64,000 bases of DNA from the IMG/VR virus record IMGVR_UViG_3300032073_000004, positions 54,831-118,830 of that record; one strand, written 5' to 3'. Within the stretch, counting starts at the first letter, position 1. Each line of letters begins with the position of its first letter. Both the position numbers and the translations under genes were made by a program. Source of the DNA: a virus. Of this stretch, positions 1-64,000 are shown piece after piece. The notes beneath the pieces are model-generated. The model made no database searches and was not told the DNA's origin. It worked only from the letters and a program-made list of their open reading frames with translations.

Positions 1-3000
1 ATTTATCCAAGTCAAACGAAAAGTCAAACATAATTCTAAATTCGTCATCCTTCGCAACTTGCCTTAATAAATTGCTGAACAGTTGGTCGCTTAGTGTTAA
101 GTCAAAGTCTAGAGGTATTTGCTCAGTATGGACATGATCGTGCGTGATGTTCTTTTTATATTTTACTAAAACATAGTTGTTTATGCTGTCGCGGTTAAGG
201 GGAGTGTACTTTTCTCCGTCGGCAAAGGTAACTGGATAGTCTTCATTGTGTTCTTCGATCATAGCCAGAACTTCTTCCTCGGTCTTGTTGAAAAATCTTA
301 TGCTCCTGTCTGTTAGTAAGCCCGGCTCTTGTCCGGAGGCGAACTCTTGTAGCGGCCAAGAGCTTGGCCTCTTATAATTACCTCGCAGCGACGAAGCTTT
401 CGATAGCCACACGTTCATCTCCGCCTGCACCACTGCAGGCTTTATGGTGTTTCCTACAATGTCGTGTGTGTGCTCTTTGTTCACTGCATCGTTGTAACTT
501 ATGTAGTATCTGTCCACAACCATCCTGCCGGTAGTCTCCGAAGTGATATCTTCGGAACTAATACTTTGATGTTCTTCGCTTGGCAAAGAAACCGCATTGT
601 GATGGTGGGACTTCACAACAATTCTTTTTGTTCTGACTCTGCCAAAGTCTGGATCTGGTAAGGAATAGCTTCCATCTGTTTCAACATAGTCAAAAGCAAT
701 GTTGAGGTCTTTCTCTGTTGTTTTAAGCTCTTTCGAGGAATCTCTTGTGAAGAACTGTTCTATGTCACAAGGGTCTGCAGTATCGACCCCCAAGTTTTGC
801 AGTGCCTGCTCTCTAGTCTCCTCGTATGAGCATAAGACATGAACGAACATCATCTCTTGGTAGTCACCACTGTCAACAACCTGAACATGTGCCTTATCAC
901 TTTGCTCCACTTTGTCGAAATCTATGTTTTGCAAAATTTGCAAGTCTATCTTTTGGTCTTCTGGCGTTTGCTCTACTACGCCGTACTTGTTGAGATACAT
1001 ATTTGGCTCTTGCTTCTCGACGTAGGCTACTCTAACCCCGTATGCTGCAACATCTTTGCTAAGAAGCAACTCTTCGTTATCCCACTCAAAGTCATACCTT
1101 ACTTGATCAGGGTTTGGATCTCCCTCCATATGAAACCTTCTCATCTTCGTAATAACTTCGCCGTTGATGCCTCTGACATATTTTTCTAGAATTATCTTTC
1201 CCTTGCTTGCGTCTTGCCAGTTAAAGTCTTTAAATCTGTTTTTCTCCACAGATAAAACTTGCAAGGAGTCTACAAATTTCTCTCTCAAAGCAAGGTCCAC
1301 AACGTTCTGCTCTTCTTCTGTAATCGAAGGTACCTCGCAAACATTATTTATATTTTGCTTCAACTTTTTAGTGACCTCAAGATATTCTCTTTCAATAAGG
1401 TAATCTAGCACCTCAAAAAGGCCATCCTTTGAATCGCTAACAATCGGACGGTCTGAAAAGTCGTAATACGATCCCATCTCTTCACCGGAAGTTGGATACT
1501 TAAACTTTGAGTCAACCATGCTATTGTTTGCTTTTATTATCGCCTTAGACATTTTTGGGGTCATGTTAAAAGTTTCCGACATCTCCGTCATCATTCTCTT
1601 TTTTATCAACTCTTTAGTTAAAGCATCCATTGGCTTGTTATAGTACAAGATGGGGACTATAGCCTGTAATACATATTCTAGGCAATACGCTCTCACGAGC
1701 ATCAATGCCGACATCGAGGCCATTGTCATAGACATTGGCGTATCTACATTCTTATCTGCAGAAACATTGTACTTCCTATTTTCTTGTGAATTTAAATGAG
1801 CAAACAACGATGTCGCTAGTTCGTAGATGCTGTCAAAGTTGAACAGCCTTGGATCTTTCTTTGCCTTCTTATGTGCGGGGCTCTGCGTAGGATTGAAGTT
1901 TATAAAATGAGCGCCAATAAGACTCTCTCCGGTATCAACATTCTCTGTCCCGTTTACTGGAGTTATAAGTGGGCTGCTGGATAATTCTTCACTGAGAAAG
2001 GATATTATCTCGCGAGTTATCCTGTCAAAAACTGAAGTTTGTTTTTCCGTGAAGTTATCCAAGTATGGCTTTAGCATCTTGTTTTCGATAGTAGCAATAT
2101 AAGAAGCTCTATCTGCTGCAGATTCAGAAGCTTGATAAACCTTTGTCCAATATCTCCTCATCAGGACATTAAATGCTCTCTCTTGGCTTGTCATTTTTAA
2201 GTTACTGACTCCATCCGCAATGAGATCTTCACACTCAGTGTCTGCTGCTTCTTCGGGATCTATTGCCTCTAGCATTTTTGCAAGTTCCGGAGATAGGGAG
2301 TTCTCAACTTCTGCGACTGCTGAATATGGGGTTCTTCCGAACCTCTCAATAAACAACTTTGTTTTGTTCTCATAACTCAAACTATATTCATCAGAAAAGC
2401 GAACAGTGAAGTCGTTCTTCATGGCTGGGTCTACAAAACCGCTGGTGGTGGCCACATCCGATAATACAGTCTCCGATGTCTGCCCTCTCATTCCATAATA
2501 TGAGGAGTCTCTTACAATATTCTCAATAGCCACACTATAATCTTCTGGCGACGTGTATATGTTCTCCATGTATAACTTTTCCAGGCCTCTAGTAAAATAC
2601 GCAAGCTGGCTATACATCATTCCCTTTGACTGGTTGTTGTTTTCTAAAATTACGCCTATGGCCACTACCTTGCTGTGCAAGTCGGAAATAGAGTTTAACA
2701 ATTCGTGAGTACTGCAAGCCCATTGTGAATCTACGAACTGTTCCGTCGTTACAGTAGCTGTGGTTCCTGCAGTCGTAACAGGCGTGGTTAGATTCATAGA
2801 ACGACTTGTGGCTGCGTACCTGGAAGTGACTCTAACTCCATTGAGTATTAGGACTCTTACGATAGTTTCTTCCACTTCGTCTCCGATAGTTGTCATGCTA
2901 TCTCCGAAGCCAAACATGTCGGAAATATTAAAAGATATATCCTCTTCCGTGTCCAAACTCTTAAAGCTTCCGTTATCCAACTCTCTACCAGAGAAGAAGC

Positions 3001-6000
3001 TTTTTGTAAGAGTTTCAGCTTTCAAATGATCTCTCAAATTGCCCATCAAGATGTTTGTTTCTATCTTCCTTGTGGCTATTGGGTTTTCAAAGTCAGTGTA
3101 AGGGCCGACCGATTCTGCATCCCTGAATTTAGCGTTCACGACCCTATCTTCACCGAAGTCGCTCTTTTTGTAAATTATCGTATCGTTGATATATTCCTGG
3201 TCTTCATCCCTAGCAAGATACCCTCCCTCTGGAGTTCCGTCAATGGTGATACCATCTTCGAGAAGTGGGACGTAGCCAGTAGACAATAATGCTTGGAATT
3301 CTGGGTTTACCATTGTTTTCTGGACTTCTCCTCGCTGCTCTATAAACTTAGTCTCTTCTAGAGAGCGAAAAGTTATGTTCTCGCCTTTAGCAAGAATCTT
3401 TGGTATTTTCTTTTCATGAATCTTTTTCTTTGCAATTGCAGCTTTGTACAGTTTCATATCCTTGTCAAAAGATATTTTCACTGGATCTAGCATCTTTCTA
3501 AAAACCTTCTGCGTGATATTTTGCAAAATCTTTGGTTGTGGTATTACCTCCATCTGATCTTTTAGATCACCGCCAAGGTTTGTACCCATTTGCTTGATAC
3601 TCTCAATCGCGACTTGAAGTGCTTGCTTCTTTTCTTCCTGTGCCTTTTCCCTAGCTCTGTCTGCTTCTTCCTCGGTAATCTCGCCCCTGTCTAGGCTTTG
3701 CTCTAGGATACGCTCTCGAATATCTGCTTGTGTTATGCACGATTGGAATGGCTCTTTTGCCGAAAAGCTTTCTTGTGCTTTTGCAACAATGTCTTTCTTG
3801 ATATCGCTCAAACCGGCAAGATGACCAATAAGAGAAAATGTTGAAGACAGTGCATCATTTTTGTCCACAAAAAGAGTTCTTAAATTCTGAGGCAAGGCCT
3901 CTCTTGCCTTTTCGATTGTTTCTTCCTCTGCCTCTCCAATGAGCAGTGACATATTCTCGTAGGGAGTCAGCTCCTGAGAAACAGAAGTCACTGATTGTAG
4001 CATGGAAATACTATTTTGTGCTGAGGTTGTCGATGGAGGGCTGAGTGGTCCTTGGGTCGAAGCCGCCAAAGTAACTTGGTCTGGTGTTACGACGTTCAGA
4101 TCTGAGTATTTATTCAGAGTGTCTTCAAGGAAAGAAAAGGCCGATGTTCCTTTGGCCTTTGTTTTGGTATTGCCTGCAGCGTCGGATGTTATAGAAAAGT
4201 TGTCGGTTGTTGATATTGCGCCGCCTGGACCTGCGCTATCCATTCCAATGTCGAGTCTTGCCTGTGCTAAGTCTTTCAACATTGGTGCAATCTTCTTTAC
4301 AGCGGCCTCCAGCTCATCACTTATTCCCTTGTTCGCCATTTGAGATATCTCTGTCATAGCACCAGCTATATCCCCAGAAAGAAAGTCTGCAGCGTTTTTG
4401 ACATTCAGCATGTTACAATCAATAAGCTTCTCTAGGAGACTAACTATGAGTCCCCACAAAATGCCAAAAATTGCCATAGCGACTGCTTGATTTATCTGAA
4501 AGTAAAAGTTTCCAAACGGGCGAACCAATGTTGCTCTAGGGGTATCAAACGTCGGAAATCTAGCTCCAAAGGCCTCTAGCATGAGGCGTACCAAGACCGT
4601 ACAAAAGGCGTTAATGTCGATGTGCTTTTCTATCTCTTGCATCACGAGGTCAGCGGCATTGGCTGGTTCTCTAGCTGCAATGACGATGCCCGTCTCAAAA
4701 CCAGGAAGCTGAGGTCCTTTGTATTCGAACCCAAATGGTGTTCCGTGATATTCTTCTCTTATCTGGTTAAATATTCTGTTTGTCTTTGTGTCTCTATTGG
4801 TCTTATCTATCGAATCCTCAAGGTCGTCTCCCATTCTAAGCCAAATGACCATATCTTCAGTTATACTATCCACTTCTGATATTCCGAGGTCTTCATTTGG
4901 AAAACCATCTAGCGCCTTGTTATACATTTTAAAATTATCAAACTTACCTGAAAAGGTTGAGTTTCCTCCTCTGGTGTCGTCGCCAGCAAGAACAATCTTA
5001 ACCCTACTGGTTCCTGCTCCAACAGTTTGACGCAACTCTTCTGGTATTTGGTATGATTCTGCCCTCTCGTTTTGAGTTGTTTTCAGGATAAGCTCTGCAT
5101 CTAGAGAGTAAGCTTTCACTCTACCTTCTTTGTAGGTAAAGCCAAACGGTATAAAGGTAGAATCGCTGCTGGTTAGGATATTACTCTCTGTCACCAAAGA
5201 TAGTTTTCTGGTGGCGGCACCTTCTCGATAGTAAACTTCTATAATGATGTTGCCGTCTTTTCCCGCCTTTATTGACCAGGCCCGATTGTTAACGCCCGAC
5301 ATATGAGAGGCTATGATGGTCCCTGGTGGGTTCTTTAAATAAGATGCGGCAATGTTCATGGAGACAGAGAATTCGCTTCTATAGAGCGCCTGCAGCTCTT
5401 CATCGGCCTTTATTCTTATCCTATTTCCCCTGTCAAGCTTTACTACTTCTGTGTTAAACTGACTGTTCAACTCCCTGACTCCATTTAACATTTCGACATA
5501 TTTGCTGTCCGATGCGACGAAGGTTTCAATGACAGGAAGCAGTGCTGGAATACCAATGGTTGTTATCAAGTCTCTACAGTCTGTTGTTCCCAAATTACAT
5601 TCTATAACCTTGCTTATAATTGAACTTGGACATGCTTTGTGTAAGACCTTGTTGTACAGGTCAGATATGTTGGTGACTTCTGTTACAAGTTTTTTTAAGT
5701 TACTTTCTGTAAAAAAGTCATCCCCAATGTATTCGAAACTTTCGTAGAAGTTCTCTAAATCTTTTATAACATCGGTGCCGGCCTTGTTTATATTTTCTTC
5801 GTACCATTTCCAGTCGTGCCACGACGTTCTTTTCTTAAATTTGTCAGGGGCCTTTTCAATGGTTGATTTTTCTTTTCTTTTTGGACCCAAAGCATCCGAA
5901 TATGGGTGCGCGTTATATTTAAGCGAAAAGTCATACCAGTCCCAACGAGGGGGCTCTTTGACTGAACCTAGTTTTCTCTGTCTATTGAAGATTCCCACAA

Positions 6001-6625
6001 TGCCGGTACCTTCTGTGACTCTATCACAATCGTCAGAAGCTCTCTCAAGGTGACTCTTCAGCTCTCTAGGTTTTTTATATATTGTGTTTGCGAGAGCAGA
6101 AACAATATCTAGGTTACTCAAGTATCCTACGATAACGGGGTCAAGTGAGCTTTTGATGTTAATTATCAAAGGAGAGCTCTCTTGTTCTTGTGGGCCAATC
6201 CATTTCCAGGTAATATACGCACCCTCTACAGATAAGGCTCGTTTAGGAGTCTCCTGGCCTATCGTTCCTCTGTACTCTATAACAAGGTCTTCCACCAGGA
6301 AGTCTCCTATATTAGACTTTCCTCCGTTTGCTTGTGATATCGTTTGAAACCTTGCTCTTATTCTAGTCAGAACTTCTTTGGTAAACTTCCTCAACAGCGT
6401 TGCTTCTCTAGAATAAGAAAAGCCATTAGGGTCGCCATCTTTTGATAGCTCCTTTTGGTAATACCTCAGCAACTGAATTGTCTTATCTACCTTTAGGCCA
6501 AACTCAGTGTTTGCAACCAAGCCGTCGTATGTCAAGTCCTTTTGGTCTGGCTTTTCTTTTACGCCGGACCACACAGGAAGATATATGTCTCTCAGGCCTA
6601 TAACTATGCTTTTTGTTTGGGACAT
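1..6625 (-). CDS. Giant virion-type protein, C-terminus beyond window
   Basis: The frame opens at the ATG at 6625 (TAATG overlap with the preceding gene) and shows no stop in the stretches I read, down to position 1, giving more than 2200 codons. I translated it by hand. A LamG/concanavalin-like stretch lies at about residues 390-580, ending in a typical F-D-N-F-K-M-Y-N-K-A-L signature. A hydrophobic segment (about 700-730) contains A-I-F-G-I-L-W-G-L-I. A Glu/Arg-rich coiled-coil region follows near residues 960-1010. Most of the rest is alpha-helical and polar, without a motif I know. Size and position, downstream of a spike-like protein and an M23 peptidase, suggest a virion or baseplate component, possibly host-binding through the lectin-like domain. 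That role is inference; the open frame is seen directly. Confidence 0.85.
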   Translation of the reverse strand, partial: MSQTKSIVIGLRDIYLPVWSGVKEKPDQKDLTYDGLVANTEFGLKVDKTIQLLRYYQKELSKDGDPNGFSYSREATLLRKFTKEVLTRIRARFQTISQANGGKSNIGDFLVEDLVIEYRGTIGQETPKRALSVEGAYITWKWIGPQEQESSPLIINIKSSLDPVIVGYLSNLDIVSALANTIYKKPRELKSHLERASDDCDRVTEGTGIVGIFNRQRKLGSVKEPPRWDWYDFSLKYNAHPYSDALGPKRKEKSTIEKAPDKFKKRTSWHDWKWYEENINKAGTDVIKDLENFYESFEYIGDDFFTESNLKKLVTEVTNISDLYNKVLHKACPSSIISKVIECNLGTTDCRDLITTIGIPALLPVIETFVASDSKYVEMLNGVRELNSQFNTEVVKLDRGNRIRIKADEELQALYRSEFSVSMNIAASYLKNPPGTIIASHMSGVNNRAWSIKAGKDGNIIIEVYYREGAATRKLSLVTESNILTSSDSTFIPFGFTYKEGRVKAYSLDAELILKTTQNERAESYQIPEELRQTVGAGTSRVKIVLAGDDTRGGNSTFSGKFDNFKMYNKALDGFPNEDLGISEVDSITEDMVIWLRMGDDLEDSIDKTNRDTKTNRIFNQIREEYHGTPFGFEYKGPQLPGFETGIVIAAREPANAADLVMQEIEKHIDINAFCTVLVRLMLEAFGARFPTFDTPRATLVRPFGNFYFQINQAVAMAIFGILWGLIVSLLEKLIDCNMLNVKNAADFLSGDIAGAMTEISQMANKGISDELEAAVKKIAPMLKDLAQARLDIGMDSAGPGGAISTTDNFSITSDAAGNTKTKAKGTSAFSFLEDTLNKYSDLNVVTPDQVTLAASTQGPLSPPSTTSAQNSISMLQSVTSVSQELTPYENMSLLIGEAEEETIEKAREALPQNLRTLFVDKNDALSSTFSLIGHLAGLSDIKKDIVAKAQESFSAKEPFQSCITQADIRERILEQSLDRGEITEEEADRAREKAQEEKKQALQVAIESIKQMGTNLGGDLKDQMEVIPQPKILQNITQKVFRKMLDPVKISFDKDMKLYKAAIAKKKIHEKKIPKILAKGENITFRSLEETKFIEQRGEVQKTMVNPEFQALLSTGYVPLLEDGITIDGTPEGGYLARDEDQEYINDTIIYKKSDFGEDRVVNAKFRDAESVGPYTDFENPIATRKIETNILMGNLRDHLKAETLTKSFFSGRELDNGSFKSLDTEEDISFNISDMFGFGDSMTTIGDEVEETIVRVLILNGVRVTSRYAATSRSMNLTTPVTTAGTTATVTTEQFVDSQWACSTHELLNSISDLHSKVVAIGVILENNNQSKGMMYSQLAYFTRGLEKLYMENIYTSPEDYSVAIENIVRDSSYYGMRGQTSETVLSDVATTSGFVDPAMKNDFTVRFSDEYSLSYENKTKLFIERFGRTPYSAVAEVENSLSPELAKMLEAIDPEEAADTECEDLIADGVSNLKMTSQERAFNVLMRRYWTKVYQASESAADRASYIATIENKMLKPYLDNFTEKQTSVFDRITREIISFLSEELSSSPLITPVNGTENVDTGESLIGAHFINFNPTQSPAHKKAKKDPRLFNFDSIYELATSLFAHLNSQENRKYNVSADKNVDTPMSMTMASMSALMLVRAYCLEYVLQAIVPILYYNKPMDALTKELIKKRMMTEMSETFNMTPKMSKAIIKANNSMVDSKFKYPTSGEEMGSYYDFSDRPIVSDSKDGLFEVLDYLIEREYLEVTKKLKQNINNVCEVPSITEEEQNVVDLALREKFVDSLQVLSVEKNRFKDFNWQDASKGKIILEKYVRGINGEVITKMRRFHMEGDPNPDQVRYDFEWDNEELLLSKDVAAYGVRVAYVEKQEPNMYLNKYGVVEQTPEDQKIDLQILQNIDFDKVEQSDKAHVQVVDSGDYQEMMFVHVLCSYEETREQALQNLGVDTADPCDIEQFFTRDSSKELKTTEKDLNIAFDYVETDGSYSLPDPDFGRVRTKRIVVKSHHHNAVSLPSEEHQSISSEDITSETTGRMVVDRYYISYNDAVNKEHTHDIVGNTIKPAVVQAEMNVWLSKASSLRGNYKRPSSWPLQEFASGQEPGLLTDRSIRFFNKTEEEVLAMIEEHNEDYPVTFADGEKYTPLNRDSINNYVLVKYKKNITHDHVHTEQIPLDFDLTLSDQLFSNLLRQVAKDDEFRIMFDFSFDLDK

Positions 6626-7548
6626 TAGTTTACCTTGTTATACCTACTGTTGATATATTTGTTTCCACCCATAGCAGATAAATAGTCTTTAGAAAAGTTT
6701 GCTAAGTTATCTCGCAAATAACCTTCAAGACCCAATGCATAATCTTGTAGCTGATTACACATAGTTTTTACGCCCTGAAAGGTGACTGGCTCTGAAAAGA
6801 GGCTGATGTTATCATAAAAGCCTGTAAAGTGCATATGGTCTATCAGCGTCATGTTGAGGTCGTTTTGTGTGGAGTAATATGAAACTTGCAATTGTATTAG
6901 TTGCTCCAAAAGCTCCGCCAGGTATGACAATGCGTCCACTAGGTTATCCCCCAAGACTATGGGCTGCAGCGAGTCTGTCTCGTTATTCGCGATGATGTCG
7001 ATACCTGTGTTACTCGACGGCGAGGGCGTCAAACCCTGCTCTGCATGTATTTTCATGGATGCATGGGTAGGCTCACCTGTCGTTATTATTTTTAAACTTC
7101 TTCTCCCCACCATTCTTACATCATCTGCTTTCATACCAATTGAAGATCTTGTTTGAATTTGTTGCTCTCCTCCGGATGAAGCCATTAAATCATATTTCCT
7201 ATCAATTAAAGAATTTTCTGAAATGCAAATAGATGCTGCATCTGCTCCGAAATTTGGATTGTTCTCTATTCTTCCACAGAGTAAAGTTATTGATGATGTC
7301 CCAGCTTTTGGGCTGCGACCTTCTCCAGTTGACCAAGAGCCATCTCGATCCCTACCAAGAACAATTTCACAGTTGGTGTTGCCAGGGTAAACTACTTCAC
7401 AGGCAGCCTTGTTCCACTTTGTTTTTGGCTCGTTGGTGATTCCTTGGGCCAGGCCACTGGACAGGACTTTTTCTCTGTCTTCTTTTGATGAATTCGCTTG
7501 AGTATGTTTTTTGTTTGCCGGGGGCTTGTTAGAAATAAAGTCAGACAT
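6625..7548 (-). CDS. Conserved phage virion protein, probably spike/baseplate associated
   Basis: This 307-residue protein starts at the ATG at 7548, which overlaps the stop of the M23 gene. It contains a block G-R-D-R-D-G-S-W-S-T-G near residue 65, then I-G-M-K-A-D-D-V-R and a G-I-D-I-I-A...L-Q-P-I-V-L-G-D-N-L-V segment, followed by a helical C-terminal third. From memory this order is typical of a protein found next to baseplate genes in marine T4-like phages, with a beta-rich middle resembling needle or PAAR-type proteins. I cannot assign a precise function. Its place between an M23 peptidase and the giant ORF fits a cell-puncturing or baseplate-hub module. Confidence 0.75.
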   Translation of the reverse strand: MSDFISNKPPANKKHTQANSSKEDREKVLSSGLAQGITNEPKTKWNKAACEVVYPGNTNCEIVLGRDRDGSWSTGEGRSPKAGTSSITLLCGRIENNPNFGADAASICISENSLIDRKYDLMASSGGEQQIQTRSSIGMKADDVRMVGRRSLKIITTGEPTHASMKIHAEQGLTPSPSSNTGIDIIANNETDSLQPIVLGDNLVDALSYLAELLEQLIQLQVSYYSTQNDLNMTLIDHMHFTGFYDNISLFSEPVTFQGVKTMCNQLQDYALGLEGYLRDNLANFSKDYLSAMGGNKYINSRYNKVN

Positions 7549-8744
7549 TATGCTACTCCACCCCCTTCATCGGGTGCCCTGTTCCAAGCCATCAGAAGAG
7601 GCTTTGGATCGACCTTCCTTCTCCTTGGGTGAGTCATAAGTGTGTAGTGTAGGTGAACACCTTGGCTGCGGCCTGTTTTTCCCATAGTCGCTACCTGATC
7701 ACCTTTCTCGACTCTTTGGCCCACCTTAACCGTCACTGTTTCGCAGTGCAAATAAAGAGATCTATATCCATTATCGTGAATAATAGAAACTTGGTTTCCT
7801 CCTGGATATTTCTTTATGTTTGATGCCAAGCTACCATTTGCCGAGTCTATTACCCCTCCCAACGGGGCCAGCATAGGGTGTCCAGCCTTGCCATCGACGG
7901 CCAAGTCGATGCCGTTGTGGTCTTGTATGAGGGGTTTTCCGTTCCTGTCTTTTGCTACTGGGTGTGGTCTGTTTTTTTGAAAGTCGGAAGACATTCTAAC
8001 CGCATTTGGAACCAACAGTCTTGCAGCTGCACCAAACTCATCAATTTGTGCAGGAGTCATGATGCTTCCGTTTATTTCTGCCATGACCTTTCCTGTTTCC
8101 CTGTCGGTAGGTACTCGAAATTTTGTTTTTTGCTTTTCGGGCTCACCCATTATTTGATCATAAACAGTACCAACATGCTGACCCAATTGGCCGAACATAC
8201 CCTTTACTGCGTCTTGTGCAACTGTGGACATATCCCTATTTGCAGAGCCAGCATTCGCACTAGACTCTATAATCTCTGTTATTAAAACACCATCTCTATC
8301 TTTTGGGTGAAGATATTTGCACTCGACAAGATCTCCTACGCTGAGAATAGCTCCCTCGTTACCATAGTCTAAAAAGGCGTCTGGGTGTAATGACATGTAA
8401 AAGAGCCTTTCTTTAGTCCCCTCGTCATATGAGAATGGATCTTCCAAGTGGCCATACAGGTCTGCTCTTATTTTATATACTCTTTCTGTACCACTGCTTT
8501 TTCTTCCAAGCTTTGTGCTAAGAAGTGACGAAACTATATCTGGGTCTGTAATAATGTCTATTATTTTGGCGTCGAAGCTATCAGGATCGGTTGGTGCCAT
8601 CTCTCTGAAGACGGTGCTCAATATAGAGTCGATGGGGCTTTCTCGGTTTACGTTAACCCTTCCCGATCTCATCTTATCAGACGAATCATTTAATTTAGAT
8701 ATATTATCTGGCAGTCTTGTTCCGACTTTTTCATCTTTTGCCAT
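7548..8744 (-). CDS. Tail-associated M23 (LytM-like) peptidoglycan endopeptidase
   Basis: The protein has 398 residues. The C-terminal third is a recognisable M23 zinc metallopeptidase domain: H-N-G-I-D-L near residue 276 gives the HxxxD zinc ligands, Y-L-H-C follows, and H-L-H-Y near residue 366 gives the HxH ligand and catalytic histidine. M23 enzymes cut peptide cross-links in peptidoglycan. The N-terminal 230 residues have no motif I know and probably anchor the domain in the tail. There is no signal peptide, which argues for delivery as a virion part at infection and against a secreted lysis enzyme. It overlaps the next gene by one base, so translation is likely coupled. Confidence 0.88.
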   Translation of the reverse strand: MAKDEKVGTRLPDNISKLNDSSDKMRSGRVNVNRESPIDSILSTVFREMAPTDPDSFDAKIIDIITDPDIVSSLLSTKLGRKSSGTERVYKIRADLYGHLEDPFSYDEGTKERLFYMSLHPDAFLDYGNEGAILSVGDLVECKYLHPKDRDGVLITEIIESSANAGSANRDMSTVAQDAVKGMFGQLGQHVGTVYDQIMGEPEKQKTKFRVPTDRETGKVMAEINGSIMTPAQIDEFGAAARLLVPNAVRMSSDFQKNRPHPVAKDRNGKPLIQDHNGIDLAVDGKAGHPMLAPLGGVIDSANGSLASNIKKYPGGNQVSIIHDNGYRSLYLHCETVTVKVGQRVEKGDQVATMGKTGRSQGVHLHYTLMTHPRRRKVDPKPLLMAWNRAPDEGGGVA

Positions 8745-8747
8745 TTA

Positions 8748-9041
8748 CTAGCCCTCTTTAATAATGCGAAATAACTCTTCCTTGTCGTCATCGCTAAGAG
8801 TGGCAGATTCTTTCTGTTCTTTCTTCTGTAATAAAGATGCGATCTTTACCAACTGCTCATTAGAGCGTTGGAGTGTTTCTAAATATTTTGCAGCCACAGT
8901 TCCCACTTCTGCATGCTTGCTTGGTGATACACCTATGTACATCATCAAATCTTCTAGAAGTTTGGTAGTAACTGTTCTGTCTTTTGTAATATTATCTATC
9001 GCTGTCTCTATCTGCGTCGAGAACTTTTTATTTGATTTCAT
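8748..9041 (-). CDS. Conserved small helical phage protein
   Basis: This 97-residue protein is almost entirely helical, with a central stretch V-A-A-K-Y-L-E-T-L-Q-R-S-N-E-Q-L-V-K and a Lys/Glu-rich tail. Its start overlaps the end of the sigma-factor gene by 14 bases, so the two are probably co-translated. I recognise the central motif as recurring in T4-like phages but cannot attach a function. A small packaging or assembly factor is possible. Confidence 0.7.
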   Translation of the reverse strand: MKSNKKFSTQIETAIDNITKDRTVTTKLLEDLMMYIGVSPSKHAEVGTVAAKYLETLQRSNEQLVKIASLLQKKEQKESATLSDDDKEELFRIIKEG

Positions 9042-9741
9042 CTTCGACCCACCTCTCTTTGAATGTCCTATATTTTCCCCTAAGTTTATTTAAGCTGTTT
9101 ACAATTTGTTTTGTATTCATACCCGTTATTTCTCTTAGGTAAAAGTAAATAGCCTTTTTGTTGAAAATTTCTAGGGACTCGCTGTTCGCAAATAGCGTCT
9201 TTGTTGCCATTAGGACTTTTTTTTCGTTTGGTTTGAGCTTTTCTTCTTCCCAGCTATCCATTTCTTTCCAGAGGTGTTCCCAAAATTCTCTGTGCTTCTT
9301 TACTTTTTCGTACTCATTTTCGACAGAAAAGTATCGCTGCTCGGTGTCTTTGTTCATGTCGTCATAAAGAACTTCCCTTTTCAGCTGGGCTGTGTTTTTC
9401 TTTACTTTGTGAATGAACCAGTTTTTTGTAGTTACACTAAAATAACTAAAAGCCTTTGAACCTTTGTCCGGATCAAACTTATCTAAAATAGTAGTTAGCC
9501 AAACCTTACACTCTGCCTTTAAGTCGTCAATATTTGGCAAAGTAGTGAACTTGTAGGTATAGACTATTTTATCAACAAGTTCGTCAAAAGCTGGGTGTAT
9601 GAAATCTCTATATAATTGTTCTTTTGTTTTTCTATCATCAGTAGATGCATATTGGACGATAGCGGCTTCGTGTACTTCCGTAAAGTAATTTCTCTTTTTT
9701 CTACGGCCTCGCTTTTTGGTCGTCTTCTTCTTTGTCGTCAT
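9028..9741 (-). CDS. 55: T4 gp55-like late-transcription sigma factor
   Basis: The 237-residue protein begins with a very basic tail (K-K-K-T-T-K-K-R-G-R-R-K-K-R). A sigma region-2-like helix pair follows at about residues 89-116, including K-F-D-P-D-K-G-S-K-A-F-S-Y-F and N-W-F-I-H-K-V. In T4-like phages gp55 replaces sigma-70 on host core polymerase and reads late promoters of the TATAAATA class. I prefer the ATG at 9741 over the one at 9768 because GGAG lies six bases before it. The protein is somewhat longer than T4 gp55 (185 aa), mostly through the basic N-terminus. Family assignment rests on the region-2 signature and T4-like context. Confidence 0.8.
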   Translation of the reverse strand: MTTKKKTTKKRGRRKKRNYFTEVHEAAIVQYASTDDRKTKEQLYRDFIHPAFDELVDKIVYTYKFTTLPNIDDLKAECKVWLTTILDKFDPDKGSKAFSYFSVTTKNWFIHKVKKNTAQLKREVLYDDMNKDTEQRYFSVENEYEKVKKHREFWEHLWKEMDSWEEEKLKPNEKKVLMATKTLFANSESLEIFNKKAIYFYLREITGMNTKQIVNSLNKLRGKYRTFKERWVEDEIK

Positions 9742-10021
9742 CTTCTTCTCCGTTGGTACTGCTTTCATTCAAAACGGCTTCCATGTCAAGAAGATAAGAA
9801 CCTAGTTCTCTTGAGTGGTCCAGCATATTTTGCAGGGTGTCATCGCCATAAAAGGTTTCCATCTGATAAACATCTGATAGATGTCCTTGGAAACTTTGTA
9901 GGCTAAAAATAATTTCATCAATATTATCAGAAAAATATAAAGCTCTCCTTAAAGTGCGGTATAGCAAATAAGATAGCCCTATGTTGAATATTAAAGATAT
10001 TAAAAACAGTATTAAATACAT
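9701..10021 (-). CDS. Small membrane-anchored phage protein
   Basis: The 106-residue protein has one N-terminal membrane helix (L-I-L-F-L-I-S-L-I-F-N-I-G-L-S-Y-L-L). A helical domain follows with F-Y-G-D-D-T-L-Q-N-M-L-D-H-S-R-E-L, then an acidic tail. It overlaps the start of the late sigma gene, so the two are linked in expression. I recognise the layout from T4-like marine phages, where its role is unknown. Confidence 0.75.
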   Translation of the reverse strand: MYLILFLISLIFNIGLSYLLYRTLRRALYFSDNIDEIIFSLQSFQGHLSDVYQMETFYGDDTLQNMLDHSRELGSYLLDMEAVLNESSTNGEEDDDKEEDDQKARP

Positions 10022-10022
10022 A

Positions 10023-10283
10023 TTAGTTATAAGTTACTTTCTTTAGTCTATCCCTCTCGCCCTTAACTTCGGTGCGAATTTCTTCGATAGACCTCTTTAC
10101 AATATCACCATTATTGCTTTTTTTTAAGTCATTTTTTTTAGTAAACGTGCGAAAAGAAGAGACTTTTTTACTAACACAGCCAGTCTCGTTACATTCTGGA
10201 CATTCCTCACAAGTCTCACTCATGAGGTGTGTGGCGTAAAATTCCTCTTCGCATTCTTCACATTTATAAAGATATTTAGGCAT
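10023..10283 (-). CDS. FmdB-like zinc-ribbon protein
   Basis: The protein has 86 residues. Residues 1-36 form a zinc ribbon: Y-K-C-E-E-C-E, then T-C-E-E-C-P-E-C, giving paired CxxC knuckles like the FmdB regulatory family. The rest is basic and helical. A role as a small transcription or nucleic-acid binding cofactor beside the late sigma factor is plausible but unproven. Confidence 0.72.
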   Translation of the reverse strand: MPKYLYKCEECEEEFYATHLMSETCEECPECNETGCVSKKVSSFRTFTKKNDLKKSNNGDIVKRSIEEIRTEVKGERDRLKKVTYN

Positions 10284-10473
10284 CGCCTAATATTCCCTTG
10301 TCTAGCTTGCTTTCATCAATCTGCAAGTTAGGTGGGTTCAACACAACAAGTTCACCGTCGTCGCCGGGTTCAAAGTTGAGGTCTTCTAAAAGTGGCATAA
10401 TATCACTTTGTTCCATTAAACATTTCTGCAGAGTCATCATAAGTGCACCTGCTGCTTGATTTGACAATTTCAT
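10276..10473 (-). CDS. Conserved small phage protein
   Basis: This 65-residue protein has an N-terminal helix (A-A-G-A-L-M-M-T-L-Q-K-C-L) followed by an acidic stretch and the motif V-V-L-N-P-P. Its stop overlaps the start of the zinc-ribbon gene by eight bases. I recall similar short proteins near late-transcription genes in T4-like marine phages, but the function is unknown. Confidence 0.65.
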   Translation of the reverse strand: MKLSNQAAGALMMTLQKCLMEQSDIMPLLEDLNFEPGDDGELVVLNPPNLQIDESKLDKGILGDA

Positions 10474-10476
10474 TTT

Positions 10477-10785
10477 TTACTCCTCTTCAGAAAAAAAAGT
10501 TTCTGAGTTTATGTTTTTATCATCAATAAAAATATCGTAATGAGGTTTCCACATCTTCAGCTCATGATGCTTGGCTCCCCATTCTGATAACTGTTTGTGA
10601 GTTAGTTCTGTCCAGTCTATTCCTGTGTTAGAACCTCTCGCTGTCCAATAAACGACCGTATGACCTTCGTCGTACAGCTTGTTTATCTTTTCAATTCTCT
10701 CCATCCACGGTACCGCATTGTCATACTTTCCCTGTGTGTTGCAACATATCGTACCATCAATATCTACATAATATATTTTTTTCAT
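10477..10785 (-). CDS. HAD-superfamily phosphatase-like protein
   Basis: The protein has 102 residues and carries HAD motifs in order: D-I-D-G-T-I-C near residue 8 (nucleophile and acid/base Asp), T-A-R-G-S near residue 48, and W-K-P-H-Y-D-I-F-I-D-D-K near residue 80 (Lys and metal-binding Asp pair). It lacks a large cap domain. Such minimal HADs occur in capsule and LPS loci as sugar-phosphate or acylneuraminate 9-phosphate phosphatases. It is ATGA-coupled to the aldolase-like gene before it, so it belongs to the glycan operon. Substrate is inference. Confidence 0.82.
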   Translation of the reverse strand: MKKIYYVDIDGTICCNTQGKYDNAVPWMERIEKINKLYDEGHTVVYWTARGSNTGIDWTELTHKQLSEWGAKHHELKMWKPHYDIFIDDKNINSETFFSEEE

Positions 10786-11549
10786 GTTCTCTCCCCGATC
10801 TTCTTTACCCTGTCCATAAAAGACTCTGCCTTTAGAGAGTGAAAGTGTTCTCTTTTGGCCAAAAGCATCTGTTCGTATTCGATTGCTTGTTTGATTGCAT
10901 CATCTATAGACACTCCACTCACCATATCAAAGACTACTGCCCTTGTTTCAAAGCCATCCAAGAGGCCTTTTTCGTGCATCTCTTCTAGGCGGGGAGCACT
11001 TTTCTTGGAGACAGAGCCTCCCATTTTTGTTTTTAGGTTATACTTTTTTGCTGCTGTCAGTGCTTTCTCTGCGTATACCATGACCAAGTAATCATCAACA
11101 TTGTTTTTTGATAAGCCAAGAGAGCGCGATAAGTCAGAACGTCCCACTACAATGCCGTCTATGCTTTTGTGGTGTTCTTTAAGTATGTCCTCTATCTTCT
11201 CACATGCTGTCTTTGTCTCGATGTTAATAAACTGTTGTGGCGGCGTGACTTTCAGCAAATCACATCTACTTTCCATGGAAGATATAAATTTAGAAACTGC
11301 AAATTCACTTTCCACCATTGGTGCGACCACGCCTGCCACGCCGAGCCTTAAACACTTCTCAATGTCCCTGTTTGCTTCGCATCCACCTATCTTAACGAAG
11401 ACCTGTAAATCTGGTGTGCCAGCAAGCATAACCAGATCTGTTAAGTCAGAGTCTGTTACTCCCTCGTCCTCGAAAGAGGCTTTCAGAGCTGAAGCTCCGT
11501 ACTTCTCTTTCATTAGTGTTATCTTTTGTTTAATCTTATCATTGAACAT
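10782..11549 (-). CDS. HpcH/HpaI aldolase-like enzyme
   Basis: The 255-residue protein starts at the ATG at 11549, which overlaps the cytidylyltransferase gene by 11 bases; an upstream in-frame start is less likely. Family marks are V-K-I-G-G-C-E-A-N-R-D, the glycine turn G-V-A-G-V-V-A-P-M-V-E-S, I-N-I-E-T-K-T-A (metal-binding Glu), and G-I-V-V-G-R-S-D-L-S. Members cleave or form C-C bonds with pyruvate or PEP-type substrates on a TIM barrel. In a sugar-acid cluster it could make or cleave a keto-sugar acid or supply a modifying group. The real substrate is unknown. Confidence 0.8.
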   Translation of the reverse strand: MFNDKIKQKITLMKEKYGASALKASFEDEGVTDSDLTDLVMLAGTPDLQVFVKIGGCEANRDIEKCLRLGVAGVVAPMVESEFAVSKFISSMESRCDLLKVTPPQQFINIETKTACEKIEDILKEHHKSIDGIVVGRSDLSRSLGLSKNNVDDYLVMVYAEKALTAAKKYNLKTKMGGSVSKKSAPRLEEMHEKGLLDGFETRAVVFDMVSGVSIDDAIKQAIEYEQMLLAKREHFHSLKAESFMDRVKKIGERT

Positions 11550-12213
11550 TTTTAAACTCACTCTCGTAGATATATTCAGCAAACTTAAAGTCTAAGGCAG
11601 TGTCTATATCCATTGCCTCTATTTCATCCAATATTAAGAATGCTGGTTTTTTACCTACGATGTTCTTATTTTCCATTATTAAATCTCTGGGACAGATACA
11701 AACGCCATAGGTAATTTTATAAATATTTGGCAACTCTTGGCTATTAGGGGAATTACTCGGGTCATAGTTTAGTGGTTTGCCTCCAAGCCACATGTGATGC
11801 TTCATTGTAGACACGGTTGCAACAGAGTCAATACCATGTCCTACCTGAAATGCTCTTTTTGCCTTTTCTAGAGTCTCTTTGTTTATAAAAGGACTTGTTG
11901 GAGGACAATAGGCTATTGCGCCCTCGGACACAATTGTAGTTAAATTACAAAAAAAATCACTAGCAGAACAATAGTCGCTAGCATAATATTCCTCCCTCTT
12001 ATGGGAGCTTATGCCATGTCTTTCTGCAAACTTCAAAATGTCATCCGAGTCCGTAGAGAGTATTATCTCATCAAAAACTTCCGCTTCCTTGAGAGACTCA
12101 ATCTTTAGATCCAGCAATGTAGTGTCGCCAAAAGGTCGAACACTCTTGTTGGGCACTCTCTTAGAGCCTGAGCGCACTGGTATTATAGCTGTTATCTTGC
12201 TGGAGCTTCTCAT
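11539..12213 (-). CDS. neuA: CMP-nonulosonate (acylneuraminate) cytidylyltransferase
   Basis: The protein has 224 residues. The N-terminal nucleotide-binding signature is clear: I-I-P-V-R-S-G-S-K-R-V-P-N-K-S at residues 10-24, matching the A-R-x-G-S-K-x-x-x-x-K-N block of CMP-sialate and CMP-KDO synthetases. Near the end, E-A-M-D-I-D-T-A-L-D-F matches the conserved metal-binding Asp block (D-I-D-x-x-x-D). The reaction is CTP plus nonulosonate giving CMP-nonulosonate and PPi. Of the three cytidylyltransferase-like proteins here, this is closest to standard NeuA/PseF/LegF. Which sugar it uses cannot be told from sequence alone. Confidence 0.88.
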   Translation of the reverse strand: MRSSSKITAIIPVRSGSKRVPNKSVRPFGDTTLLDLKIESLKEAEVFDEIILSTDSDDILKFAERHGISSHKREEYYASDYCSASDFFCNLTTIVSEGAIAYCPPTSPFINKETLEKAKRAFQVGHGIDSVATVSTMKHHMWLGGKPLNYDPSNSPNSQELPNIYKITYGVCICPRDLIMENKNIVGKKPAFLILDEIEAMDIDTALDFKFAEYIYESEFKNVQ

Positions 12214-12908
12214 AAGTTTGTTGCCCTATAAATGAAGTCCAAGTATTTGAATTGCCACTCATGATCTATGTCCAGAGACTCTCTTTCAGATATAGGGAAC
12301 AGTTCGATATCTCCCTGCTCGGAAAAGTCTCCCATAAAAACGCCGTCGCCGATGGTGGCCATTTCGCTAGCATACAGACAATGAGCTGCTTCGTATGTGG
12401 CTTCAACCGCCTTTGTATTTAAGTTTGGTTCTCCCTCGGGCCACTCGTTCAACATTTTCCCACTCTCGTTCCAAAAGTAGTTCTTCTTCTCTATGACCGC
12501 GAACAAGCCCTTGCTTGGTGTTTGCAAATAGTGTTCGTAAAAGCTATCTATGGTGGATGTCTCCAAAAATGGATTGCAGGCGTTGACAAGTATGATATAC
12601 TTATAAGATAGTTTATCCCACCACTCATACATGCCCGTTAACTTAGATCCGGTTCCGCCGTCCCATACTGCAGAGTGTTCGCTCCTCTTGAATATATTGA
12701 CTCCATTTTTTACCCCGACATCTACAAGTTCAGGCTCATTAACGGATAAATAAAAGTTTTCTTTTGGGATAGCTTTGGAATCCAATATCTTCTTGACTGC
12801 GATATCAACCAAATTGGTTCCGCCAAAATCTCTTATCATTTTCCTTTTGCATCTTTCCGAAGAAAGTCTTGCTTGAATTATCACACATACTTCTGATGGT
12901 TTTTTCAT
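12210..12908 (-). CDS. SpsF-like cytidylyltransferase, paralogue 1
   Basis: This 232-residue protein starts at the ATG at 12908, ten bases after a GGGAG. It begins with I-I-Q-A-R-L-S-S-E-R-C and ends with S-L-D-I-D-H-E-W-Q-F, both marks of the cytidylyltransferase superfamily. It shares dense blocks with the gene at 17634-18320 (E-K-K-N-Y-F-W, E-A-A-H-C-L-Y-A, M-G-D-x-x-x-Q-G-D), so the two are duplicates. The usual G-S-K is changed to S-S-E-R-C-K-R-K-M, as in SpsF-like proteins of polysaccharide loci. It probably activates a sugar acid with CTP, but a different nucleotide or substrate cannot be excluded. Confidence 0.82.
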   Translation of the reverse strand: MKKPSEVCVIIQARLSSERCKRKMIRDFGGTNLVDIAVKKILDSKAIPKENFYLSVNEPELVDVGVKNGVNIFKRSEHSAVWDGGTGSKLTGMYEWWDKLSYKYIILVNACNPFLETSTIDSFYEHYLQTPSKGLFAVIEKKNYFWNESGKMLNEWPEGEPNLNTKAVEATYEAAHCLYASEMATIGDGVFMGDFSEQGDIELFPISERESLDIDHEWQFKYLDFIYRATNL

Positions 12909-13256
12909 TTAATCTCCCTTTTCGACCCTATAGCTGTCCTCGTCAAAATGAGTAGTAGAAAACTCATACATCTCTGTGTCCTCTAGCGCGATCATTCTGT
13001 GAATAAGGCCAGTGGGGACATGGAAGTTGTCTCCCTTTTCTAAAATGACTTCAGATGCAGTGCTAATATCCTCATCATAAGAATATAATACTCTCAGCTT
13101 CCCGCTATGGATATAGAAAACTTCATCTTTAATTTTATGGTAATGCCAAGAACACTTTTTTCCTTTTACAAAAAACAAAAGCTTACCGCAGTATTTATCG
13201 TTATTGACAATCCATTTTTCATAACCCCAACCTTTGGGGACAAAATTCATTTCCAT
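12909..13256 (-). CDS. Cupin-domain protein, sugar-isomerase-like
   Basis: The protein has 115 residues. A single cupin barrel is visible: C-S-W-H-Y-H-K-I-K-D-E-V-F-Y-I-H-S-G (metal-binding His-His-Glu near residues 38-45) and H-V-P-T-G-L-I-H-R-M (second-motif His near residue 85). It resembles the C-terminal cupin of mannose-6-phosphate isomerase or GDP-mannose pyrophosphorylase. GGAG precedes the ATG by six bases. In this cluster it could isomerise a sugar or act as a keto-sugar modifying enzyme. Confidence 0.8.
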   Translation of the reverse strand: MEMNFVPKGWGYEKWIVNNDKYCGKLLFFVKGKKCSWHYHKIKDEVFYIHSGKLRVLYSYDEDISTASEVILEKGDNFHVPTGLIHRMIALEDTEMYEFSTTHFDEDSYRVEKGD

Positions 13257-14249
13257 TTACAACTCCAGAGGAAAAAACCTTTTTGAGATCTCTTTGCTCA
13301 TATTATTATCGTAGTTTTCTCCAATATTTTGATATTTTATCATTCTATTATTATAAGTTAAGAGATAATCCCAAAACAAAACTGCTTCTCTTCTTTGAAA
13401 ATCAAAGTTATAGTTTGCGCTTATCTTCAACTTCTTGTTTGGCTCGAATGCGTGAGCGCCTGCATTAATGTTTTCTATCTGCTCTTGTGTCCAGCCATCC
13501 CATCCAGCAAATATAACCTTTTTAGCTCCCAAATATGTCGCTAATGTTATCAGCTTTGGAACAGCTCCCGATGTCAATGATACCCTCTGGTTAAAGAGGA
13601 AGCACTTGCACATCTCGTCATAAAATGTCTGGATCATCGACGGGCTTCTAGATATAGAGGTATCTATGGCGCAGATAGTGTCGTCTCTCTCTACAACGTC
13701 TGCGAACTCTGGTATGTTCATATCAAGCTCTGAGTTAATGTAGCATAGAGATATTTCTCTTTCTTTCAGTTCCTTGTTTTTGTAGAATGCGTTACAAGTC
13801 CACAAGTAATCTCTTTCTACGTTATCGTAGTCAATCTGAAGTGCGGATGGTCCTCCGCCGACGATAAGTATTGTGCTGTCTCTGTACTTCTTCAGTTCTT
13901 CTAAATTTTCACACCACATGTCGCCAGTTCTAGTGACGCTCTTTTGGGGGTGTGTTAAGAACGAACGATAAGGTTCCGGTGGCGGGTATCCATGTTTTGC
14001 ATTTAAAAGAAAGTCTTCTTTTGTTGTTAGCATACTTGCTTCATTAGCGGGATACTTTGAAACTATATTGCTATAAGTTTCATCCGGGCCAAAGCACCTT
14101 TTGCTTATTTTATCATACCACACATTGTACTCTGGCTCTCTGGCTATTCTTTTCCTAAATTCAGAGTATGCACCTTGCCACTCGCTTTCAACAAAAAGTT
14201 TATCTTCTCTAGAATTGTATATCTGAATACAGTTGTCTATTTCTAACAA
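13257..14249 (-). CDS. MptE/Maf-like (DUF115) putative nonulosonate transferase
   Basis: The protein has 330 residues with a TTG start. The core begins near residue 127 with I-L-I-V-G-G-G-P-S-A-L (glycine-rich nucleotide loop), then T-C-N-A-F-Y-K-N. Near residue 240 it has A-T-Y-L-G-A-K-K-V-I-F-A-G-W-D-G. This is the fold shared by MptE-like pyrophosphokinases and Campylobacter Maf proteins, which move legionaminic or pseudaminic acid to flagellin. It lies between the carbamoyltransferase and the cupin. A glycosyltransferase role using CMP-nonulosonate is inferred from family and context. Confidence 0.72.
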   Translation of the reverse strand: MLEIDNCIQIYNSREDKLFVESEWQGAYSEFRKRIAREPEYNVWYDKISKRCFGPDETYSNIVSKYPANEASMLTTKEDFLLNAKHGYPPPEPYRSFLTHPQKSVTRTGDMWCENLEELKKYRDSTILIVGGGPSALQIDYDNVERDYLWTCNAFYKNKELKEREISLCYINSELDMNIPEFADVVERDDTICAIDTSISRSPSMIQTFYDEMCKCFLFNQRVSLTSGAVPKLITLATYLGAKKVIFAGWDGWTQEQIENINAGAHAFEPNKKLKISANYNFDFQRREAVLFWDYLLTYNNRMIKYQNIGENYDNNMSKEISKRFFPLEL

Positions 14250-14259
14250 AGCAGGCTCT

Positions 14260-15918
14260 CTATTTCTCTATGATATATTTTCCAACGACCAAGACATCAA
14301 TGTTTGTACTCATAAAGCATTTGTACGCATCTTCACAGTCGTTTACAATAGGTTGCCCCTTCACGTTAAATGAAGTATTAAGCAAAATGGGGTATCCAGT
14401 TTGCTTGTTGAAAGTCTCTATCAAGGTTCTATATCTCGGGTTAAGTGAGTGGACAGTCTGTACCCTAGCAGAATTGTCAACATGAATAACTGCACCGATG
14501 TCCTCGACTTTATCCTCTCGACATTGGACTGCCCTTAGCATATGAGGGCTATCATATCTTATCTCAAACCATTCTCTTGCTTCCTCTGCCAAGACAGAGG
14601 GCGCGAAGGGCCGAAAAGCTTCTCTAAATTTAACACGGGCGTTTACATGATCTTTTATCGCAGAGGGAAATGGCTTTGCCAAAATACTTCTATTGCCTAA
14701 AGCTCTTGGCCCAAACTCAGCGCCACCTTGCACCCACCCTATTATTTTTCCTTCTTCTAACCTCTGGGAAACCAGTGAGAAAGCTTCATCTGCTTCCACA
14801 TAGGTTATTTCCTCTCTGTCTAGAAAAGATTTTATTTCTTCGTCTGTTTGACGGTGGCCAAGAAAGAAATCGTGATACTTCCCGATCTCTACTTTGCCTC
14901 TTCTGGACAAACTCAAATAGGCTGCTCCGATGGAAGTTCCATTGTCTCCGGATGCAGGAGGTACGAAGATCTCATCGAAAATGTTCTTGCTTTCTATCTT
15001 GCCGTTAAGAGAGCAGTTCAAGCCAACCCCGCCTGAAATGCACAGTTTGTCCACTTCGTACTCTTTTCGTAACAGTGTCAGTTGCTCTAGAACAATCTCT
15101 TCTAGTCTGTCTTGCAGTGCTGCAGCAATGTTCTTATGGTTGTCTGTTATTTCGTCTTCCCACTTTTTAAGTGGACCAAACATAGAGATAAACTCGTCAC
15201 TAACAAATTTGTCTCTCTCTTTGTGAAAAGAAAACCATTTTTTATTTATTTCGATGTCGTATCCATTTACATTGACCATCTCCCTAAAGACATCAATATA
15301 TCTCTTATCTGTATTTGGAATAGTTTCTCTGCTGTTTCCTAATGGAGCAAGGCCCATGACAATTCCCTCGTCACACATTGGTTTCCATCCAAGATAAAAT
15401 GTTATAGCAGAGTAAAAAAGACCCAATGAGTTGGGCCATGGGTTCCCCTTGTGTATTACTTTTATCTCTCCATTGACGGCCATGGCCATCATGGAGCAGT
15501 GGGTTTCTCCAATGCCATCGTTGCTATATAGGAGAGCAGTATCAAAGCCGCTTGGATAATAAGAACTTGCCACATGACACAAGTGATGGTGATTAAAATC
15601 AACGTCACCGTCATATCCAATTTGCTCTTTTAGTATTCTTACATACTCTTTTTCTGAAGGGAGATCCCTTCTCATTTTTCTTACCTGCCCAGAGGCTTTA
15701 AGAAGAATGGAAGGCTTGTAGGAAAAGCTAACAACATCTATATCGGAAATTTCCAAAGAGGCAATCTTCAAACAATCATTAATTGCATTCTTTGGAAAGT
15801 CTCTTGTGTGCTTATCCCCACAGTACCTCTCCTCTTCGCAGGCGGCCACGAGTTTGCCGTTCTTTAAAAGAGCTGCAGATGTGTCGTGGCCACCATAATT
15901 AATTCCTAAAATATTCAT
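14260..15918 (-). CDS. NodU/CmcH-family O-carbamoyltransferase
   Basis: The protein has 552 residues, full length for the family. The N-terminal Kae1-like half has G-I-N-Y-G-G-H-D-T-S-A near residue 5 and F-N-H-H-H-L-C-H-V-A-S-S-Y near residue 108 (metal-binding histidines). The C-terminal half has W-V-Q-G-G-A-E-F-G-P-R-A-L-G-N-R-S-I near residue 395 and N-T-S-F-N near residue 515, both diagnostic. These enzymes move a carbamoyl group from carbamoyl phosphate, through carbamoyl-adenylate, to a sugar hydroxyl, as in Nod factors. Here it probably decorates the sugar made by this cluster. AAGG precedes the ATG. Confidence 0.92.
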   Translation of the reverse strand: MNILGINYGGHDTSAALLKNGKLVAACEEERYCGDKHTRDFPKNAINDCLKIASLEISDIDVVSFSYKPSILLKASGQVRKMRRDLPSEKEYVRILKEQIGYDGDVDFNHHHLCHVASSYYPSGFDTALLYSNDGIGETHCSMMAMAVNGEIKVIHKGNPWPNSLGLFYSAITFYLGWKPMCDEGIVMGLAPLGNSRETIPNTDKRYIDVFREMVNVNGYDIEINKKWFSFHKERDKFVSDEFISMFGPLKKWEDEITDNHKNIAAALQDRLEEIVLEQLTLLRKEYEVDKLCISGGVGLNCSLNGKIESKNIFDEIFVPPASGDNGTSIGAAYLSLSRRGKVEIGKYHDFFLGHRQTDEEIKSFLDREEITYVEADEAFSLVSQRLEEGKIIGWVQGGAEFGPRALGNRSILAKPFPSAIKDHVNARVKFREAFRPFAPSVLAEEAREWFEIRYDSPHMLRAVQCREDKVEDIGAVIHVDNSARVQTVHSLNPRYRTLIETFNKQTGYPILLNTSFNVKGQPIVNDCEDAYKCFMSTNIDVLVVGKYIIEK

Positions 15919-15928
15919 GTTTACCTTT

Positions 15929-16810
15929 TTACACTACCATAACATTAGGGGTAAAGTATCTAAGTTTGTTTGCGACCTCAACTTCGTGCTTTAAGAAGTG
16001 TTTCTGGCCAGTGCCAAGGGTGTTTACGACTTGTCTGGAAACATCTACCAACTCTTTAAGTTCGCCCTCCTCAATAGAGGCAGATTGGTCCGAACCATAC
16101 ATGCTTCTGTCCAGCGTGATGTGCCGCTCTAATGCTTTAGCGCCATAGGCGACTGCCAAGATAGACGGAAATATTCCTTGTTCGTGACCGCTGTATCCCA
16201 CAGGGACGTTGTACTTTTCTGCAAGAGTTTTAACTGCCAAAATATTGCAGTCTTCATTTTTGCAAGGGTAGGTAGAAACACAGTGAAGCAAAGTAAACTC
16301 GCACTCATGTGAGTTAAAGATCATCATTGCTTTCTCGATGTCAGAAGAATTGCACATCCCTGTCGAGATAAACGTGTGCTTTTTCTCTGAAGCTATCTCA
16401 TTTAAAAGTTCTTCGTATGTCAACATGGCCGAGGCCACTTTGTTAAAAGACACATCGTATTGTCTCAAGAAGTGTTGGCTCTTTATGTCCCATGCCGATG
16501 CAGTCCATAAGATACCTTTTTCTTTACAATATTCAGAGATCTGATCATACTCTTCTTTTCCGAATTCTAAGCCTTCTTTTTGATCTCTCTGTGTAGTCCC
16601 CCAGGGAGACTGTCTACTGGATTTTAAATATTCCTGTGTGTAAACAGTATCAATATCTCTTTTCTGAAACTTGACTGCTTGGCATCCCGAACGTACTGCC
16701 GCATCTATCAACTTCTTTGCAACCTCAATATCACCATTGTGGTTGATGCCGATCTCGGCAATAAAAAATGGATTATTGACTGTCTTTTCATATGGATTAA
16801 ATTTGCTCAT
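15929..16810 (-). CDS. neuB: NeuB-family sialate synthase without SAF domain
   Basis: The protein has 293 residues, and the start has AAGGA upstream. NeuB barrel motifs are complete: A-E-I-G-I-N-H-N-G-D near residue 18, V-K-F-Q-K-R, S-A-W-D, I-S-T-G-M near residue 147, H-C-V-S-T-Y-P, G-Y-S-G-H-E and E-R-H-I-T-L-D near residue 233. The reaction is PEP plus an N-acyl hexosamine giving a nine-carbon nonulosonate. The C-terminal antifreeze-like SAF domain that normally closes the partner active site is missing; the protein ends soon after the barrel. It differs clearly from the second synthase at 19090-20091 and may take a different precursor. Confidence 0.9.
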   Translation of the reverse strand: MSKFNPYEKTVNNPFFIAEIGINHNGDIEVAKKLIDAAVRSGCQAVKFQKRDIDTVYTQEYLKSSRQSPWGTTQRDQKEGLEFGKEEYDQISEYCKEKGILWTASAWDIKSQHFLRQYDVSFNKVASAMLTYEELLNEIASEKKHTFISTGMCNSSDIEKAMMIFNSHECEFTLLHCVSTYPCKNEDCNILAVKTLAEKYNVPVGYSGHEQGIFPSILAVAYGAKALERHITLDRSMYGSDQSASIEEGELKELVDVSRQVVNTLGTGQKHFLKHEVEVANKLRYFTPNVMVV

Positions 16811-16824
16811 TCTTATTTTTCCTT

Positions 16825-17637
16825 TTATAATTCTTTAAACGGAAGAACCCTGTTTAAATATGACATATTGTCGGGTGCACTTGTGTAAATGTTCATCCCA
16901 TGCAACTCCTTCCATTGTAACCACTTTTTCAAAATATTTAAAGGTATTTCCAAACTTTTTTCCATTTCGCCATTTTGAGACTCATCTGACCAAGGGTGCC
17001 TGTCGTCGTCGTTATAAAATCTAGGGCCAAACATATCAAAACCTAATATGCAAATCTCCTTTGCGCCCAGTGCATAGCAGATGGGAAAGACAGCACTACT
17101 AAGCTTGTTTTCAAGTCCCCACTTGTATTGTAAGCCGATAACAGATTCGCTATCAAATTCTATAGAACCCACTATAGTTTCAGGGTGCATAAATCTGTAA
17201 TATGCGCCTTCTGTAAAGATATCTTCTTCTGGAAAACTCTTAGAGTTGTTTTTAATATATTTTGTAGTAGTACACTTCACTTCCTCTATATTATATTTTT
17301 CCGAAACTTTCTCTATGAGTTCCTCAAACATTTTCCACCCTCCTGGAATTCTCATTAGAGGTGTAGTGCCGCAGTATCTTCTGTATTCGGGAAACCCTTG
17401 TTTGAAGAATGATGGTATAATGATTCTCATGTCGGAGAATTCTTGTGTTTCGTTTTTCAACAAATATTCAAAACCCTCCACATAAGCAAACGGGTCTGCA
17501 CTAAACCATATATCCGGAACGATACCTAGTCTTTCGTGACAGTGGGGAAAGGTTCTTTGGAAGGCCATTATTTTTTCCCCGTCTTTTTTCTTTGCCAGTT
17601 TTGTACTAAGGCCTGGTCCTATCACTAATATGTTCAT
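16825..17637 (-). CDS. Putative sialyltransferase/MptE-like protein
   Basis: The protein has 270 residues. It starts with N-I-L-V-I-G-P-G, and near residue 190 carries A-L-G-A-K-E-I-C-I-L-G-F-D-M-F-G, the block seen in MptE/Maf proteins and in GT42 sialyltransferases such as Cst. A Trp-rich region and a short C-terminus follow. It is ATGA-coupled to the CMP-sugar synthetase paralogue at 17634, which suits an enzyme that consumes the CMP-sugar. Family is a weak call; the similarity is confined to the C-terminal block and the overall layout. Confidence 0.6.
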   Translation of the reverse strand: MNILVIGPGLSTKLAKKKDGEKIMAFQRTFPHCHERLGIVPDIWFSADPFAYVEGFEYLLKNETQEFSDMRIIIPSFFKQGFPEYRRYCGTTPLMRIPGGWKMFEELIEKVSEKYNIEEVKCTTTKYIKNNSKSFPEEDIFTEGAYYRFMHPETIVGSIEFDSESVIGLQYKWGLENKLSSAVFPICYALGAKEICILGFDMFGPRFYNDDDRHPWSDESQNGEMEKSLEIPLNILKKWLQWKELHGMNIYTSAPDNMSYLNRVLPFKEL

Positions 17638-18320
17638 CGTTCTTCATCTTTCTTTTTCTTGTAGAGTGACTCGCACAATTCAAACTGCCATTCGTAGTCT
17701 ACGTCTAGCGCCTCTTTTTCTTCCATGGTCCACAGTTTGACGTCACCCTGCTTTGTGAGATCGCCCATCCAGATGTCGTTACCAATATCCTCTATAGAGC
17801 CAGCATACAGACAGTGGGCTGCTTCTCTAACTGGGGCTGCTGACTTTGTATTCATATTTTCTGAAAATGGTGTCAACAGCTTTCCATCTTCTTGCCAAAA
17901 ATAGTTTTTCTTTTCTAGGACAGCAAACATGCCATTCTTATCGGTGCTCAAGTAGTCGCTGTAAAAACGCTCTATTGTGGACGTATTAAGAAATGGGCAG
18001 CATGCACTAACCATGACAATGTTTTTGAAGGGTATCTTGTCCCACCATTCAAAAATTTCTGTTATCGGATCTCCTTCAGAGTTCGCAGACTTCTCACTTC
18101 GACGAAAGATATTGACAGGATATTGTTTTACCTTTTCAAGCAACTCCTCTTCGTATACCGAACAATAGATATTTTCGTTTGGTATATTAGATGATACCAG
18201 TTTCTCTAAAAGAATGTCCATGAGAGTCGTATCGTGAAATTTTCTAGTCATCTTTCCTGGGCATCTCTGAGAAGAAAGTCTTGCTTGTACCATGAGTGCC
18301 ACTTCCTTTTTCTTTTTCAA
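17634..18320 (-). CDS. SpsF-like cytidylyltransferase, paralogue 2
   Basis: This 228-residue paralogue of 12210-12908 has the same landmarks: M-V-Q-A-R-L-S-S-Q-R-C-P-G-K-M at residues 10-24, F-A-V-L-E-K-K-N-Y-F-W, E-A-A-H-C-L-Y-A, and A-L-D-V-D-Y-E-W-Q-F near the end. The N-terminal R-C-P-G-K-M is the form usual in SpsF, so this copy looks closer to the ancestor. It overlaps both neighbours by four bases. It is probably a CTP:sugar-acid cytidylyltransferase feeding the adjacent transferase-like protein. Confidence 0.82.
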   Translation of the reverse strand: MKKKKEVALMVQARLSSQRCPGKMTRKFHDTTLMDILLEKLVSSNIPNENIYCSVYEEELLEKVKQYPVNIFRRSEKSANSEGDPITEIFEWWDKIPFKNIVMVSACCPFLNTSTIERFYSDYLSTDKNGMFAVLEKKNYFWQEDGKLLTPFSENMNTKSAAPVREAAHCLYAGSIEDIGNDIWMGDLTKQGDVKLWTMEEKEALDVDYEWQFELCESLYKKKKDEER

Positions 18321-19090
18321 GTCTCTCCTCCTGCATCGTTTTCCGACAGTTCTTCCAATAGTTCATTTACAATTCTGTCGCACTCTTTTATATCTTTGAA
18401 GATCTCTCTTGCTCTGTCTGGTGCTAGCTCGAAACACAACCTGACTGCATCCATCCAGTTTACGTTGTTTCTCTCTCTTATCTTCTGCACGTCGTCAATT
18501 ATATCTTTATCTGTTCTTTCCTTCAGAAAACCGTCTATAGAGGAAACCTGAGTGTTCCAGCCATCTTTCTCTAACAAATGCATGTGTGGTTCTTTGTGCT
18601 TCATTCTATGGGTATTACCCTCGCTGATATCTTGTTTCATTCTTTTATATTTTCTTTTCTTTATGTAATACCATTTTTCAATAAACAAATTAATAAGATT
18701 ATCATTAAGTTTCTGATAGGAGGAAGACAGTGTATCACTTTTATTAAAAGACACTTCTCTTTGAAAAATTACATCCCCAGTGTCAACGCCTGCATCGACA
18801 TGGTGGATAGTCACCCCTTTTGGGGTTCCCTCAAGAAAGCTCCACAAGTTAGGGTCAGAACCCCTGTTCCAAGGCAACATAGAGATATGAAGGTTGATAA
18901 TATTATCCCCAGACTCATCAATTATATTTTGCTTTATGATGTGCCTATATCTGTAACTTATGCATAGTTCTATGTTATTTTCAGTAATGAACCCTGGCTC
19001 TATCTTTTCTGAGGTGTAAACAACTTCGTTGCCTTCTTCTAAAAAGTCTTTCAGTTCGTATGGCTCTACTCCAAGATACAAAATTTTCAT
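18317..19090 (-). CDS. Sugar N-formyltransferase (Fmt-like fold)
   Basis: The protein has 257 residues. The formyltransferase core is clear: I-N-L-H-I-S-M-L-P-W-N-R-G-S-D-P near residues 65-80 (catalytic Asn66 and His68) and H-V-D-A-G-V-D-T-G-D-V near 97-107 (catalytic Asp). This core uses N10-formyl-tetrahydrofolate. The tRNA-binding domain of true Fmt is absent. Instead there is a short helical C-terminal domain, N-V-N-W-M-D-A-V-R-L-C-F-E-L-A-P-D-R-A, of a type I associate with LPS-gene proteins. The likely role is formylating the amino group made by the neighbouring aminotransferase. Confidence 0.87.
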   Translation of the reverse strand: MKILYLGVEPYELKDFLEEGNEVVYTSEKIEPGFITENNIELCISYRYRHIIKQNIIDESGDNIINLHISMLPWNRGSDPNLWSFLEGTPKGVTIHHVDAGVDTGDVIFQREVSFNKSDTLSSSYQKLNDNLINLFIEKWYYIKKRKYKRMKQDISEGNTHRMKHKEPHMHLLEKDGWNTQVSSIDGFLKERTDKDIIDDVQKIRERNNVNWMDAVRLCFELAPDRAREIFKDIKECDRIVNELLEELSENDAGGET

Positions 19091-20091
19091 TATCCCAGAT
19101 CCTCTCTTCTGATTACGGTTCCCGGTGCTATATCTCTGAGTGTCTTACTTCCGATGATCTCCCTATAGGAGCTAGCAGGAACAGCCCCTTCAAGAAATGG
19201 GCGACTTGTGGTTATATTTTCCTGTGTAAGTTCTTGACCTTTTTTTATTTCTTCTTTGGAAATAACAGAACGTCTTGCCATTTTAAAATCTTTTTCTGAG
19301 TCGGTATATTCCGACTTCTTTCTTTTCAGAGAAAGTTCTGCCAAGGAAATCTCTTCGTTCATCTTCTTTAAATCATTCGGCTCCATAGCAAACGGATGAT
19401 CAGGGCCTGGTAGTTTATTAGAAATTGTAAAGTGCTTTTCTATTGTTGTTGCCCCTACCATAACTGCTAAGGCAGGAGTTATGGTGCTCATTGTATGATC
19501 AGACAAACCCACCTTCACTCCCTGTTTACCATACTTTTCTAGTATGTCCTTTACCATCAACAGGTTTATATCTTCCTGGGGTGTTGGATATGCATTGTTA
19601 CAATGGAGAATTGTTATGTCGTAGTTGCTTTGCTTATGACATGTGTCTATTATTTCTTGAATAAAGTCTATGTGACAGCCTATACCTGCAGATATAATAA
19701 GCGGCAATTTTGTTGCTGCCACCATTTCAACAAAGCGCAAGTCTGTTGATTCAAAGCCAGCAATCTTCATCCTCTTTACGCCAACATCGCAAAGTTGCTG
19801 AATGGCTTCTTCGTCAAATGGTGTTGCCATAAACTCTATGTTCTTTTTATCACAATATTCTTTTATTTTAGGAACCCACTCTCTCGGCAGCTCAAGCGTT
19901 TTCATGAGGGCGTTTATGTCCCCATAGCCTGCAAAGTTTGGTGTGTTTTCTGCATATAAAGTTTTTGAAGAAAATATTTGAAACTTTACTGCTTGTGCGC
20001 CAGACTCTTTGGCCACGTCCACAAGAGCATATGCCTGTTCGAGACTCTTATTGTGATTTGAGCCTGCTTCTGCGATAACAAAAGTATTCAT
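19090..20091 (-). CDS. neuB: NeuB/LegI/PseI-type nonulosonate synthase with SAF domain
   Basis: The 333-residue protein has the full two-domain layout. Barrel motifs are A-E-A-G-S-N-H-N near residue 7, V-K-F-Q, T-P-F-D, I-S-A-G, L-H-C-N-N-A-Y-P-T-P, G-L-S-D-H-T and E-K-H-F-T, then G-P-D-H-P-F-A. The C-terminal SAF domain begins around residue 271 with R-R-S-V-I-S-K-E-E-I-K-K-G; its Arg normally reaches into the partner active site. The E-K-H-F-T and G-P-D-H variants are more like legionaminate or pseudaminate synthases than classical NeuB. It sits directly after the aminotransferase and dehydratase in transcription order, as expected. Confidence 0.92.
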   Translation of the reverse strand: MNTFVIAEAGSNHNKSLEQAYALVDVAKESGAQAVKFQIFSSKTLYAENTPNFAGYGDINALMKTLELPREWVPKIKEYCDKKNIEFMATPFDEEAIQQLCDVGVKRMKIAGFESTDLRFVEMVAATKLPLIISAGIGCHIDFIQEIIDTCHKQSNYDITILHCNNAYPTPQEDINLLMVKDILEKYGKQGVKVGLSDHTMSTITPALAVMVGATTIEKHFTISNKLPGPDHPFAMEPNDLKKMNEEISLAELSLKRKKSEYTDSEKDFKMARRSVISKEEIKKGQELTQENITTSRPFLEGAVPASSYREIIGSKTLRDIAPGTVIRREDLG

Positions 20092-21092
20092 AGTACAGAT
20101 ATTATATATTCAATCTGCTCTTTTGTTAAGTTATGGTGTATGGGGAAGTTCACTATCTTTGGATGAACTTTCTCTGCATTGATCAATATTGTTCTCTGCT
20201 TCATCGCCGTCGTCTTGTGGAGAAGTGGGTACAACCTAGATGTGTTAAGTTTTTTCATTATATCTTCTGAGTTCTCTCTCAGTGCTGAACCGATGTAGTA
20301 AGAAGAATTTGGAGAATGCTGAACCAAGGGTTTATCCACCATTTCGGAAATATACTCGTAGTTTTCTTTTCTCCTCTCGCGGAGTTCTTCATATACTCTC
20401 ATACTTTCCAGGCCAAAGGTTGCATTCAAGTTGTTCATATAAAACTTAAAGCCATTCATAACTATGTCGTAGGTATTTCCAGCATTTTTTCTACCAAAGT
20501 TTCTAAAAGAACGAAAATACTCAGAGGCGGAATCGTGGTTTGTGGAAATCATCCCTCCGTCGGATGTGCATATCGGCTTCATTGGATGAAAGGAAAAGAA
20601 CGAAAAGTCACACTCTAAACTTGGTGTAACGCAGTGGGCAGAGTCTACAACAACTATTTCATCACCCACCAGGTTCCATCCCTTTATGTTATCAACTCCA
20701 CCGTATAATACAGGCATGACAACCTTGGGGTTGACTGAGTTTGTGTTTCTTCTCTTTATTCTATAATCTTTACAGTCGAACTGTAGCTCTTTTGTTATGT
20801 CCACATAGTGAACTGTGTGTCCGACGTGTTTAGCTGCCCAAGCAGGAGATATAAATCCCAGGGTTGTGGTGTAGACCTCGCAGGGACCATACTGTTCATA
20901 GAGGTAATAAAAGATCATGAAGGCGGCTGCACTAGCAGAGTTAGTGGCTATATTGTTTTTCTTTTGCGAGAAGCTCTTAAACTTGTTCTCAAACTCAACA
21001 ACATTGGGGCCAAAGCCCAAGTTTCCACTCTCGATGGTCTTTGATATTTTATCGTAACTATCTCTGAGGAAAAATGGTTCGTATATCTTCAT
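20088..21092 (-). CDS. DegT/DnrJ/EryC1 PLP sugar aminotransferase
   Basis: The protein has 334 residues. The PLP lysine is K172 in F-S-F-H-P-M-K-P-I-C-T-S-D-G-G, and the cofactor Asp is D150 in V-V-V-D-S-A-H. Family members aminate 4-keto-6-deoxy nucleotide sugars with glutamate. It is ATGA-coupled to the PseB-like dehydratase before it and to the NeuB gene after it, which matches the PseB-PseC-PseI or LegB-LegC-LegI order. It is slightly shorter than typical PseC (about 380 aa). Confidence 0.9.
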   Translation of the reverse strand: MKIYEPFFLRDSYDKISKTIESGNLGFGPNVVEFENKFKSFSQKKNNIATNSASAAAFMIFYYLYEQYGPCEVYTTTLGFISPAWAAKHVGHTVHYVDITKELQFDCKDYRIKRRNTNSVNPKVVMPVLYGGVDNIKGWNLVGDEIVVVDSAHCVTPSLECDFSFFSFHPMKPICTSDGGMISTNHDSASEYFRSFRNFGRKNAGNTYDIVMNGFKFYMNNLNATFGLESMRVYEELRERRKENYEYISEMVDKPLVQHSPNSSYYIGSALRENSEDIMKKLNTSRLYPLLHKTTAMKQRTILINAEKVHPKIVNFPIHHNLTKEQIEYIISVL

Positions 21093-22078
21093 TAGCTGCT
21101 CTCTTTGGTTCCCCTAGAGATAAGTTCCAGCAGAACATTAACATCGTCGCTCATGTGAAGAGATGAATTGAATTCAGTTCCTTCATATTTCTTCCACTTG
21201 GCCCTGTTCGTTCTTTTCGTATATTGTGGTCTAACACAAAGAAGGTTTAGGTTTGCCACTTCGTAAGTAAACGGCAGTTCTGTTTCCGCCAACATATCTT
21301 CGTGAAGCTTTTCTCCTGGTCTTAGTCCTACTATTTCCTTCTCGAAAGAAGAACCATGAAGTTTTTCGATTGCCTTCAGGATAGTTTCCATTCCATATGA
21401 TTTAATCTTCGGAATAAAGACCTCGCCACCTTCACTAGCCTCGACTGCGTTCAGGACCGTATCTACGGCATCCTCAAGCGTAAACAAGAACCTACTCATA
21501 TCCAGAGAGGTAACTTTTATTTTCTCGTTAGAAGCGAGCAGAGAGAGCCACAGGGGTATAAATGAACCACGGCTAGCTATAACATTACCATACCGGACAG
21601 AAGAGAACACAGTTTCCGTGGAATGATAGTCATAATTGGTAAAGAAACGCTCTGCAATAAATTTAGAAGAACCATATACATTAACCGGAAGACATGCTTT
21701 GTCGGTGGATACAAGAACACACTTCTTTATATCATTTAAAAGTGCGGCTTTTGCAACATTCTCAGAACCAAGTACATTGGTATTGACACATTCATCTGGG
21801 TGGAATTCCATATCGTCTATTCTCTTTAATGCAGCAGTGTGGATGATAAGGTCTGGTTTTGTTCTTTTTAGGGTAACATTAAATTTGTCAAAGTCTCTAA
21901 TATCCCCGATAACACAGTGAACCGAGCTACCGCCATAAATTAATGCTTGCTTTCCCTCATCCCTAGAAAAGATGATGATCTGGTTTCCTTGTTTTACCAG
22001 CCTTTTTGTCAGTGCTTTTCCTAGTGAGCCTGTCCCCCCTGTTATTAGGATCTTTTTTCCCGTTATGTTTTTGTGCAT
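21092..22078 (-). CDS. pseB: PseB/CapD-like UDP-GlcNAc 4,6-dehydratase
   Basis: The protein has 328 residues, the normal PseB length. The Rossmann loop G-G-T-G-S-L-G is at 14-20, S-T-D-K-A at 124-128 and the catalytic Y135-G-S-S-K139 follows; R-Y-G-N-V and G-L-R-P-G-E-K-L-H-E are also present. The expected reaction converts UDP-GlcNAc to a UDP-4-keto-6-deoxy sugar, the first step of pseudaminic or bacillosamine/legionaminic routes. The D-K-A form of the triad is typical of the soluble inverting PseB group. It starts the enzymatic series dehydratase, aminotransferase, synthase. Confidence 0.9.
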   Translation of the reverse strand: MHKNITGKKILITGGTGSLGKALTKRLVKQGNQIIIFSRDEGKQALIYGGSSVHCVIGDIRDFDKFNVTLKRTKPDLIIHTAALKRIDDMEFHPDECVNTNVLGSENVAKAALLNDIKKCVLVSTDKACLPVNVYGSSKFIAERFFTNYDYHSTETVFSSVRYGNVIASRGSFIPLWLSLLASNEKIKVTSLDMSRFLFTLEDAVDTVLNAVEASEGGEVFIPKIKSYGMETILKAIEKLHGSSFEKEIVGLRPGEKLHEDMLAETELPFTYEVANLNLLCVRPQYTKRTNRAKWKKYEGTEFNSSLHMSDDVNVLLELISRGTKESS

Positions 22079-24081
22079 TATATCTTTACTCTCTCGATGT
22101 CTTCACTAGCTTGGTTGATATCTGAACATATTTTTAAGGTGCATCCTTTTTCGCTTAACCATTTTGACCACTTGCCAATTGCCTCAACGGAGATGCGCTC
22201 CTCTTCTTTGAGTTTTTCCATAGGCACGATGGACATGGTATCATTTTCTTGAATAAAATCTTTTTTATCAAAAGATGTTCCGCTTTTAGTGTAGAAGTGT
22301 TGCTTCTCTTTATCAGCGCCGATAAGTCTGTTATCATAACCCACTGTTACTATCTCAGATAGACCTAAGTGTTCAACAAGGTAAATGACTGCTTCTGTCA
22401 TAATGCCGGGACCATATGGCCGTAGAACCTTTTGCTTTTCAAGAGTCCAATCTTCATATTCGTCAGTTGATGCCAGAGAATTTGCAAAGTCCCTCTCTTT
22501 GATAAAGAATTTCAAATCGCATTGCCCCAATCTATAAGGGGTAGATGAAGCCTCCATAACAAGAGGATGCTTTTTATTATAGTCATAGTGTTTGAAGTTG
22601 GCACAATTATAAACGTGAAAGTCTACAAACTCACCATACAAGTCATAAGCTTGCTTTACTGATATGCAAATGTTTTCTTCAAGCAGTTTTTTTAACTTTT
22701 CTTGATCGTTGTCCAACAGAGTTGGTCCACAAGAAACAATATATGCCTTTTCTCCCTTTAGAGAATCTTTTAAGAATCTCAACTTCTCGTTCTGAGAAGG
22801 GATTTCTCTACATTTTTCTACTATAAAATCTGCTTTCTTTTTTCCCTCTAGCTTATCAGCCTCTTCTCTTAAAGCAGGAATAGGATCGACGTACTCCACA
22901 TGGCCCATCGCATCCATAAACTGTGCCATTACTTTATCTGGGCTATGTTTTTCGAGCAATATTTTTTGAAGCTTGTTTGCTTGACTCTTTAGTCTAGTAT
23001 GCTCCTTGGCCATCTCTTCTATTCTCTGCTGAAATGATACCTTCTTTGGAAAGCACCACGATGCATAAGGCTCTATAACACCTTTCCAGTGTGCCTCTTT
23101 TTGTACTCTTCCCATCTCAAATTGAACATTTGAAAAATATTTCTTTTTCTTTTTCTTTCCTTTTTCTTCCTGCGTTAAGAAGTCCATCTGTCCAGACCAG
23201 CCTGGGGCTATCACCGGAAGGCCATGATAGGCTGCTTCAAATAAAGGAAGCCCATATCCCTCGCCATGGGCCAGGCTGACCATTGCTTTCACTTTATCGT
23301 GTTGCAACAAAGATGACATCTCTTCCTCTGTCATCCTTCCATGCAGAAGGTGCACTTTGCACTTTCTAGTTGGATATTTATTCAATATAGATGAGATCTT
23401 GTGTTTCGTATGCATGAGGTCTAACTCTGAATTTCCTGCCATGCCGGTCTTTAAGATAAGGCCCACATCTTCTCTATCATGAAACTTCTCAATAAACCAC
23501 ATTATGGTGTTTTCAACGTTCTTTCTTACGCCCATAAGGGCGACGAGCAGAAAGTTAAAGTCAGAGGAAAAGTCTATATCAAGCTTCTTTTCTGAGATCT
23601 CTTTTACTGGGTATCCGACAACATCCACAGGAGTATTTAACGCTAGTTGAGCTCCGCCGCCTGCATCAAGCGAAGTGTCCAAGAGTCCACTTTTAGCATG
23701 TTCTGATACAACAATTACCTTATTCATCAAATTGCACTTCTGAATCCACTCTGGTGAGATCTGGTCGCATTCAATTCCTGCAGTGCATCCGATATTATAA
23801 TTTGCCACCTCATTATTGAACTCATTCGGGATAGTCACTTGCAAGGATATGTCGAACGCCTGATCTGCTGGTGGTTTGGTTGTCAGTTTGTCGGCCAACT
23901 CTGTCATCCATCGGCCTTCGTCTGTATCTGGAAACTCCCATGAGGTTTGGCCCCAGTTTAAAGGATGAAGATAAATATCATAAGTATTCTCGTGTTCTCG
24001 AAGTGATCTAAGAACAAAGCGACAATGCTCTCCGTAACCTGATGCGCTAAATGCTGGCCCTATTACGATTACTGTTTTCAT
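22078..24081 (-). CDS. GT4-like glycosyltransferase fused to MptE/Maf-like domain
   Basis: The protein has 667 residues. The ATG at 24081 is preferred because it forms an ATGA overlap with the upstream gene. Residues 1-400 are a GT-B glycosyltransferase: it opens with V-I-V-I-G-P-A-F-S-A-S-G-Y-G and carries E-G-Y-G-L-P-L-F-E-A-A near residue 285 (the EX7E donor motif). From about residue 455 a second domain begins with A-Y-I-V-S-C-G-P-T-L-L and contains L-S-E-I-V-T-V-G-Y-D-N, the MptE/DUF115 pattern. One polypeptide may therefore handle a nucleotide hexose and a CMP-nonulosonate in turn. The fusion is visible; the acceptor is unknown. Confidence 0.82.
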   Translation of the reverse strand: MKTVIVIGPAFSASGYGEHCRFVLRSLREHENTYDIYLHPLNWGQTSWEFPDTDEGRWMTELADKLTTKPPADQAFDISLQVTIPNEFNNEVANYNIGCTAGIECDQISPEWIQKCNLMNKVIVVSEHAKSGLLDTSLDAGGGAQLALNTPVDVVGYPVKEISEKKLDIDFSSDFNFLLVALMGVRKNVENTIMWFIEKFHDREDVGLILKTGMAGNSELDLMHTKHKISSILNKYPTRKCKVHLLHGRMTEEEMSSLLQHDKVKAMVSLAHGEGYGLPLFEAAYHGLPVIAPGWSGQMDFLTQEEKGKKKKKKYFSNVQFEMGRVQKEAHWKGVIEPYASWCFPKKVSFQQRIEEMAKEHTRLKSQANKLQKILLEKHSPDKVMAQFMDAMGHVEYVDPIPALREEADKLEGKKKADFIVEKCREIPSQNEKLRFLKDSLKGEKAYIVSCGPTLLDNDQEKLKKLLEENICISVKQAYDLYGEFVDFHVYNCANFKHYDYNKKHPLVMEASSTPYRLGQCDLKFFIKERDFANSLASTDEYEDWTLEKQKVLRPYGPGIMTEAVIYLVEHLGLSEIVTVGYDNRLIGADKEKQHFYTKSGTSFDKKDFIQENDTMSIVPMEKLKEEERISVEAIGKWSKWLSEKGCTLKICSDINQASEDIERVKI

Positions 24082-25343
24082 AGCTCTACGTGCCTCCATG
24101 TTTCATAATTTTTTCTAGTTTCCCAAGAGCCATGCTCCTCGGCGACTCGCTCAAAGATGTCTTGCCATTGTTTGTTAAAATTATCAAAGTTATAATTTTT
24201 CAAGACATGTTCTCTGCCTTTTTTGCCCATCTCTCTTCGTTCTTTTTCAGACATATTAATAAACTTCTCTAGGCATTCAATAAGGTCATCTTCGTTTATT
24301 CGGTCCTCGTAGATATATGGTATTTCTTGTGAACCAATAATTGCCTTTGAAGAAGGCTCAATACCAAAGCCAAACCATTCTTCTCCATCTGTAACTTGTT
24401 CTTGTAAGCCGCCTGTCATATTAACTATGATGGGGCGCTCAGCCGACAGACTCTCAAGAGTCGCGAGGCCGAAGCCCTCGGCGTCGCTTATGTTTATGGT
24501 ACAGTCAATGCAGTTATACAAAGTGCCCATATTTTCAGGAGGTAGTTTTTGAGTGGAGAACTTTACTTGACCTTCTGTAAGTTTTAGATATCCCAAAATT
24601 GCATCTAGGTCTTGGCCATGAACATCCTTAACATCTGTGTGCATAAGTAACATAGCTTTGTCGTGACCTACTTTATCTAGAAACTTTTTAAACCAAAAAA
24701 TCAAAGAACCACTTTGTTTTCTCCTGGCGTTTCTATTGTTCCAAAAAAATATTACTTTTTCGGAGTTATTGTTGGTTAGTTCCTGCCTCATCCTGCGAAC
24801 ATCTTCGTTGTCATCTGGGAGTCTTTTGAAGATCTCTGAGTCTACAGCGTGAGGCACCCTCTCTCTGTCTACATTTGGTGCAAGAGTCTTGACAATATCG
24901 TCAGTGACCTTACTGATCGTAGCTATAAAATCATTTGAGCGGTACCACACTGAATTGTAATCTGGGTATGGATAGTTGTCCCAGACATGATAATACAAAA
25001 GTGGACACTTAGATCTTATCTCGTCTTCCATCGACCACAGCCAACCATAAAATCTTGGGTCTGTCATGATCCAAACAAAGTCTGGCTTGTCCGTATTGAT
25101 AATGGACCTGACCATTTCTTTTGTTCCGTATCCATCTACTGGTTTTATTAGCCAGTCTTGGCCGAACTCTTCTACGCTTTGTAGACGATAGTCAATGTGT
25201 TTTATAGCTCCGGCCAAGGAAAGTATTTTATATTTTCCTGTCCTAAGCAGAGCTTCACAAACGTACTTTGTTTGTGTTCCGACGCCACTTGGTGAAAGAG
25301 GGTGGTCGGAAATTGTTAAAATAGTTTTTTTCTTTTCGGACAT
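24078..25343 (-). CDS. GT4-like glycosyltransferase
   Basis: The protein has 421 residues. The N-terminus has I-S-D-H-P-L-S-P-S-G-V-G-T-Q, like acceptor-side loops of GT-B enzymes. Near residue 285 the donor motif A-E-G-F-G-L-A-T-L-E-S-L appears, and a C-terminal helix N-Y-N-F-D-N-F follows. It lacks a membrane segment. It is the most upstream glycan gene and is ATGA-coupled to the GT/MptE fusion, so the two probably build one structure. Sugar and acceptor are unknown. Confidence 0.85.
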   Translation of the reverse strand: MSEKKKTILTISDHPLSPSGVGTQTKYVCEALLRTGKYKILSLAGAIKHIDYRLQSVEEFGQDWLIKPVDGYGTKEMVRSIINTDKPDFVWIMTDPRFYGWLWSMEDEIRSKCPLLYYHVWDNYPYPDYNSVWYRSNDFIATISKVTDDIVKTLAPNVDRERVPHAVDSEIFKRLPDDNEDVRRMRQELTNNNSEKVIFFWNNRNARRKQSGSLIFWFKKFLDKVGHDKAMLLMHTDVKDVHGQDLDAILGYLKLTEGQVKFSTQKLPPENMGTLYNCIDCTINISDAEGFGLATLESLSAERPIIVNMTGGLQEQVTDGEEWFGFGIEPSSKAIIGSQEIPYIYEDRINEDDLIECLEKFINMSEKERREMGKKGREHVLKNYNFDNFNKQWQDIFERVAEEHGSWETRKNYETWRHVEL

Positions 25344-25355
25344 TTATTACTCCAT

Positions 25356-26138
25356 TTATGGACAATGCTCCGTTCTGTGAAAGGCGCATGTGCGGCACGA
25401 TAAGCGGTTCTTAAACCAACGCTCACTATCGACATTGTACACTGCATCACTCAACATTTTAAGAGCATTATTTATTTTCTTTTCGCCGTTTGCAACTTCG
25501 ACGAATTCAACTTCGTTTTTCTTCGCAGTTCTTTTTAACAAAGCAAAATAAGTTTTAATGTTTTCCTTGGGAATCCCGAGGGCTTCAGAGACAAAGTGTT
25601 TGTAATATGAAAGCTGATAAGTGGTCATGGTGTCTGCCTTCTTTCTAGCATCCCATCCCCACGAACAAGTCTTCCAATCTATAACGTGATATGTGTCTCC
25701 GGTTTTGATAATGAGATCGACATAACCAACAAAGTCGTATTCATCGGTGGTGTCGAATTCTAGGTCCCTTATCTTTTCTCTTATTTCGTATTCAGCATCA
25801 ACAACTTTGAATTCCCCAAACCTCTTCTTGAGTTCTGGGTATACCAAGTGTGATAGCTTTTTTCCTTGTTCTAGAAATTCATAATAGGTATCTTCATCAT
25901 ATTCTTCTATTACATCTTGTGGTAGTTTTTTCATTTCTAGGAAATATTGTTTCTCGAAGATAGCTTCGTGATTTACATTATTGTTTTTAAGTACTGCGTT
26001 CTCACACAATGTGTGGAGAGCCGTACCAAAAGCAGTGTAGATATTTCCCTGAAAAGCTTTTAGCTTATCTACTCTTGTAAGTTTATAATAGAAAGGACAG
26101 AATTTCCAGTCTTTGATACCCGAAAAAGATAAATGCAT
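25356..26138 (-). CDS. Cas4/RecB-like PD-(D/E)XK nuclease with Fe-S cysteines
   Basis: The protein has 260 residues. The ATG at 26138 is chosen because AAGGAG lies just before it. The nuclease core is G-Y-V-D-L-I followed by V-I-D-W-K-T (motifs II and III), then Q-L-S-Y-Y near residue 185, a QxxxY motif of RecB-type nucleases. Cys14 in the N-terminal F-C-P and Cys248, Cys251 and Cys259 at the C-terminus match the split four-cysteine Fe-S arrangement of Cas4, AddB and Dna2-type enzymes. Phages use such exonucleases in recombination, replication or host DNA breakdown. No cas genes are nearby. Confidence 0.85.
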   Translation of the reverse strand: MHLSFSGIKDWKFCPFYYKLTRVDKLKAFQGNIYTAFGTALHTLCENAVLKNNNVNHEAIFEKQYFLEMKKLPQDVIEEYDEDTYYEFLEQGKKLSHLVYPELKKRFGEFKVVDAEYEIREKIRDLEFDTTDEYDFVGYVDLIIKTGDTYHVIDWKTCSWGWDARKKADTMTTYQLSYYKHFVSEALGIPKENIKTYFALLKRTAKKNEVEFVEVANGEKKINNALKMLSDAVYNVDSERWFKNRLSCRTCAFHRTEHCP

Positions 26139-26163
26139 ATTTACTCCTTGAGGTATTATTATA

Positions 26164-26556
26164 TCACTTAGTTGTTGTTTTGTCAACTACTTTTGTTTGA
26201 AAACTTGTTTTCTTTGCAAAAACAGGCACTTCAGGGCTTCCTTCTGTTGCCGACCTTACCGTTTTTTTGAGTTTTTGTTTTGGTGGTATCGTTTTTTTAG
26301 GAACTTTTGGCTTGCTTTGTTGTTGCGATAGCGGAAAGATCCATGTACCTTGGTGCTGACATGTTCCCTTTTCGTTTGAAAGAGTGCATTCTTTTATGAA
26401 TGTTTTTGAGAAAACAATTCCCTCTTCCTTGAGCAGTTGAATTACATCTCTGGTTGTCACTTGTTTTTGTTCCTGTGTTGCTAGTTTTCTTTTTGGAAGT
26501 TTAATAGTTATAGAAACTGTGCCTTCCTTATTATTTATTTTAATATCTTTTTTCAT
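26164..26556 (-). CDS. Basic protein of unknown function
   Basis: This 130-residue protein is strongly basic. Residues 1-70 look folded (T-I-K-L-P-K-R-K-L, then V-I-Q-L-L-K-E-E-G-I-V-F) with two cysteines. The C-terminal 55 residues are low-complexity Lys/Pro/Thr and probably disordered. Lack of motifs prevents assignment; nucleic-acid binding is possible because of the charge and the nuclease next to it. Confidence 0.6.
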   Translation of the reverse strand: MKKDIKINNKEGTVSITIKLPKRKLATQEQKQVTTRDVIQLLKEEGIVFSKTFIKECTLSNEKGTCQHQGTWIFPLSQQQSKPKVPKKTIPPKQKLKKTVRSATEGSPEVPVFAKKTSFQTKVVDKTTTK

Positions 26557-26567
26557 TATTTCTCCTC

Positions 26568-27182
26568 TTAATGTTCGATAGCTTTGCTTATAATTTTATA
26601 CACCTTATTGTGCATTTGTTTAAGTCTTGTTTTCTTTTTTTGATAATAACCAACGAGACAATCTGAAAAATATTCTTCTATACTCACAATAGATTCTTCA
26701 TTTAGAAAGCTCTTTTTTATTTGCTTTGACAGAAGTTCTGTATCTATTTTCGCTATTTGTCTTTCAAAACTATTATTTTTTTCCTCATACAAAAAGTCGC
26801 AGAGAGGAACTTTGTTTGTTTTTCCGACAACGCCATAATATAATTCTACTTTTTTGGCAAAATAGAGATCTCTTATCTTTGCAGAGATTCTTTTTTCATT
26901 TTCTCGATAATATTCAAGGGAGATCTCTTTTAAGAATGAGGAAAAACATTTTTCTATATTATAAACTTCGTTAGATAAAAATACAGTACCTTTTTTATAA
27001 GAAGCTTTTCTGTCTTCCAGCTTTTCTTGTCTGATGAATATAATTTTTTTGATATTCGATAAAAAAACTTTATCTACTTTATCTATCTTTTTTATTAAAA
27101 TATTGACATCAAAGTTTATGGGAGCGGTATCTCTAAAATATACGGGAATTCCTTGTTTAGTTTCATAATACTTTCGCTGCAA
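26568..27182 (-). CDS. Lys/Glu-rich protein of unknown function
   Basis: The protein has 204 residues. It begins with a TTG inside the last codons of the PhoH gene (20-base overlap, GAGG about nine bases before), and no in-frame ATG lies near. It is helical, rich in Lys, Ile and Tyr, without recognisable domains. The low GC of this stretch differs from its neighbours, which may reflect separate origin. Confidence 0.55.
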   Translation of the reverse strand: MQRKYYETKQGIPVYFRDTAPINFDVNILIKKIDKVDKVFLSNIKKIIFIRQEKLEDRKASYKKGTVFLSNEVYNIEKCFSSFLKEISLEYYRENEKRISAKIRDLYFAKKVELYYGVVGKTNKVPLCDFLYEEKNNSFERQIAKIDTELLSKQIKKSFLNEESIVSIEEYFSDCLVGYYQKKKTRLKQMHNKVYKIISKAIEH

Positions 27183-28494
27183 GGGAAGCCACCTCTGATC
27201 TTTCTCCCTTTTTAAGTGTGATATGCCCGGATATCTGATATTCTTTAAACTTTTCTACTGCATGAACAAGACCGTTCGAAGTCTCATTGATATAGACATT
27301 ATCTATTTGTTCGACATCGCCGGTGAGAATAATCTTTGTATTGTCGCCGACTCTTGTTATTATAGTCTTAATTTCGTGTCTTGTTAAGTTTTGAGCCTCA
27401 TCAATTATAATATATGCGTTTGCGATAGATCTGCCTCTAATAAAAGTTAGGGCCTCTACCTCAATAATACCTTTGTCCATATATTCCTGAAACATCTCTT
27501 TGTCATTACCCATCAAGAACTGAAGGTTGTCTTGTATCGGGGATAACCAAGGGATCATTTTTTCCTCTAGTGTTCCTGGCAAGAAGCCAATGTCTTTCCC
27601 TAAAGGCTGTACTGGTCTTGAAATTATAAGCCTGGAGTATGCATCTGTATCGTTTGACAAAGTTTGCTGTAGGCCTGCAGCGAGGGCACACAATGTTTTT
27701 CCCGAACCTGCTCTACCAATGAGGGAAACTACTTTGATGTTCTTATCCATAAGAAGATCAAATGCAAAGCTCTGCTCTTTGTTTCTTGGCTGTAAGCCCC
27801 ATACTGAGTCTCTTTTTACAATCTTCCTAAGTGGTGTCTCATAGTCTGTAAACCTAGACAGTGCTGTTTTCTTTTCGCTAGAGTTGGATATCAACATTAT
27901 AAATTCATTGCACTTGTGATTGGGGTGTTGTTCCTTGTCGAGATAAATATCATCTCCCGCATAAAACCTGTCTATGAGCTCGTCATCCATCAAAATTTCA
28001 GAAAAGCCATAATAAACATCCTCTTCGCTACTAACAACCTTTTCCGTATCGAAGTCTGCGGATTTCATGCCAATGCATTGACATATGACTCGCATATTGA
28101 TATCTCTTGATACGACAACAATTTCGTCTAAAATATTTATTTTTCTTGCATAGTTGTAGATTGTCTGCAGTATTTGATGATCTGCTATCTCTTGCGAAAG
28201 CTCTTTTGGGAGTGCTAGCTCTCCAGTGTCATAAACAACAATAAGGTTTCCTTTCCCCTCTGTTATCTGAACACCCTCTCTCAAGTCTCCCTTCTCTCGA
28301 AGTTCATCAAGGGCTTTGATCGCAAGCCTAGCGTTCATGCCAACAGAGTCTTGGCGCTTCTTGTGTTTATCTATCTCTTCTAATACTTTTATTGGAAGAA
28401 CTATGTCGCTTTTACTACCAAAGCTATATATGCAACTTGCGTTTGTCAATAAAACACTGGTGTCTAAAGCGTAGGTTATGCGTTTTTCTGTCAT
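27163..28494 (-). CDS. phoH: PIN-PhoH fusion protein (PhoH2-like)
   Basis: The protein has 443 residues. The start at 28494 has AAGGA six bases upstream and is preferred over 28500. The N-terminal PIN domain shows Y-A-L-D-T-S-V-L-L (catalytic Asp) and E-E-I-D, and a later acidic pair V-S-R-D-I-N-M. The C-terminal PhoH ATPase has Walker A G-R-A-G-S-G-K-T near residue 260 and Walker B I-I-I-D-E-A-Q-N near 364. Cellular PhoH2 acts as an ATP-dependent RNA helicase and RNase. PhoH is very common in marine phages; its role there is unsettled. Confidence 0.93.
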   Translation of the reverse strand: MTEKRITYALDTSVLLTNASCIYSFGSKSDIVLPIKVLEEIDKHKKRQDSVGMNARLAIKALDELREKGDLREGVQITEGKGNLIVVYDTGELALPKELSQEIADHQILQTIYNYARKINILDEIVVVSRDINMRVICQCIGMKSADFDTEKVVSSEEDVYYGFSEILMDDELIDRFYAGDDIYLDKEQHPNHKCNEFIMLISNSSEKKTALSRFTDYETPLRKIVKRDSVWGLQPRNKEQSFAFDLLMDKNIKVVSLIGRAGSGKTLCALAAGLQQTLSNDTDAYSRLIISRPVQPLGKDIGFLPGTLEEKMIPWLSPIQDNLQFLMGNDKEMFQEYMDKGIIEVEALTFIRGRSIANAYIIIDEAQNLTRHEIKTIITRVGDNTKIILTGDVEQIDNVYINETSNGLVHAVEKFKEYQISGHITLKKGERSEVASLAAKVL

Positions 28495-28510
28495 TAACAT
28501 TCCTTACACT

Positions 28511-28518
28511 TATAAATA
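28511..28518 (+). promoter_or_regulatory. Candidate T4-type late promoter for plus-strand island
   Basis: Exact TATAAATA followed by G, reading on the plus strand about 50 bases before the protease start at 28568. This is the core read by gp55-type sigma factors in T4, and the phage encodes such a factor. The same octamer also lies just before the minus-strand PhoH start, so its direction of use is inferred. Confidence 0.5.
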
Positions 28519-28567
28519 GTTTTATAAAAATATTTTGTAGAATATCACTCGAAAGTATATTTACATT

Positions 28568-29287
28568 ATGAAGAAAATATTCTTAACGAGCCTGTGTGCA
28601 CTATTTTTATTATCATCTTGTACAATTTTTAGCACACTCGTTATCAAAAATAAGAAAGATTCTTTCGTTCAAGTCCTTTCTATAAAGACGGTAAGCGGTG
28701 GAGAGATCGGACTTAGCACTGCTTCCGGAGTAGTTGTTGAAAACCGAGGTAACAAGTCCTACATTTTGACTGCTGGTCACTTTTGTCTAGATAAAGACGA
28801 TATTAATAAAACTATATCGCCTATCGAGGGAGTGGTTATAACTAAATTAAACGGAGGGCATGAGAAAGGTCGAGTCTTTGCGATCTCTAGATTGTGGGAC
28901 ATATGCCTGTTAGAATCCCCGAAGCTGGGTCTTGACTCTGTTAAAGTCGCTGCTCACGATATTGAGGTTGGCGACAACGTAGTAAACATCGCTGCACCTA
29001 ACGGTTTATTTGGAAAAGATCTTGTAATGTCATATGAAGGACGATATTCCGGGCATGGCGGGAACGGATATGCTGTGGAGACAGAAGTTGATTTCTATAC
29101 ATTCCCTGTCGCTCCTGGTAGTTCAGGGAGTCCAATATTTAATTTAAAAGGCGAAATTGTAGGCTTAGTATTCGCCGTAGACGCCAGGTATCACCATATT
29201 ACCTTGGCAGTAACAAGAGAACAAATAATAATGTTTTTAGAGAGTGTTCTCGACCTAGACTATATTATAGAAAGACCAAGGAAGTAA
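28568..29287 (+). CDS. Lipoprotein trypsin-like serine protease
   Basis: The protein has 239 residues and is one of only two plus-strand genes I accept. Residues 1-18 are a lipoprotein signal ending in L-L-S-S-C (Cys18 lipidated). A chymotrypsin-fold triad is visible: His71 in T-A-G-H-F-C, Asp111 in L-W-D-I-C-L-L and Ser186 in P-G-S-S-G-S-P-I-F. It would sit in the periplasm or on the outer membrane of the infected cell. Possible roles are degrading a receptor, blocking superinfection or helping lysis. No clear ribosome site precedes the ATG; a T-rich segment does. Confidence 0.88.
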   Translation: MKKIFLTSLCALFLLSSCTIFSTLVIKNKKDSFVQVLSIKTVSGGEIGLSTASGVVVENRGNKSYILTAGHFCLDKDDINKTISPIEGVVITKLNGGHEKGRVFAISRLWDICLLESPKLGLDSVKVAAHDIEVGDNVVNIAAPNGLFGKDLVMSYEGRYSGHGGNGYAVETEVDFYTFPVAPGSSGSPIFNLKGEIVGLVFAVDARYHHITLAVTREQIIMFLESVLDLDYIIERPRK

Positions 29288-29318
29288 CTATTTACCTGTA
29301 TTAACCTGGTCCTTTCTC

Positions 29319-29993
29319 TTGAAAACAAAAAACAAAAAAAGAAAAATTCTAAAGTTTGAGTTATTGTCCTTAGACTATCAAGACGTATGTGATGTTTTTG
29401 AAACATGCGAAACTGAATTTCATAAGAATTTCTTTGATCCCAAATTAGAAGAGCAAATAAAAGAACAAGAAGAAGCTATGAAAAAAAGGGAAGAAAAAGA
29501 TAAGGAAAACAATGCCAAGGAAAAAGAAAAAAAGATGTCCGATTCCACAGATATTCAATCTCCCAACAAACAAGAACAGAGCAGCGAGAAAGAAAGCAGC
29601 GAACTCGAAGTAAAAGAAGAGAAGATCTCTAAAAAAGTGGTTCGAAAGTTGTTCAGGGCAATTGCGCTTGAGACACACCCCGATGCTCTATACGGCGAAG
29701 ATGCAGATACAATAGAATATAAAGAGAGCTTATATAAAAAAGCAGCTCGTGCTGCCAAAAAAGGTAAGGAGTACGAGCTGCTTGAAATAGCTGTATCGTT
29801 AGGTATTACTGATATATTAAACGATACGGAAATTTATTTATTATTAGATAAAGCCATGATGAACTTGAAAAATAAAGTACATCAACTAAAAAATTCTATA
29901 ATGTGGCTATGGTATCACGCCAACGGTAAACAGAAAAATATTCTTGAAATACAGATACAAAAACAACTTGGCCTTAAAAAAAGAGATGAATAA
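29319..29993 (+). CDS. J-domain-like (DnaJ) co-chaperone protein
   Basis: The protein has 224 residues with a TTG start and no obvious ribosome site. The middle (about 45-105) is a charged Lys/Glu linker. After it come K-L-F-R-A-I-A-L-E-T-H-P-D-A-L (His120-Pro-Asp, the HPD signature) and helices around L-Y-K-K-A-A-R-A-A-K-K-G. J domains stimulate Hsp70/DnaK. The domain is near the C-terminal half instead of the N-terminus, unlike DnaJ. It could recruit host DnaK for virion protein folding. It converges with the small lipoprotein gene. Confidence 0.75.
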   Translation: MKTKNKKRKILKFELLSLDYQDVCDVFETCETEFHKNFFDPKLEEQIKEQEEAMKKREEKDKENNAKEKEKKMSDSTDIQSPNKQEQSSEKESSELEVKEEKISKKVVRKLFRAIALETHPDALYGEDADTIEYKESLYKKAARAAKKGKEYELLEIAVSLGITDILNDTEIYLLLDKAMMNLKNKVHQLKNSIMWLWYHANGKQKNILEIQIQKQLGLKKRDE

Positions 29994-29994
29994 A

Positions 29995-30177
29995 TTATTC
30001 TTCTGAGGCGCAGGCGACAGTAATTTTCTGAGGTTCGAAAACATAGCTTGTTTCTGTTCCCGAGTCTTTTTCATTGCCAGCGTCTGGAATGCCTGCATCT
30101 GGGCTGTCTACAACCAGAGGGTTGCACGATAGGCAAGTCAATGCCAAGAAAGTAAGGGTACTTGCTCTTTTTTTCAT
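29995..30177 (-). CDS. Small lipoprotein
   Basis: This 60-residue protein has a signal peptide ending in C-L-S-C (Cys18), followed by a short Asp/Pro-rich mature part (D-S-P-D-A-G-I-P-D-A-G). AAAGGA precedes the ATG. Such a short secreted lipoprotein could be an outer-membrane spanin partner, but no inner-membrane spanin lies beside it, so the role is open. Confidence 0.68.
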   Translation of the reverse strand: MKKRASTLTFLALTCLSCNPLVVDSPDAGIPDAGNEKDSGTETSYVFEPQKITVACASEE

Positions 30178-30239
30178 TTTAATGTCCTTTGTTTTGAAAT
30201 ATTAGTAAAAAATAAGATGTATTAGCTGTATAAGTAGTA

Positions 30240-30758
30240 TCATACTACGTCAAAATCCTCTTTGCGGCGCTTAGAAAACCATTTTGGGATCTTTTCTTGT
30301 GGATACCGCATCTTTGGCTTGTCAGAATAGAAGTCACGATATGACTTGACAACGTTGTCACTCTTATATTCATCGGGCATACACAGAGGAAGTTGCGTAG
30401 GCTCGTGGCTTGGGAACTTCGATACATCGAACAACTCTTTGCAAATGTTTAATACACGCTCACACTTGTGAACTTTGTGTTGGCCGAAGCGCAACTTGTA
30501 TTCTTCCAACATAGCCTCGGTATGTTTTACCAAGTTAAGGAAGTTGGCAGAAGACTCGCGCACCCATTTTGTAGATGGGTGGTTGAAGTGTGCATTACGA
30601 TAAGGTGTCTCGAAGCCGTGATGGTTGAGAGTTGTGCAAAGCATTTGACAGCTTTCTAATATCATCTTGACAACACGATAGTTGTCTAGCTCACGAGCTG
30701 ACTGTTCCCAGTCGATAGTTCCGGTTTGTTCGCATCCACTAATAGCAAAAATATTCAT
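30240..30758 (-). CDS. Conserved marine-phage protein of unknown function
   Basis: The protein has 172 residues with its own consensus promoter and a strong AGGAGG site. Characteristic blocks are V-V-K-M-I-L-E-S-C-Q-M-L near residue 29, N-H-P-S-T-K-W-V-R-E-S near 59, L-E-E-Y-K-L-R-F-G near 84 and P-T-Q-L-P-L-C-M-P-D-E-Y-K near 120, ending in P-K-W-F. I have met this set of motifs in many cyanophage and vibriophage hypothetical proteins. The conserved His, Glu and Asp suggest an enzyme, but I do not know which. Confidence 0.8.
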   Translation of the reverse strand: MNIFAISGCEQTGTIDWEQSARELDNYRVVKMILESCQMLCTTLNHHGFETPYRNAHFNHPSTKWVRESSANFLNLVKHTEAMLEEYKLRFGQHKVHKCERVLNICKELFDVSKFPSHEPTQLPLCMPDEYKSDNVVKSYRDFYSDKPKMRYPQEKIPKWFSKRRKEDFDVV

Positions 30759-30780
30759 ATGATCCCTCCTAGAGAGTCAT

Positions 30781-30809
30781 ATTATACTACATGTGTGGAT
30801 ATTTGTCAA
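30781..30809 (-). promoter_or_regulatory. Consensus sigma-70 promoter
   Basis: Read on the minus strand: TTGACA (30804-30809), a 17-base spacer and TATAAT (30781-30786), a perfect match. The predicted start is about 15 bases before the AGGAGG of the 30240-30758 gene. Confidence 0.9.
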
Positions 30810-30815
30810 GTATGT

Positions 30816-31730
30816 TTATTCTGCGTCGGTGAATGTAACGATTGTTCCGTCATCAAGCTGCAGGCTAGCTAGCCAGTCTATATCACCGTTCTGATCTCTT
30901 TGAATTGGGGAGTCATCTCCAGTAAAAAGATCTCTCATACTTTTTGTGCCCTTTTCAATTGTAGCTTTTGCGTCTCTGCCATAGGATTTCTCAACATGAG
31001 ATTCTGCGGCCTCTACACTAGGAAACGTGGTTGGTGTATTTGCTTGTGCACCTGTGCCGAATAGGGATGCAGCCATTATGCCGCCTATCACCAGAGGAAC
31101 ACCAAGTTTCCTTTTCAGAGAGCTAACAAATTGCTTTGCTCCCTCATTTAAATGTAAATCATATTCTTCAAGGAGAGTATCTATTTCTTCTTCCAATAGT
31201 TGCTCGTCCAATTGCTTTGAGAATCTTTCGATGATGTCTTCTTCGCGCATTGCTTGAGTGGTTGAAGCACGATCTGTCCTTGTTTTGCTGGGCACTGTGT
31301 CTGCACCACTCTTAACGCCCGGCATTGAACGAGTATTTTCATCATCGTCATCATATATGTCATCTAGTGTGGCTTTTGGTAAAGTATCTGTGATGTTCTT
31401 TGCCATGATCTTCTGGACGCCTGGATCAAAGATGATACCCTTAACAATCTTTTCAATTGTTTTTATCATCTCTGGGGTTACTTTGTTTTTTCTGAATTTG
31501 TCAAGAAAACTAGATTTTTTAGCATCGTCTGGTGTGACACTTTTCACTGCTTGATCTACAGTGTTCATTCTTGAGTCTTTCGACTGCTTTTTAAGGAGTG
31601 CGCGGTAAACTTTTGGATCGTTTGGATCTAAGCCCTGACGCTTGAGGGCCGCTATTCCTGCGGGACTAAAGTTTATCCCGTCTCCTGGAGCTTCTTGTAC
31701 TCTTCCTCTTTTAACAATAACCTTTTTCAT
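30816..31730 (-). CDS. Probable virion-associated protein with one membrane segment
   Basis: The protein has 304 residues. The N-terminus is basic and contains R-V-Q-E-A-P-G, resembling a T4 prohead-protease cleavage site (hydrophobic-x-Glu). The middle is acidic (I-Y-D-D-D-D-E), and a hydrophobic segment G-V-P-L-V-I-G-G-I-M-A-A-S-L-F-G lies near residue 214. A small C-terminal domain follows. A TATAAT-like box lies before the start, without a good -35. No family recognised. Confidence 0.65.
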   Translation of the reverse strand: MKKVIVKRGRVQEAPGDGINFSPAGIAALKRQGLDPNDPKVYRALLKKQSKDSRMNTVDQAVKSVTPDDAKKSSFLDKFRKNKVTPEMIKTIEKIVKGIIFDPGVQKIMAKNITDTLPKATLDDIYDDDDENTRSMPGVKSGADTVPSKTRTDRASTTQAMREEDIIERFSKQLDEQLLEEEIDTLLEEYDLHLNEGAKQFVSSLKRKLGVPLVIGGIMAASLFGTGAQANTPTTFPSVEAAESHVEKSYGRDAKATIEKGTKSMRDLFTGDDSPIQRDQNGDIDWLASLQLDDGTIVTFTDAE

Positions 31731-31759
31731 ATCTCACCTCGATATTATATATAGAAGCT

Positions 31760-33163
31760 TTATTCTGAAAAATACTTTATCTTTGGCATGCCAGTATATT
31801 TACAAGCTTCCTCCAGGGCAGCTCTTAGCATTTGTTCTCTCTTTTTGGGATCTTTCCAGTCCTCTTTCATTGACGGAGATAATGTTCGTAGTGGGTCAAC
31901 ATATGTAAATAATTTACCTCGCTTTACAGCAGGTGCCTTAAATACTGATATGCCAGTTTTTCGGTCGTAATGTTCGTAGCTGTGTGCATCTCTTTTTCCG
32001 CCACCGCCCATTGTATCCACAATAAACAAAGGAACATTAAAGCCTGCAGTAGAACCTCGGACTTCTTTCTCTAGGTCAATAGCTGTTTGGACTGTGGTTC
32101 TAAGATCTTCCGTTCCTCTAACCAAGTCGTGTACATAAACATAATATGGATGCACATTGATGTAACTTAGTTTCTTAATTAAGTCTCCCATGAGTTCTGG
32201 AGTGTCGTTTACTCCTGCCTGTAATACCGTTTGGTTGCGAACAGTGATACCCCTCTCAAATAATAGGTTCATGGCATCCTGAGAAATACCCGTCACTTCG
32301 TTTGGGGTATTGAAGTGAGTATGTATAACAACTTCTTTGTGAAGCTTTCTACCTCTCTCCACGATTTCAGTTACTGCGTCCGTCCATTCTGTGTCAGTTA
32401 AGATCTTCATAGGCTGAATGGCCAGACCCTTAGTGGCAAAGCGGAATCTCCTGACATGTGGAATATCTAACAATGCATGGCCCAACTCAAGAACTTGGCT
32501 TGGCTTTAAACGATACATGTCGCCACCGCTGATGACAATATCTTCTAGCTCTTTGCGTTCCTTAATATACTGAAACGCCTTGTCCCATCTTTCTTGGTTT
32601 GCTTTGAGCTGTACTTTCTCGACGGTATCTGTATCTAAGCCAACAGCATAGGAGCGAGTACAAAAACGACAATACACTGGGCATGTGTCCAGAGCTAGAA
32701 ACAGGGCTTTGTCTGGGTATCTGTGAGTAAGGCCGTCAACAGGTGCATCGGCCTGCTCATGTAGTGAATCCAAAGTTAGGAGAGGGTGGTCTTCTTCTAG
32801 TTGAGAGCCCACTGGAAGGAATTGCCTTCGTATAGGGTCTGTGTAGGGGTTTTCCCAATCAATGAGAGAAAGCAAATAGGGAGATATTCGAACTGCCATA
32901 GGTGCAGCACCAAAGCCAGCTTTGACATCTTCAATAAACTCTTCTGATACAATATCCTGAACTGCTGCTATGAGCTTCTTTGGTTTTGTGATAGCATTTC
33001 TCTCTTGCCACTTATGGCTCAAGAAAGTTTCTTCATCTATCTCTTTCCAAGCTGGTATTCTCTGCCAGAAGGCATCTCTCCTTAAATTTCTCCACGAAAG
33101 ACTCTGTTCCGAAACTTTTGGCTTTAAGTGATTTACCTTCTCTTCTACTATCTTCAAACTCAT
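31760..33163 (-). CDS. KamA-like radical SAM lysine 2,3-aminomutase family enzyme
   Basis: The protein has 467 residues. The start at 33163 has GGAGG close upstream; the ATG at 33178 would lie at the promoter start point. The radical SAM cluster is C161-x3-C165-x2-C168 in C-P-V-Y-C-R-F-C-T-R-S, followed by S-G-G-D. The PLP lysine is K390 in M-G-G-G-G-K-R-D. Asp residues in Y-V-H-D-L and F-I-V-D-T-M match the two that hold the lysine side chain in KamA. Family members move an alpha-amino group to the beta carbon of lysine or glutamate, or modify EF-P (EpmB). Its use by a phage is unknown. Confidence 0.9.
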   Translation of the reverse strand: MSLKIVEEKVNHLKPKVSEQSLSWRNLRRDAFWQRIPAWKEIDEETFLSHKWQERNAITKPKKLIAAVQDIVSEEFIEDVKAGFGAAPMAVRISPYLLSLIDWENPYTDPIRRQFLPVGSQLEEDHPLLTLDSLHEQADAPVDGLTHRYPDKALFLALDTCPVYCRFCTRSYAVGLDTDTVEKVQLKANQERWDKAFQYIKERKELEDIVISGGDMYRLKPSQVLELGHALLDIPHVRRFRFATKGLAIQPMKILTDTEWTDAVTEIVERGRKLHKEVVIHTHFNTPNEVTGISQDAMNLLFERGITVRNQTVLQAGVNDTPELMGDLIKKLSYINVHPYYVYVHDLVRGTEDLRTTVQTAIDLEKEVRGSTAGFNVPLFIVDTMGGGGKRDAHSYEHYDRKTGISVFKAPAVKRGKLFTYVDPLRTLSPSMKEDWKDPKKREQMLRAALEEACKYTGMPKIKYFSE

Positions 33164-33183
33164 AAGGGCCTCCAACATTGCAC

Positions 33184-33212
33184 ATTATATCATACATAGC
33201 ATTTTTTGTAAA
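33184..33212 (-). promoter_or_regulatory. Sigma-70 promoter of the KamA-like gene
   Basis: On the minus strand: TTTACA (33207-33212), a 17-base spacer and TATAAT (33184-33189). It begins inside the T-run of the preceding terminator, so one unit ends where the next begins. It implies a transcription start near 33177 and supports translation from 33163. Confidence 0.85.
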
Positions 33213-33238
33213 AAAAAAGAGCCCCTTTCGGGGCTCTC
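33209..33238 (-). terminator. Rho-independent terminator after the barrel gene
   Basis: Perfect 8-base stem AGAGCCCC/GGGGCTCT (33218-33225 and 33230-33237) with a four-base loop, followed on the minus strand by eight or more T. It ends the 33260-33901 unit. Confidence 0.95.
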
Positions 33239-33259
33239 TTGCTTCTAAGGGCCGAAAGC

Positions 33260-33901
33260 TTAGAAGTTAATTCCCGCCGACAGTGTAACAACGTTTGCGT
33301 CGTCACCTTCGGTATTCTGTTGACGGAAGTATTCTGCACGAACACTAACGCCTGCGCCCACTTCTGTTGACGCTCCGGCAAGGATGCGGTTCTCTGATAC
33401 ACCGTCTTGGTTAACGTGTACTTCATCGCCCACGGATACATCAACGGTTGCGATCTTTAAGTCCAAAGACTTTGTGAGCATAATTTGCTCACGAACTCGC
33501 ATTTGTTCTGTGCCAACGGCAGTAACGTCGCCATGCTCATCTAGTTGCAGGCGCAGTCTGTTGGCTAATGTAATACCGAGTGGTAATGCCACATCGTTAT
33601 TTACATCTAAAGAAACTCGGTTCTCTGATGTGCCATTAGTATTAGTGTTTCGGATGCGTAACTGTAAATCCATATTCTCAGTTAAGTCACGAGACACTGC
33701 GAACACGGTGTGTTCATAACCAGCGGCCTTCGTAACCATGTCCTCACTAATGCTTAGATCATGGCGAACTTGCTCTTCTGCTGAGAGTGTAAAGCCGCCA
33801 AGCTTTGCAGATCCAGCGGTAGCTTCCAAACGAAGTTCGTCTGCATAACTAACGCTACTTACCAAAAACGCCATAACGGTCGCTAATAGTGCTTTTTTCA
33901 T
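33260..33901 (-). CDS. Outer-membrane beta-barrel-like protein (DUF2490-like)
   Basis: The protein has 213 residues. The ATG at 33901 is chosen for its AAGGAG site. A Sec signal M-K-K-A-L-L-A-T-V-M-A-F-L...S-Y-A is followed by alternating beta strands with many Asn, Thr and Arg. The last residue is Phe (S-A-G-I-N-F), the usual sorting signal for outer-membrane barrels. The layout fits DUF2490-like putative outer-membrane proteins. With its own sigma-70 promoter and terminator it forms a self-contained cassette. Possible roles are receptor masking or replacing a host porin. Confidence 0.82.
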   Translation of the reverse strand: MKKALLATVMAFLVSSVSYADELRLEATAGSAKLGGFTLSAEEQVRHDLSISEDMVTKAAGYEHTVFAVSRDLTENMDLQLRIRNTNTNGTSENRVSLDVNNDVALPLGITLANRLRLQLDEHGDVTAVGTEQMRVREQIMLTKSLDLKIATVDVSVGDEVHVNQDGVSENRILAGASTEVGAGVSVRAEYFRQQNTEGDDANVVTLSAGINF

Positions 33902-33956
33902 AGTTTTCTCCTTTTCATTCACCCGCTTAATTGCGGAGTGATGTTAAGTTGATATA

Positions 33957-33985
33957 ATTCTATCACGGTTCGTATATTATGTCAA
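33957..33985 (-). promoter_or_regulatory. Sigma-70 promoter of the barrel gene
   Basis: On the minus strand: TTGACA (33980-33985), a 17-base spacer and TAGAAT (33957-33962). The leader to the ATG at 33901 is about 50 bases. Confidence 0.88.
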
Positions 33986-34047
33986 GGGGTGTATCTAAAG
34001 TAAAACTTTAACTTTGACGCAATGGGTCATACGAGGAGAAAAAGTGT

Positions 34048-34093
34048 AATAAAAACAAGCATTTAGGATGGCTTGTAAGTACTTGTTTTTATT
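34048..34093 (-). terminator. Probable terminator after the basic DUF5872-like gene
   Basis: A perfect 12-base inverted repeat AATAAAAACAAG/CTTGTTTTTATT with a 22-base loop, just after the stop at 34101. The stem is AT-rich with flanking A and T runs, so it could work in both directions, but it is weaker than the one at 33.2 kb. Confidence 0.5.
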
Positions 34094-34100
34094 GCGTTTT

Positions 34101-35180
34101 TTACCACTTTCTACAAGACCAATATCTAGCTTTTGTCTTAGGTCCTGGATTCTTGCAATTGTGACGGGCTCTAAAGCTCTTTCTTCTTTTTGGGTTTGAC
34201 TTTTTAATTTTCATTCCCTTTTGTCCGAAGTTTACTTTCTTGACGTTTCCTGTCTTTGGATCTTTCACATAAACTTTGAATTTCTTAACGTCGCCGCGCA
34301 TAGGCTTGTTGAGCTTTACTTTGCGTCCTTGGTACTCTGCTTCAGCAACAACGTCGTCCCAGAACTCCATGTTCTCTTCAACAGGAGTGCCGTCATCATA
34401 AGTAGCGTCAGAGATATGATAATAAGTTTCCAACATTCTGAACTGTTCGTCTTTTAAAATTTCCGCTACGACTCTAGCGATAAAGTTTTGTTCGTTTTGC
34501 ATCTCAATCGACTCCTTTTTCTTTCCCCACTTTTTTCCTTTTCCCTTTGTCCCACACGCTGATGGCGTTGGTCGGCAGGATGGATATTTAGATCTTTTTT
34601 CTCCATCTTTTCTTCCGCAAGACTTGCAGGTCTTTCTTCCCGTCTTCTTGTCTTTCCTGCAGGTGTTGCAGTCAACCCAGCCTTTGCTTTTACCTTTCCC
34701 GCCTTGGCGAGAAAACCAACCATGAAGGCCATCTTTCTTTTCTTTGGAATAGTCTGTCTTGGCTTTCTTCTTTTTTACTTTTCTCTTCTTTTTCTTTTCT
34801 TCGATGCTCTTTCTTATTTCTTTCTTTATTTTAACTGGTTCTGCTTGTGCGCCTCTACCAAAAAACTTTTGCCTCATACCTACTGATAGAGTATCCTCGC
34901 CAGAAAGAACTGATGCTAAATAATCAATGCTGGCGTCGAGGTCTTCGAGGGTGTCTAGCTTGTTACTAATTTGCCTTAACAGGTTTAGCTCTTCTGTGTT
35001 CTCTTCTGTCTCTTCGACTTCTTTGATACCTTTCCAAATTTTACCTTGTCGGCATTTTACAACAGCTCCGGAAGCATAAGCGGATGGCCACACATCATAT
35101 TTTCTTTTAGCAATACGAGTGCATCTATCTGATTTTTTCTTTTTTACTTTACGCTTTTTCTTTTCTTCGATATCACTCAT
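34101..35180 (-). CDS. Lys-rich three-module protein, DUF5872-like centre
   Basis: The protein has 359 residues and is very basic. Module 1 (about 18-50) contains Y-D-V-W-P-S-A-Y-A-S-G-A-V-V-K-C-R. Module 2 (about 145-210) is cysteine-rich, with G-W-V-D-C-N-T-C and Y-P-S-C-R-P-T-P-S-A-C, as I recall for DUF5872-like viral proteins. Module 3 at the end has F-R-A-R-H-N-C and R-Y-W-S-C-R-K-W. Each is known to me from separate marine-phage proteins. A packaged DNA-binding or structural protein is likely. Its ATG overlaps the stop of a 56-residue gene. Confidence 0.75.
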   Translation of the reverse strand: MSDIEEKKKRKVKKKKSDRCTRIAKRKYDVWPSAYASGAVVKCRQGKIWKGIKEVEETEENTEELNLLRQISNKLDTLEDLDASIDYLASVLSGEDTLSVGMRQKFFGRGAQAEPVKIKKEIRKSIEEKKKKRKVKKKKAKTDYSKEKKDGLHGWFSRQGGKGKSKGWVDCNTCRKDKKTGRKTCKSCGRKDGEKRSKYPSCRPTPSACGTKGKGKKWGKKKESIEMQNEQNFIARVVAEILKDEQFRMLETYYHISDATYDDGTPVEENMEFWDDVVAEAEYQGRKVKLNKPMRGDVKKFKVYVKDPKTGNVKKVNFGQKGMKIKKSNPKRRKSFRARHNCKNPGPKTKARYWSCRKW

Positions 35181-35347
35181 TTTTTCTTGCCTCTTTTCTT
35201 AACCTTTTTTTCCACTTGCTCTAAACGCACTTTTATAAGTTCGTTATCAATTTCAAGCTGGCGTATAGTAGTCAACTGATATGTCATAACTCCCACAACA
35301 AGCGTTGTGACGAGTGCAGTGGCTACTTTTGTAAGATCTATATGCAT
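35177..35347 (-). CDS. Small membrane protein with coiled-coil tail
   Basis: This 56-residue ORF ends in an ATGA overlap with the next gene. One membrane helix (V-A-T-A-L-V-T-T-L-V-V-G-V-M) is followed by a heptad-like helix and a Lys-rich end (K-K-V-K-K-R-G-K-K-K). No Shine-Dalgarno is visible; CTATTTAT lies just before the ATG. The topology would suit a spanin- or holin-type accessory, without firm support. Confidence 0.6.
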   Translation of the reverse strand: MHIDLTKVATALVTTLVVGVMTYQLTTIRQLEIDNELIKVRLEQVEKKVKKRGKKK

Positions 35348-35397
35348 ACAATAAATAGATGCGTATTTCTTAAAGTATTTGGTTGTTGTTTATTTTT

Positions 35398-35583
35398 TTA
35401 ATATAAGATGCCGATGATCATACATTCAGACAAGGTATGTGATGATTTCGAGACACATTCAGCAAACAAGATAAGAGACTCCGCGATAACTTTCACTACT
35501 AAGGCCCCGAGGATAGCACCAACCGTCACTCTCCCTATCCCTGCAGCTAAGGCTGGCCTGCATATGTCTATCAGCTTTTTCAT
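35398..35583 (-). CDS. Small hydrophobic protein
   Basis: The protein has 61 residues with a long hydrophobic centre (R-V-T-V-G-A-I-L-G-A-L-V-V-K-V-I-A) and three cysteines. There is no strong ribosome site. It lies between two minus-strand genes in the same direction. Membrane location is likely; function unknown. Confidence 0.5.
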   Translation of the reverse strand: MKKLIDICRPALAAGIGRVTVGAILGALVVKVIAESLILFAECVSKSSHTLSECMIIGILY

Positions 35584-35600
35584 GCAGAGTATATAGGGTC

Positions 35601-35993
35601 TTATTCTTTAAAATATTTACCTGGACTATATTTCTTTAGAAGTCTAGACCAAGCTTCTTCTTTTAATCCTAAGAAGTCTCTGGCATCGTTTAAAGAATTA
35701 CATTTGCTGAGGGCATATAAGATAATTGATTCATTAACAATATCTCTGACAGCATTCCAAATATTAAAGCCAAAATACTTGCCATGACACTTCTTAGTAG
35801 TTAATTCTAATTTAAGAGAGATCAATTCTTCTAGACTTAAAGAATTAATAGCTATCTCTACTTTTTCATCAATTACATTATCAGCATAGAGTTTGTTTCT
35901 AACTGAGTAATCTTTATTTAATCCTTGAGTGTGCTTAGATCTAATCATAACTGCTTTAGTGCTTAGGCATAGTGCATTGCCTCGCCCACCCAC
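35601..35993 (-). CDS. Helical phage protein with Fis-like C-terminal helix-turn-helix
   Basis: The protein has 130 residues from a GTG start; an ATG at 35948 (115 aa) is an alternative and I cannot decide. A conserved block L-S-L-E-E-L-I-S-L-K-L-E-L and F-N-I-W-N-A-V-R-D-I-V is followed by A-R-D-F-L-G-L-K-E-E-A-W-S-R-L-L-K-K-Y, close to Fis-type DNA-binding helices. Similar proteins occur in T4-like marine phages. DNA binding is inferred. Confidence 0.65.
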   Translation of the reverse strand: MGGRGNALCLSTKAVMIRSKHTQGLNKDYSVRNKLYADNVIDEKVEIAINSLSLEELISLKLELTTKKCHGKYFGFNIWNAVRDIVNESIILYALSKCNSLNDARDFLGLKEEAWSRLLKKYSPGKYFKE

Positions 35994-36036
35994 ACCCTAA
36001 GCTTAATATAGAATATAAAATTAATTAAGTAACGAT

Positions 36037-36903
36037 TTATAAATTATCTAAATCAAGTTCAGGTTCTTCTTCAGCAGGCTCTTCAGTAGGTTCTTCTTCA
36101 GTACCTAAGTCATCTAAATTTAGATCCCCTAATCCTGCATCGTCTTCACCAGCAGATCCCAAGCCAATATCACCACTAGAAACTTCTTTTTCTGCATCGT
36201 CATATTCAGGATTTGTTGGTTCATCTACGCTAGTTGAGAGCTCATCTTCAAATCTATCAAAATATAATTTTAAGTTTGCAGTCAAATAGTCGTAGAATAG
36301 ATCACTGTCAGAGGGATCAGCTAAGAGCTTGTAGGAGTCCAAGATGTTTTTTTCAATTTTCTGGAATGTAACCATTGCAAAGTTACGACCAGTTTCATCA
36401 GCACCAGAGATGCCAAAAGAATCAGCGTCCTGCTTCTTACCGCCACTCGTTGTGATGTCGGGCTTTGTTTTTCCGTATATGTCAATGAACTTATTTAAGA
36501 TGTTTTCATCTTCAACTTCATCTTCCATCACGACAGATGCATCTTCAGAGAGGCCAGACCTTTCCATACCAATTTCAGGCAACAATAAGTTTTGGACAGC
36601 CTTTACAATGTGTGCCCTAAAAGATTCCCTCTGTTCAGAGCTGGAGGTTAAAGTTTTAAAGTCTTGTTCGAGGACAGGAATAATTTTCTTTAATAATTTC
36701 TCTAGCTCGTTGATACCAGTGTTTTTGTGCGGAGAATTCTCTACATCTTCAGCAACCATCTTCTTGATGGCTTTTCTAATTTCTGTCTCGCTGATAAGCT
36801 TCTGTAAAACTTCTACATCTTTTTCAGCAAACTTCTTTGCGACAGATTCTCTAATAGCTTTACGAAGGTATATTTCTTCGTGCATGTCTTTTCTACTAAG
36901 CAT
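36037..36903 (-). CDS. Acidic helical protein, probable head/scaffold component
   Basis: The protein has 288 residues. The N-terminal half is helical with several Lys/Glu heptads; the last 60 residues are extremely acidic (repeats of E-E-P-T-E-E, D-L-D-N-L). It overlaps the ligase-like gene by eight bases. Acidic low-complexity tails and neighbours suggest a prohead or core-type protein, but I recognise no family. Confidence 0.65.
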   Translation of the reverse strand: MLSRKDMHEEIYLRKAIRESVAKKFAEKDVEVLQKLISETEIRKAIKKMVAEDVENSPHKNTGINELEKLLKKIIPVLEQDFKTLTSSSEQRESFRAHIVKAVQNLLLPEIGMERSGLSEDASVVMEDEVEDENILNKFIDIYGKTKPDITTSGGKKQDADSFGISGADETGRNFAMVTFQKIEKNILDSYKLLADPSDSDLFYDYLTANLKLYFDRFEDELSTSVDEPTNPEYDDAEKEVSSGDIGLGSAGEDDAGLGDLNLDDLGTEEEPTEEPAEEEPELDLDNL

Positions 36904-38968
36904 TTTTACGTCTCCTTCGAACCTTTTTGGTGGCCTTACCGCTGTGCCCTACAGCACTACCAATGGCCATTCCCGAAATTTCTTTAAGTTTTCTTTTTAC
37001 AATTTTAATTTCTCTCTTCACCGGAACAACAGCGATCCCTTCAGCATCCTCCGGCTCGCTCTCTTCTTCAATACTGGCCCACCGTCTTCGTGTGGACGGA
37101 TAAGCTTCGTTAACACATTGTAATACAATATCTTGTATTTCTTTACCTTCAATAGTTAAAGCCTCATTCAGACCAATGTTAGATCTAAGCAAAGAAAATA
37201 TTTCCATCGCATCGTCGCGCTTCGTTTTATCCTGGTAAATATCGGGCATCATTTTTAAAAATGTTTCAAAGTCATCTTCCCGAACCGAGTTGCGAACATC
37301 GGTGGCTCTTGCAAAACGACCTGCGACAACTTGGTCTATAACAATATCGTCCCTGTCTTTTCCAGCATTATTGTATCTTCCGTCCTTGACATCATCTTCA
37401 CCGATGACAAGAACAATGCGTGAGTTAGCCGGTGCATTATCAATATAGTCGTAAACAGCTTGTATAGGGGAAGGAACATCAGTTGTCATCAATTCATTAT
37501 GAAAAAGGGGGATAATATCTCCCTGCAAACCATGATGCTCAACAAACAGTTCCCAAACCTGCCTTGAGAGCTCCGGAGAGAAGTTCTCATGCGTTTTCTC
37601 GGATATTGCCACTAACACCTCGTCCGTACTCTGCAAAGCCTTTAGAGCGGCGTCAAAGTGGCCTTTGTGTGGTGGCTTAAACTTACCTGGGAATAATGCG
37701 ATGTTTAATGGTCTATCCGAACCTTCTTCTTTAATACTTTTAGGGTCTACCTTTTTGGTTCTACCAAACTTTAAGATACCGAGTATTTGGTTTACGGGTG
37801 CAAAGTTTCCGGTAAACTTATATACGTTTCCTTTATAATTGAAAACAAAGCCCTCCGACGCAGTGGTGATATTGTCGAAGTCTTTAATTTTTGAAAGTTG
37901 CTTTCTTAGGATATTAAGCTCGCCTTCGTCATTAGCTGACGTGATGGCATCTATTGCTTGTTTCAATTGCTTCTTTAATCTTTTTACCTCTGCTCTGTTG
38001 TCAAGGACATACATGCTATTGAGGTTCTTTAACATCTCTACGGCAAAATCATGAATAGTATCTTCTAGTGGATAAACAATCCCACTTAGCATCTTGGGGG
38101 ATTCTTTAATAAAGTCTTTAACTGCGCTGCGAACACCAACATCATCCTTTGGGATCATTTTCATTATTTGTGGAATACCTGCGCCTTTTACCTTAAAGAC
38201 TCTTCTAATAACCTCGACACGAACATCATCTTCAATGCCCGGTATTGCTTCCCTTAATTTCTCATCCACGTTCTTTACCATGAAATCACCAACAGTGTCT
38301 CCATCGCTAAGGTTGTTTCTGTCTAGCAAGCTATCTATCCTATCAAGAGCCTTATCCAAGTGTTTGCCGTCGGACAATGCTTTGAGTCGTATATAGGCGC
38401 TCACATGTACCTCATGTTCTCCCTGCTGGCCAAGCTCTCCTACCTTGTTGAGGATATTCTCGATGGTGGCAATATTATCATCATTCTCTAGCGGAGTCAT
38501 TTCTTTTGTCTTGGGATCAATACGAACATGACCACTTCTATGTAATGTAATATATTTTCCGCCCAAGTTTACAACATTAGCAGTTCTTGGGTCCATTATT
38601 TCAACACTATAGAATTTGTCAGCATCACGTCCAAAGACTTTTCTCTGGGCCGAGTATGGAAGACTTCTACAGAAGTTCTCGAAAGCTGCAAGAGCCTCGG
38701 AAAAAGTAAACTCTAAGTCTCCTCTTCCCTTGAACTTATCCACTAGCTGGTCTACATCTAAGCCACCATCTTTTATATTGGATTTATTTCTAGCAGAAAC
38801 AGCTTTATCTCTCGCAATAGAGTAAGATACAAACAGGTTCTGTCCATCTGTCTTTTCTGTACCAACAAGTTCACCCTGACTTGCTTTGCTGAAAAGTTCT
38901 TTTATCTCAGCGAATGTCAAATCAGGGTTATCATGTAGGTGCATCAAGTGACCATAAAGTCCACCCAT
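36896..38968 (-). CDS. Ligase-like nucleotidyltransferase fused to HIGH nucleotidyltransferase
   Basis: The protein has 690 residues. The start at 38968 gives a TAATG overlap and replaces a longer reading from 39049. The N-terminal domain has T-E-K-T-D-G-Q-N (Lys39, motif I of DNA/RNA ligases and capping enzymes), F-Y-S-V-E (Glu123, motif III-like), S-E-G-F-V-F (Glu372, motif IV) and Y-K-F-T-G (Lys384, motif V-like). From about residue 420 a second domain shows F-P-G-K-F-K-P-P-H-K-G-H (434-437, the HxGH motif) and A-R-A-T-D-V-R, as in NMN or cytidylyltransferases. It may repair RNA/DNA ends or act in NAD metabolism; neither is proven. Confidence 0.82.
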   Translation of the reverse strand: MGGLYGHLMHLHDNPDLTFAEIKELFSKASQGELVGTEKTDGQNLFVSYSIARDKAVSARNKSNIKDGGLDVDQLVDKFKGRGDLEFTFSEALAAFENFCRSLPYSAQRKVFGRDADKFYSVEIMDPRTANVVNLGGKYITLHRSGHVRIDPKTKEMTPLENDDNIATIENILNKVGELGQQGEHEVHVSAYIRLKALSDGKHLDKALDRIDSLLDRNNLSDGDTVGDFMVKNVDEKLREAIPGIEDDVRVEVIRRVFKVKGAGIPQIMKMIPKDDVGVRSAVKDFIKESPKMLSGIVYPLEDTIHDFAVEMLKNLNSMYVLDNRAEVKRLKKQLKQAIDAITSANDEGELNILRKQLSKIKDFDNITTASEGFVFNYKGNVYKFTGNFAPVNQILGILKFGRTKKVDPKSIKEEGSDRPLNIALFPGKFKPPHKGHFDAALKALQSTDEVLVAISEKTHENFSPELSRQVWELFVEHHGLQGDIIPLFHNELMTTDVPSPIQAVYDYIDNAPANSRIVLVIGEDDVKDGRYNNAGKDRDDIVIDQVVAGRFARATDVRNSVREDDFETFLKMMPDIYQDKTKRDDAMEIFSLLRSNIGLNEALTIEGKEIQDIVLQCVNEAYPSTRRRWASIEEESEPEDAEGIAVVPVKREIKIVKRKLKEISGMAIGSAVGHSGKATKKVRRRRKNA

Positions 38969-39216
38969 TACTTTTTCTCCTGCAGAGGTTTTTGCTCTTC
39001 CTCTAAGACCTTCACCCTCTCTTGAAGCCTCTTCGCATGCTTGCGACATTGCTTGATGCTTTCTTTCGCAACCGCAATCCTTCGAGCCTCTTGCTTGGAA
39101 GCAGGTCTAATACTAGAAAGAATTTCTCCGACATGTTGAATATATTCCAACAAGCCAGGTTTGTCAAGTGACTCCCCCATGAGAAATCTTCTGGTCATCT
39201 TATCATAATCAATCAT
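38968..39216 (-). CDS. Small coiled-coil protein
   Basis: This 82-residue helical protein has an Arg/Lys/Glu-rich second half suited to a coiled coil (R-L-Q-E-R-V-K-V-L-E-E-E-Q). Its stop overlaps the ligase-like gene start. Position suggests a virion assembly partner. Family not recognised. Confidence 0.65.
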   Translation of the reverse strand: MIDYDKMTRRFLMGESLDKPGLLEYIQHVGEILSSIRPASKQEARRIAVAKESIKQCRKHAKRLQERVKVLEEEQKPLQEKK

Positions 39217-39427
39217 TAAGAATTTCCCTTATACTTCTAGCCTTCTTTTTGGGAGCTTCGACCACCTCTTCAACTACTTCTTCTTCTGCAGTCTCAACTT
39301 CGGCAACCTCTACGGGCTCCTCTACAACAACAACTCTCTTAGGAATAACCTCAGTTACTGTTTCTCTTTCTTGTTCTCTCAAGAGCATTGCTCTAGCTCT
39401 CTTCTTTCTTTGCTTTGGACTTGCCAT
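39209..39427 (-). CDS. Small Val/Glu-rich protein
   Basis: The 72-residue protein has a basic start (P-K-Q-R-K-K-R-A-R-A), then a repetitive Val/Glu segment (V-E-E-P-V-E-V-A-E-V) and a basic end (K-K-K-A-R-S-I-R-E-I). It overlaps both neighbours. It is likely disordered and possibly packaged with DNA. Confidence 0.6.
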   Translation of the reverse strand: MASPKQRKKRARAMLLREQERETVTEVIPKRVVVVEEPVEVAEVETAEEEVVEEVVEAPKKKARSIREILND

Positions 39428-40697
39428 ATCTAATCACCACCTTTCGTTTTTTATTTTCTCGTAACATCCCTTCCTTAAAAGGGATATTGTTAATTTTAAA
39501 TTCTCCTGCCAATGCCTGAAGGACTTGTTTGATAGCATCTCCGGGAATATTTCTACTTTTCATAGTGTCTTTAAGGGATTGGCTCCCTTTCACTTTAGTA
39601 TTCCCCACTGCAGATGGACCTCTTGTTAGGGGTGCAGTTTTTGCATCGAGTTGCTCGTCGTCGCCTTTTAGCTTTGGCGCAACTTTCATATATTTGGAAA
39701 GAACGTTTTTCAGGCCCGTTGCTATGTCTGAAGGGTTTGGTATCTTGTCGTTTACTATATCTGTAATTGCTGTAATCACTTCTTCATACTCAGCTCTGCT
39801 ATTGATGAGAGCGAGTTGCCTTATCAGAGCGGGATTCTTTCCCATATAAGTTTGCAATCTCTTTGCATCAGAAGTTTTGTACCCACCAAGAGCCTGCTCA
39901 ATATCTGCCTTAACTGCCTCTTCGTTCATGCTTGTGAGTTTGTTTGTGAAGTTGAACACATTTGGTGCGGTCCAGGCAGCATTGGCTTTCCAATTGGTTT
40001 TGGTATTCCCCCAGTTTCCTTTGGCGGGATCAAAATAGGAATCCATAGCCCTAGCTAAAGATTTTAGGGCTCCTGGCTCTACGCCGGGATAATCTTTAAG
40101 CCACTTGATAATACCCAAAGTATCAATCTTTCCTTTTTCTCCTGCTAGCTTTAGAGGAGGATATTTATCAGGAGCAAGTTCAACATCTGCAGGAACTTCT
40201 TTAGCAACAGCAGTAACATCTGTTGCATCAAGCTCGCCGTCCTGGGCGACCTTCTTAATGTTATCTATAGCTTTCTCTGTTTCTTCTGGGGGCTTGTCGG
40301 CCAACATACCAGCAAGCTTGCCGAGGAGGTCCCTTGTATTACTTTGTAAATCAGTAAGACCAAGACTCGCAACTTGTTGCATAAGCCGATCAGCCTTTTC
40401 CTTATCGGACACTGGAGCCTCTTCCTTCTTTAGTTTTCCTGTTGAATGCCACCATTCGGCTGCAGCTTGATATAATTGTTTTTCAGCTTCAGGATCTGAC
40501 ATACCGGAAGAAGCAATATCCCATGCGTCTTTCCAGGCATCCTCGCCAGTGGAACCAACAACTGCTTGCTTGAAACTACTGAGTCTTTTGCTGAGAGAAA
40601 CCTCGTTGAGAGTGTTATCTTTTTTCAAAGAAACACCTTGGTTCTCCAAAAGCCTTTCAAACAGCTTCAGGTTTCTTTTGTCAAAGACCTTCTTCAC
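39393..40697 (-). CDS. Probable virion protein with shared N-terminal tag
   Basis: The protein has 434 residues. The GTG at 40697 overlaps the TAG of the gene before by one base; the longer TTG start at 40721 is less likely. Residues 1-21 (R-N-L-K-L-F-E-R-L-L-E-N-Q-G) closely match the start of the next upstream gene. T-L-N-E followed by V-S-L near residue 30 resembles a T4 gp21 cleavage site. The rest is helical with an acidic centre and a basic tail. Its role is inferred from the tag and the surroundings. Confidence 0.7.
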   Translation of the reverse strand: MKKVFDKRNLKLFERLLENQGVSLKKDNTLNEVSLSKRLSSFKQAVVGSTGEDAWKDAWDIASSGMSDPEAEKQLYQAAAEWWHSTGKLKKEEAPVSDKEKADRLMQQVASLGLTDLQSNTRDLLGKLAGMLADKPPEETEKAIDNIKKVAQDGELDATDVTAVAKEVPADVELAPDKYPPLKLAGEKGKIDTLGIIKWLKDYPGVEPGALKSLARAMDSYFDPAKGNWGNTKTNWKANAAWTAPNVFNFTNKLTSMNEEAVKADIEQALGGYKTSDAKRLQTYMGKNPALIRQLALINSRAEYEEVITAITDIVNDKIPNPSDIATGLKNVLSKYMKVAPKLKGDDEQLDAKTAPLTRGPSAVGNTKVKGSQSLKDTMKSRNIPGDAIKQVLQALAGEFKINNIPFKEGMLRENKKRKVVIRYGKSKAKKEES

Positions 40698-41110
40698 TAC
40701 TCGTCTTCCTTCGTAGAACAATGAGCTTCGTCTACTTTTTCCTCGCCACTGAGCTTTGCGCCACAGTTCGTGCAGTGGTTGTTAGCTTTGCTATTCAAAG
40801 TTCCGCACTGAGGACAGTGCATGGCCATGATGCCTTCTCTAACTTCTTCTTGCTCTTCTTTCATCTCACACTCACAAGGAGACTTGCCACACTTGGGACA
40901 CACTTCGCCTTCAGTGACTTCTTTTTTGGCTTTTGCGTCTTTTGCAGCTTTTTCCATTGGCTCGTCTTTGTTGCCATCACCGTCGAGATCTCGATAATCA
41001 GGCTTCTTTTCTTCTTCCTTGATGGAACTCTCGTGTTTTAAACCTTGGTTTTCAAGCAGTCTATTGAAGAGTTTTTCATTTCTGTTATTTAATAGCTTAT
41101 GTCGTTTCAT
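40697..41110 (-). CDS. Double zinc-ribbon protein with shared N-terminal tag
   Basis: The protein has 137 residues. The N-terminal tag R-N-E-K-L-F-N-R-L-L-E-N-Q-G is nearly the same as in the following gene. Then come a D-G-D-G-N-K-D-E calcium-loop-like motif, C-P-K-C-G-K-S-P-C-E-C and C-P-Q-C-G...C-T-N-C-G, two zinc knuckles. It ends with C-S-T. The tag suggests joint targeting, perhaps into the prohead. Confidence 0.7.
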   Translation of the reverse strand: MKRHKLLNNRNEKLFNRLLENQGLKHESSIKEEEKKPDYRDLDGDGNKDEPMEKAAKDAKAKKEVTEGEVCPKCGKSPCECEMKEEQEEVREGIMAMHCPQCGTLNSKANNHCTNCGAKLSGEEKVDEAHCSTKEDE

Positions 41111-41499
41111 TTTTTAATACTCCCGTATTTTATTCCATCTTCCCAATCTCGCAGGAGACAGTTACCTTCTAAGTAGGCTTCTTTTTCCATTAATCTCAAA
41201 TGTTCGTTGTTTTGCATATATCCCTCTGTTGCAGGGCCAGCGTTATCAAACTCACCTCGACAGTTCTGTGCGTGATGTACCAGCTCGTGTGCAAGAGAAC
41301 GCATACAGTCTTTCGGCTGTCTGTTTGTTGTGTATATCACAATCTTGTTTTCTGCAGGAGAATAGTGAGCAGTCATCCCCAATAATAGTTTAGCATTTTC
41401 AGGGTCATGACGCAATACGACTCTCACAGGCTTATTATATCCGAGGACACCCTGTGCATACGGAACGAATTCCTTTATCATATCTTTTAGATCTTTCAT
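41107..41499 (-). CDS. Conserved phage zinc metallopeptidase-like protein
   Basis: The protein has 130 residues. H71-E-L-V-H75 is a classic HExxH site, and a likely third ligand lies in M-E-K-E-A-Y (near 107). It is ATGA-coupled to the zinc-ribbon gene. I know the same pattern (R-S-x-A-H-E-L-V-H-H and E-A-Y-x-x-G-N) from hypothetical proteins of T4-like marine phages. It could act in prohead maturation or on host targets. No Shine-Dalgarno is seen before the ATG; CTATTTAT is. Confidence 0.8.
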   Translation of the reverse strand: MKDLKDMIKEFVPYAQGVLGYNKPVRVVLRHDPENAKLLLGMTAHYSPAENKIVIYTTNRQPKDCMRSLAHELVHHAQNCRGEFDNAGPATEGYMQNNEHLRLMEKEAYLEGNCLLRDWEDGIKYGSIKK

Positions 41500-41515
41500 G
41501 CATATAAATAGTATT

Positions 41516-41851
41516 TTATAGTGCTACTTGCACTAAAATAATGATTATACACAGTACAAGGCATATTCCGGTCTTAATTGTTACGGTTTCACCGAGAAAA
41601 AAATAGGTCATAAAAGTGAAAACAATTGTACCGATAGTAAAGCCCATGATGCGACAAGGCCAGAGATTTTCCTCAAAAACTTCATAGCCAAGTCTCGTAG
41701 CTTGAATAAAGATATATGAAAATGGAATACCAAGGAGACACAGCAGCGGAGTGTTATCTCTAAAACTTTTCCAAACAAGTTGGCCACTACTCTGTAGCCA
41801 GACAAGAATATGCCCTAAGAATACTAAGCCAACAAATGTCAGGAGTTTCAT
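41516..41851 (-). CDS. Four-helix membrane protein, SMR/EamA-like
   Basis: This 111-residue protein has four hydrophobic segments, with F-T-I-G-T-I-V-F-T-F-M-T-Y-F-F-L-G-E-T near residue 72 matching the third and fourth helices of small multidrug or EamA transporters. It lacks the usual early membrane Glu of SMR pumps, so transport is uncertain. Its start overlaps the stop of the large tandem gene. Confidence 0.65.
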   Translation of the reverse strand: MKLLTFVGLVFLGHILVWLQSSGQLVWKSFRDNTPLLCLLGIPFSYIFIQATRLGYEVFEENLWPCRIMGFTIGTIVFTFMTYFFLGETVTIKTGICLVLCIIIILVQVAL

Positions 41852-44800
41852 TACGCACCAGAGCCAGGAGGAGCACTCTTACTTCTCTTGGTGGGTGCAA
41901 GCTTGTGCCCCTTATCAGCCGTTTTTCCAGGAACTCTTATAAGCAGGCCCTTCCTCGTGGAGTGTTGTTTTTTAGCCGGACTATTCTGGTAGTCTTTTGC
42001 TTCTTGAGCTGGCTGTGGAGCTCCCAACGTTGCACCCACTGGCTCTCCTGCTTGGACACCTGCGAGCTTTCTGTCGGCATCAAAATTATTATCTCTTCTG
42101 ATACTCTGAGGGTTCATCTTTATCCATCTCTCAGTAGCAGACTGAAGAGAGGCTTGCCAGAGCTTCCAGTGTTTGTCGAATAGTCTAGTTCCGTCAACAA
42201 TAGCGTCGAGTTCTTCCTCGCTGTATTTGGAGAGTTCAACGGATATATCCATTTTAGCTGTTGTCTTATAAACTATCATGTAACCCACCAAATCATTTCT
42301 TTCCGAAACATACATGATTCTATCAATGATATCGTCTGTGTCCTGCTCCTCCATACCTGGTAGAGAAGGCTGTCTTTGTAGAAGCTTTTGAAAGACATTT
42401 AGTCCTCTTCTGAGTATTTTCTGAGCTCCGTCATTACTTGGCCTATCACCAATAATTTGTGTCTTGTCTTGCTGTACTTCTTCCGGTGGTGGATAAGGAA
42501 TACTAAATTCCATCTCGCCATTTTCCGGGTCAAAAGATATCAAGTGAAGATTCTTATATTGTTCTTCAAACTCATCCTGTAATTCTTTTGCAGTTTTATC
42601 TTCAACTTCTCTGCCGTCGTCTTCGGGGTCATATACTTGAACTTCAGCATTCTCACCCTGACCATAAAGCAAAGTATCATATTTTGTGAAAGGTAAAACA
42701 CCTCCCTCAATGAGAGTTGCCCTTATTTTTCCTTGGCATGCTTCATATTTGTTATCGGGACCATACTCGACATTGTTGAAGAAGTCTTCTGCTCCTTCTA
42801 TACCACTTTCTCCATAAAAAGAGCCATAGCATTCAATTGTTACTTTCACAGTTCTTCCACTAACGTGGATATCAATATACTGCATAAGATCTTGCATGAT
42901 GGCCGGGTCTTCCTGATTGCCAATCATGAGGTTCTGATTTGCATCCTGAAACGCATCCCGAAGGGCATCGAGCTCATACATATCCAAGTCTTCTTTCCCG
43001 TCAAACTCTCCTGAGTCGTAGATAAAAGATATCGTTGCTTCCACATTGATAGTCATATCTTCGTAGTCGTCGTATGTATCGAAAGCTAGCGATATTCTAT
43101 TTCCATGATCGAGGCGCTGTTCTGCTGCTTCCATTATCTCTTTCAGTTTACTATCGTAATCAATCATCTCATAATCGAATACAGTATCAAACCTACCTTC
43201 AAAGCCATTGTCTTTAAGTACATCTTTTAATTTACCATGTAATATTTCAAACTCATCCCCGCGCACAGGAGTATCTGTTACATCCATAAACTGCTTTGAA
43301 CCATAATGAAACTGGAATCTGTCTCCGTCATCTTCGGGATCATCACGAGTATCTCCCGGAGTATGGATATAAAACAACGGGTCATCCTCGCCACCGTAGT
43401 ATTGATTAAAATAATCTAAGCCAGGAGAAGCAGTGCACCAGCTAGTCTTTTTACCTAGTAAACATGCAGCGCCCTTTCCATGAGCTGCAGCAATAACCCA
43501 GCCATCCTTACTTCTTCTAAACTGAGGGATGCCCTGCTCGTCTCGAAGAACTTGGCCCTTGTCATCTAACTTATACCCACCAGCGAAAAACTCTGTTCTG
43601 CCAACAGCATCATTTGCCATCTTCTTGTCGTTTTCTGCATCAATAGAAGCCTGTCCAGCTTTGACGACATCATCTAGCATTTCTTTAGTTTTTATTTGCC
43701 CGATGTCAGAAACTTTCATATGTCTTGGGTGCTGAAAGAACGTTTCGAAGTTCTGACGGATAAGTATAGCATCACGGTTGGCCAGCGGGTACTGTCCTGA
43801 GAGTATTCTGTCTCTCAGCTCAGTGTCTGTTTTAAGATACCTCAGCCACCAAAATATTATCTGAGCTCGGTTTGAATCTTGTATGGATTTGTGTTTCTCC
43901 GGTTGGTGGGTGCGAGAAATGTTACCAGGAACTACATCTGCCGGAGTATATGTCAGAGATATTACTGAATGCAATTTCTTGTGTAGTCTATTATAGTCAT
44001 CACCGGGATCTTTACCTTGATCAAAGTTATAGCTTTTGATAATCTTCTTTCCGGCTTTGCCTCCGAGGGAACTCATTGCGTCGTCAAGACTGACTTCTTG
44101 CAACAACTCCTCTCCAAGTAGTTTTACTAAAATTCTTTCTTCTAACTTCATAGCACTTTCCTCTAGACCTAACTGGCCCATAATAGCATCAATACTGTCT
44201 CGCGTACCTACGAGCTCTTTTTCTGGAGCCTCTCGCGGATGATTCTTTATCCACTCTTTCGCAAGTTTTGTAAACTCTTTAAAAGCTTTCACGTCCATCT
44301 TTTCGGGCCACTCATTAGCGGCGGGACCGGTCGTTGCTGGCAAATCTGAACTCAACGAATGTGAGAAGTTTCTCAAATCGCTGATAGCACCTGCATAAAG
44401 CCTATCCATTTCTTCTGCTGGAATTTTGCTTTCGGGGTCTGTGATCATCACTGACCAGCGCATGTCCATAATAATATATTCTTGCTTTCCTTTGCGGCCA
44501 GTAATATCAAGCTTTGGTTCTCTTATTTTGGCCTTGAAAACTCTATCCACAGGAACTTCGCCATTATCATATTTTTCCTTACCACTGTTGAATGTATGTA
44601 ATGCAACGCCTTCAACCATCTTAGAATATTCAGGAAGGTCCATTTTCATTCGGAGGTAACTCACAAACTGCTCGTTCCTTGATCTGTCGTTACCTCGGAA
44701 TTCCTCGTGTCCTGTCATCTTCTCATAACCACCGATTTCATCTGGTATGGGCAAATAAACAAAATTCTTAATATTTGCAACGAGCCTTCCAGCTTCAACC

Positions 44801-45921
44801 TCAGTGGCAGACATATATGCGTGTGCACTTGGTTTGTCCGGAGCTTCGTTGTGTAGGGGAAGAACTTTGTCGTGATAGTTGCTTTCCCATTCTTTAGTCA
44901 ACTTGTCCATCAGGTCTGAATATTTCTTTTGACGTGATGCTGCAGGGTTTGGGTTTTTCTCTAGGTCATCTTCCAGTGTATCAAGCAACACATCCACCAT
45001 CATTTCTATCTTGTCTTCTTCAACACCCCAAGCTTTAAGAGCACCATCAAGAAAGTCAATGTCGTGCTGCTTATCTTCTGCGTCGAATATTTCCATCCGA
45101 CCGTTGGCGTTGAACACAAGCGCGACTTTATCGTAGCGAGTTCGATCTTTAGTCTTCGTCGGCTTCTTTTCTTTCCCAGGTTTTTCTTCTCGACCGATAA
45201 AGGGGAGAAGTTCGTGGTATTTTTTGATGAGGTTTGTGACTCTGTTGCGAGCAAACAACTCTCTTCTTCCGCTGACCTTGCCATCGTCGTCCAGCACAAC
45301 TATATCATTTGCGTTTTTAACCATCCAGGCTAAATATTTGTTTTTTCCAGAAGGGTCTTCTTGTGACATCTTGTCAATACCCCTTGGGCCACTGTATGTC
45401 TTATTCCAGTCTTCATAATCTGATAGAACCCATTGGGGGTATTTCTTTTTTAAGTCTTCGAGTTTGCCTTCAAACAGGTCGTCGAGCTGAGCGTTGAAGT
45501 CTTCAACCTCATCATCAGACATGTCTCCTGCTCTACCAGCATCAACACTTTTCGGAAGAATGTAATAGAGAGTTACGCCATGACGGTTATAATATCTATC
45601 AAACATATTTGATTCTTTGGAACCAGCCGTACACCACTTTGTCCCAGAACCATAGTGACAAGAAGCTTCTGTTGTTTTCGGTGCGACAATTTGAAATGCA
45701 TCACTAGGACTTTCTACTTTTCTGTATTCTTCTGGGGGAACACTTTTCTTTGCTTTCTTTTCTTGAGAGGCTTTCTTTAAGCTTGCGGCCTTCTGAATGA
45801 CGACTCCCATTTCCCTGGGGGTGAGAGTAGTGTGGTCTTTAGGGTTTGACTTCTTTCCTTCTTCTATCTCGTTGTCTGGCTTTCTTGTTATTTTAGCATA
45901 TATCTTTTCTTCTAATTTCAT
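41851..45921 (-). CDS. 1356-residue protein with two copies of a phage W-C-T-A domain
   Basis: Both halves have a related start (M-K-L-E-E-K-I at residue 1 and M-K-L-E-E-R-I at 591). Each has a copy of the signature G-T-K-W-C-T-A near 94 and T-S-W-C-T-A near 827, followed by N-x-F-x-x-Y-Y. The signature is known to me from marine-phage proteins of unknown function. A ribosome site (GAGG, eight bases before the ATG at 44151) precedes the second half, so it may also be made separately. The C-terminal 300 residues are acidic, then basic. It follows the transglutaminase-like gene with ATGA coupling. Confidence 0.8.
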   Translation of the reverse strand: MKLEEKIYAKITRKPDNEIEEGKKSNPKDHTTLTPREMGVVIQKAASLKKASQEKKAKKSVPPEEYRKVESPSDAFQIVAPKTTEASCHYGSGTKWCTAGSKESNMFDRYYNRHGVTLYYILPKSVDAGRAGDMSDDEVEDFNAQLDDLFEGKLEDLKKKYPQWVLSDYEDWNKTYSGPRGIDKMSQEDPSGKNKYLAWMVKNANDIVVLDDDGKVSGRRELFARNRVTNLIKKYHELLPFIGREEKPGKEKKPTKTKDRTRYDKVALVFNANGRMEIFDAEDKQHDIDFLDGALKAWGVEEDKIEMMVDVLLDTLEDDLEKNPNPAASRQKKYSDLMDKLTKEWESNYHDKVLPLHNEAPDKPSAHAYMSATEVEAGRLVANIKNFVYLPIPDEIGGYEKMTGHEEFRGNDRSRNEQFVSYLRMKMDLPEYSKMVEGVALHTFNSGKEKYDNGEVPVDRVFKAKIREPKLDITGRKGKQEYIIMDMRWSVMITDPESKIPAEEMDRLYAGAISDLRNFSHSLSSDLPATTGPAANEWPEKMDVKAFKEFTKLAKEWIKNHPREAPEKELVGTRDSIDAIMGQLGLEESAMKLEERILVKLLGEELLQEVSLDDAMSSLGGKAGKKIIKSYNFDQGKDPGDDYNRLHKKLHSVISLTYTPADVVPGNISRTHQPEKHKSIQDSNRAQIIFWWLRYLKTDTELRDRILSGQYPLANRDAILIRQNFETFFQHPRHMKVSDIGQIKTKEMLDDVVKAGQASIDAENDKKMANDAVGRTEFFAGGYKLDDKGQVLRDEQGIPQFRRSKDGWVIAAAHGKGAACLLGKKTSWCTASPGLDYFNQYYGGEDDPLFYIHTPGDTRDDPEDDGDRFQFHYGSKQFMDVTDTPVRGDEFEILHGKLKDVLKDNGFEGRFDTVFDYEMIDYDSKLKEIMEAAEQRLDHGNRISLAFDTYDDYEDMTINVEATISFIYDSGEFDGKEDLDMYELDALRDAFQDANQNLMIGNQEDPAIMQDLMQYIDIHVSGRTVKVTIECYGSFYGESGIEGAEDFFNNVEYGPDNKYEACQGKIRATLIEGGVLPFTKYDTLLYGQGENAEVQVYDPEDDGREVEDKTAKELQDEFEEQYKNLHLISFDPENGEMEFSIPYPPPEEVQQDKTQIIGDRPSNDGAQKILRRGLNVFQKLLQRQPSLPGMEEQDTDDIIDRIMYVSERNDLVGYMIVYKTTAKMDISVELSKYSEEELDAIVDGTRLFDKHWKLWQASLQSATERWIKMNPQSIRRDNNFDADRKLAGVQAGEPVGATLGAPQPAQEAKDYQNSPAKKQHSTRKGLLIRVPGKTADKGHKLAPTKRSKSAPPGSGA

Positions 45922-46505
45922 TTGATGTCCTCGTTGAGAAAGATTTCTGTTTTCCCAAACTTGGGAGTATCAAATATGTCTACTTTCTCTATTTCGAATT
46001 TTGCTGCAGCGACATAGCAGCAATCGTATATATCTGCTGAGTCTATCATCCATTCATTTTTGTCTACCTTGTTTGGTAAACGATAGTCACACCAATATTC
46101 TTGGCCGTTTTTCTCGTATATACATAGTGCATGGGCAGACATCTGTCCGTTGCCCTTTTTAAGCATAGAATAATATCCGAACCACACTCTGTCAACGAGG
46201 TTGGACTTTTTCAAAACAGTAGCCCAAAATATAGCATGGTCGTCACAATCGCCAAACAGCTTGCCGGAGTCTATATTATTTTGCAGACGTGAAGGATGAG
46301 TAAGATAGTCTAGCATTCCATTTACAGGATCTTTGCGATACTTTGTACCCCAATCAAAAAACTCGGGTATCTCACAAATGTCATTCATTTTTCTTAGTGT
46401 AACATTGTCTCTAGTTAGAAACATGGTAAGTCGATACCACACTTTTGCAAATGAGACGTTTAGTGAGAATAATTTTTTGGTGAGGAATATCTTAATTTTC
46501 TTCAT
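45918..46505 (-). CDS. Transglutaminase/papain-like cysteine enzyme
   Basis: The protein has 195 residues. The triad looks complete: Cys87 in F-G-D-C-D-D-H, His125 in S-A-H-A-L-C-I-Y, Asp140 in Y-W-C-D-Y-R. This is the bacterial transglutaminase-like cysteine protease arrangement. The N-terminal 30 residues are basic and amphipathic. It may cleave or cross-link proteins, perhaps the large tandem protein encoded next. No Shine-Dalgarno is visible; CTATTTATA lies directly before the ATG. Confidence 0.77.
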   Translation of the reverse strand: MKKIKIFLTKKLFSLNVSFAKVWYRLTMFLTRDNVTLRKMNDICEIPEFFDWGTKYRKDPVNGMLDYLTHPSRLQNNIDSGKLFGDCDDHAIFWATVLKKSNLVDRVWFGYYSMLKKGNGQMSAHALCIYEKNGQEYWCDYRLPNKVDKNEWMIDSADIYDCCYVAAAKFEIEKVDIFDTPKFGKTEIFLNEDIK

Positions 46506-46520
46506 GATATAAATAGTTTT

Positions 46521-46748
46521 TTAATACACAACTTCTAAAAAGTTTTTATACATGAAGCAGGAATAGGGTTTTTGATCAAAACTGAATGGCGCATCGGGCC
46601 GCCAAAGCCAACTAACTTTCACCATTCTTGGGTCCGGTGACAAGCCACTGCACTTCAAAATAATACCATATCTTTTTGGGGAACACTTGCTGCTCACTAA
46701 TGTTCCGACATCAATTTTATTACTCTTAACAGGTTGGACTGATTTCAT
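46521..46748 (-). CDS. Small SH3-like barrel protein
   Basis: The protein has 75 residues. The pattern V-G-T-L-V-S-S-K...Y-G-I-I-L-K-C and R-M-V-K-V-S-W-L is that of small beta-barrels abundant in this genome. It overlaps the gene before it by 23 bases. Function unknown. Confidence 0.6.
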   Translation of the reverse strand: MKSVQPVKSNKIDVGTLVSSKCSPKRYGIILKCSGLSPDPRMVKVSWLWRPDAPFSFDQKPYSCFMYKNFLEVVY

Positions 46749-47004
46749 CTATTTCTACTCCCATAATAAACAGATTTAACAAAAGTTCTTCATACTCTAC
46801 TTCATCTAACACAAACATCATATAAGATAAGAATTCTTTAGCATCACTCCTACACAGTGTATCTATATGATAACATATAAATGTCATTATCTCTGCGTCG
46901 ATGACTTCTGGTATTTCCGGAAGGCTCTCGATAGGTATATTGAATTTATATTTTGAAATTTCTTTTTTTACTTTAGCTATCTTTTCACTTCTTTTTTCAA
47001 ACAT
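46726..47004 (-). CDS. Small helical protein
   Basis: The 92-residue protein is acidic and helical, with a charged start (E-K-R-S-E-K-I-A-K-V) and a hydrophobic Leu/Phe-rich second half (L-L-L-N-L-F-I-M-G-V). No family recognised. It overlaps both neighbours. Confidence 0.58.
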   Translation of the reverse strand: MFEKRSEKIAKVKKEISKYKFNIPIESLPEIPEVIDAEIMTFICYHIDTLCRSDAKEFLSYMMFVLDEVEYEELLLNLFIMGVEIDEISPTC

Positions 47005-47524
47005 TTTCTTCCATTAAGCCCTCATAGTATTCGTCCAGCTCCTCTTCTGTCATCCATTCTGTAGGTATAAAATCTGAAGTGTTTATCTTTCCTGCGCCGG
47101 GCAAAGGAACACTCTCTTTTGTTATTTCATCTTCCCATTCAGAATATAGCTGGTCTTCTTCCTTATCAGTACGTATCTCTTCGTCTTGTTTTTCAGGCTC
47201 GGAAAAAACGTGTCTTAAAATATCATCTCTTGCTTTTTTGCAAACTCTTTCATGTTCTTGCAATTGATCGCAAGCTCTTTTAATGCTTTCGTCATATATT
47301 ATATCATACTTCTCTACTTTAATGCAATAAGAATCTAACGCCCATGCTTCTCTGTTTTTATATTTTATCCTTAAAAATATAACTCCCTGGTGTGAGCGGC
47401 TGGATTTTACATCTATGACTTCACAAACATTTCCAGGTATCATGTTATTTGATGCCTTCCAGTATTTCCACCACTTTATTCTATTAGCTATTTGAACCCA
47501 ATCACCCTTACTAAAGCTCGCCAT
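46997..47524 (-). CDS. Protein with N-terminal SH3-like domain
   Basis: The protein has 175 residues. The N-terminal 75 residues (F-S-K-G-D-W-V-Q-I-A...G-N-V-C-E-V-I-D-V) look like the small barrel fold repeated in this phage. The C-terminal half is charged, with E-W-E-D-E-I and E-E-E-L-D-E-Y-Y-E-G. Its start overlaps the HNH gene by 14 bases. Confidence 0.6.
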   Translation of the reverse strand: MASFSKGDWVQIANRIKWWKYWKASNNMIPGNVCEVIDVKSSRSHQGVIFLRIKYKNREAWALDSYCIKVEKYDIIYDESIKRACDQLQEHERVCKKARDDILRHVFSEPEKQDEEIRTDKEEDQLYSEWEDEITKESVPLPGAGKINTSDFIPTEWMTEEELDEYYEGLMEENV

Positions 47525-48116
47525 TGTTAACCCCCAAGAACCGAAACCATTCAGTCTTTTTAAAGCGCCTTGCGTAGTATCTAAAAAATTTAATATCGAA
47601 ACATAAAGGCTTTGGTCTTTTAAGTAGTTTCATGTTACATTGTAACAGAGTCTTACTGCCTTTTAAATTATTGCACTCTTTGCAGCTCGTTGCTGCATTT
47701 GCCCATGACATCTCTCCCCCTTTGGACTTTGGGATAATATGATCCACGGTCGCATGGCCTTGGGATAACTTTATTCCGCAGTATTGGCACTCGTACATAT
47801 CTCTGATAAATATGTTCATCTTGGTACATGAGGGAGAGCGAGTTCTTTTTTGAATATAGTTTTTAAGTATTATTATTTTTGGAATTCCAAACACACTGCT
47901 TACTGAGCGAAGAACTTCGAAGTCTGCATCCCTCATTTCATTCCTGTGTTTCGAATGTCTCATCCACTCTTCGAGAGTAAAAACATTATAGTCATTATCT
48001 ATCACATTTGCTGCTTCTCTGAAAACAAGATAAATGGCCCCGCGAACGCTTGTTATTCTTATGGGGCGATAGTTTTTATCTAAGACTAATACCTTCTTAT
48101 TAAGAATCAAAGGCAT
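47511..48116 (-). CDS. HNH endonuclease
   Basis: The protein has 201 residues. The HNH core is complete: C110-x2-C113, D125-H126 in T-V-D-H-I-I-P, N140, C145-x2-C148 and N150 in C-N-N-L-K. The N-terminal 90 residues have R-G-A-I-Y-L-V-F and may bind DNA. GAGG precedes the ATG. It could be a free-standing homing nuclease or serve in packaging; its place right after the tail-fibre gene does not settle this. Confidence 0.85.
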   Translation of the reverse strand: MPLILNKKVLVLDKNYRPIRITSVRGAIYLVFREAANVIDNDYNVFTLEEWMRHSKHRNEMRDADFEVLRSVSSVFGIPKIIILKNYIQKRTRSPSCTKMNIFIRDMYECQYCGIKLSQGHATVDHIIPKSKGGEMSWANAATSCKECNNLKGSKTLLQCNMKLLKRPKPLCFDIKFFRYYARRFKKTEWFRFLGVNNGEL

Positions 48117-48206
48117 GGCAGCATCCTCGGCAAACTCCCTCCTACGGGCGTAGTGCCCTATGAGGACACCACCATATTAATATATATGATAGAAGAGATA
48201 TTTTAA

Positions 48207-51200
48207 CTATCCCAAATTTATAAAGTTTACATTGGCAGGCACAGATTCCGCTTTAATCATGAGGGGCGCATATCCGGCTCCTGCCTTTACTTGTACATTT
48301 TCGTTCGTGCTATCAACTTTCATTTGGAAATACATTGTTTTAGATTCCCCAGCAGCCCAGTTGTGGGTTCCGTCTGTCCCATCAAAATACCACTGAAGAA
48401 CATATATGCCGAACTTCTCTTCTGTGTGTCCGTTTATTTGTTCATCATTCCAATCAGAGCCCCAGCTTCCCTCAGTGGATTCAGAGTCGCTATCGGTTAT
48501 TCTACATCTCCAAAGATTCTCTGAAGAATCAAAATCTCTAATAGACATCTTGAGAGTCACCAGCACCTTGCGGCTCGCTGGGACAGTGAAAGTGATAGAG
48601 GGCTTAATGTTGGCATCACTATCACTATTAATTTGTTTATAGGTCGTTGTGAAACTGCCGCAGGAAAATGTAGTAGTTGCACCGTCCATAATTGTTTGTG
48701 ACAAGAGAGTTGAACCGCTGACGATATCGAGAGGAACTTTCGGGTTATTCGTTCCAATACCTACATTTCCGGAGCCACTAATGAACAAAGAGTTTGCAGT
48801 TGCTTTTCTACTTATCGACAACACATTGGTATCTGATGTGGAGTTATCTCTGACTCCCAAATGAAGCATTCCATTGTGAGGAGAAGCGGCATCACCGTCA
48901 TAATCTAGAAATGCGCCATAGGTCATAACTTGACTTCCGTTAGTATCCTCTGCCATCTCTAGCCGACCAGAAAAGTTTGATGCTGAACTGTTGTCTCCAC
49001 CGAGGCGTATTGAAACTACTCCGCCATCTGCATCGCCCTCAATTGATAAGTTAGCATAAGGGCTGGTCGTACCAATTCCTACCTTGTTGCCGCTACTATC
49101 AACATATAGAGTGTCTGTATCAAACGTCGCATTACCGGTGAAAGTCGGACTTGCAGTAGGCGCTTTCGCATCAAGCTGAGTTTGAATAGCACTGGTCACA
49201 CCGTCAACATAATTTAGTTCTGTTGCTGTAGCTGTGACTAAAGTACCGCCCAGGGATAAGCCTGCCGAAGAGCCGTTATGTGATGATATATCAGCGTCGC
49301 CAGTTACAGTGAGATCATCATTTACAAACATATCATCAGTGCATCTTATATCTCCGTTCACGTCCAAGGTATAACTTGGGGTACTATCAAGGATGCCAAC
49401 AAAACCGTTTGTTCCTTTGATGCTTATTGCTGTGTTTGTCGTGCTGTCTCTTTGTCCAAATATTAAATTACCACTAGAATTATAATAAATAGGAAACCAA
49501 TTATCTGCATCTGATTTTTCAAGCCTGATGCCGCCTGTGCTATCTTGGGCCGACTGTTTAATATGAAATTTAGAGTCCGGGTCGTTGGTACCAACACCAA
49601 CATCACCATCATTCTGGATTCTCATTCTTTCAGTATCGTTTGTGCCGAAATAGAGGTCGTAGTTTGTTGATACATTCAGGTAAGTGTTACCGTCGGTATT
49701 TATAGAATTGCCGTCAATATACATGTTGGTACTGCTGTCTGTTATTTTTACAGTAGCGTTACCTAATGTAAGCCCACCTATATCTCCAACTGTAGCATTT
49801 CTGTCAACGTGCAATGCTGCAGCCGGAGAAGTTTCATTGATGCCAACTCTGTTCAAACTTGGGTTGTAAGAAATACCAGCGTCGGTTTTTAATTGTTGTG
49901 TTGCAGCAGTGCTATCAACAAAGGTTAGGTAATGAGATGCGTTGCCGCTATCCGTTGCGGTAGTGACGTTAGTAGCGTTAGTAGCGTTGGTAGCAGTTGC
50001 GGCATTGCCACCGGTTGCTAATTTTCCGTCTAATTGAGTTTGGATGGCGGAGGTTACACCGTCAACGTAATTTAGTTCTGTTGCAGTTGCAGTGACTAAT
50101 GTGCCACCAAGTTTAAATCCATTGGCAGAACCGTCGTGAGTGCTGATATTAACATCTGCTCCGAAGGTAGCATCACCATCTTGGTCAACCAACAATGCGT
50201 TTACATCTGTGCCACTCTGATTATCCATAATAAGAGCAAACTGGTTTGCATCACCGTCATTGTCTCCAAGATACCTAATTGCCCACCCATGCGTTTGGAC
50301 GCCGCTTTGTAATACCCTAATTACGTCTGCATCCGTATCGTTGCCTCCATTCATAATTATCGCGGGAGTTGTTTCTGTGAGTTTGGTGATGGTGAGCGAA
50401 GCACCATCCCATGTAAGATCACTGTTTCCTTTAAAGGAGCCTGTGCCAGTTGCTGTAAGGACTCTGTTGTTTGCTCCGCTCGACATAAAGTCAGTAACGT
50501 CTACGGATAGATGATCTCCAGTTAAGTCAAGCCCGTTACCTACTGCTAAGTTTGTATTATCACTTATATCAATTGAGCTGAGTGTTGCCAACGATCCTAA
50601 GCCTAGTGTAGCTCTGGCTGTCGAAGCATTTGCGTCGTCGATAAGAGTTTTACCGAATGCAGATACGGTCGTTGTGCCAATAGTCAAGTCGCCATCTATC
50701 TGCAAGTTTCCGGACTCATCAAGATTTAAAATTTCCGTATTATAAGCATTGACAGTAAACTCATTAGATGAATTATTATTTGAGTCTATAACAAGATTTA
50801 TATCGCCATAAGATCTAATATTGAGATCACTGGTGGTGCCATTTATATCTCCGCCCTCGACCACGATATCCTTGTGAGCAGTTAAATCTCCTTCAACTCT
50901 TAATGTGTCTCCAAGAGTTGCCGCTCCGGAGCCAGAGATGGTCCCTTCGACAGACAAGTTATTGCCTAAGCTTGTTGCGCCTGCAACTTGCAAAGTACTA
51001 GAGCCGGAAATAGCAGCAGCAGCCAAGTTTCCTGTGAAAGTTGGGCTCGCTGCAGGCGCTTTCGCATTCAACTGAGTTTGAATAGCACTGGTAACACCGT
51101 CAACATAATTTAGTTCTGCTGCAGTTGCAGTAACTAATGTGCCGCCGAGCTTGAAGCCATTGGCAGATCCGTCGTGAGTGCTGACATTGACATCTGCGCC

Positions 51201-52262
51201 GAAAGTGATGTCACCGTCTTGGTCTGCAAGAATTGCATTAACTGGCGTTCCGTCTTGATTATCCATTTTAAGGGCAAAACGGTTGGCATCACCGGTTCCA
51301 GTTCCCATGTACTTAATCTGCCATCCGTGGGTATCTGTCTGGCCCTCTCTTGCTCTAAGGATGGTGACATCATTATTATCACACTCCGCAACGAAGGCAG
51401 GATTATTATCACTCTCTTTGTTTATGGTAAGGGTATTGCTAGAATTAAAAGTTAAGTTCGCTTCGCCGCTTATTGCAGAAGCCCCCGTTGCGGTTACTAC
51501 TCTATCGTCTAAACCGTTTGATAGTGTGGCACCACCACCAGCCGAAGGGAGATTAGAAATTAAAACTTTCTTAGTAGAGTTGTCAGTTACATCTTGTAAG
51601 ACAACATAGTCCGAGGTTGCCGCCGTTGTGCCCAAGGCAGATAGTTCATTTACATCCAGCGACAATACCCCGCTTGATGCTGCGAGGCCATTGCCAGCCA
51701 TAAACGTAGCGACATCATCAATACTCTCTAACTGTTCGGTAGAACCGTCGGAGTCTAAAACTAAAAACTTATCACCAGAGGCTATTTGTACATCTGAAAA
51801 CTCGCTTATGTCTACATTTAAAGTTGCAGCTCCAGAGTTCGCTCCACCAGATAAGCCAGTACCCGCAATAACAGAAGTTATGTCAGCGTCGATGGTGCTT
51901 GTAAGGTTTGAAACGGTTACTTTTTTTGTAGAGTTGTCGGTGATGTCCTGCACCACGATGAAGTCACCGCTAGCAGGCGCTGTGCCCAACGCTGTTAGCT
52001 CGCTAGCATCGAGGGCTAGCGATACCTCACCCGCAGTCCCACCCCCGGAGAGGCCGACTCCGGCGCTCACAGAGGTAATGTCACCATCACCTCCACCGGT
52101 ATGAAAGTCAAATATCTCTGTCTCGACACCTTTGATGACTTGAAAAACTTTAAGATTGTCATCGTCGCCCACACGAATATCGAAATATGTTCCCTTGCTT
52201 CGGGCTTTATTCAATATTTTGAGGGTTTCGGACCAAAGGTTGCTTAGTTTGTTTGAAGGCAT
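48207..52262 (-). CDS. Repeat-rich tail fibre protein
   Basis: The protein has 1351 residues. The ATG at 52262 is chosen because GGAG lies seven bases before it. The N-terminus (L-W-S-E-T-L-K-I-L-N-K-A-R) is probably the attachment part. The shaft is built from repeats: D-I-T-S-V-x-A-G-x-G-L-S-G-G; L-N-Y-V-D-G-V-T-S-A-I-Q-T-Q-L three times; and S-P-T-F-T-G-N, usual in marine T4-like fibres. Gly, Ser, Thr, Asn and Asp dominate, and there are many beta strands. The last 120 residues form a distinct tip (W-Y-F-D-G-T-D-G-T-H-N-W-A), likely host-binding. A hairpin covers its ribosome site. Confidence 0.88.
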   Translation of the reverse strand: MPSNKLSNLWSETLKILNKARSKGTYFDIRVGDDDNLKVFQVIKGVETEIFDFHTGGGDGDITSVSAGVGLSGGGTAGEVSLALDASELTALGTAPASGDFIVVQDITDNSTKKVTVSNLTSTIDADITSVIAGTGLSGGANSGAATLNVDISEFSDVQIASGDKFLVLDSDGSTEQLESIDDVATFMAGNGLAASSGVLSLDVNELSALGTTAATSDYVVLQDVTDNSTKKVLISNLPSAGGGATLSNGLDDRVVTATGASAISGEANLTFNSSNTLTINKESDNNPAFVAECDNNDVTILRAREGQTDTHGWQIKYMGTGTGDANRFALKMDNQDGTPVNAILADQDGDITFGADVNVSTHDGSANGFKLGGTLVTATAAELNYVDGVTSAIQTQLNAKAPAASPTFTGNLAAAAISGSSTLQVAGATSLGNNLSVEGTISGSGAATLGDTLRVEGDLTAHKDIVVEGGDINGTTSDLNIRSYGDINLVIDSNNNSSNEFTVNAYNTEILNLDESGNLQIDGDLTIGTTTVSAFGKTLIDDANASTARATLGLGSLATLSSIDISDNTNLAVGNGLDLTGDHLSVDVTDFMSSGANNRVLTATGTGSFKGNSDLTWDGASLTITKLTETTPAIIMNGGNDTDADVIRVLQSGVQTHGWAIRYLGDNDGDANQFALIMDNQSGTDVNALLVDQDGDATFGADVNISTHDGSANGFKLGGTLVTATATELNYVDGVTSAIQTQLDGKLATGGNAATATNATNATNVTTATDSGNASHYLTFVDSTAATQQLKTDAGISYNPSLNRVGINETSPAAALHVDRNATVGDIGGLTLGNATVKITDSSTNMYIDGNSINTDGNTYLNVSTNYDLYFGTNDTERMRIQNDGDVGVGTNDPDSKFHIKQSAQDSTGGIRLEKSDADNWFPIYYNSSGNLIFGQRDSTTNTAISIKGTNGFVGILDSTPSYTLDVNGDIRCTDDMFVNDDLTVTGDADISSHNGSSAGLSLGGTLVTATATELNYVDGVTSAIQTQLDAKAPTASPTFTGNATFDTDTLYVDSSGNKVGIGTTSPYANLSIEGDADGGVVSIRLGGDNSSASNFSGRLEMAEDTNGSQVMTYGAFLDYDGDAASPHNGMLHLGVRDNSTSDTNVLSISRKATANSLFISGSGNVGIGTNNPKVPLDIVSGSTLLSQTIMDGATTTFSCGSFTTTYKQINSDSDANIKPSITFTVPASRKVLVTLKMSIRDFDSSENLWRCRITDSDSESTEGSWGSDWNDEQINGHTEEKFGIYVLQWYFDGTDGTHNWAAGESKTMYFQMKVDSTNENVQVKAGAGYAPLMIKAESVPANVNFINLG
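49130..49290 (-). repeat. Tail-fibre DNA repeat, copy 1 of 3
   Basis: Encodes A-S-P-T-F-T-G-N...L-N-Y-V-D-G-V-T-S-A-I. Related copies lie at 50028-50168 and 51030-51200. Such in-frame repeats can recombine to change fibre length. Confidence 0.75.
50028..50168 (-). repeat. Tail-fibre DNA repeat, copy 2 of 3
   Basis: Closest to copy 3 at 51030-51200, sharing the G-T-L-V-T-A-T-A-x-E-L-N-Y block and a following D-G-S-A-N-G-F-K-L-G-G. Confidence 0.75.
51030..51200 (-). repeat. Tail-fibre DNA repeat, copy 3 of 3
   Basis: Same block as copies 1 and 2, with few silent differences from copy 2, which suggests recent duplication or gene conversion. Confidence 0.75.
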
Positions 52263-52298
52263 AAAAAACTCCGTCCCAATAAATAGTGAGGAACGGAG
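52263..52298 (-). terminator. Terminator-like hairpin overlapping the tail-fibre ribosome site
   Basis: Nine-base stem CTCCGTTCC/GGGACGGAG (52290-52298 and 52269-52277) with a 12-base loop, followed by six T and then the ATG at 52262. It can end transcription from the small-gene region, and the right arm contains the GGAG used by the fibre gene. Confidence 0.75.
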
Positions 52299-52362
52299 CA
52301 TTTGTTGCTTATCGGCAGCGAAGCGCCGAATTTTTTGCGATTTTTTTTGCGCTAAATTTTTT

Positions 52363-52575
52363 CTAGAGGCTTAAATTGTATTTTTTGCTCAAATAAGCCT
52401 TAATTTCTTCCGGGCTTGAGGCTGTCATGATAGGTCGCTCCTCATTGTGAAGCATATAAAGCTCCCTACCGTCCTTTGTTCCCATAGTAACGTGCAAATT
52501 TAGGCCATTTCTCTTAATAGAGAACACTTCTCTTACTTCATCCCACATATCTAACTCCAAAATAAACTTATTCAT
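52363..52575 (-). CDS. Small protein of unknown function
   Basis: The 70-residue protein is alpha/beta, with V-F-S-I-K-R-N-G-L-N-L-H-V-T-M-G and a C-terminal helix P-E-E-I-K-A-Y-L-S-K-K. No family is recognised. It overlaps the gene before it. Confidence 0.58.
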   Translation of the reverse strand: MNKFILELDMWDEVREVFSIKRNGLNLHVTMGTKDGRELYMLHNEERPIMTASSPEEIKAYLSKKYNLSL

Positions 52576-52768
52576 CCACTTTTTGTTCCGTTACGTCCAG
52601 AGTACCAGCGAAATTCGCCCTTTCAGAGACTTTTGCAGTACCATCCATAAGACTTTCGAGGTCATAACCTAAATTTTCGAGCGTATCTCGCATAATTTCT
52701 GCTTTTTTCTTAGCTTTGCGTTTAATTCGCTCTTCTCTTTTGGTAAACTTCTTCATCATTTTGCCCAT
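52568..52768 (-). CDS. Small basic helical protein
   Basis: The protein has 66 residues with AGGAG upstream. The first half is Lys/Arg-rich (R-E-E-R-I-K-R-K-A-K-K-K), then acidic. Probably a nucleic-acid or protein-binding helix; unknown. Confidence 0.58.
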   Translation of the reverse strand: MGKMMKKFTKREERIKRKAKKKAEIMRDTLENLGYDLESLMDGTAKVSERANFAGTLDVTEQKVDE

Positions 52769-52777
52769 TATTGTCTC

Positions 52778-53059
52778 CTATTGTTGTAAGTATGGGGAAA
52801 CGAGGTCTATCTCCTCGTCAAAAAACTCTTCTTTGCGTCCATCCGGTAAAAGTACGAGATATAATGGAACATATTCGAACGGTTCATCAGGACTATTATA
52901 TATTTCAGGGTGCTCGCGGTACAATTCAATATCATAATATCTCTCACTATAAAAAGGAGACTCCAGCTCGTGACATACATTCAAGACAATGCCAACGTGA
53001 TGGTACATATCCTTATTAACGAAAGCAGGCTCCCTTATCTTAACTAAGTCTCCCTTCAT
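52778..53059 (-). CDS. Small SH3-like barrel protein
   Basis: The protein has 93 residues. The ATG at 53059 (AGGA upstream) is preferred, since the longer start at 53089 coincides with the promoter start point. The pattern M-K-G-D-L-V-K-I-R...H-V-G-I-V-L-N-V is the standard small-barrel form, with a Tyr- and Glu-rich second half. Function unknown. Confidence 0.62.
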   Translation of the reverse strand: MKGDLVKIREPAFVNKDMYHHVGIVLNVCHELESPFYSERYYDIELYREHPEIYNSPDEPFEYVPLYLVLLPDGRKEEFFDEEIDLVSPYLQQ

Positions 53060-53097
53060 GTACTTCGGTTCCTTCTTCTTGACACCCATAGCACACT

Positions 53098-53126
53098 ATT
53101 GTAGCACAGATACTCACAAAAGTCAA
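53098..53126 (-). promoter_or_regulatory. Sigma-70 promoter
   Basis: On the minus strand: TTGACT (53121-53126), a 17-base spacer and TACAAT (53098-53103). Drives the group 52363-53059, which ends at the hairpin before the tail-fibre gene. Confidence 0.78.
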
Positions 53127-53129
53127 ATA

Positions 53130-53309
53130 TTATTTAATAAGAGATACTTTATCTTCCACATACCATGAGTTACCACCCGCCATCTTGATGAAACCAATAG
53201 TAGGCTCAACGTAGTACCATATATCCTCATGGGCTGAGACTCCCCTTACTTCTCCCTCGAAAAGCAACTCACCATCTTTTACAAGTACCTTGTCTCCAAT
53301 ACTAAGCAT
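53130..53309 (-). CDS. Small SH3-like barrel protein
   Basis: This 59-residue protein starts at 53309 after an AGGAGG; a longer reading is unlikely. M-L-S-I-G-D-K-V-L-V-K-D-G and W-Y-V-E-D-K-V-S-L-I mark the small barrel type. Confidence 0.65.
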   Translation of the reverse strand: MLSIGDKVLVKDGELLFEGEVRGVSAHEDIWYYVEPTIGFIKMAGGNSWYVEDKVSLIK

Positions 53310-53434
53310 GTACCTAACCCTCCTATGAAACTCTCTTAGAGAAGCTTCTGTTAGCTTACACAAATATGCTAAGCATTAGTACATAGTATTAGATATATGC
53401 TATTGAAAAAACTCAAAAAATAACAAGCAGAATT

Positions 53435-53791
53435 TTAGCAGCCTTCCCATGACTCCAAATCATCGTCGTTGTAGGCCATCTCATAAGTATCTGTCTCTTC
53501 ATTGTACCTAAGAGGCGATAGGTTGTTGTGTCCCATCCACATAGAGCGACAACTAAGCTGCTTTACCGCACTTAACATGTCGTCTTTCTCTATCTGTTCT
53601 GCTATATCGTGTATTAGGCCCTCGTCTATCCAAGGTTTTATCTTATAATACACCTGATCTAAGTTTACACTGGTCCATGACAATGAAGGATCTTCTTTTA
53701 TCTCTAGTATTTCCGCTGCATAGCAATAGTCTTTAACAATCTGGCTAGTCGGCCAACGGTTGACCAACACAATATCACCTATCCTATACAT
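53435..53791 (-). CDS. Small barrel protein with helical extension
   Basis: The protein has 118 residues from the ATG at 53791, where GAAGG lies upstream. It begins Y-R-I-G-D-I-V-L-V-N-R-W and continues with a helical acidic part ending D-D-D-L-E-S-W-E. Same family look as its neighbours. Confidence 0.6.
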   Translation of the reverse strand: MYRIGDIVLVNRWPTSQIVKDYCYAAEILEIKEDPSLSWTSVNLDQVYYKIKPWIDEGLIHDIAEQIEKDDMLSAVKQLSCRSMWMGHNNLSPLRYNEETDTYEMAYNDDDLESWEGC

Positions 53792-54041
53792 TCCCTTCAT
53801 CCTTCTCATTAGGTTCCCCATCCCAATTTTCCATGTATTGGTAAATAGGTGCCAACTTGACTAACCTCTGAGGATGCCAATCAACTTTTCCTGATGCGTT
53901 GTTTGGAATGACCTTGTAGAACACCTCTTTGTCGTGTGCCCTCTCTGCGACATCTGCGACAATGCCCTTAAAACCCATTGATGGTGCGCGTTGCATTACT
54001 ACAACCTCTGTACCGATGCCTATTATCATGCTATTTGTCAT
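53784..54041 (-). CDS. Small barrel protein
   Basis: The protein has 85 residues. I-G-I-G-T-E-V-V-V-M...F-K-G-I-V-A-D-V and D-W-H-P-Q-R-L-V-K-L show the small barrel pattern. GGAG lies six bases before the ATG. Overlaps both neighbours. Confidence 0.62.
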   Translation of the reverse strand: MTNSMIIGIGTEVVVMQRAPSMGFKGIVADVAERAHDKEVFYKVIPNNASGKVDWHPQRLVKLAPIYQYMENWDGEPNEKDEGNV

Positions 54042-54180
54042 ACTGGCTCCACTCTTCGTTGAATACCCATCGTCTTACGCCCGTCTTGTTGCTCATCATA
54101 AGTGCATGGTCAAAGTACAAGTCCAATACGAGCCACGATGTCTCATCCATTCTTCTTATTAGTAAGTCACCTATTTTCAT
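54031..54180 (-). CDS. Short barrel protein
   Basis: This 49-residue ORF has AAGGAG before the ATG. K-I-G-D-L-L-I-R-R and W-V-F-N-E-E-W resemble the neighbouring barrel proteins in short form. The ribosome site and coupling to the next gene support it. Confidence 0.62.
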   Translation of the reverse strand: MKIGDLLIRRMDETSWLVLDLYFDHALMMSNKTGVRRWVFNEEWSQYDK

Positions 54181-54235
54181 GCTGTCTCCTTAATTCTCAA
54201 AAATTGGGCCGTGTGTTACGAACGCCCTTAGCTTG

Positions 54236-54312
54236 CTTTATACCCCCCTAGTAGGTAGTAGTACCCACTCTCCGGGTACCCCCCCGGTGGGGGGTAGGGG
54301 TAGGGGGGTGTG
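54236..54312. other. G/C-run hairpin region between small genes
   Basis: An unusually GC-rich gap in an AT-rich genome. It holds the perfect stem TACCCCCC/GGGGGGTA (54277-54284 and 54289-54296), other GTACCC/GGGTAC pairs and, on the plus strand, several runs of four to six G that could form a quadruplex. It lies in the leader of the 54180 gene. Function unknown. Confidence 0.7.
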
Positions 54313-54319
54313 CCCTTGC

Positions 54320-54598
54320 TTAGAACACCTCGTCACGCTTGCCCATTTGATATGTCAATGGCCTAAACCAATGGCGACCCTTGCATAGGTTAGGGTGCTG
54401 CCTCCTGCATGCATCAAGTGGCTTCTCCTTGGTATCTTCTAAGTGTACCTTAACATGCACCGCTTGTGTCATGTCAGGATACACGCTGCCATACTTAGTG
54501 TTATACTTATACGGCGCAAGGATAGCAGTGAACTCACACAGCATTGCCTTGATCGCACCGCGCTTTAACTTCTTACTCTTTGTACTTTTTCTAGCCAT
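54320..54598 (-). CDS. Small basic protein of unknown function
   Basis: The protein has 92 residues, with AGGAG before the ATG and a consensus promoter just upstream. It starts R-K-S-T-K-S-K-K-L-K-R-G and has a cysteine pair (D-A-C-R-R-Q-H-P-N-L-C). It could bind nucleic acids. Confidence 0.62.
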   Translation of the reverse strand: MARKSTKSKKLKRGAIKAMLCEFTAILAPYKYNTKYGSVYPDMTQAVHVKVHLEDTKEKPLDACRRQHPNLCKGRHWFRPLTYQMGKRDEVF

Positions 54599-54606
54599 GT
54601 GATCTC

Positions 54607-54735
54607 CTAAATGAAATACTTACCTACTATTATACCAAGAATGAACCAGCATGTCAAGTCTGCTAGGTGTGCTACTAATAGTTTTCTGTTATGTCTCTCG
54701 CATACTTTGAGCCACTGATATGTATGATCGTTCAT
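54607..54735 (-). CDS. Small single-helix membrane protein
   Basis: This 42-residue ORF has a TAATG overlap with the gene before it, and AGGGAG lies seven bases upstream. A hydrophobic stretch W-F-I-L-G-I-I-V-G is near the end. The promoter for the next gene lies inside this ORF, which is unusual but not contradictory. Confidence 0.5.
   Translation of the reverse strand: MNDHTYQWLKVCERHNRKLLVAHLADLTCWFILGIIVGKYFI
54629..54657 (-). promoter_or_regulatory. Consensus sigma-70 promoter
   Basis: Perfect TTGACA (54652-54657), a 17-base spacer and TATAAT (54629-54634) on the minus strand, starting transcription of the 54320-54598 gene. Confidence 0.88.
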
Positions 54736-55163
54736 TATGCTTGCTCCCTTACATATGTCATCACCCATCGTGATGCATAGTTGTTATATTCTTCTTTGTT
54801 TATGTTTATTTTTAATCTACCCGCCAACTTTAGTCCACGCTTCCATGCGTCTAGCTCCTCCGCGATAACTTCACATCGGTATGCATTGCGGCGCTTGTTG
54901 ACCTTGCTATCCTTGAAGCGATAGGCAGCGAGGGTAGGGAAACTTTCCTTGTAACCTTTGCTGTTGTACGCAATCGCATGACCACATTCGTGAAGCAGGG
55001 AATAGACTTGGTTCTTCTTGCTCTTGATCTTAGAGTTATAGACAATATGTTTCTCCTCATGTAGATAGGCATCAATGCCATAGCTCTTGTATACCTCGAA
55101 GCCACGTCTATGTGCCCATGCTTCCAGTTTAGCTAATGCTGTAGTATATTCTTTCTTGTTCAT
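54735..55163 (-). CDS. ImmA/IrrE-like zinc metallopeptidase-like protein
   Basis: The protein has 142 residues. The ATG at 55163 is used; a TTG three codons earlier is possible. H58-E59-C-G-H62 is an HExxH site, and E-V-I-A-E-E-L-D-A-W near 100 supplies the third Glu ligand of gluzincin-like or IrrE-type peptidases. A basic helix follows. No DNA-binding domain is attached. It could act on a host regulator or defence protein; that is inference. Confidence 0.72.
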   Translation of the reverse strand: MNKKEYTTALAKLEAWAHRRGFEVYKSYGIDAYLHEEKHIVYNSKIKSKKNQVYSLLHECGHAIAYNSKGYKESFPTLAAYRFKDSKVNKRRNAYRCEVIAEELDAWKRGLKLAGRLKININKEEYNNYASRWVMTYVREQA

Positions 55164-55196
55164 ACTTAACAAATACCTTCTTTTATGTTATAATTA

Positions 55197-55418
55197 TTAT
55201 AGTTTTGTTCCCGGCAAAACAGGTTGCTCAGTCTCAGCATCGTATATGATCACGGGGAGGTCTTGTGATCGAAGCTTGAGCTGAAGTGCTTGCCTAGCAT
55301 CTTCCAATTCACTGAAGATGGCTACTGTAGTGTGCCCAAAGTGTGGGCTGATGGTCCTTAACTCATAGCGAGAGAAGGTTACGTTAGGATGTTTTTGTGA
55401 ATATAGTTTGTTAGTCAT
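55197..55418 (-). CDS. Small protein of unknown function
   Basis: The protein has 73 residues. A short beta part (N-V-T-F-S-R-Y-E-L-R-T-I) is followed by a helix (D-A-R-Q-A-L-Q-L-K-L) and strand V-I-I-Y-D-A-E-T. No family recognised. Confidence 0.58.
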   Translation of the reverse strand: MTNKLYSQKHPNVTFSRYELRTISPHFGHTTVAIFSELEDARQALQLKLRSQDLPVIIYDAETEQPVLPGTKL

Positions 55419-55419
55419 G

Positions 55420-55743
55420 TTATCGTTCTCCCGCCACAGTATTCATGCGGCTTTCAGGTGCTAAAAAGGTTTGCCATTCACGGCCATGAAGCTCGGACAG
55501 GTCCATAGGCGCACCACGATCATCATAGCGGTTACACATACGCTTGAAGGCGTTGATGTGCTTGCTTGTGGTTGTGGAATATCTTTCTGCGGTTTCGTGT
55601 ACGGTTGCGTCACGGTAGTTGACAACTAACACAGGCACACCATAGGAGAAATAAACATCCTTGTCCCAAGTGAGGTCCAGTTCTTCATCTGGAATTTGCA
55701 CAATAACGCGAGTTTGGTTCTTACCTAAGTTTTCTAATTTCAT
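55420..55743 (-). CDS. Small protein of unknown function
   Basis: The protein has 107 residues. It opens with a beta-rich half (R-V-I-V-Q-I-P-D-E-E-L-D-L) and closes with R-E-W-Q-T-F-L and a short basic end. Similar short proteins are common among small genes of large phages; role unknown. Confidence 0.6.
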   Translation of the reverse strand: MKLENLGKNQTRVIVQIPDEELDLTWDKDVYFSYGVPVLVVNYRDATVHETAERYSTTTSKHINAFKRMCNRYDDRGAPMDLSELHGREWQTFLAPESRMNTVAGER

Positions 55744-55745
55744 AT

Positions 55746-55889
55746 TTACTCCTCTTCATATCCGTCAAACCAGCCATCGCCGGAGGTTGCAGGGTCTTTA
55801 CAGTGGGCTTGTGCTTGTTCGAGAGTTAAACCTCGCTTGATAACACGGTTATTGCCTTTAAAACGAAACCTAATAATCTTATATGTCAT
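55746..55889 (-). CDS. Short conserved phage protein
   Basis: This 47-residue ORF starts at the ATG at 55889. The sequence Y-K-I-I-R-F-R-F-K and T-L-E-Q-A-Q-A-H-C-K-D-P...G-D-G-W-F-D-G-Y is one I have seen often in phages of many bacteria, always of this size and unknown function. A longer upstream reading is an overlap artefact. Confidence 0.72.
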   Translation of the reverse strand: MTYKIIRFRFKGNNRVIKRGLTLEQAQAHCKDPATSGDGWFDGYEEE

Positions 55890-55890
55890 A

Positions 55891-56223
55891 TTATCGCACC
55901 TCTTCTTTAACTTCAAGTGAATTGTATTCAGGGCTACGTTCGCGAGTAAAGAAATAATACTCGTTGTCAAAGCTCCCGAAATACAGGGCATGCTCAGGCT
56001 GAGGCTCGCGAGCGTCGGGGTAAGCCTGAGTTTCATTTACCATGCTAGCAAGATCACCAATGGTGTGCTTTGCCTCATGGTGTGTCCACATAAGGCGAGC
56101 AATGGCTAGTTCCATGATCTCGCTCTTGGTCAAACACTTGTTGACCATGTATTCGGCCACGGCTTGGCTCACCTTGGTTTGATTGACTTTTGTATTGGGG
56201 ATAGTGAGGTATTTGTTTTCCAT
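55891..56223 (-). CDS. Small helical protein of unknown function
   Basis: The protein has 110 residues with its own promoter. The middle helix (S-E-I-M-E-L-A-I-A-R-L-M-W-T-H-H-E-A) and a C-terminal part rich in Tyr, Phe and Glu are visible. No family recognised. Confidence 0.6.
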   Translation of the reverse strand: MENKYLTIPNTKVNQTKVSQAVAEYMVNKCLTKSEIMELAIARLMWTHHEAKHTIGDLASMVNETQAYPDAREPQPEHALYFGSFDNEYYFFTRERSPEYNSLEVKEEVR

Positions 56224-56262
56224 GCTTATTTCCTTTTCGGTTTCGCTGTTTAATATGGGTTA

Positions 56263-56290
56263 ATTATACACTTCTGAGCGAGGATTGCAA
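56263..56290 (-). promoter_or_regulatory. Sigma-70-like promoter
   Basis: TTGCAA (56285-56290), a 16-base spacer and TATAAT (56263-56268) on the minus strand, about 40 bases before the gene at 55891-56223. Confidence 0.65.
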
Positions 56291-56426
56291 GAACTTTCTT
56301 TCCTTATATTCCGGGCACTTACGGATAAAGCGACAATTGAGTGTTTTCGGGGGGTTGCGCGGGAATGCTGGGACTTACGTGGATCTCCATTGAGGGCAGA
56401 TCTGCATCGCCATGTCGCACTAGCAT

Positions 56427-56556
56427 TAAAAAGACACCCACAACTAGAGTAGGTTTAGTCATGGGTGCCTCAAAGATAAGGGGGTTTGATCCTAGCCCCT
56501 ATCATATGTTGTTAAGGCTCGCCGAGCGTAGGAGGGGAACAGCGACATGCCTAACT
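56427..56556 (-). ncRNA. Candidate structured small RNA, about 130 nt
   Basis: A promoter (56562-56590) and a terminator hairpin with a five-T run (about 56427-56471) frame this stretch. In between, GCTCGGCGAGC and AGGGGC...CCCCCT can each form a hairpin. A 47-codon ORF (56319-56462, GAGG before its ATG) begins inside the terminator stem and is the alternative reading. No tRNA signature is seen. Confidence 0.45.
56428..56471 (-). terminator. Rho-independent terminator of the small-RNA cassette
   Basis: Stem GGCACCCA/TGGGTGTC (eight pairs, one G-T) with a loop of about 21 bases and TTTTT after it on the minus strand. Confidence 0.6.
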
Positions 56557-56561
56557 TAAAC

Positions 56562-56590
56562 ATTATATCATGACGACGAGGGTATGTTAA
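56562..56590 (-). promoter_or_regulatory. Sigma-70 promoter of the small-RNA cassette
   Basis: TTAACA (56585-56590), a 17-base spacer and TATAAT (56562-56567) on the minus strand. Transcription would start near 56555. Confidence 0.78.
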
Positions 56591-56609
56591 GTGGTGACGA
56601 CGTTATTTG

Positions 56610-56684
56610 TTACTCTTTTTTAACGCAGTGCGTATATACTATGTAACGTGCGTGTGCTAGATACATGGCATAGTTCACCACCAT
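56610..56684 (-). CDS. Possible micro-ORF
   Basis: A 24-codon ORF (M-V-V-N-Y-A-M-Y-L-A) directly following the stop of the next micro-ORF upstream. Weak ribosome site. It fills part of an otherwise empty gap in a dense genome, which is the only support. Confidence 0.22.
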   Translation of the reverse strand: MVVNYAMYLAHARYIVYTHCVKKE

Positions 56685-56756
56685 TTACCACTTTATTCCA
56701 CAGAATACCACTAAAGTAGCAACCCCTACCACAGGGCATGCAAAGCTATCACCCAT
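56685..56756 (-). CDS. Possible hydrophobic micro-ORF
   Basis: A 23-codon ORF with a hydrophobic core (V-V-G-V-A-T-L-V-V-F). It starts eight bases after the stop of the 56764 gene and has no clear ribosome site. Confidence 0.25.
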   Translation of the reverse strand: MGDSFACPVVGVATLVVFCGIKW

Positions 56757-56763
56757 CTTTTAG

Positions 56764-56952
56764 CTACTCATCATCATCTTCTTTATCGGCATCGAGCTCC
56801 GCAGCAAGCATCTCTTTAAAGTGTTTAAGCATAGTCTCAGTACCAACAATGGGCATGCCTTGTATAGACTCAGTTACCATCTTCTGCTCATAGTCTCTTA
56901 TCCTATACTCAAGGTATTCTATCTTCTTTTCTTTCTCTTCTCTATTAGTCAT
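56764..56952 (-). CDS. Small helical protein
   Basis: The 62-residue protein is charged and helical (K-I-E-Y-L-E-Y-R-I-R-D-Y-E-Q) with an acidic end. It overlaps its neighbour by eight bases. Unknown function. Confidence 0.55.
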   Translation of the reverse strand: MTNREEKEKKIEYLEYRIRDYEQKMVTESIQGMPIVGTETMLKHFKEMLAAELDADKEDDDE

Positions 56953-57199
56953 CTTCTTCTACTTTCTTTAATTTAAACTCTTGTAGACCATAATGCTCAG
57001 GGTTACTCAGTATGTCCCTACACTTGTCTTTCCATATAAGCTTCTGTATGTATACTTGTACCCATTGCCTATTCTCATAGGAACCTCTTTGGTCTGGTTC
57101 TAGACCTAGCTTCCTTCTCTTATCCTCTGGTACTGAGTTGTACCTTGTACTATACTCTGCTTCTACTTCTTTTACTATTTCATTCCAGCTTTTTATCAT
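56945..57199 (-). CDS. Small helical protein
   Basis: The 84-residue protein has W-N-E-I-V-K-E-V-E-A-E-Y and W-V-Q-V-Y-I-Q-K-L-I-W blocks. No family recognised. Confidence 0.55.
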   Translation of the reverse strand: MIKSWNEIVKEVEAEYSTRYNSVPEDKRRKLGLEPDQRGSYENRQWVQVYIQKLIWKDKCRDILSNPEHYGLQEFKLKKVEEDD

Positions 57200-57210
57200 G
57201 ATACTTACTC

Positions 57211-57471
57211 CTACCCAAGTATAATGTTGTCTGTGTTCTTCATGTACTTTACATGTACTAATTCTATTTTATTATTTACTAATACCCTATAGCATTTATT
57301 CTTTATATCCCTCGGGTCATTCCATTCTTCTCCCGCCCATTCTAGGACGATGCCCACTGTGCCATGTAGTCGCATCTTGCTGAATACTCCAAGCTCTTCG
57401 TACAGGCTGTCTCTTGGTGTGGTATCCCTAATGGAAACCAAGTCACCCTTCTTAAACGTGTTCTCTTGCAT
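57211..57471 (-). CDS. Small SH3-like barrel protein
   Basis: The protein has 86 residues. F-K-K-G-D-L-V-S-I-R...G-T-V-G-I-V-L-E-W and V-L-V-N-N-K-I-E-L-V-H give the typical small-barrel order. Confidence 0.62.
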   Translation of the reverse strand: MQENTFKKGDLVSIRDTTPRDSLYEELGVFSKMRLHGTVGIVLEWAGEEWNDPRDIKNKCYRVLVNNKIELVHVKYMKNTDNIILG

Positions 57472-57483
57472 TGGTGTTCTCTC

Positions 57484-58146
57484 TTATAGGTTTATAAGCT
57501 TAAAGTATAAGTTCATTCTTCTTATAAACTGACTATGTTTCTTTGTCCATCCGCCAAACCTTACACCAACGTGGTCCGGGTCGCAATGAAGGTATCCGTT
57601 CTCGGTGCATATGGCGACATGGACGAGCTCGTGGACAAAGCTTGTGTTATGTAATTTGATGTTCTTTGCCCCTCTCGTTGACACCCATATCCTTGCACCA
57701 TTTCCCAACGTCAACCCATGCAGTGGAGTCTCCCTCAAGAAACGCCCTTTCGAGTCGTATACGTTTTGCGCGACAAGCTTCCTTGAGCTAAACTCTATCT
57801 CAAGAGAGCGCAAGTCGTCTAAGAGTTGTTGCCTTGTCTCGTCCGTGTGGCAGAAGCCCTCGTCCACCCAAAAGGAATAGAACAAAGATAGACCCATTGC
57901 CAAGTCAAACTTGTCAACAGGGAAGAAGCAAGAGTCTTGCTCTAGCGTTGCATTACCGAAGCCAACGATAGTAGACTTGGCTGTCCTGAGACACTTTCTA
58001 TCATCTTCGAAGGTGTGAATGAAGCCTGTCTTGACATAGTTGCTCCACTCACTGTGGTAAAAGCCATACTGGTCTGCTTGCGGCGTGTAGGCCGAGGCAA
58101 GGAATAGTATGGTTGCTGCAATGTATGCTTTCATCATCTTCCTCAT
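57484..58146 (-). CDS. Secreted zinc metallopeptidase-like protein
   Basis: The protein has 220 residues. An N-terminal signal (Y-I-A-A-T-I-L-F-L-A-S-A-Y) is followed by a mature domain with five or six cysteines, and H172-E-L-V-H176 near the C-terminus, with His and Asp residues (H-C-D-P-D-H) that may complete a zinc site. It would work in the periplasm, possibly in cell-wall or envelope processing at lysis. It is ATGA-coupled to the membrane protein upstream. Confidence 0.72.
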   Translation of the reverse strand: MRKMMKAYIAATILFLASAYTPQADQYGFYHSEWSNYVKTGFIHTFEDDRKCLRTAKSTIVGFGNATLEQDSCFFPVDKFDLAMGLSLFYSFWVDEGFCHTDETRQQLLDDLRSLEIEFSSRKLVAQNVYDSKGRFLRETPLHGLTLGNGARIWVSTRGAKNIKLHNTSFVHELVHVAICTENGYLHCDPDHVGVRFGGWTKKHSQFIRRMNLYFKLINL

Positions 58147-58361
58147 CTTTCCATGATGATAAAGGCTAGCATGGCCAAGTAGATAACTGTAAAGATGGCG
58201 TCTGTGCTCCTCTTAAACAAATAATATGTATAAAGCTTTAAGCCCGTCAATGTTAGCATGGCAAAGATGAATAGTTGCGTGTGCCCTGTGAACAAGGTTA
58301 GCAACATAGCAATGATGGCCATGAGTTGTAGGCGGTTTATTAGTGTTTCGTTTATTTTCAT
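58143..58361 (-). CDS. Small membrane protein
   Basis: The protein has 72 residues from the ATG at 58361 (AGGAG upstream). Two to three membrane helices (L-M-A-I-I-A-M-L-L-T-L-F; L-F-I-F-A-M-L-T-L) are followed by a Tyr-rich end. It could be holin-like, given the secreted peptidase next in line, but this is weak. Confidence 0.6.
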   Translation of the reverse strand: MKINETLINRLQLMAIIAMLLTLFTGHTQLFIFAMLTLTGLKLYTYYLFKRSTDAIFTVIYLAMLAFIIMER

Positions 58362-58372
58362 ATGTACTCCTG

Positions 58373-58645
58373 TTACTTTACTGCCCGAAAAACATAGTCG
58401 GTTATCCACTTCGAGCAGGTTGGCCCTTCCTTGACAGCTATCTTCAAGAGGCTACGGTAGTAGCTTTCAAGACTCTCATGATGCCATATGGACTTGCCTG
58501 TTCTATTCTTTTCACGCGAACATGAGCGGTGAAACTCTATCTTCTCTTGCAAGAAGGATATATGTTCCTCGTAACCCTCACGCAATAGGGCTGTTCGCTC
58601 ATCATATGATAAGGTATCTTCCATTTTATCTTCGCTATCTGACAT
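58373..58645 (-). CDS. Small charged protein
   Basis: The 90-residue protein is acidic at the start, helical, and rich in His, Cys and Tyr. No family recognised. Confidence 0.55.
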   Translation of the reverse strand: MSDSEDKMEDTLSYDERTALLREGYEEHISFLQEKIEFHRSCSREKNRTGKSIWHHESLESYYRSLLKIAVKEGPTCSKWITDYVFRAVK

Positions 58646-58686
58646 ATTATGCCTCTGTTTGGAAAAAATTTGGGGCGAAAAGCTTT

Positions 58687-58791
58687 TTAGTCTGAGGACA
58701 AAAGCTCCCTTGCCTCCAACATAATCTTTTCTGCCGCGATGAGAGCCACGACATACCCGGCGAGTGCTGTCTCGATGAGTGCCGTTAACAT
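58687..58791 (-). CDS. Very short hydrophobic protein
   Basis: This 34-codon ORF overlaps the stop of the gene before it. A hydrophobic helix (A-L-A-G-Y-V-V-A-L-I-A-A) covers most of it. GAGG lies eight bases upstream. Confidence 0.4.
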   Translation of the reverse strand: MLTALIETALAGYVVALIAAEKIMLEARELLSSD

Positions 58792-59087
58792 GCCATCATC
58801 CTCATTTTATTTTGACGTCTGGCTGCAGCCTCAATAACATTAAGACCGGCAGAGATAGCTACGTTATCTCCCATCGGGTCGCGCAATTGAGCCTCAAGGC
58901 GAGCGTCAATGTAATCGGAGAGAGTGAAGCCAAGGTTTGTGAACATGTATTTCTCATCCTTCAGGCCTGAATAGTATTTATCGTGGTAGGTAAAATACTC
59001 CAAAAGGCTATCCCCTTGTTGTAATAGTTTTAACTTTTTTCTTTCCTGCTGACTTTTTACGGGCAGCTTCTTTTTCTTAAAAGGCAT
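58785..59087 (-). CDS. Small basic protein
   Basis: The protein has 100 residues. The start is Lys-rich (F-K-K-K-K-L-P-V-K-S) and the rest is helical, with A-A-A-R-R-Q-N-K near the end. Function unknown. Confidence 0.57.
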   Translation of the reverse strand: MPFKKKKLPVKSQQERKKLKLLQQGDSLLEYFTYHDKYYSGLKDEKYMFTNLGFTLSDYIDARLEAQLRDPMGDNVAISAGLNVIEAAARRQNKMRMMAC

Positions 59088-59104
59088 TTATACTCCTCTC
59101 AGTG

Positions 59105-59251
59105 TTAATAAAGAACAACAACACCAGTGGCGTGTAATACTGTAATGATGCCGAAGGCCGTTGCAGCTCCTCGCAAATACCATCGACTCAAGTCTGACAA
59201 CGTGGCAAATAGCGCCATTGCCACTTTCTTTGTATCAATTTCTACGTTCAT
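59105..59251 (-). CDS. Small membrane protein
   Basis: This 48-codon ORF is ATGA-coupled to the gene before it. Hydrophobic segments are V-A-M-A-L-F-A-T-L and A-T-A-F-G-I-I-T-V-L. Confidence 0.5.
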   Translation of the reverse strand: MNVEIDTKKVAMALFATLSDLSRWYLRGAATAFGIITVLHATGVVVLY

Positions 59252-59475
59252 AACTTTGTACCATTCCTTTCGCAAACAAGATCAGTGTCGTGCTTTTTCT
59301 CGACAACACTTGTTGACATATAGTTAATTATGCCCTGCAAGGCATTAATTGAGGTTTTCATCTTCTTTTTGTGGTTATCATCAGCAGTGGTAAAGTGCTC
59401 AGAGCCTATTTCTTCGTGCATCTGTTTCAGAATTTCCTTAATCTGATCTTGATATTTTATTAATGTCCTAAACAT
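59248..59475 (-). CDS. Small helical protein
   Basis: The protein has 75 residues from the ATG at 59475 (AGGAG upstream). Helical and Lys/Glu/Asn-rich (Y-Q-D-Q-I-K-E-I-L-K-Q-M-H). No family recognised. Confidence 0.55.
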   Translation of the reverse strand: MFRTLIKYQDQIKEILKQMHEEIGSEHFTTADDNHKKKMKTSINALQGIINYMSTSVVEKKHDTDLVCERNGTKL

Positions 59476-59693
59476 TGCTGGCTCTCCTGAGTGGGTCTTG
59501 ATATTAGTTCTAAGTCTTGGTATGGAACACACTTAACTGTCCCTATCTCGTCCTCGATGAAGGTGTCTAGCACATACACTAGGACAACTGCCTTGCCTCT
59601 CTTCTCCTCAACATCCTTTACTATACCCAATGGAATAGATTTTGGATACTTCGCATAACCAACAAGATCATTCTTTTCAAATTTATTAAACAT
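59460..59693 (-). CDS. Small SH3-like barrel protein
   Basis: The protein has 77 residues with its own promoter. F-E-K-N-D-L-V-G-Y-A...L-G-I-V-K-D-V and A-V-V-L-V-Y-V-L mark a small barrel. Confidence 0.63.
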   Translation of the reverse strand: MFNKFEKNDLVGYAKYPKSIPLGIVKDVEEKRGKAVVLVYVLDTFIEDEIGTVKCVPYQDLELISRPTQESQQCLGH

Positions 59694-59702
59694 ATTCTGT
59701 CC

Positions 59703-59731
59703 ATTCTATCACACTTTGGTAACATTGTAAA
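59703..59731 (-). promoter_or_regulatory. Sigma-70 promoter
   Basis: TTTACA (59726-59731), a 17-base spacer and TAGAAT (59703-59708) on the minus strand. It directs the genes from 59693 downwards. Confidence 0.75.
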
Positions 59732-59734
59732 GCA

Positions 59735-59869
59735 TTATTCTTCTCTTACTTTTTCTCTGCAAATGTTACGGTTCTTTTCTTTCTTCTTGTCCTTGAATAT
59801 TTGGTTCTTATGATCGTTCAACTTGGGGACAAGAGGGTTTCTTGGTAGTCTTTCTTTGCTTTTTGTCAT
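59735..59869 (-). CDS. Short Lys-rich protein
   Basis: A 44-codon ORF right after the HesB gene, rich in Lys, Arg and Asn (K-D-K-K-K-E-K-N-R-N). Weak ribosome site. Low-complexity charge makes it only a moderate call. Confidence 0.4.
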   Translation of the reverse strand: MTKSKERLPRNPLVPKLNDHKNQIFKDKKKEKNRNICREKVREE

Positions 59870-59871
59870 GA

Positions 59872-60207
59872 TCATACCCCGAAAGAACTTCCACAACCAC
59901 ACTTCTTCTTGGCGTTTGGATTTATAAACTGAAAGCCGCTGGCCATAAAGCTCGTTCCGTAGTCAAGCGTAGTCCCTTCTAGCACCACCGCACTGTAACC
60001 ATCAACAACAACCTTTAAACCAGATACCTCTGTGATGTGATCGTGATCGAAACTCTCGGTGTCTATCTCCAGCTTGTATTGAAGCCCGGAACAGCCGCCG
60101 CCCTGAATGGCTGCTCTAAGGAATGAACCTTCTTTGCCCTCTACTTCGATAGCTTCCTTGGCCTTCTCTATTGCGGCCTCAGTTAATGTCAGTGGGAAAT
60201 TACTCAC
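59872..60207 (-). CDS. hesB: HesB/IscA-family iron-sulfur carrier
   Basis: The 111-residue protein is full length for IscA/ErpA. Cys39 in G-G-G-C-S-G-L-Q-Y and Cys103/Cys105 in K-C-G-C-G-S-S-F are the three cluster ligands. A-type carriers deliver Fe-S clusters to apo-enzymes. Phage HesB has been reported in cyanophages. Clients here may include the radical SAM enzyme or the Cas4-like nuclease, which also need clusters. Confidence 0.92.
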   Translation of the reverse strand: MSNFPLTLTEAAIEKAKEAIEVEGKEGSFLRAAIQGGGCSGLQYKLEIDTESFDHDHITEVSGLKVVVDGYSAVVLEGTTLDYGTSFMASGFQFINPNAKKKCGCGSSFGV

Positions 60208-60391
60208 GCTCTTTCTTCCTCATTGCTGTTAAAAACAATTCTGCATGTGTTCGATATTTAAAGTCTGCTATGCTAGAATTATATATGTCTCCTGCAGAAT
60301 CTGTCAACACTCGGTATACCGTATATCCACCGGGGCCAAATGTTGTGTTGTACCCAAAAGTACCTGGCTTGTTTCCAACGTCATATTTCAT
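60200..60391 (-). CDS. Small protein of unknown function
   Basis: The protein has 63 residues. A beta-rich start (V-G-N-K-P-G-T-F-G-Y) is followed by a helix (H-A-E-L-F-L-T-A-M-R-K-K). It overlaps the HesB gene by eight bases. Confidence 0.55.
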   Translation of the reverse strand: MKYDVGNKPGTFGYNTTFGPGGYTVYRVLTDSAGDIYNSSIADFKYRTHAELFLTAMRKKERE

Positions 60392-60401
60392 AACAAATAC
60401 C

Positions 60402-60491
60402 TCATGGCGAATGCGTCAATATATAAACAAGAAGATTACAACCTGCTATCAAAAGAGTTATGTATAAAAAGATCGCGGCGTGTCCGTCCAT
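60402..60491 (-). CDS. Micro-ORF with a membrane helix
   Basis: A 29-codon ORF: A-A-I-F-L-Y-I-T-L-L-I-A-G-C-N-L-L-V-Y-I forms one hydrophobic helix. No clear ribosome site. The strong hydrophobicity is the support. Confidence 0.38.
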   Translation of the reverse strand: MDGHAAIFLYITLLIAGCNLLVYILTHSP

Positions 60492-60499
60492 ACATATAA

Positions 60500-60811
60500 T
60501 TAGTACACTTCTTGGAATTCAAGAGTATCGTCCAAGTCAAGCTCTGGCGGCTCGTCACCCGGATCGATGGTTGCGTCAGCCGACAGAACCGCTGCACCAT
60601 ACTTCTTTGCTGCAGCAACCTTTGCTGCTCTGACAACTTCATTAACAGCATAGTTCCTGTCCACTTCCACAACGATGTTGCAAAACTCGGGAAACCATTC
60701 GTCTCCCACGTTGTTCACAACTCCCGTCCTGCTTGCCCAAGTAATGTTTCTCAGAGTCACAACGTACTCTTTCTCCAGGGGCATATCAAATACATCAATT
60801 TTACTTGTCAC
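60500..60811 (-). CDS. Small protein of unknown function
   Basis: The protein has 103 residues. The GTG at 60811 is preferred, because GGAG lies seven bases before it. V-V-T-L-R-N-I-T-W-A, then N-I-V-V-E-V-D-R and an acidic C-terminus. No family recognised. Confidence 0.55.
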   Translation of the reverse strand: MTSKIDVFDMPLEKEYVVTLRNITWASRTGVVNNVGDEWFPEFCNIVVEVDRNYAVNEVVRAAKVAAAKKYGAAVLSADATIDPGDEPPELDLDDTLEFQEVY

Positions 60812-60875
60812 GATCATACTCCATAGTTTTGCAAATACAAATATAAAACAACATTCCAACTATTATCCATTCCAT
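60801..60875 (-). CDS. Micro-ORF with a membrane helix
   Basis: A 24-codon ORF with AGAGG six bases before the ATG and a hydrophobic run I-I-V-G-M-L-F-Y-I-C-I. It overlaps the start of the next gene. Confidence 0.42.
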   Translation of the reverse strand: MEWIIVGMLFYICICKTMEYDRDK

Positions 60876-60931
60876 ACTAAACCTCTATTCCGTATAACAT
60901 CAATATAAAATAATAAATGAACACCAAGAAC

Positions 60932-61270
60932 TCATACATCCTTCGATTCTCCACCTTCTTCTGCGACAGGCTCAACCTCGGTGATGTAAGACGTCAAGTA
61001 CTCAGTCATTATCGTCTTTCCTGGTTGCACTTGCCAACACACTCTAACACCTTCTGGCATCTCTTCGTAACTGTCTCCTCCCCAGCCGCCCATTGAAATA
61101 CCAGTCTTAATAACAATCCCAATCCACTTGTCCGTGTGAGGCCCATACCAATATTCCATGTCACTCATGTTCGCCGGGCCAGGGGCACTCTGCCTCTCAG
61201 ACAGGCTCATCTCGTAAAAGCGGCGCTTGAAGCGAACCAAGTCTCCCACTTTAGGCTTGTACTCCATCAT
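60932..61270 (-). CDS. SH3-like barrel protein
   Basis: The protein has 112 residues from an ATGA-coupled start. K-V-G-D-L-V-R-F-K-R-R-F and W-I-G-I-V-I-K-T-G are the barrel landmarks, with an acidic end. Confidence 0.63.
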   Translation of the reverse strand: MMEYKPKVGDLVRFKRRFYEMSLSERQSAPGPANMSDMEYWYGPHTDKWIGIVIKTGISMGGWGGDSYEEMPEGVRVCWQVQPGKTIMTEYLTSYITEVEPVAEEGGESKDV

Positions 61271-61638
61271 GAGCCCCATCGGTTCTCATCACTAATAAGC
61301 TTCCACCAGTCTGACCTCTTGGTCACACCACGAATGTGCTTATGACGGATAAAGAACCGTCGGTACATGCCTTTTCGACCCTCGGTAGGGAGGAAGGTGC
61401 AGTGGTTCTCAGGAACCAACACTAAGCAGCCCCTTGGGGTTGCTGCAAAGCTATTGTCGTTAACGACCTCCGCCAAAATATGAGGATCAACCTCCCTCTC
61501 ACCCGCTTTACGGATGAACTTAGGCTTAGTGCCATGTACGTCTACGAGCTTAATGCACTCGATAGACGAGCCGTCAGGACGCATATCGCCCATGATCTTT
61601 TCTACCATATCTCTAGCTAAGAAGTCTGCTGCTCTCAT
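61267..61638 (-). CDS. Small conserved-looking protein
   Basis: The protein has 123 residues with AGGAGG before the ATG. The middle has I-K-L-V-D-V-H-G-T-K and a basic aromatic C-terminus. Function unknown. Confidence 0.6.
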   Translation of the reverse strand: MRAADFLARDMVEKIMGDMRPDGSSIECIKLVDVHGTKPKFIRKAGEREVDPHILAEVVNDNSFAATPRGCLVLVPENHCTFLPTEGRKGMYRRFFIRHKHIRGVTKRSDWWKLISDENRWGS

Positions 61639-61647
61639 AATATCCTC

Positions 61648-61860
61648 CTATGACTCAATGGTGGTTTCGTAATAAGCATCATCATCATCTGTGATGCGAA
61701 TGGTACATTGGGAATGCTCCGATGCTACCTCCCTGGCAAGTGATAGTGCCTCTTCTTCTGAGGCGATATCCTCTTTCAAAACTTCCCAAGATGGGTCATC
61801 AGATAGTCGCCCATTGGTGGATGCCCAAGGGCAATACTTGATACCTACTTTATATGCCAT
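61648..61860 (-). CDS. Small protein of unknown function
   Basis: The 70-residue protein has AAGGAG upstream. W-E-V-L-K-E-D-I-A-S-E-E-E-A-L helix, then C-T-I-R-I-T-D-D-D-D. Confidence 0.58.
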   Translation of the reverse strand: MAYKVGIKYCPWASTNGRLSDDPSWEVLKEDIASEEEALSLAREVASEHSQCTIRITDDDDAYYETTIES

Positions 61861-61869
61861 GACATCTCC

Positions 61870-62010
61870 TTAAAGAGTCTGTTGTCGCTTGTCGCCTTCG
61901 ACTCGCTTTTTGATAACCTTTTTGTACGCATATTCCATTATTTTAAAAAACTGTTCTTCAGTTACATTTAAAGACTTGCATACTAATTCTAATTCTTCTT
62001 GGTCTGTCAT
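61870..62010 (-). CDS. Short helical protein
   Basis: A 46-codon ORF with GGAG seven bases before the ATG: helix L-V-C-K-S-L-N-V-T-E-E-Q-F-F-K-I-M, then a basic end. Confidence 0.55.
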   Translation of the reverse strand: MTDQEELELVCKSLNVTEEQFFKIMEYAYKKVIKKRVEGDKRQQTL

Positions 62011-62011
62011 T

Positions 62012-62209
62012 TTATTCTCCTGCAGCTACTTCAATGTAGCCCTGATTGATGAGCATTTCTGCGTGTCTCTGATAGCTTCCCTGTAGTGAGTTCAGGATGT
62101 TGAGGTCAACGAGTTCCTGGAAAAGGTCTACGACCTCTCCTTCGTCTAGTCGCCCTTCTTCATACGCCATGATCTTGTCCACAATGCTATGATATTTTCT
62201 CAAGTTCAT
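62012..62209 (-). CDS. Conserved small phage protein (DUF7417-like)
   Basis: The protein has 65 residues. N-L-R-K-Y-H-S-I-V-D-K-I-M-A-Y-E-E-G and L-F-Q-E-L-V-D with L-Q-G-S-Y form a set I know from many phages. Its ATG lies inside the -10 box of a consensus promoter. Function unknown. Confidence 0.72.
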   Translation of the reverse strand: MNLRKYHSIVDKIMAYEEGRLDEGEVVDLFQELVDLNILNSLQGSYQRHAEMLINQGYIEVAAGE

Positions 62210-62236
62210 TATATCACTTCCCCTTCTTTATGTCAA
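62208..62236 (-). promoter_or_regulatory. Consensus sigma-70 promoter overlapping a start codon
   Basis: Perfect TTGACA (62231-62236), a 17-base spacer and TATAAT (62208-62213) on the minus strand. The last bases of the -10 form the ATG of the 62012-62209 gene, so RNA made here would lack that start and serve the genes beyond. Confidence 0.7.
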
Positions 62237-62342
62237 ATTTATTATCTATCCGGCATTTTCCGTAGTACATGATCCCTATCCAAATAGAGAACAAGATACC
62301 ATCAGTATACGTCAATTCGTGCCATACGTCAAGGAAATTCAT
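62214..62342 (-). CDS. Short protein with a hydrophobic centre
   Basis: A 42-codon ORF with TAATG coupling to the gene before it. A hydrophobic part I-L-F-S-I-W-I-G-I-M-Y-Y precedes a basic tail. Confidence 0.5.
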   Translation of the reverse strand: MNFLDVWHELTYTDGILFSIWIGIMYYGKCRIDNKFDIKKGK

Positions 62343-62641
62343 TAGTTGATCTTCTTTTTGTCAATGGCGAACTCGCCAAAAGCAGTGTATTCATTGCTCC
62401 TTTGAGGCAACATTGGGCTTGAAGCCTTTGCCAAGTCTTGGTATACATCGAATTCAAACCTCTCATCTCGCATGGGACTGAAGGCTCTCAAGAGGTATTT
62501 AATGAAGTCATACTTGAGATCGATATACTCTGACTTCAACTTGTATGCGTCTTCTGGGCTCATTCTATCTTGTGCTGCGAGCAACTTGTGCTCAAAGCGG
62601 TTAAGAGTTTCGTTTAATTCTACTTCCATTTTGTTTTTCAT
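62342..62641 (-). CDS. Small helical protein
   Basis: The 99-residue protein has E-L-N-E-T-L-N-R-F-E-H-K-L-L-A-A-Q-D and L-K-S-E-Y-I-D-L-K helices. A ribosome site precedes it. Unknown. Confidence 0.58.
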   Translation of the reverse strand: MKNKMEVELNETLNRFEHKLLAAQDRMSPEDAYKLKSEYIDLKYDFIKYLLRAFSPMRDERFEFDVYQDLAKASSPMLPQRSNEYTAFGEFAIDKKKIN

Positions 62642-62649
62642 ATTATCTC

Positions 62650-62868
62650 CTATTGAATTTTGTTTAATTTTCTAACGTCAAACCATGTTTTCATGCTCAC
62701 CCGATGGGCTCCGCTATCATTAAGCCAAAAGACTTGTGCAACGCGCTCCACTTGGTCTGAACTTAGCTCTTTCATCTCGCGCACGATACCCATTAAAGGC
62801 GGGTATCCGTACTTCTCCTGCTTTGCTGATAAGCCATCGTGAGTCACTGTATCGCCTACTTTGATCAT
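62650..62868 (-). CDS. Small SH3-like barrel protein
   Basis: The protein has 72 residues from the ATG at 62868 (GGGAG upstream). K-V-G-D-T-V-T-H...M-G-I-V-R-E-M and V-A-Q-V-F-W-L give a barrel pattern. Confidence 0.64.
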   Translation of the reverse strand: MIKVGDTVTHDGLSAKQEKYGYPPLMGIVREMKELSSDQVERVAQVFWLNDSGAHRVSMKTWFDVRKLNKIQ

Positions 62869-62869
62869 T

Positions 62870-63130
62870 TTAATACTCCCCCACATCTGCGTCAAAGCAC
62901 CATTTTTCAATCTTAGCCTCTTCAAAGAGATCATCTTGGCAGGACTGGCAAAGGCCAGAAATTTCAAACTCCTTAGCATCCGCATTAGTGCGGAATTTGG
63001 TCACAGGCATGCCGCAACCAATGGGTGCGGATACGCAAACCTCATCAAGAATGGCTTGCTCGCGGTTAACGCCGAACGTGGCCTTGAGATGGTTGTCAAT
63101 ACGGGGGCTTTTAATAGTTGGAATAAGCAT
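62870..63130 (-). CDS. Small cysteine-containing protein
   Basis: The protein has 86 residues from the ATG at 63130 (AAGGAG upstream). G-C-G-M-P-V-T near 40 and L-C-Q-S-C-Q-D-D near 64 suggest a small zinc site. Confidence 0.62.
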   Translation of the reverse strand: MLIPTIKSPRIDNHLKATFGVNREQAILDEVCVSAPIGCGMPVTKFRTNADAKEFEISGLCQSCQDDLFEEAKIEKWCFDADVGEY

Positions 63131-63141
63131 AGTGTCTCCTT

Positions 63142-63375
63142 TTAGTCTCGATAACAGCCATAGTCCCAAGCATCTGGGCTAGACTTTTCAATCTTGTGGT
63201 CATAAGTAACGCGAGCGAGCTGCAGAATGCGGTCGCGGCTTTCATCATCGAGTTCCCCCAAGTCAGAAAGAAAGCTCAAAAAGTCAATATCTGCAAAAGA
63301 GTTCACAGACTTTTTGAGGTGTTGTTCGGTTGCGCTCATGCGCTCTTCAAGATATAATTCGTGTGCTGTTTTCAT
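63142..63375 (-). CDS. Small acidic helical protein
   Basis: The protein has 77 residues, with F-L-S-F-L-S-D-L-G-E-L-D and R-I-L-Q-L-A-R helices. No family recognised. Confidence 0.57.
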   Translation of the reverse strand: MKTAHELYLEERMSATEQHLKKSVNSFADIDFLSFLSDLGELDDESRDRILQLARVTYDHKIEKSSPDAWDYGCYRD

Positions 63376-63384
63376 TCGAGTCTC

Positions 63385-63630
63385 CTATAAAGAAAATACT
63401 GCTGATACTTCGTTGTTAATTGCTTCTACATAATGCATGCCAGGTAGCTCGTTAGACACTTGTCCCCACTCAGTAAGACGGCTAACAGAAGGCATACCAT
63501 TGGTATGGTATATAATAACCTCAGCGGAGGGTGCCCACTCGCCGGGGTCTTCGCTTGCAGGGCAAATGCACTGTGGATTGACCGTCATGCAGAATACTTT
63601 TTCAATTGCTTTTGTTACTTGATGTTCCAT
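63385..63630 (-). CDS. Small protein of unknown function
   Basis: The protein has 81 residues. C-I-C-P-A-S-E-D near 22, then beta strands (A-E-V-I-I-Y-H-T-N-G). Unknown. Confidence 0.57.
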   Translation of the reverse strand: MEHQVTKAIEKVFCMTVNPQCICPASEDPGEWAPSAEVIIYHTNGMPSVSRLTEWGQVSNELPGMHYVEAINNEVSAVFSL

Positions 63631-63633
63631 ATC

Positions 63634-63894
63634 TTACTCTCCTTCTGTTAATAGTGTTTCTTCAACTTCATCAACCGGAATCCAGCCGAACCATCGAGGG
63701 TATTTTGCCTGCTTGGGATCTCTCTCTAGGCTGCAAAATGCCTGACACTTGCGGCCCTTGAACCCAAAGACGTTTTCTGAAAACTCGTCTCCACGGTTGC
63801 CAATTGGCCCTTCTTCCTCTGAGAAGGGGATGATAGTATGCTCCCTGAAGCGGTTCTTTGTTCGCTTGGTTGCGTTTTTGCTAGGCTTAAACAT
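63634..63894 (-). CDS. Small basic protein
   Basis: The protein has 86 residues from the ATG at 63894 (AGGAG upstream). Basic start (K-P-S-K-N-A-T-K-R-T-K-N-R), later G-F-K-G-R-K-C-Q-A-F-C. It overlaps the stop of the partial gene before it. Confidence 0.58.
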   Translation of the reverse strand: MFKPSKNATKRTKNRFREHTIIPFSEEEGPIGNRGDEFSENVFGFKGRKCQAFCSLERDPKQAKYPRWFGWIPVDEVEETLLTEGE

Positions 63895-64000
63895 TATTGT
63901 TGCTCCTGTTCCAAAAGGTCGTCGTAACAACCACCATGTTGATCAAAAATTTGGTCTTTCAATTGCTCAAGTGTATACTCGGTGTAAAATTGCTGATGAA
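63894..64000 (-). CDS. C-terminus of a gene entering from the right edge
   Basis: An open frame from the window edge gives the last 34 residues (Y-T-L-E-Q-L-K-D-Q-I-F...L-L-E-Q-E-Q-Q) and ends in a TAATG overlap. Family unknown. Confidence 0.5.
   Translation of the reverse strand, partial: HQQFYTEYTLEQLKDQIFDQHGGCYDDLLEQEQQ

Follow-up and report, generated by a model that had tools for sequence, protein, structure and literature searches.

The window, a stretch of 64,000 nucleotides from an IMG/VR virus record, carries according to its ORF list 16 contiguous minus-strand ORFs (10477-25343) within the genome of a large tailed phage. The phage nature of the record is denoted by genes for a portal, a T4-type terminase, a baseplate wedge, a DNA polymerase, DnaB, a ribonucleotide reductase and GroEL, located either on the 118,830-base record or on a near-identical longer copy of 158,153 bases. 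Contamination by a host chromosome was ruled out, since the same record has structural and replication genes and the frame around the cluster recurs in relatives. The first-pass annotation of this DNA had described about 15 genes in one minus-strand run, most of them joined by ATGA or TAATG; the run stands with 16 genes, and such junctions make up just over half, as neighbouring genes share 1 or 4 bases at 8 of the 15 and abut at 2. Another 3 have gaps of 10-14 bases and 2 overlap by 22 and 44 bases, probably due to starts that were called too early. A single operon is a fair reading of the whole run. The motif TATAAATA, which we take to be the T4-type late-promoter motif, was found 6 times against 3.7 expected and 13 of 100 shuffles reached 6, which is no enrichment. 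PADLOC gave zero matches for five cluster proteins. All features described below lie on the minus strand.

Genes for a PseB-like protein, a DegT aminotransferase, a PseJ-like protein, a NeuB and a cytidylyltransferase (CT) stand in a row, as in the N-formyl pseudaminic acid pathway. The PseB-like UDP-GlcNAc 4,6-dehydratase (21092..22078) matches Polysacc_synt_2 (6e-78) and FlaA1 (2gn4, E 1.2e-59), with whose catalytic motifs its STDKA and YGSSK line up; its best NCBIfam model is PseB (1.4e-78), yet under the strict cut-off. The DegT/PseC-like aminotransferase (20088..21092; Pfam DegT 4.9e-41) has the lysine of FSFHPMK, and its best NCBIfam model, PseC, scores 4.4e-30 and 105 bits where the cut-off is 424. 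It is followed by NeuB1 (19090..20091), a full-length nonulosonic acid synthase with a SAF domain (Pfam NeuB 4.4e-69 and SAF 2.2e-11, both over cut-off; SpsE 2.6e-50 and PseI 1.2e-46 in the structure database). We chose 15 positions, from E8 to R297, which we take to be active-site residues with metal, PEP and substrate roles. In NeuB1, 12 of them are identical in both the SpsE and the PseI alignments (E8, N12, K36, Q38, K109, E114, Y168, S197, H199, H220, D231 and R297, the SAF arginine), and N14, T90 and N165 differ. The sugar N-formyltransferase (18317..19090; formyltransferase Pfam 1e-17) is of PseJ type: PseJ (6ci2, E 8.3e-50) is its top PDB match over residues 2-187, with the NLH and D motifs aligned. 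CT1 (17634..18320), a divergent cytidylyltransferase (CTP_transf_3 3e-8), is 50% identical to CT2 (12210..12908; CTP_transf_3 2.4e-12; PseF 7e-10, below cut-off), and CT3 (11539..12213) is of NeuA/PseF type (CTP_transf_3 2.4e-16; PseF 2e-26, below cut-off; PpNeuA 9.6e-14).

This cluster differs from the pseudaminic pathway in having two NeuBs, three CTs and no PseG match. The PseG UDP-sugar hydrolase was found in 0 of 18 records, possibly fragments, at E 0.001, where controls matched in 5 of 14, 2 of them over cut-off; a formylated route of pseudaminic type therefore has no gene assigned to its UDP-removal step. The second synthase, NeuB2 (15929..16810; Pfam NeuB 6.8e-72), has neither a C-terminal domain nor SAF. 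Its catalytic domain keeps E8, N12, N14, K36, Q38, K109, Y168, S197, H199, H220 and D231, with T90, E114 and N165 changed and Met where NeuB1 has E114. Among 34 NeuB genes in the 61 related intervals defined below, 23, NeuB2 among them, show a Met (19), a Leu (3) or a His (1) at position 114, and 22 of these 23 continue for just 0-7 residues past position 275; the exception, in contig G037, has 117 residues there, none aligned to R297. Relatives of NeuB2 occur at 54 IMG/VR loci, counting the longer copy of the same phage. Judged by its sequence, NeuB2 represents a form that lacks SAF and in which the substitution is conserved.

The remaining sugar genes encode an O-carbamoyltransferase of GdmN/TobZ type (14260..15918; Pfam 3e-68, GdmN 6e-88, TobZ 1.8e-79), a WbuC-like, sugar-modifying cupin (12909..13256; Cupin_2 3.4e-10; WbuC 5.5e-6, below cut-off), an HpcH/HpaI-type aldolase (10782..11582; 8.3e-12), whose ORF as called shares 44 bases with CT3 and probably has its true start further in, and a small HAD-type phosphatase (10477..10785) with the EcbF/BcbF capsule phosphatase as its best NCBIfam model (1.6e-6, below cut-off). 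The HAD model matches in 32 of the 61 related intervals. Most family labels of the first pass are borne out by Pfam and NCBIfam, the exceptions being the HAD match, which is weak and below cut-offs, and three domains called MptE/Maf-like.

These three domains lie in GT4b, MptE1 and MptE2, and their Pfam MptE-like matches (E 0.0025 for MptE1, 0.0056, and 3.7e-6 for GT4b) all fall short of the Pfam cut-off. MptE1 (16825..17637) and MptE2 (13257..14249) are putative CMP-sugar transferases. The former, itself one of the 32 proteins in the GT42-like profile, matches it at 5.9e-30; the latter is linked to CstII by profile A5 (32 relatives), which matches CstII (2wqq, E 1.8e-11), Cst-I (2.2e-10) and a Pasteurella sialyltransferase (2.9e-8), and MptE at no better than 0.074. 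The fold comparison of the MptE2 model (pLDDT 89) is a tie between MptE (Z 12.1), Cst-I (12.0) and CstII (11.8), with SteA at 9.8, and Foldseek gave CstII 2.4e-5 and MptE 4.1e-5. On the profile evidence, MptE1 and MptE2 are better read as GT42-like transferases than as MptE or Maf. A literal MptE role, that of a pterin kinase, was rejected by the profile, the fold comparison being tied. The likeness to GT42 (Cst-I, CstII) and Maf consists of a profile match and a common fold, but identity is 10-19%, and the HAFE motif of this family has its near-invariant His opposite a Tyr in the aligned CstII.

GT4b (22078..24099) joins a GT4 part (residues 1 to about 400; GT4-conflict 4.6e-7) to a Maf/GT42-fold domain (about 400-673), and it is here that the earlier Maf-like label holds. 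The C-terminal domain gave zero PDB matches by sequence and is also missed by the GT42-like profile; its model (pLDDT 77) appears closest in fold to Maf (5mu5, Z 12.4, rmsd 5.6, 186 aligned residues), followed by MptE (Z 10.3), Cst-I (10.0) and SteA (9.8). Maf is a protein glycosyltransferase that acts in the cytoplasm. In this sense, it could be that the enzymes glycosylate host flagellin or pilin as Maf does, altering motility or a receptor; this is very unlikely, as the predicted Maf-like fold is set against the finding of homologues of the other family-4 glycosyltransferase, GT4a (24078..25343; Glycos_transf_1 3.8e-10), in phages of such dissimilar hosts as Flavobacterium, Microcystis and Rhodothermus, which share no obvious acceptor protein. 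The GT4-conflict match would also fit decoration of modified phage-DNA bases against restriction, and phage glycosyltransferases acting on DNA are known (cited as Pyle 2024). However, the pyrimidine hydroxymethylase of the thymidylate-synthase family, the one defining gene family looked for, was found in 0 of 21 records, and we consider this explanation highly improbable. Members of that family are the source of hydroxymethylated pyrimidines, and we know of no capping of DNA by nonulosonic acids. Very probably, the 16 genes serve to synthesise unusual sialic-acid-like sugars and to attach them.

Both GT4 genes belong to a frame that is shared by related viruses. GT4a relatives among the IMG/VR matches listed form a close group (47-63% identity) and a sister group (38-40%). 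From at least 80 IMG/VR GT4a loci, 57 were used and 14 added from NeuB scans, giving 71 contigs; the 17 loci of the sister group were treated apart, and L111 (same contig as L048) and L153, L158, L159, L178 and L180 (short or beyond the 50-locus sample) were left out. Dropping the 10 contigs with no gp55 match left 61 intervals, 8 of them covered up to 20 kb and thus short of their last 0.4-1.5 kb, so that 53 right ends could be compared. On the left, all 57 contigs that are long enough on this side (1,000 bases upstream required, overlaps up to 300 bases tolerated) have a PDDEXK nuclease gene (25356..26186; PDDEXK_1 6.7e-18) directly upstream of GT4a, and all 46 with sufficient sequence for it have a PhoH-like gene (27163..28500) within 6 kb upstream. 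The PhoH label was assigned by eye, and relatives of the protein are matched by an HMM made from it. On the right stand an FmdB-like gene (10023..10283; phrog_1076 7.9e-5; 53 of 53 right ends), a gene for the small protein x9701 (9701..10021; 52 of 53) and a gp55-like late sigma factor gene (9028..9768; phrog_234 2.6e-5; 61 of 71 contigs). Strand and order of GT4a and the gp55-like gene are kept in all 61 virus contigs with both, at a spacing of 1.9-25.4 kb, the GT4b family is present in every interval, its GT4 part being a fixed frame gene, and 1,119 of the 1,144 interval ORFs lie on the frame strand. In the sister lineage (GT4a 38-40%), GT4a, GT4b and gp55 are adjacent with no cargo between them at 17 of 17 loci.

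The cargo inside this frame is variable. Its overlap between contigs is low (median Jaccard 0.07 over 1,830 pairs) and follows the similarity of the frame only loosely (Spearman 0.15), and the window shares cargo with contig G006 at a Jaccard of 0.92 and a GT4b identity of 40.6%. A related contig repeats all 16 genes with NeuB2 alone moved; its cluster proteins are 40-76% and its other frame proteins 28-56% identical to those of this phage. This recurrence sustains the earlier view that a phage carries what looks like a working nonulosonic acid factory, transferases included. Variable sugar and glycosyltransferase genes thus lie in a conserved phage frame, as in a T4-like glycan island, and the 16 genes form one of many interchangeable alleles of a hypervariable cassette at a fixed phage locus, a point absent from the first-pass annotation. 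The exchange of cargo between related viruses, with the GT pair kept, resembles the swapping of capsule genes in bacteria.

Activation and transfer genes go together in this cargo. A GT42-like or GT29 gene is present in 23 of 30 CT-positive contigs and in 0 of 31 CT-negative ones; in the 49 contigs from the GT4a scan alone the link is the same (11/18 versus 0/31, p 1e-6), where this and the following p values treat contigs as independent and the closest GT4b pairs are 82.8% and 75.1% identical. GT29 (7 of 61) and GT42-like genes (16 of 61) never occur in one contig; all 8 GT29 matches fall inside the interval, and for three of the GT29 contigs the match is partial (E 2e-9 to 5e-7). In the other 7 CT-positive contigs, no gene of sialyltransferase type was recognised. 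NeuB with GT42-like genes alone gave a weaker association in the GT4a-scan set (4/12 versus 1/37, p 0.01), and NeuB with cupin a non-significant one (p 0.07). DegT showed no tie to NeuB (10 of 24 NeuB-positive and 23 of 37 NeuB-negative contigs, p 0.19); as its likeness to PseC is weak as well, the pseudaminic route is not general at this locus. A strict rule of one synthase, one CT and one transferase, here 3:3:3 if HpcH is counted, was dropped because other contigs break it, their NeuB counts not matching their CT counts. A free product, either a secondary metabolite or a nucleotide sugar not joined to any glycoconjugate, is one option offered by Iyer et al. for a cyanophage cluster with carbamoyltransferases (in the part of PMC7824862 on that cluster). 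The link between CTs and transferases and the three transferase-like domains of the cluster argue against it, and we give it hardly any weight here.

Only 1 of the 1,144 interval ORFs has three or more hydrophobic segments, in a count for which 8 Moritella capsule-locus proteins, one of them scoring 11, served as control; no flippase or polymerase of a Wzx/Wzy or ABC system is therefore evident. GT42 enzymes such as CstII are LOS sialyltransferases that act on lipooligosaccharide in the cytoplasm, so a missing flippase is still compatible with host LPS. The main rival to a virion acceptor is, in fact, cytoplasmic capping of host lipooligosaccharide or of lipid-linked O-units by the same enzymes during infection, which would block superinfection; in that case cargo variation would track host serotype or competing phages. 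The cargo repertoire does resemble O-antigen sugars, and a host-surface role is the published reading of similar cyanophage and pelagimyophage islands (PMC7824862, section 22; passages of PMC7029224). We nevertheless find it rather unlikely, given that polytopic proteins are almost absent, that both core GTs are kept while the cargo changes and have homologues in Flavobacterium and Microcystis phages, and that the GT4b C-terminal domain seems most like Maf.

From these observations we infer a scheme, exact sugars, enzyme pairing, acceptor and benefit included, of a glycosylation locus that is encoded by the phage, acts in the cytoplasm and can exchange its cargo. The acceptor would most likely be a phage virion protein, and the chances of the scheme seem to us evenly balanced. 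A short glycan would be started by the fixed GT4 pair, encoded close to the late sigma gene, and then capped by nonulosonic acids from the cargo of this phage. One sugar may follow a pseudaminic-type route through the PseB dehydratase, the DegT aminotransferase, PseJ-like N-formylation, UDP removal and condensation by NeuB1, after which one of the three CTs would activate it with CMP; SAF-less NeuB2 and a CT may supply a second; and a third 2-keto acid may arise from the HpcH aldolase, in concert with CT3 and the phosphatase of HAD type. The carbamoyltransferase and the cupin would modify the sugars, the three GT42/Maf-fold domains (GT4b C-terminus, MptE1 and MptE2) would transfer them from CMP, and cargo exchange would alter the virion surface. 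More tentatively, and with somewhat less than an even chance, this may be a phage "serotype locus", where a fixed GT pair and swappable cassettes paint virion proteins with formylated, carbamoylated nonulosonic acids, the product of NeuB2 being an undescribed one. Relatives would then use GT29 sialyltransferases instead of the GT42/Maf-fold domains. If so, virion glycotypes would be exchangeable in a way comparable to bacterial capsule types.

The first-pass proposal of an undescribed system is too strong, as glycan islands have been published for cyanomyophages and pelagimyophages (passages of PMC7824862 and PMC7029224). The cyanomyophage "LPS" clusters (P-SSM2 and others) are likewise polymorphic multi-gene sugar/GT clusters of large T4-like phages, with epimerases and, as here, cupins, and a second cluster has carbamoyltransferases; however, the words sialic, nonulosonic and NeuB are absent from the main text of PMC7824862, and its section 22 gives no GT4 pair beside gp55. 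The host recognition cluster of pelagimyophages is, as here, a hypervariable GT island in T4-like marine phages, but the relevant part of PMC7029224 places it in the VrlC-gp14 interval, together with tail fibres and with GT8 dominant, whereas the present frame runs PDDEXK-GT4a-GT4b ... FmdB-x9701-gp55. Tail fibres are absent among the cargo Pfam families listed (best 25 of 57 and 25 of 39). Glycans on capsid and tail-tube proteins have been described in mycobacteriophage (Freeman 2023, as cited in PMC12619734), in a passage that mentions neither nonulosonic acids nor a hypervariable cassette, and enzymes by which phages modify the pseudaminic acid of their hosts have been reported (PMC12053666). 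A phage nonulosonic acid operon of this kind was not found in titles and abstract openings among the literature matches listed. "Lipopolysaccharide islands" are a stated reason to omit contigs from a conservative catalogue of ocean virus metabolic genes (in the relevant passage of PMC11360552), so the locus may be systematically overlooked. If our reading is true, phages carry near-complete sialic-acid-like pathways together with their own transferases, and bacterial viruses gain diversity in surface glycans from cassettes exchanged at one fixed locus, in the same way that bacteria do for their capsules.

A bacterial donor of NeuB1 was considered and rejected: the best relatives on genome contigs (56-57%) are on Flavobacteriaceae MAG contigs, and the rest of the 31 loci reach at most 39%. 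These relatives are 99-100% identical to IMG/VR contig L007, so virus and cell are indistinguishable there. Phages of Flavobacterium and of Microcystis also have a homologous GT4a-GT4b pair, a distribution suggestive of an acceptor that moves along with the phage; the GT4a of a cultured Flavobacterium phage is 31% identical, a further homologue is in a phage of Rhodothermus, and in two cultured phages gp55 lies far from the GT pair. A relative of the PhoH-like protein is annotated as PhoH in the cultured Flavobacterium phage immuto (host Flavobacterium sp. LMO8), in which PDDEXK-GT4a-GT4b occurs together with a sugar cargo. With a cultured Flavobacterium phage that has the same left frame, the question of virion versus host is directly testable.

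The virus record spans 118,830 bases and ends on the right with the 64,000-base window; a longer near-identical copy reaches 158,153 bases. The predicted genes identify the source as a large tailed phage, since portal (phrog_213), T4-type terminase (phrog_2) and baseplate wedge genes were found, together with SbcCD, DNA polymerase, ribonucleotide reductase, DnaB and GroEL. The nearest relative of the terminase among named phages is that of Flavobacterium phage immuto (47%). At 10477-25343, the first-pass annotation had described a minus-strand run of about 15 genes; the run is indeed unbroken and on that strand, but it counts 16 contiguous ORFs, with overlaps of 1 or 4 bases at 8 of the 15 junctions and abutting genes at 2. 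Elsewhere in the window, a trypsin-like serine protease gene (28568-29284, plus strand; PF13365, 2e-17) runs opposite to the surrounding large genes and adjoins a second plus-strand ORF (29319-29990) whose family was not recognised. On the minus strand, the product of 31763-33178 weakly matches a radical-SAM/lysine-aminomutase-like protein, and the 717-aa product of 36899-39049 contains a CTP_transf_like domain.

The cluster sits in a conserved frame. A gp55-like gene was present in 61 of 71 contigs searched, and the family-4 glycosyltransferase gene GT4a and gp55 keep the same strand and order in 61/61, spaced by 1,891-25,416 bases (median 14,520). In contigs with enough sequence, PDDEXK lies directly upstream of GT4a (57/57) and PhoH at most 6 kb upstream (46/46), while the right ends examined carry a FmdB-like gene in 53/53 and the x9701 gene in 52/53. 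The second glycosyltransferase gene, GT4b, was found in all 61 intervals between GT4a and gp55. These intervals, 8 of which were fetched 0.4-1.5 kb short of full length, contain 1,144 ORFs of at least 80 aa; the 1,119 on the frame strand form 308 families, of which 185 have a single member. Across all 1,830 pairs, median GT4b identity was 45% and median cargo Jaccard 0.07, with a weak correlation between both (Spearman 0.15); band medians stay at 0.07-0.10 up to 80% GT4b identity, and the single pair above it reaches 0.90. The window and contig G006 share cargo at 0.92 despite 40.6% GT4b identity, and two frames (L156 and L175) are nearly empty. In a more distant sister lineage, GT4a, GT4b and gp55 are adjacent in 17/17 loci (GT4a-gp55 gap 1.36-1.54 kb) and PDDEXK is upstream in the 16/16 that reach that far. 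Six of these 17 loci (L161, L169, L170, L171, L173, L181) have sugar genes upstream of PDDEXK, with up to four PseB-like genes per locus and DegT, formyltransferase, HAD and cupin genes in some. The cargo switches sides of the frame between lineages. Since the frame is kept, cargo overlap is low and the sister loci have no cargo in between, the GT4 pair is what stays constant and the sugar genes are what varies.

NeuB is minority cargo, being present in 12 of the 49 contigs from the GT4a scan, and in 24/61 overall, 12 of which are known through NeuB scans. Taking contigs as unrelated, cytidylyltransferase (CT) genes accompany NeuB in the 49 (11/12 NeuB-positive vs 7/37 NeuB-negative, p 1.1e-5), and GT42-like genes do so more loosely (4/12 vs 1/37, p 0.01). 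In all 61 contigs, HAD tracks NeuB (22/24 vs 10/37) and DegT was not associated with it (10/24 vs 23/37). Genes of GT29, a sialyltransferase family known mainly from eukaryotes, occur in 7/61 contigs, all inside the interval, all with CT and never with GT42-like, and in 0/14 control genomes; matches are strong in G018, G029 and G037, reach E 1e-12 in G071, and are partial but above cut-off in G032, G048 and G060. A sialyltransferase-type gene of either family was found in 23/30 CT-positive vs 0/31 CT-negative contigs, taken as unrelated (11/18 vs 0/31 in the 49). Among the families listed (25 of 57 and 25 of 39; 112 proteins), other cargo included methyl-, sulfo-, pyruvyl- and formyltransferases, PIG-L, APS kinase, GT2, GT8 and GT11.

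Regarding synthesis, the PseB-like dehydratase matches FlaA1, with STDKA and YGSSK motifs in the alignment, and the best solved relative of the formyltransferase is PseJ (E 8.3e-50), the N-formyltransferase in a pseudaminic-acid route. NeuB1 includes a SAF domain and is identical to both SpsE and PseI at 12 of 15 positions that we take to be NeuB active-site residues. NeuB2 is without SAF and has Met at the position of NeuB1 E114. Position 114 is Met (19), Leu (3) or His (1) in 23 of the 34 NeuB genes from the 61 intervals; these 23 conserve the metal histidines, and in 0/23 does a residue align to the SAF arginine. The carbamoyltransferase belongs with the GdmN/TobZ O-carbamoyltransferases; CT3 is NeuA/PseF-like by comparison, and CT1 and CT2 (50% identical to each other) are both more divergent. 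Because no PseG was found in the 18 records searched, UDP removal is assigned to no cluster enzyme and would fall to the host or to an enzyme not recognised here. Four NeuB-like proteins of 487-499 aa (L239:13077-14540, L199:5210-6679, L238:5023-6522, L230:14594-16066) have a C-terminal part some 220 residues long, Asn for D231 and no arginine at R297.

The cluster had also been credited with three MptE/Maf-like domains, labels that all fall under the Pfam cut-off. A GT42-like profile built from 32 relatives, including the putative transferases MptE1 and MptE2, matched CstII (E 1.8e-11), Cst-I and Pasteurella GT42 sialyltransferases, and MptE only at E 0.074. For the predicted MptE2 structure (pLDDT 89), MptE (Z 12.1, rmsd 4.5, 186 aligned) and Cst-I (Z 12.0, rmsd 3.6, 195 aligned) are tied, ahead of SteA (Z 9.8) and Maf (Z 9.7). 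The predicted fold is thus common to MptE and Cst-I, and the sequence profile decides for GT42. The Maf-like label may suit the GT4b C-terminal domain, whose model (pLDDT 77) is closest to Maf (Z 12.4, rmsd 5.6, 186 aligned), the enzyme placing nonulosonic acids on flagellin, ahead of MptE (10.3), Cst-I (10.0) and SteA (9.8). By sequence, this domain joins MptE1 and MptE2 through iterated search only, and a PDB sequence search with it gave no match.

Among named phages, only 3 of 50,697 records match NeuB1 or NeuB2, one being a bacterial capsule contig. In IMG/VR, a search for NeuB2 relatives gave 54 loci, and a GT4a profile search of it returned at least 598 stretches, of which 80 were kept. 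All 16 genes recur in G006 (L048/L111) at 40-76% identity, with NeuB2 moved; its frame proteins are 56% (PhoH), 54% (gp55), 44% (PDDEXK) and 28-35% (small right-frame proteins) identical. IMG/VR contig L007, labelled viral, carries a PseB-DegT-NeuB-CT set and is 100% and 99.3% identical to the Flavobacteriaceae MAG contigs L254 and L255, indicating either virus in the MAG or cell DNA in the virus set. The locus had been put forward as the best candidate in the window for an undescribed system; that description goes too far, as two publications already describe hypervariable glycan islands in T4-like marine phages, with a proposed role in host-surface change (PMC7824862, PMC7029224). Among the matches listed, no open-access title or abstract opening concerns a nonulosonic-acid operon of phage origin that includes sialyltransferases, or the GT4a-GT4b/gp55 frame. 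Since such islands are known while this operon and frame were not found published, nonulosonic-acid cargo with putative sialyltransferases in this frame is regarded as a variant of them.

Regarding the acceptor, three or more hydrophobic segments were counted in only 1 of the 1,144 ORFs, and two in 14; among eight capsule-locus control proteins, one, presumably the flippase, scored 11. A self-contained O-antigen or capsule requires a flippase and a polymerase, and with nearly no polytopic ORFs the phage alone is predicted to build neither. What remains is therefore cytoplasmic capping of protein, host LPS precursors or DNA. Phage DNA is an unlikely acceptor, because no thymidylate-synthase-family gene was present in 21 records. 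Homologous GT4a-GT4b pairs with other glycan genes adjoin PDDEXK in immuto and lie one gene from it in Microcystis phage Mel-JY01 (GT4a annotated as two pieces); these phages share the left frame only, since their gp55 lies far from the pair. In Rhodothermus phage RM378, GT4a is present and GT4b is matched weakly. We favour an acceptor carried along by the phage itself, which would be a virion protein.

Left of the window in the same record, L019:4867-9264 encodes four tandem paralogues, each about 360 aa long and with 19-22% Ser+Thr, near a tail-fibre-like gene. They form two pairs, with 71% and 65% identity within pairs and about 30% between them, and the one searched had no Pfam or PHROG match. 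They may be surface proteins of the virion and are candidates for the glycan acceptor.
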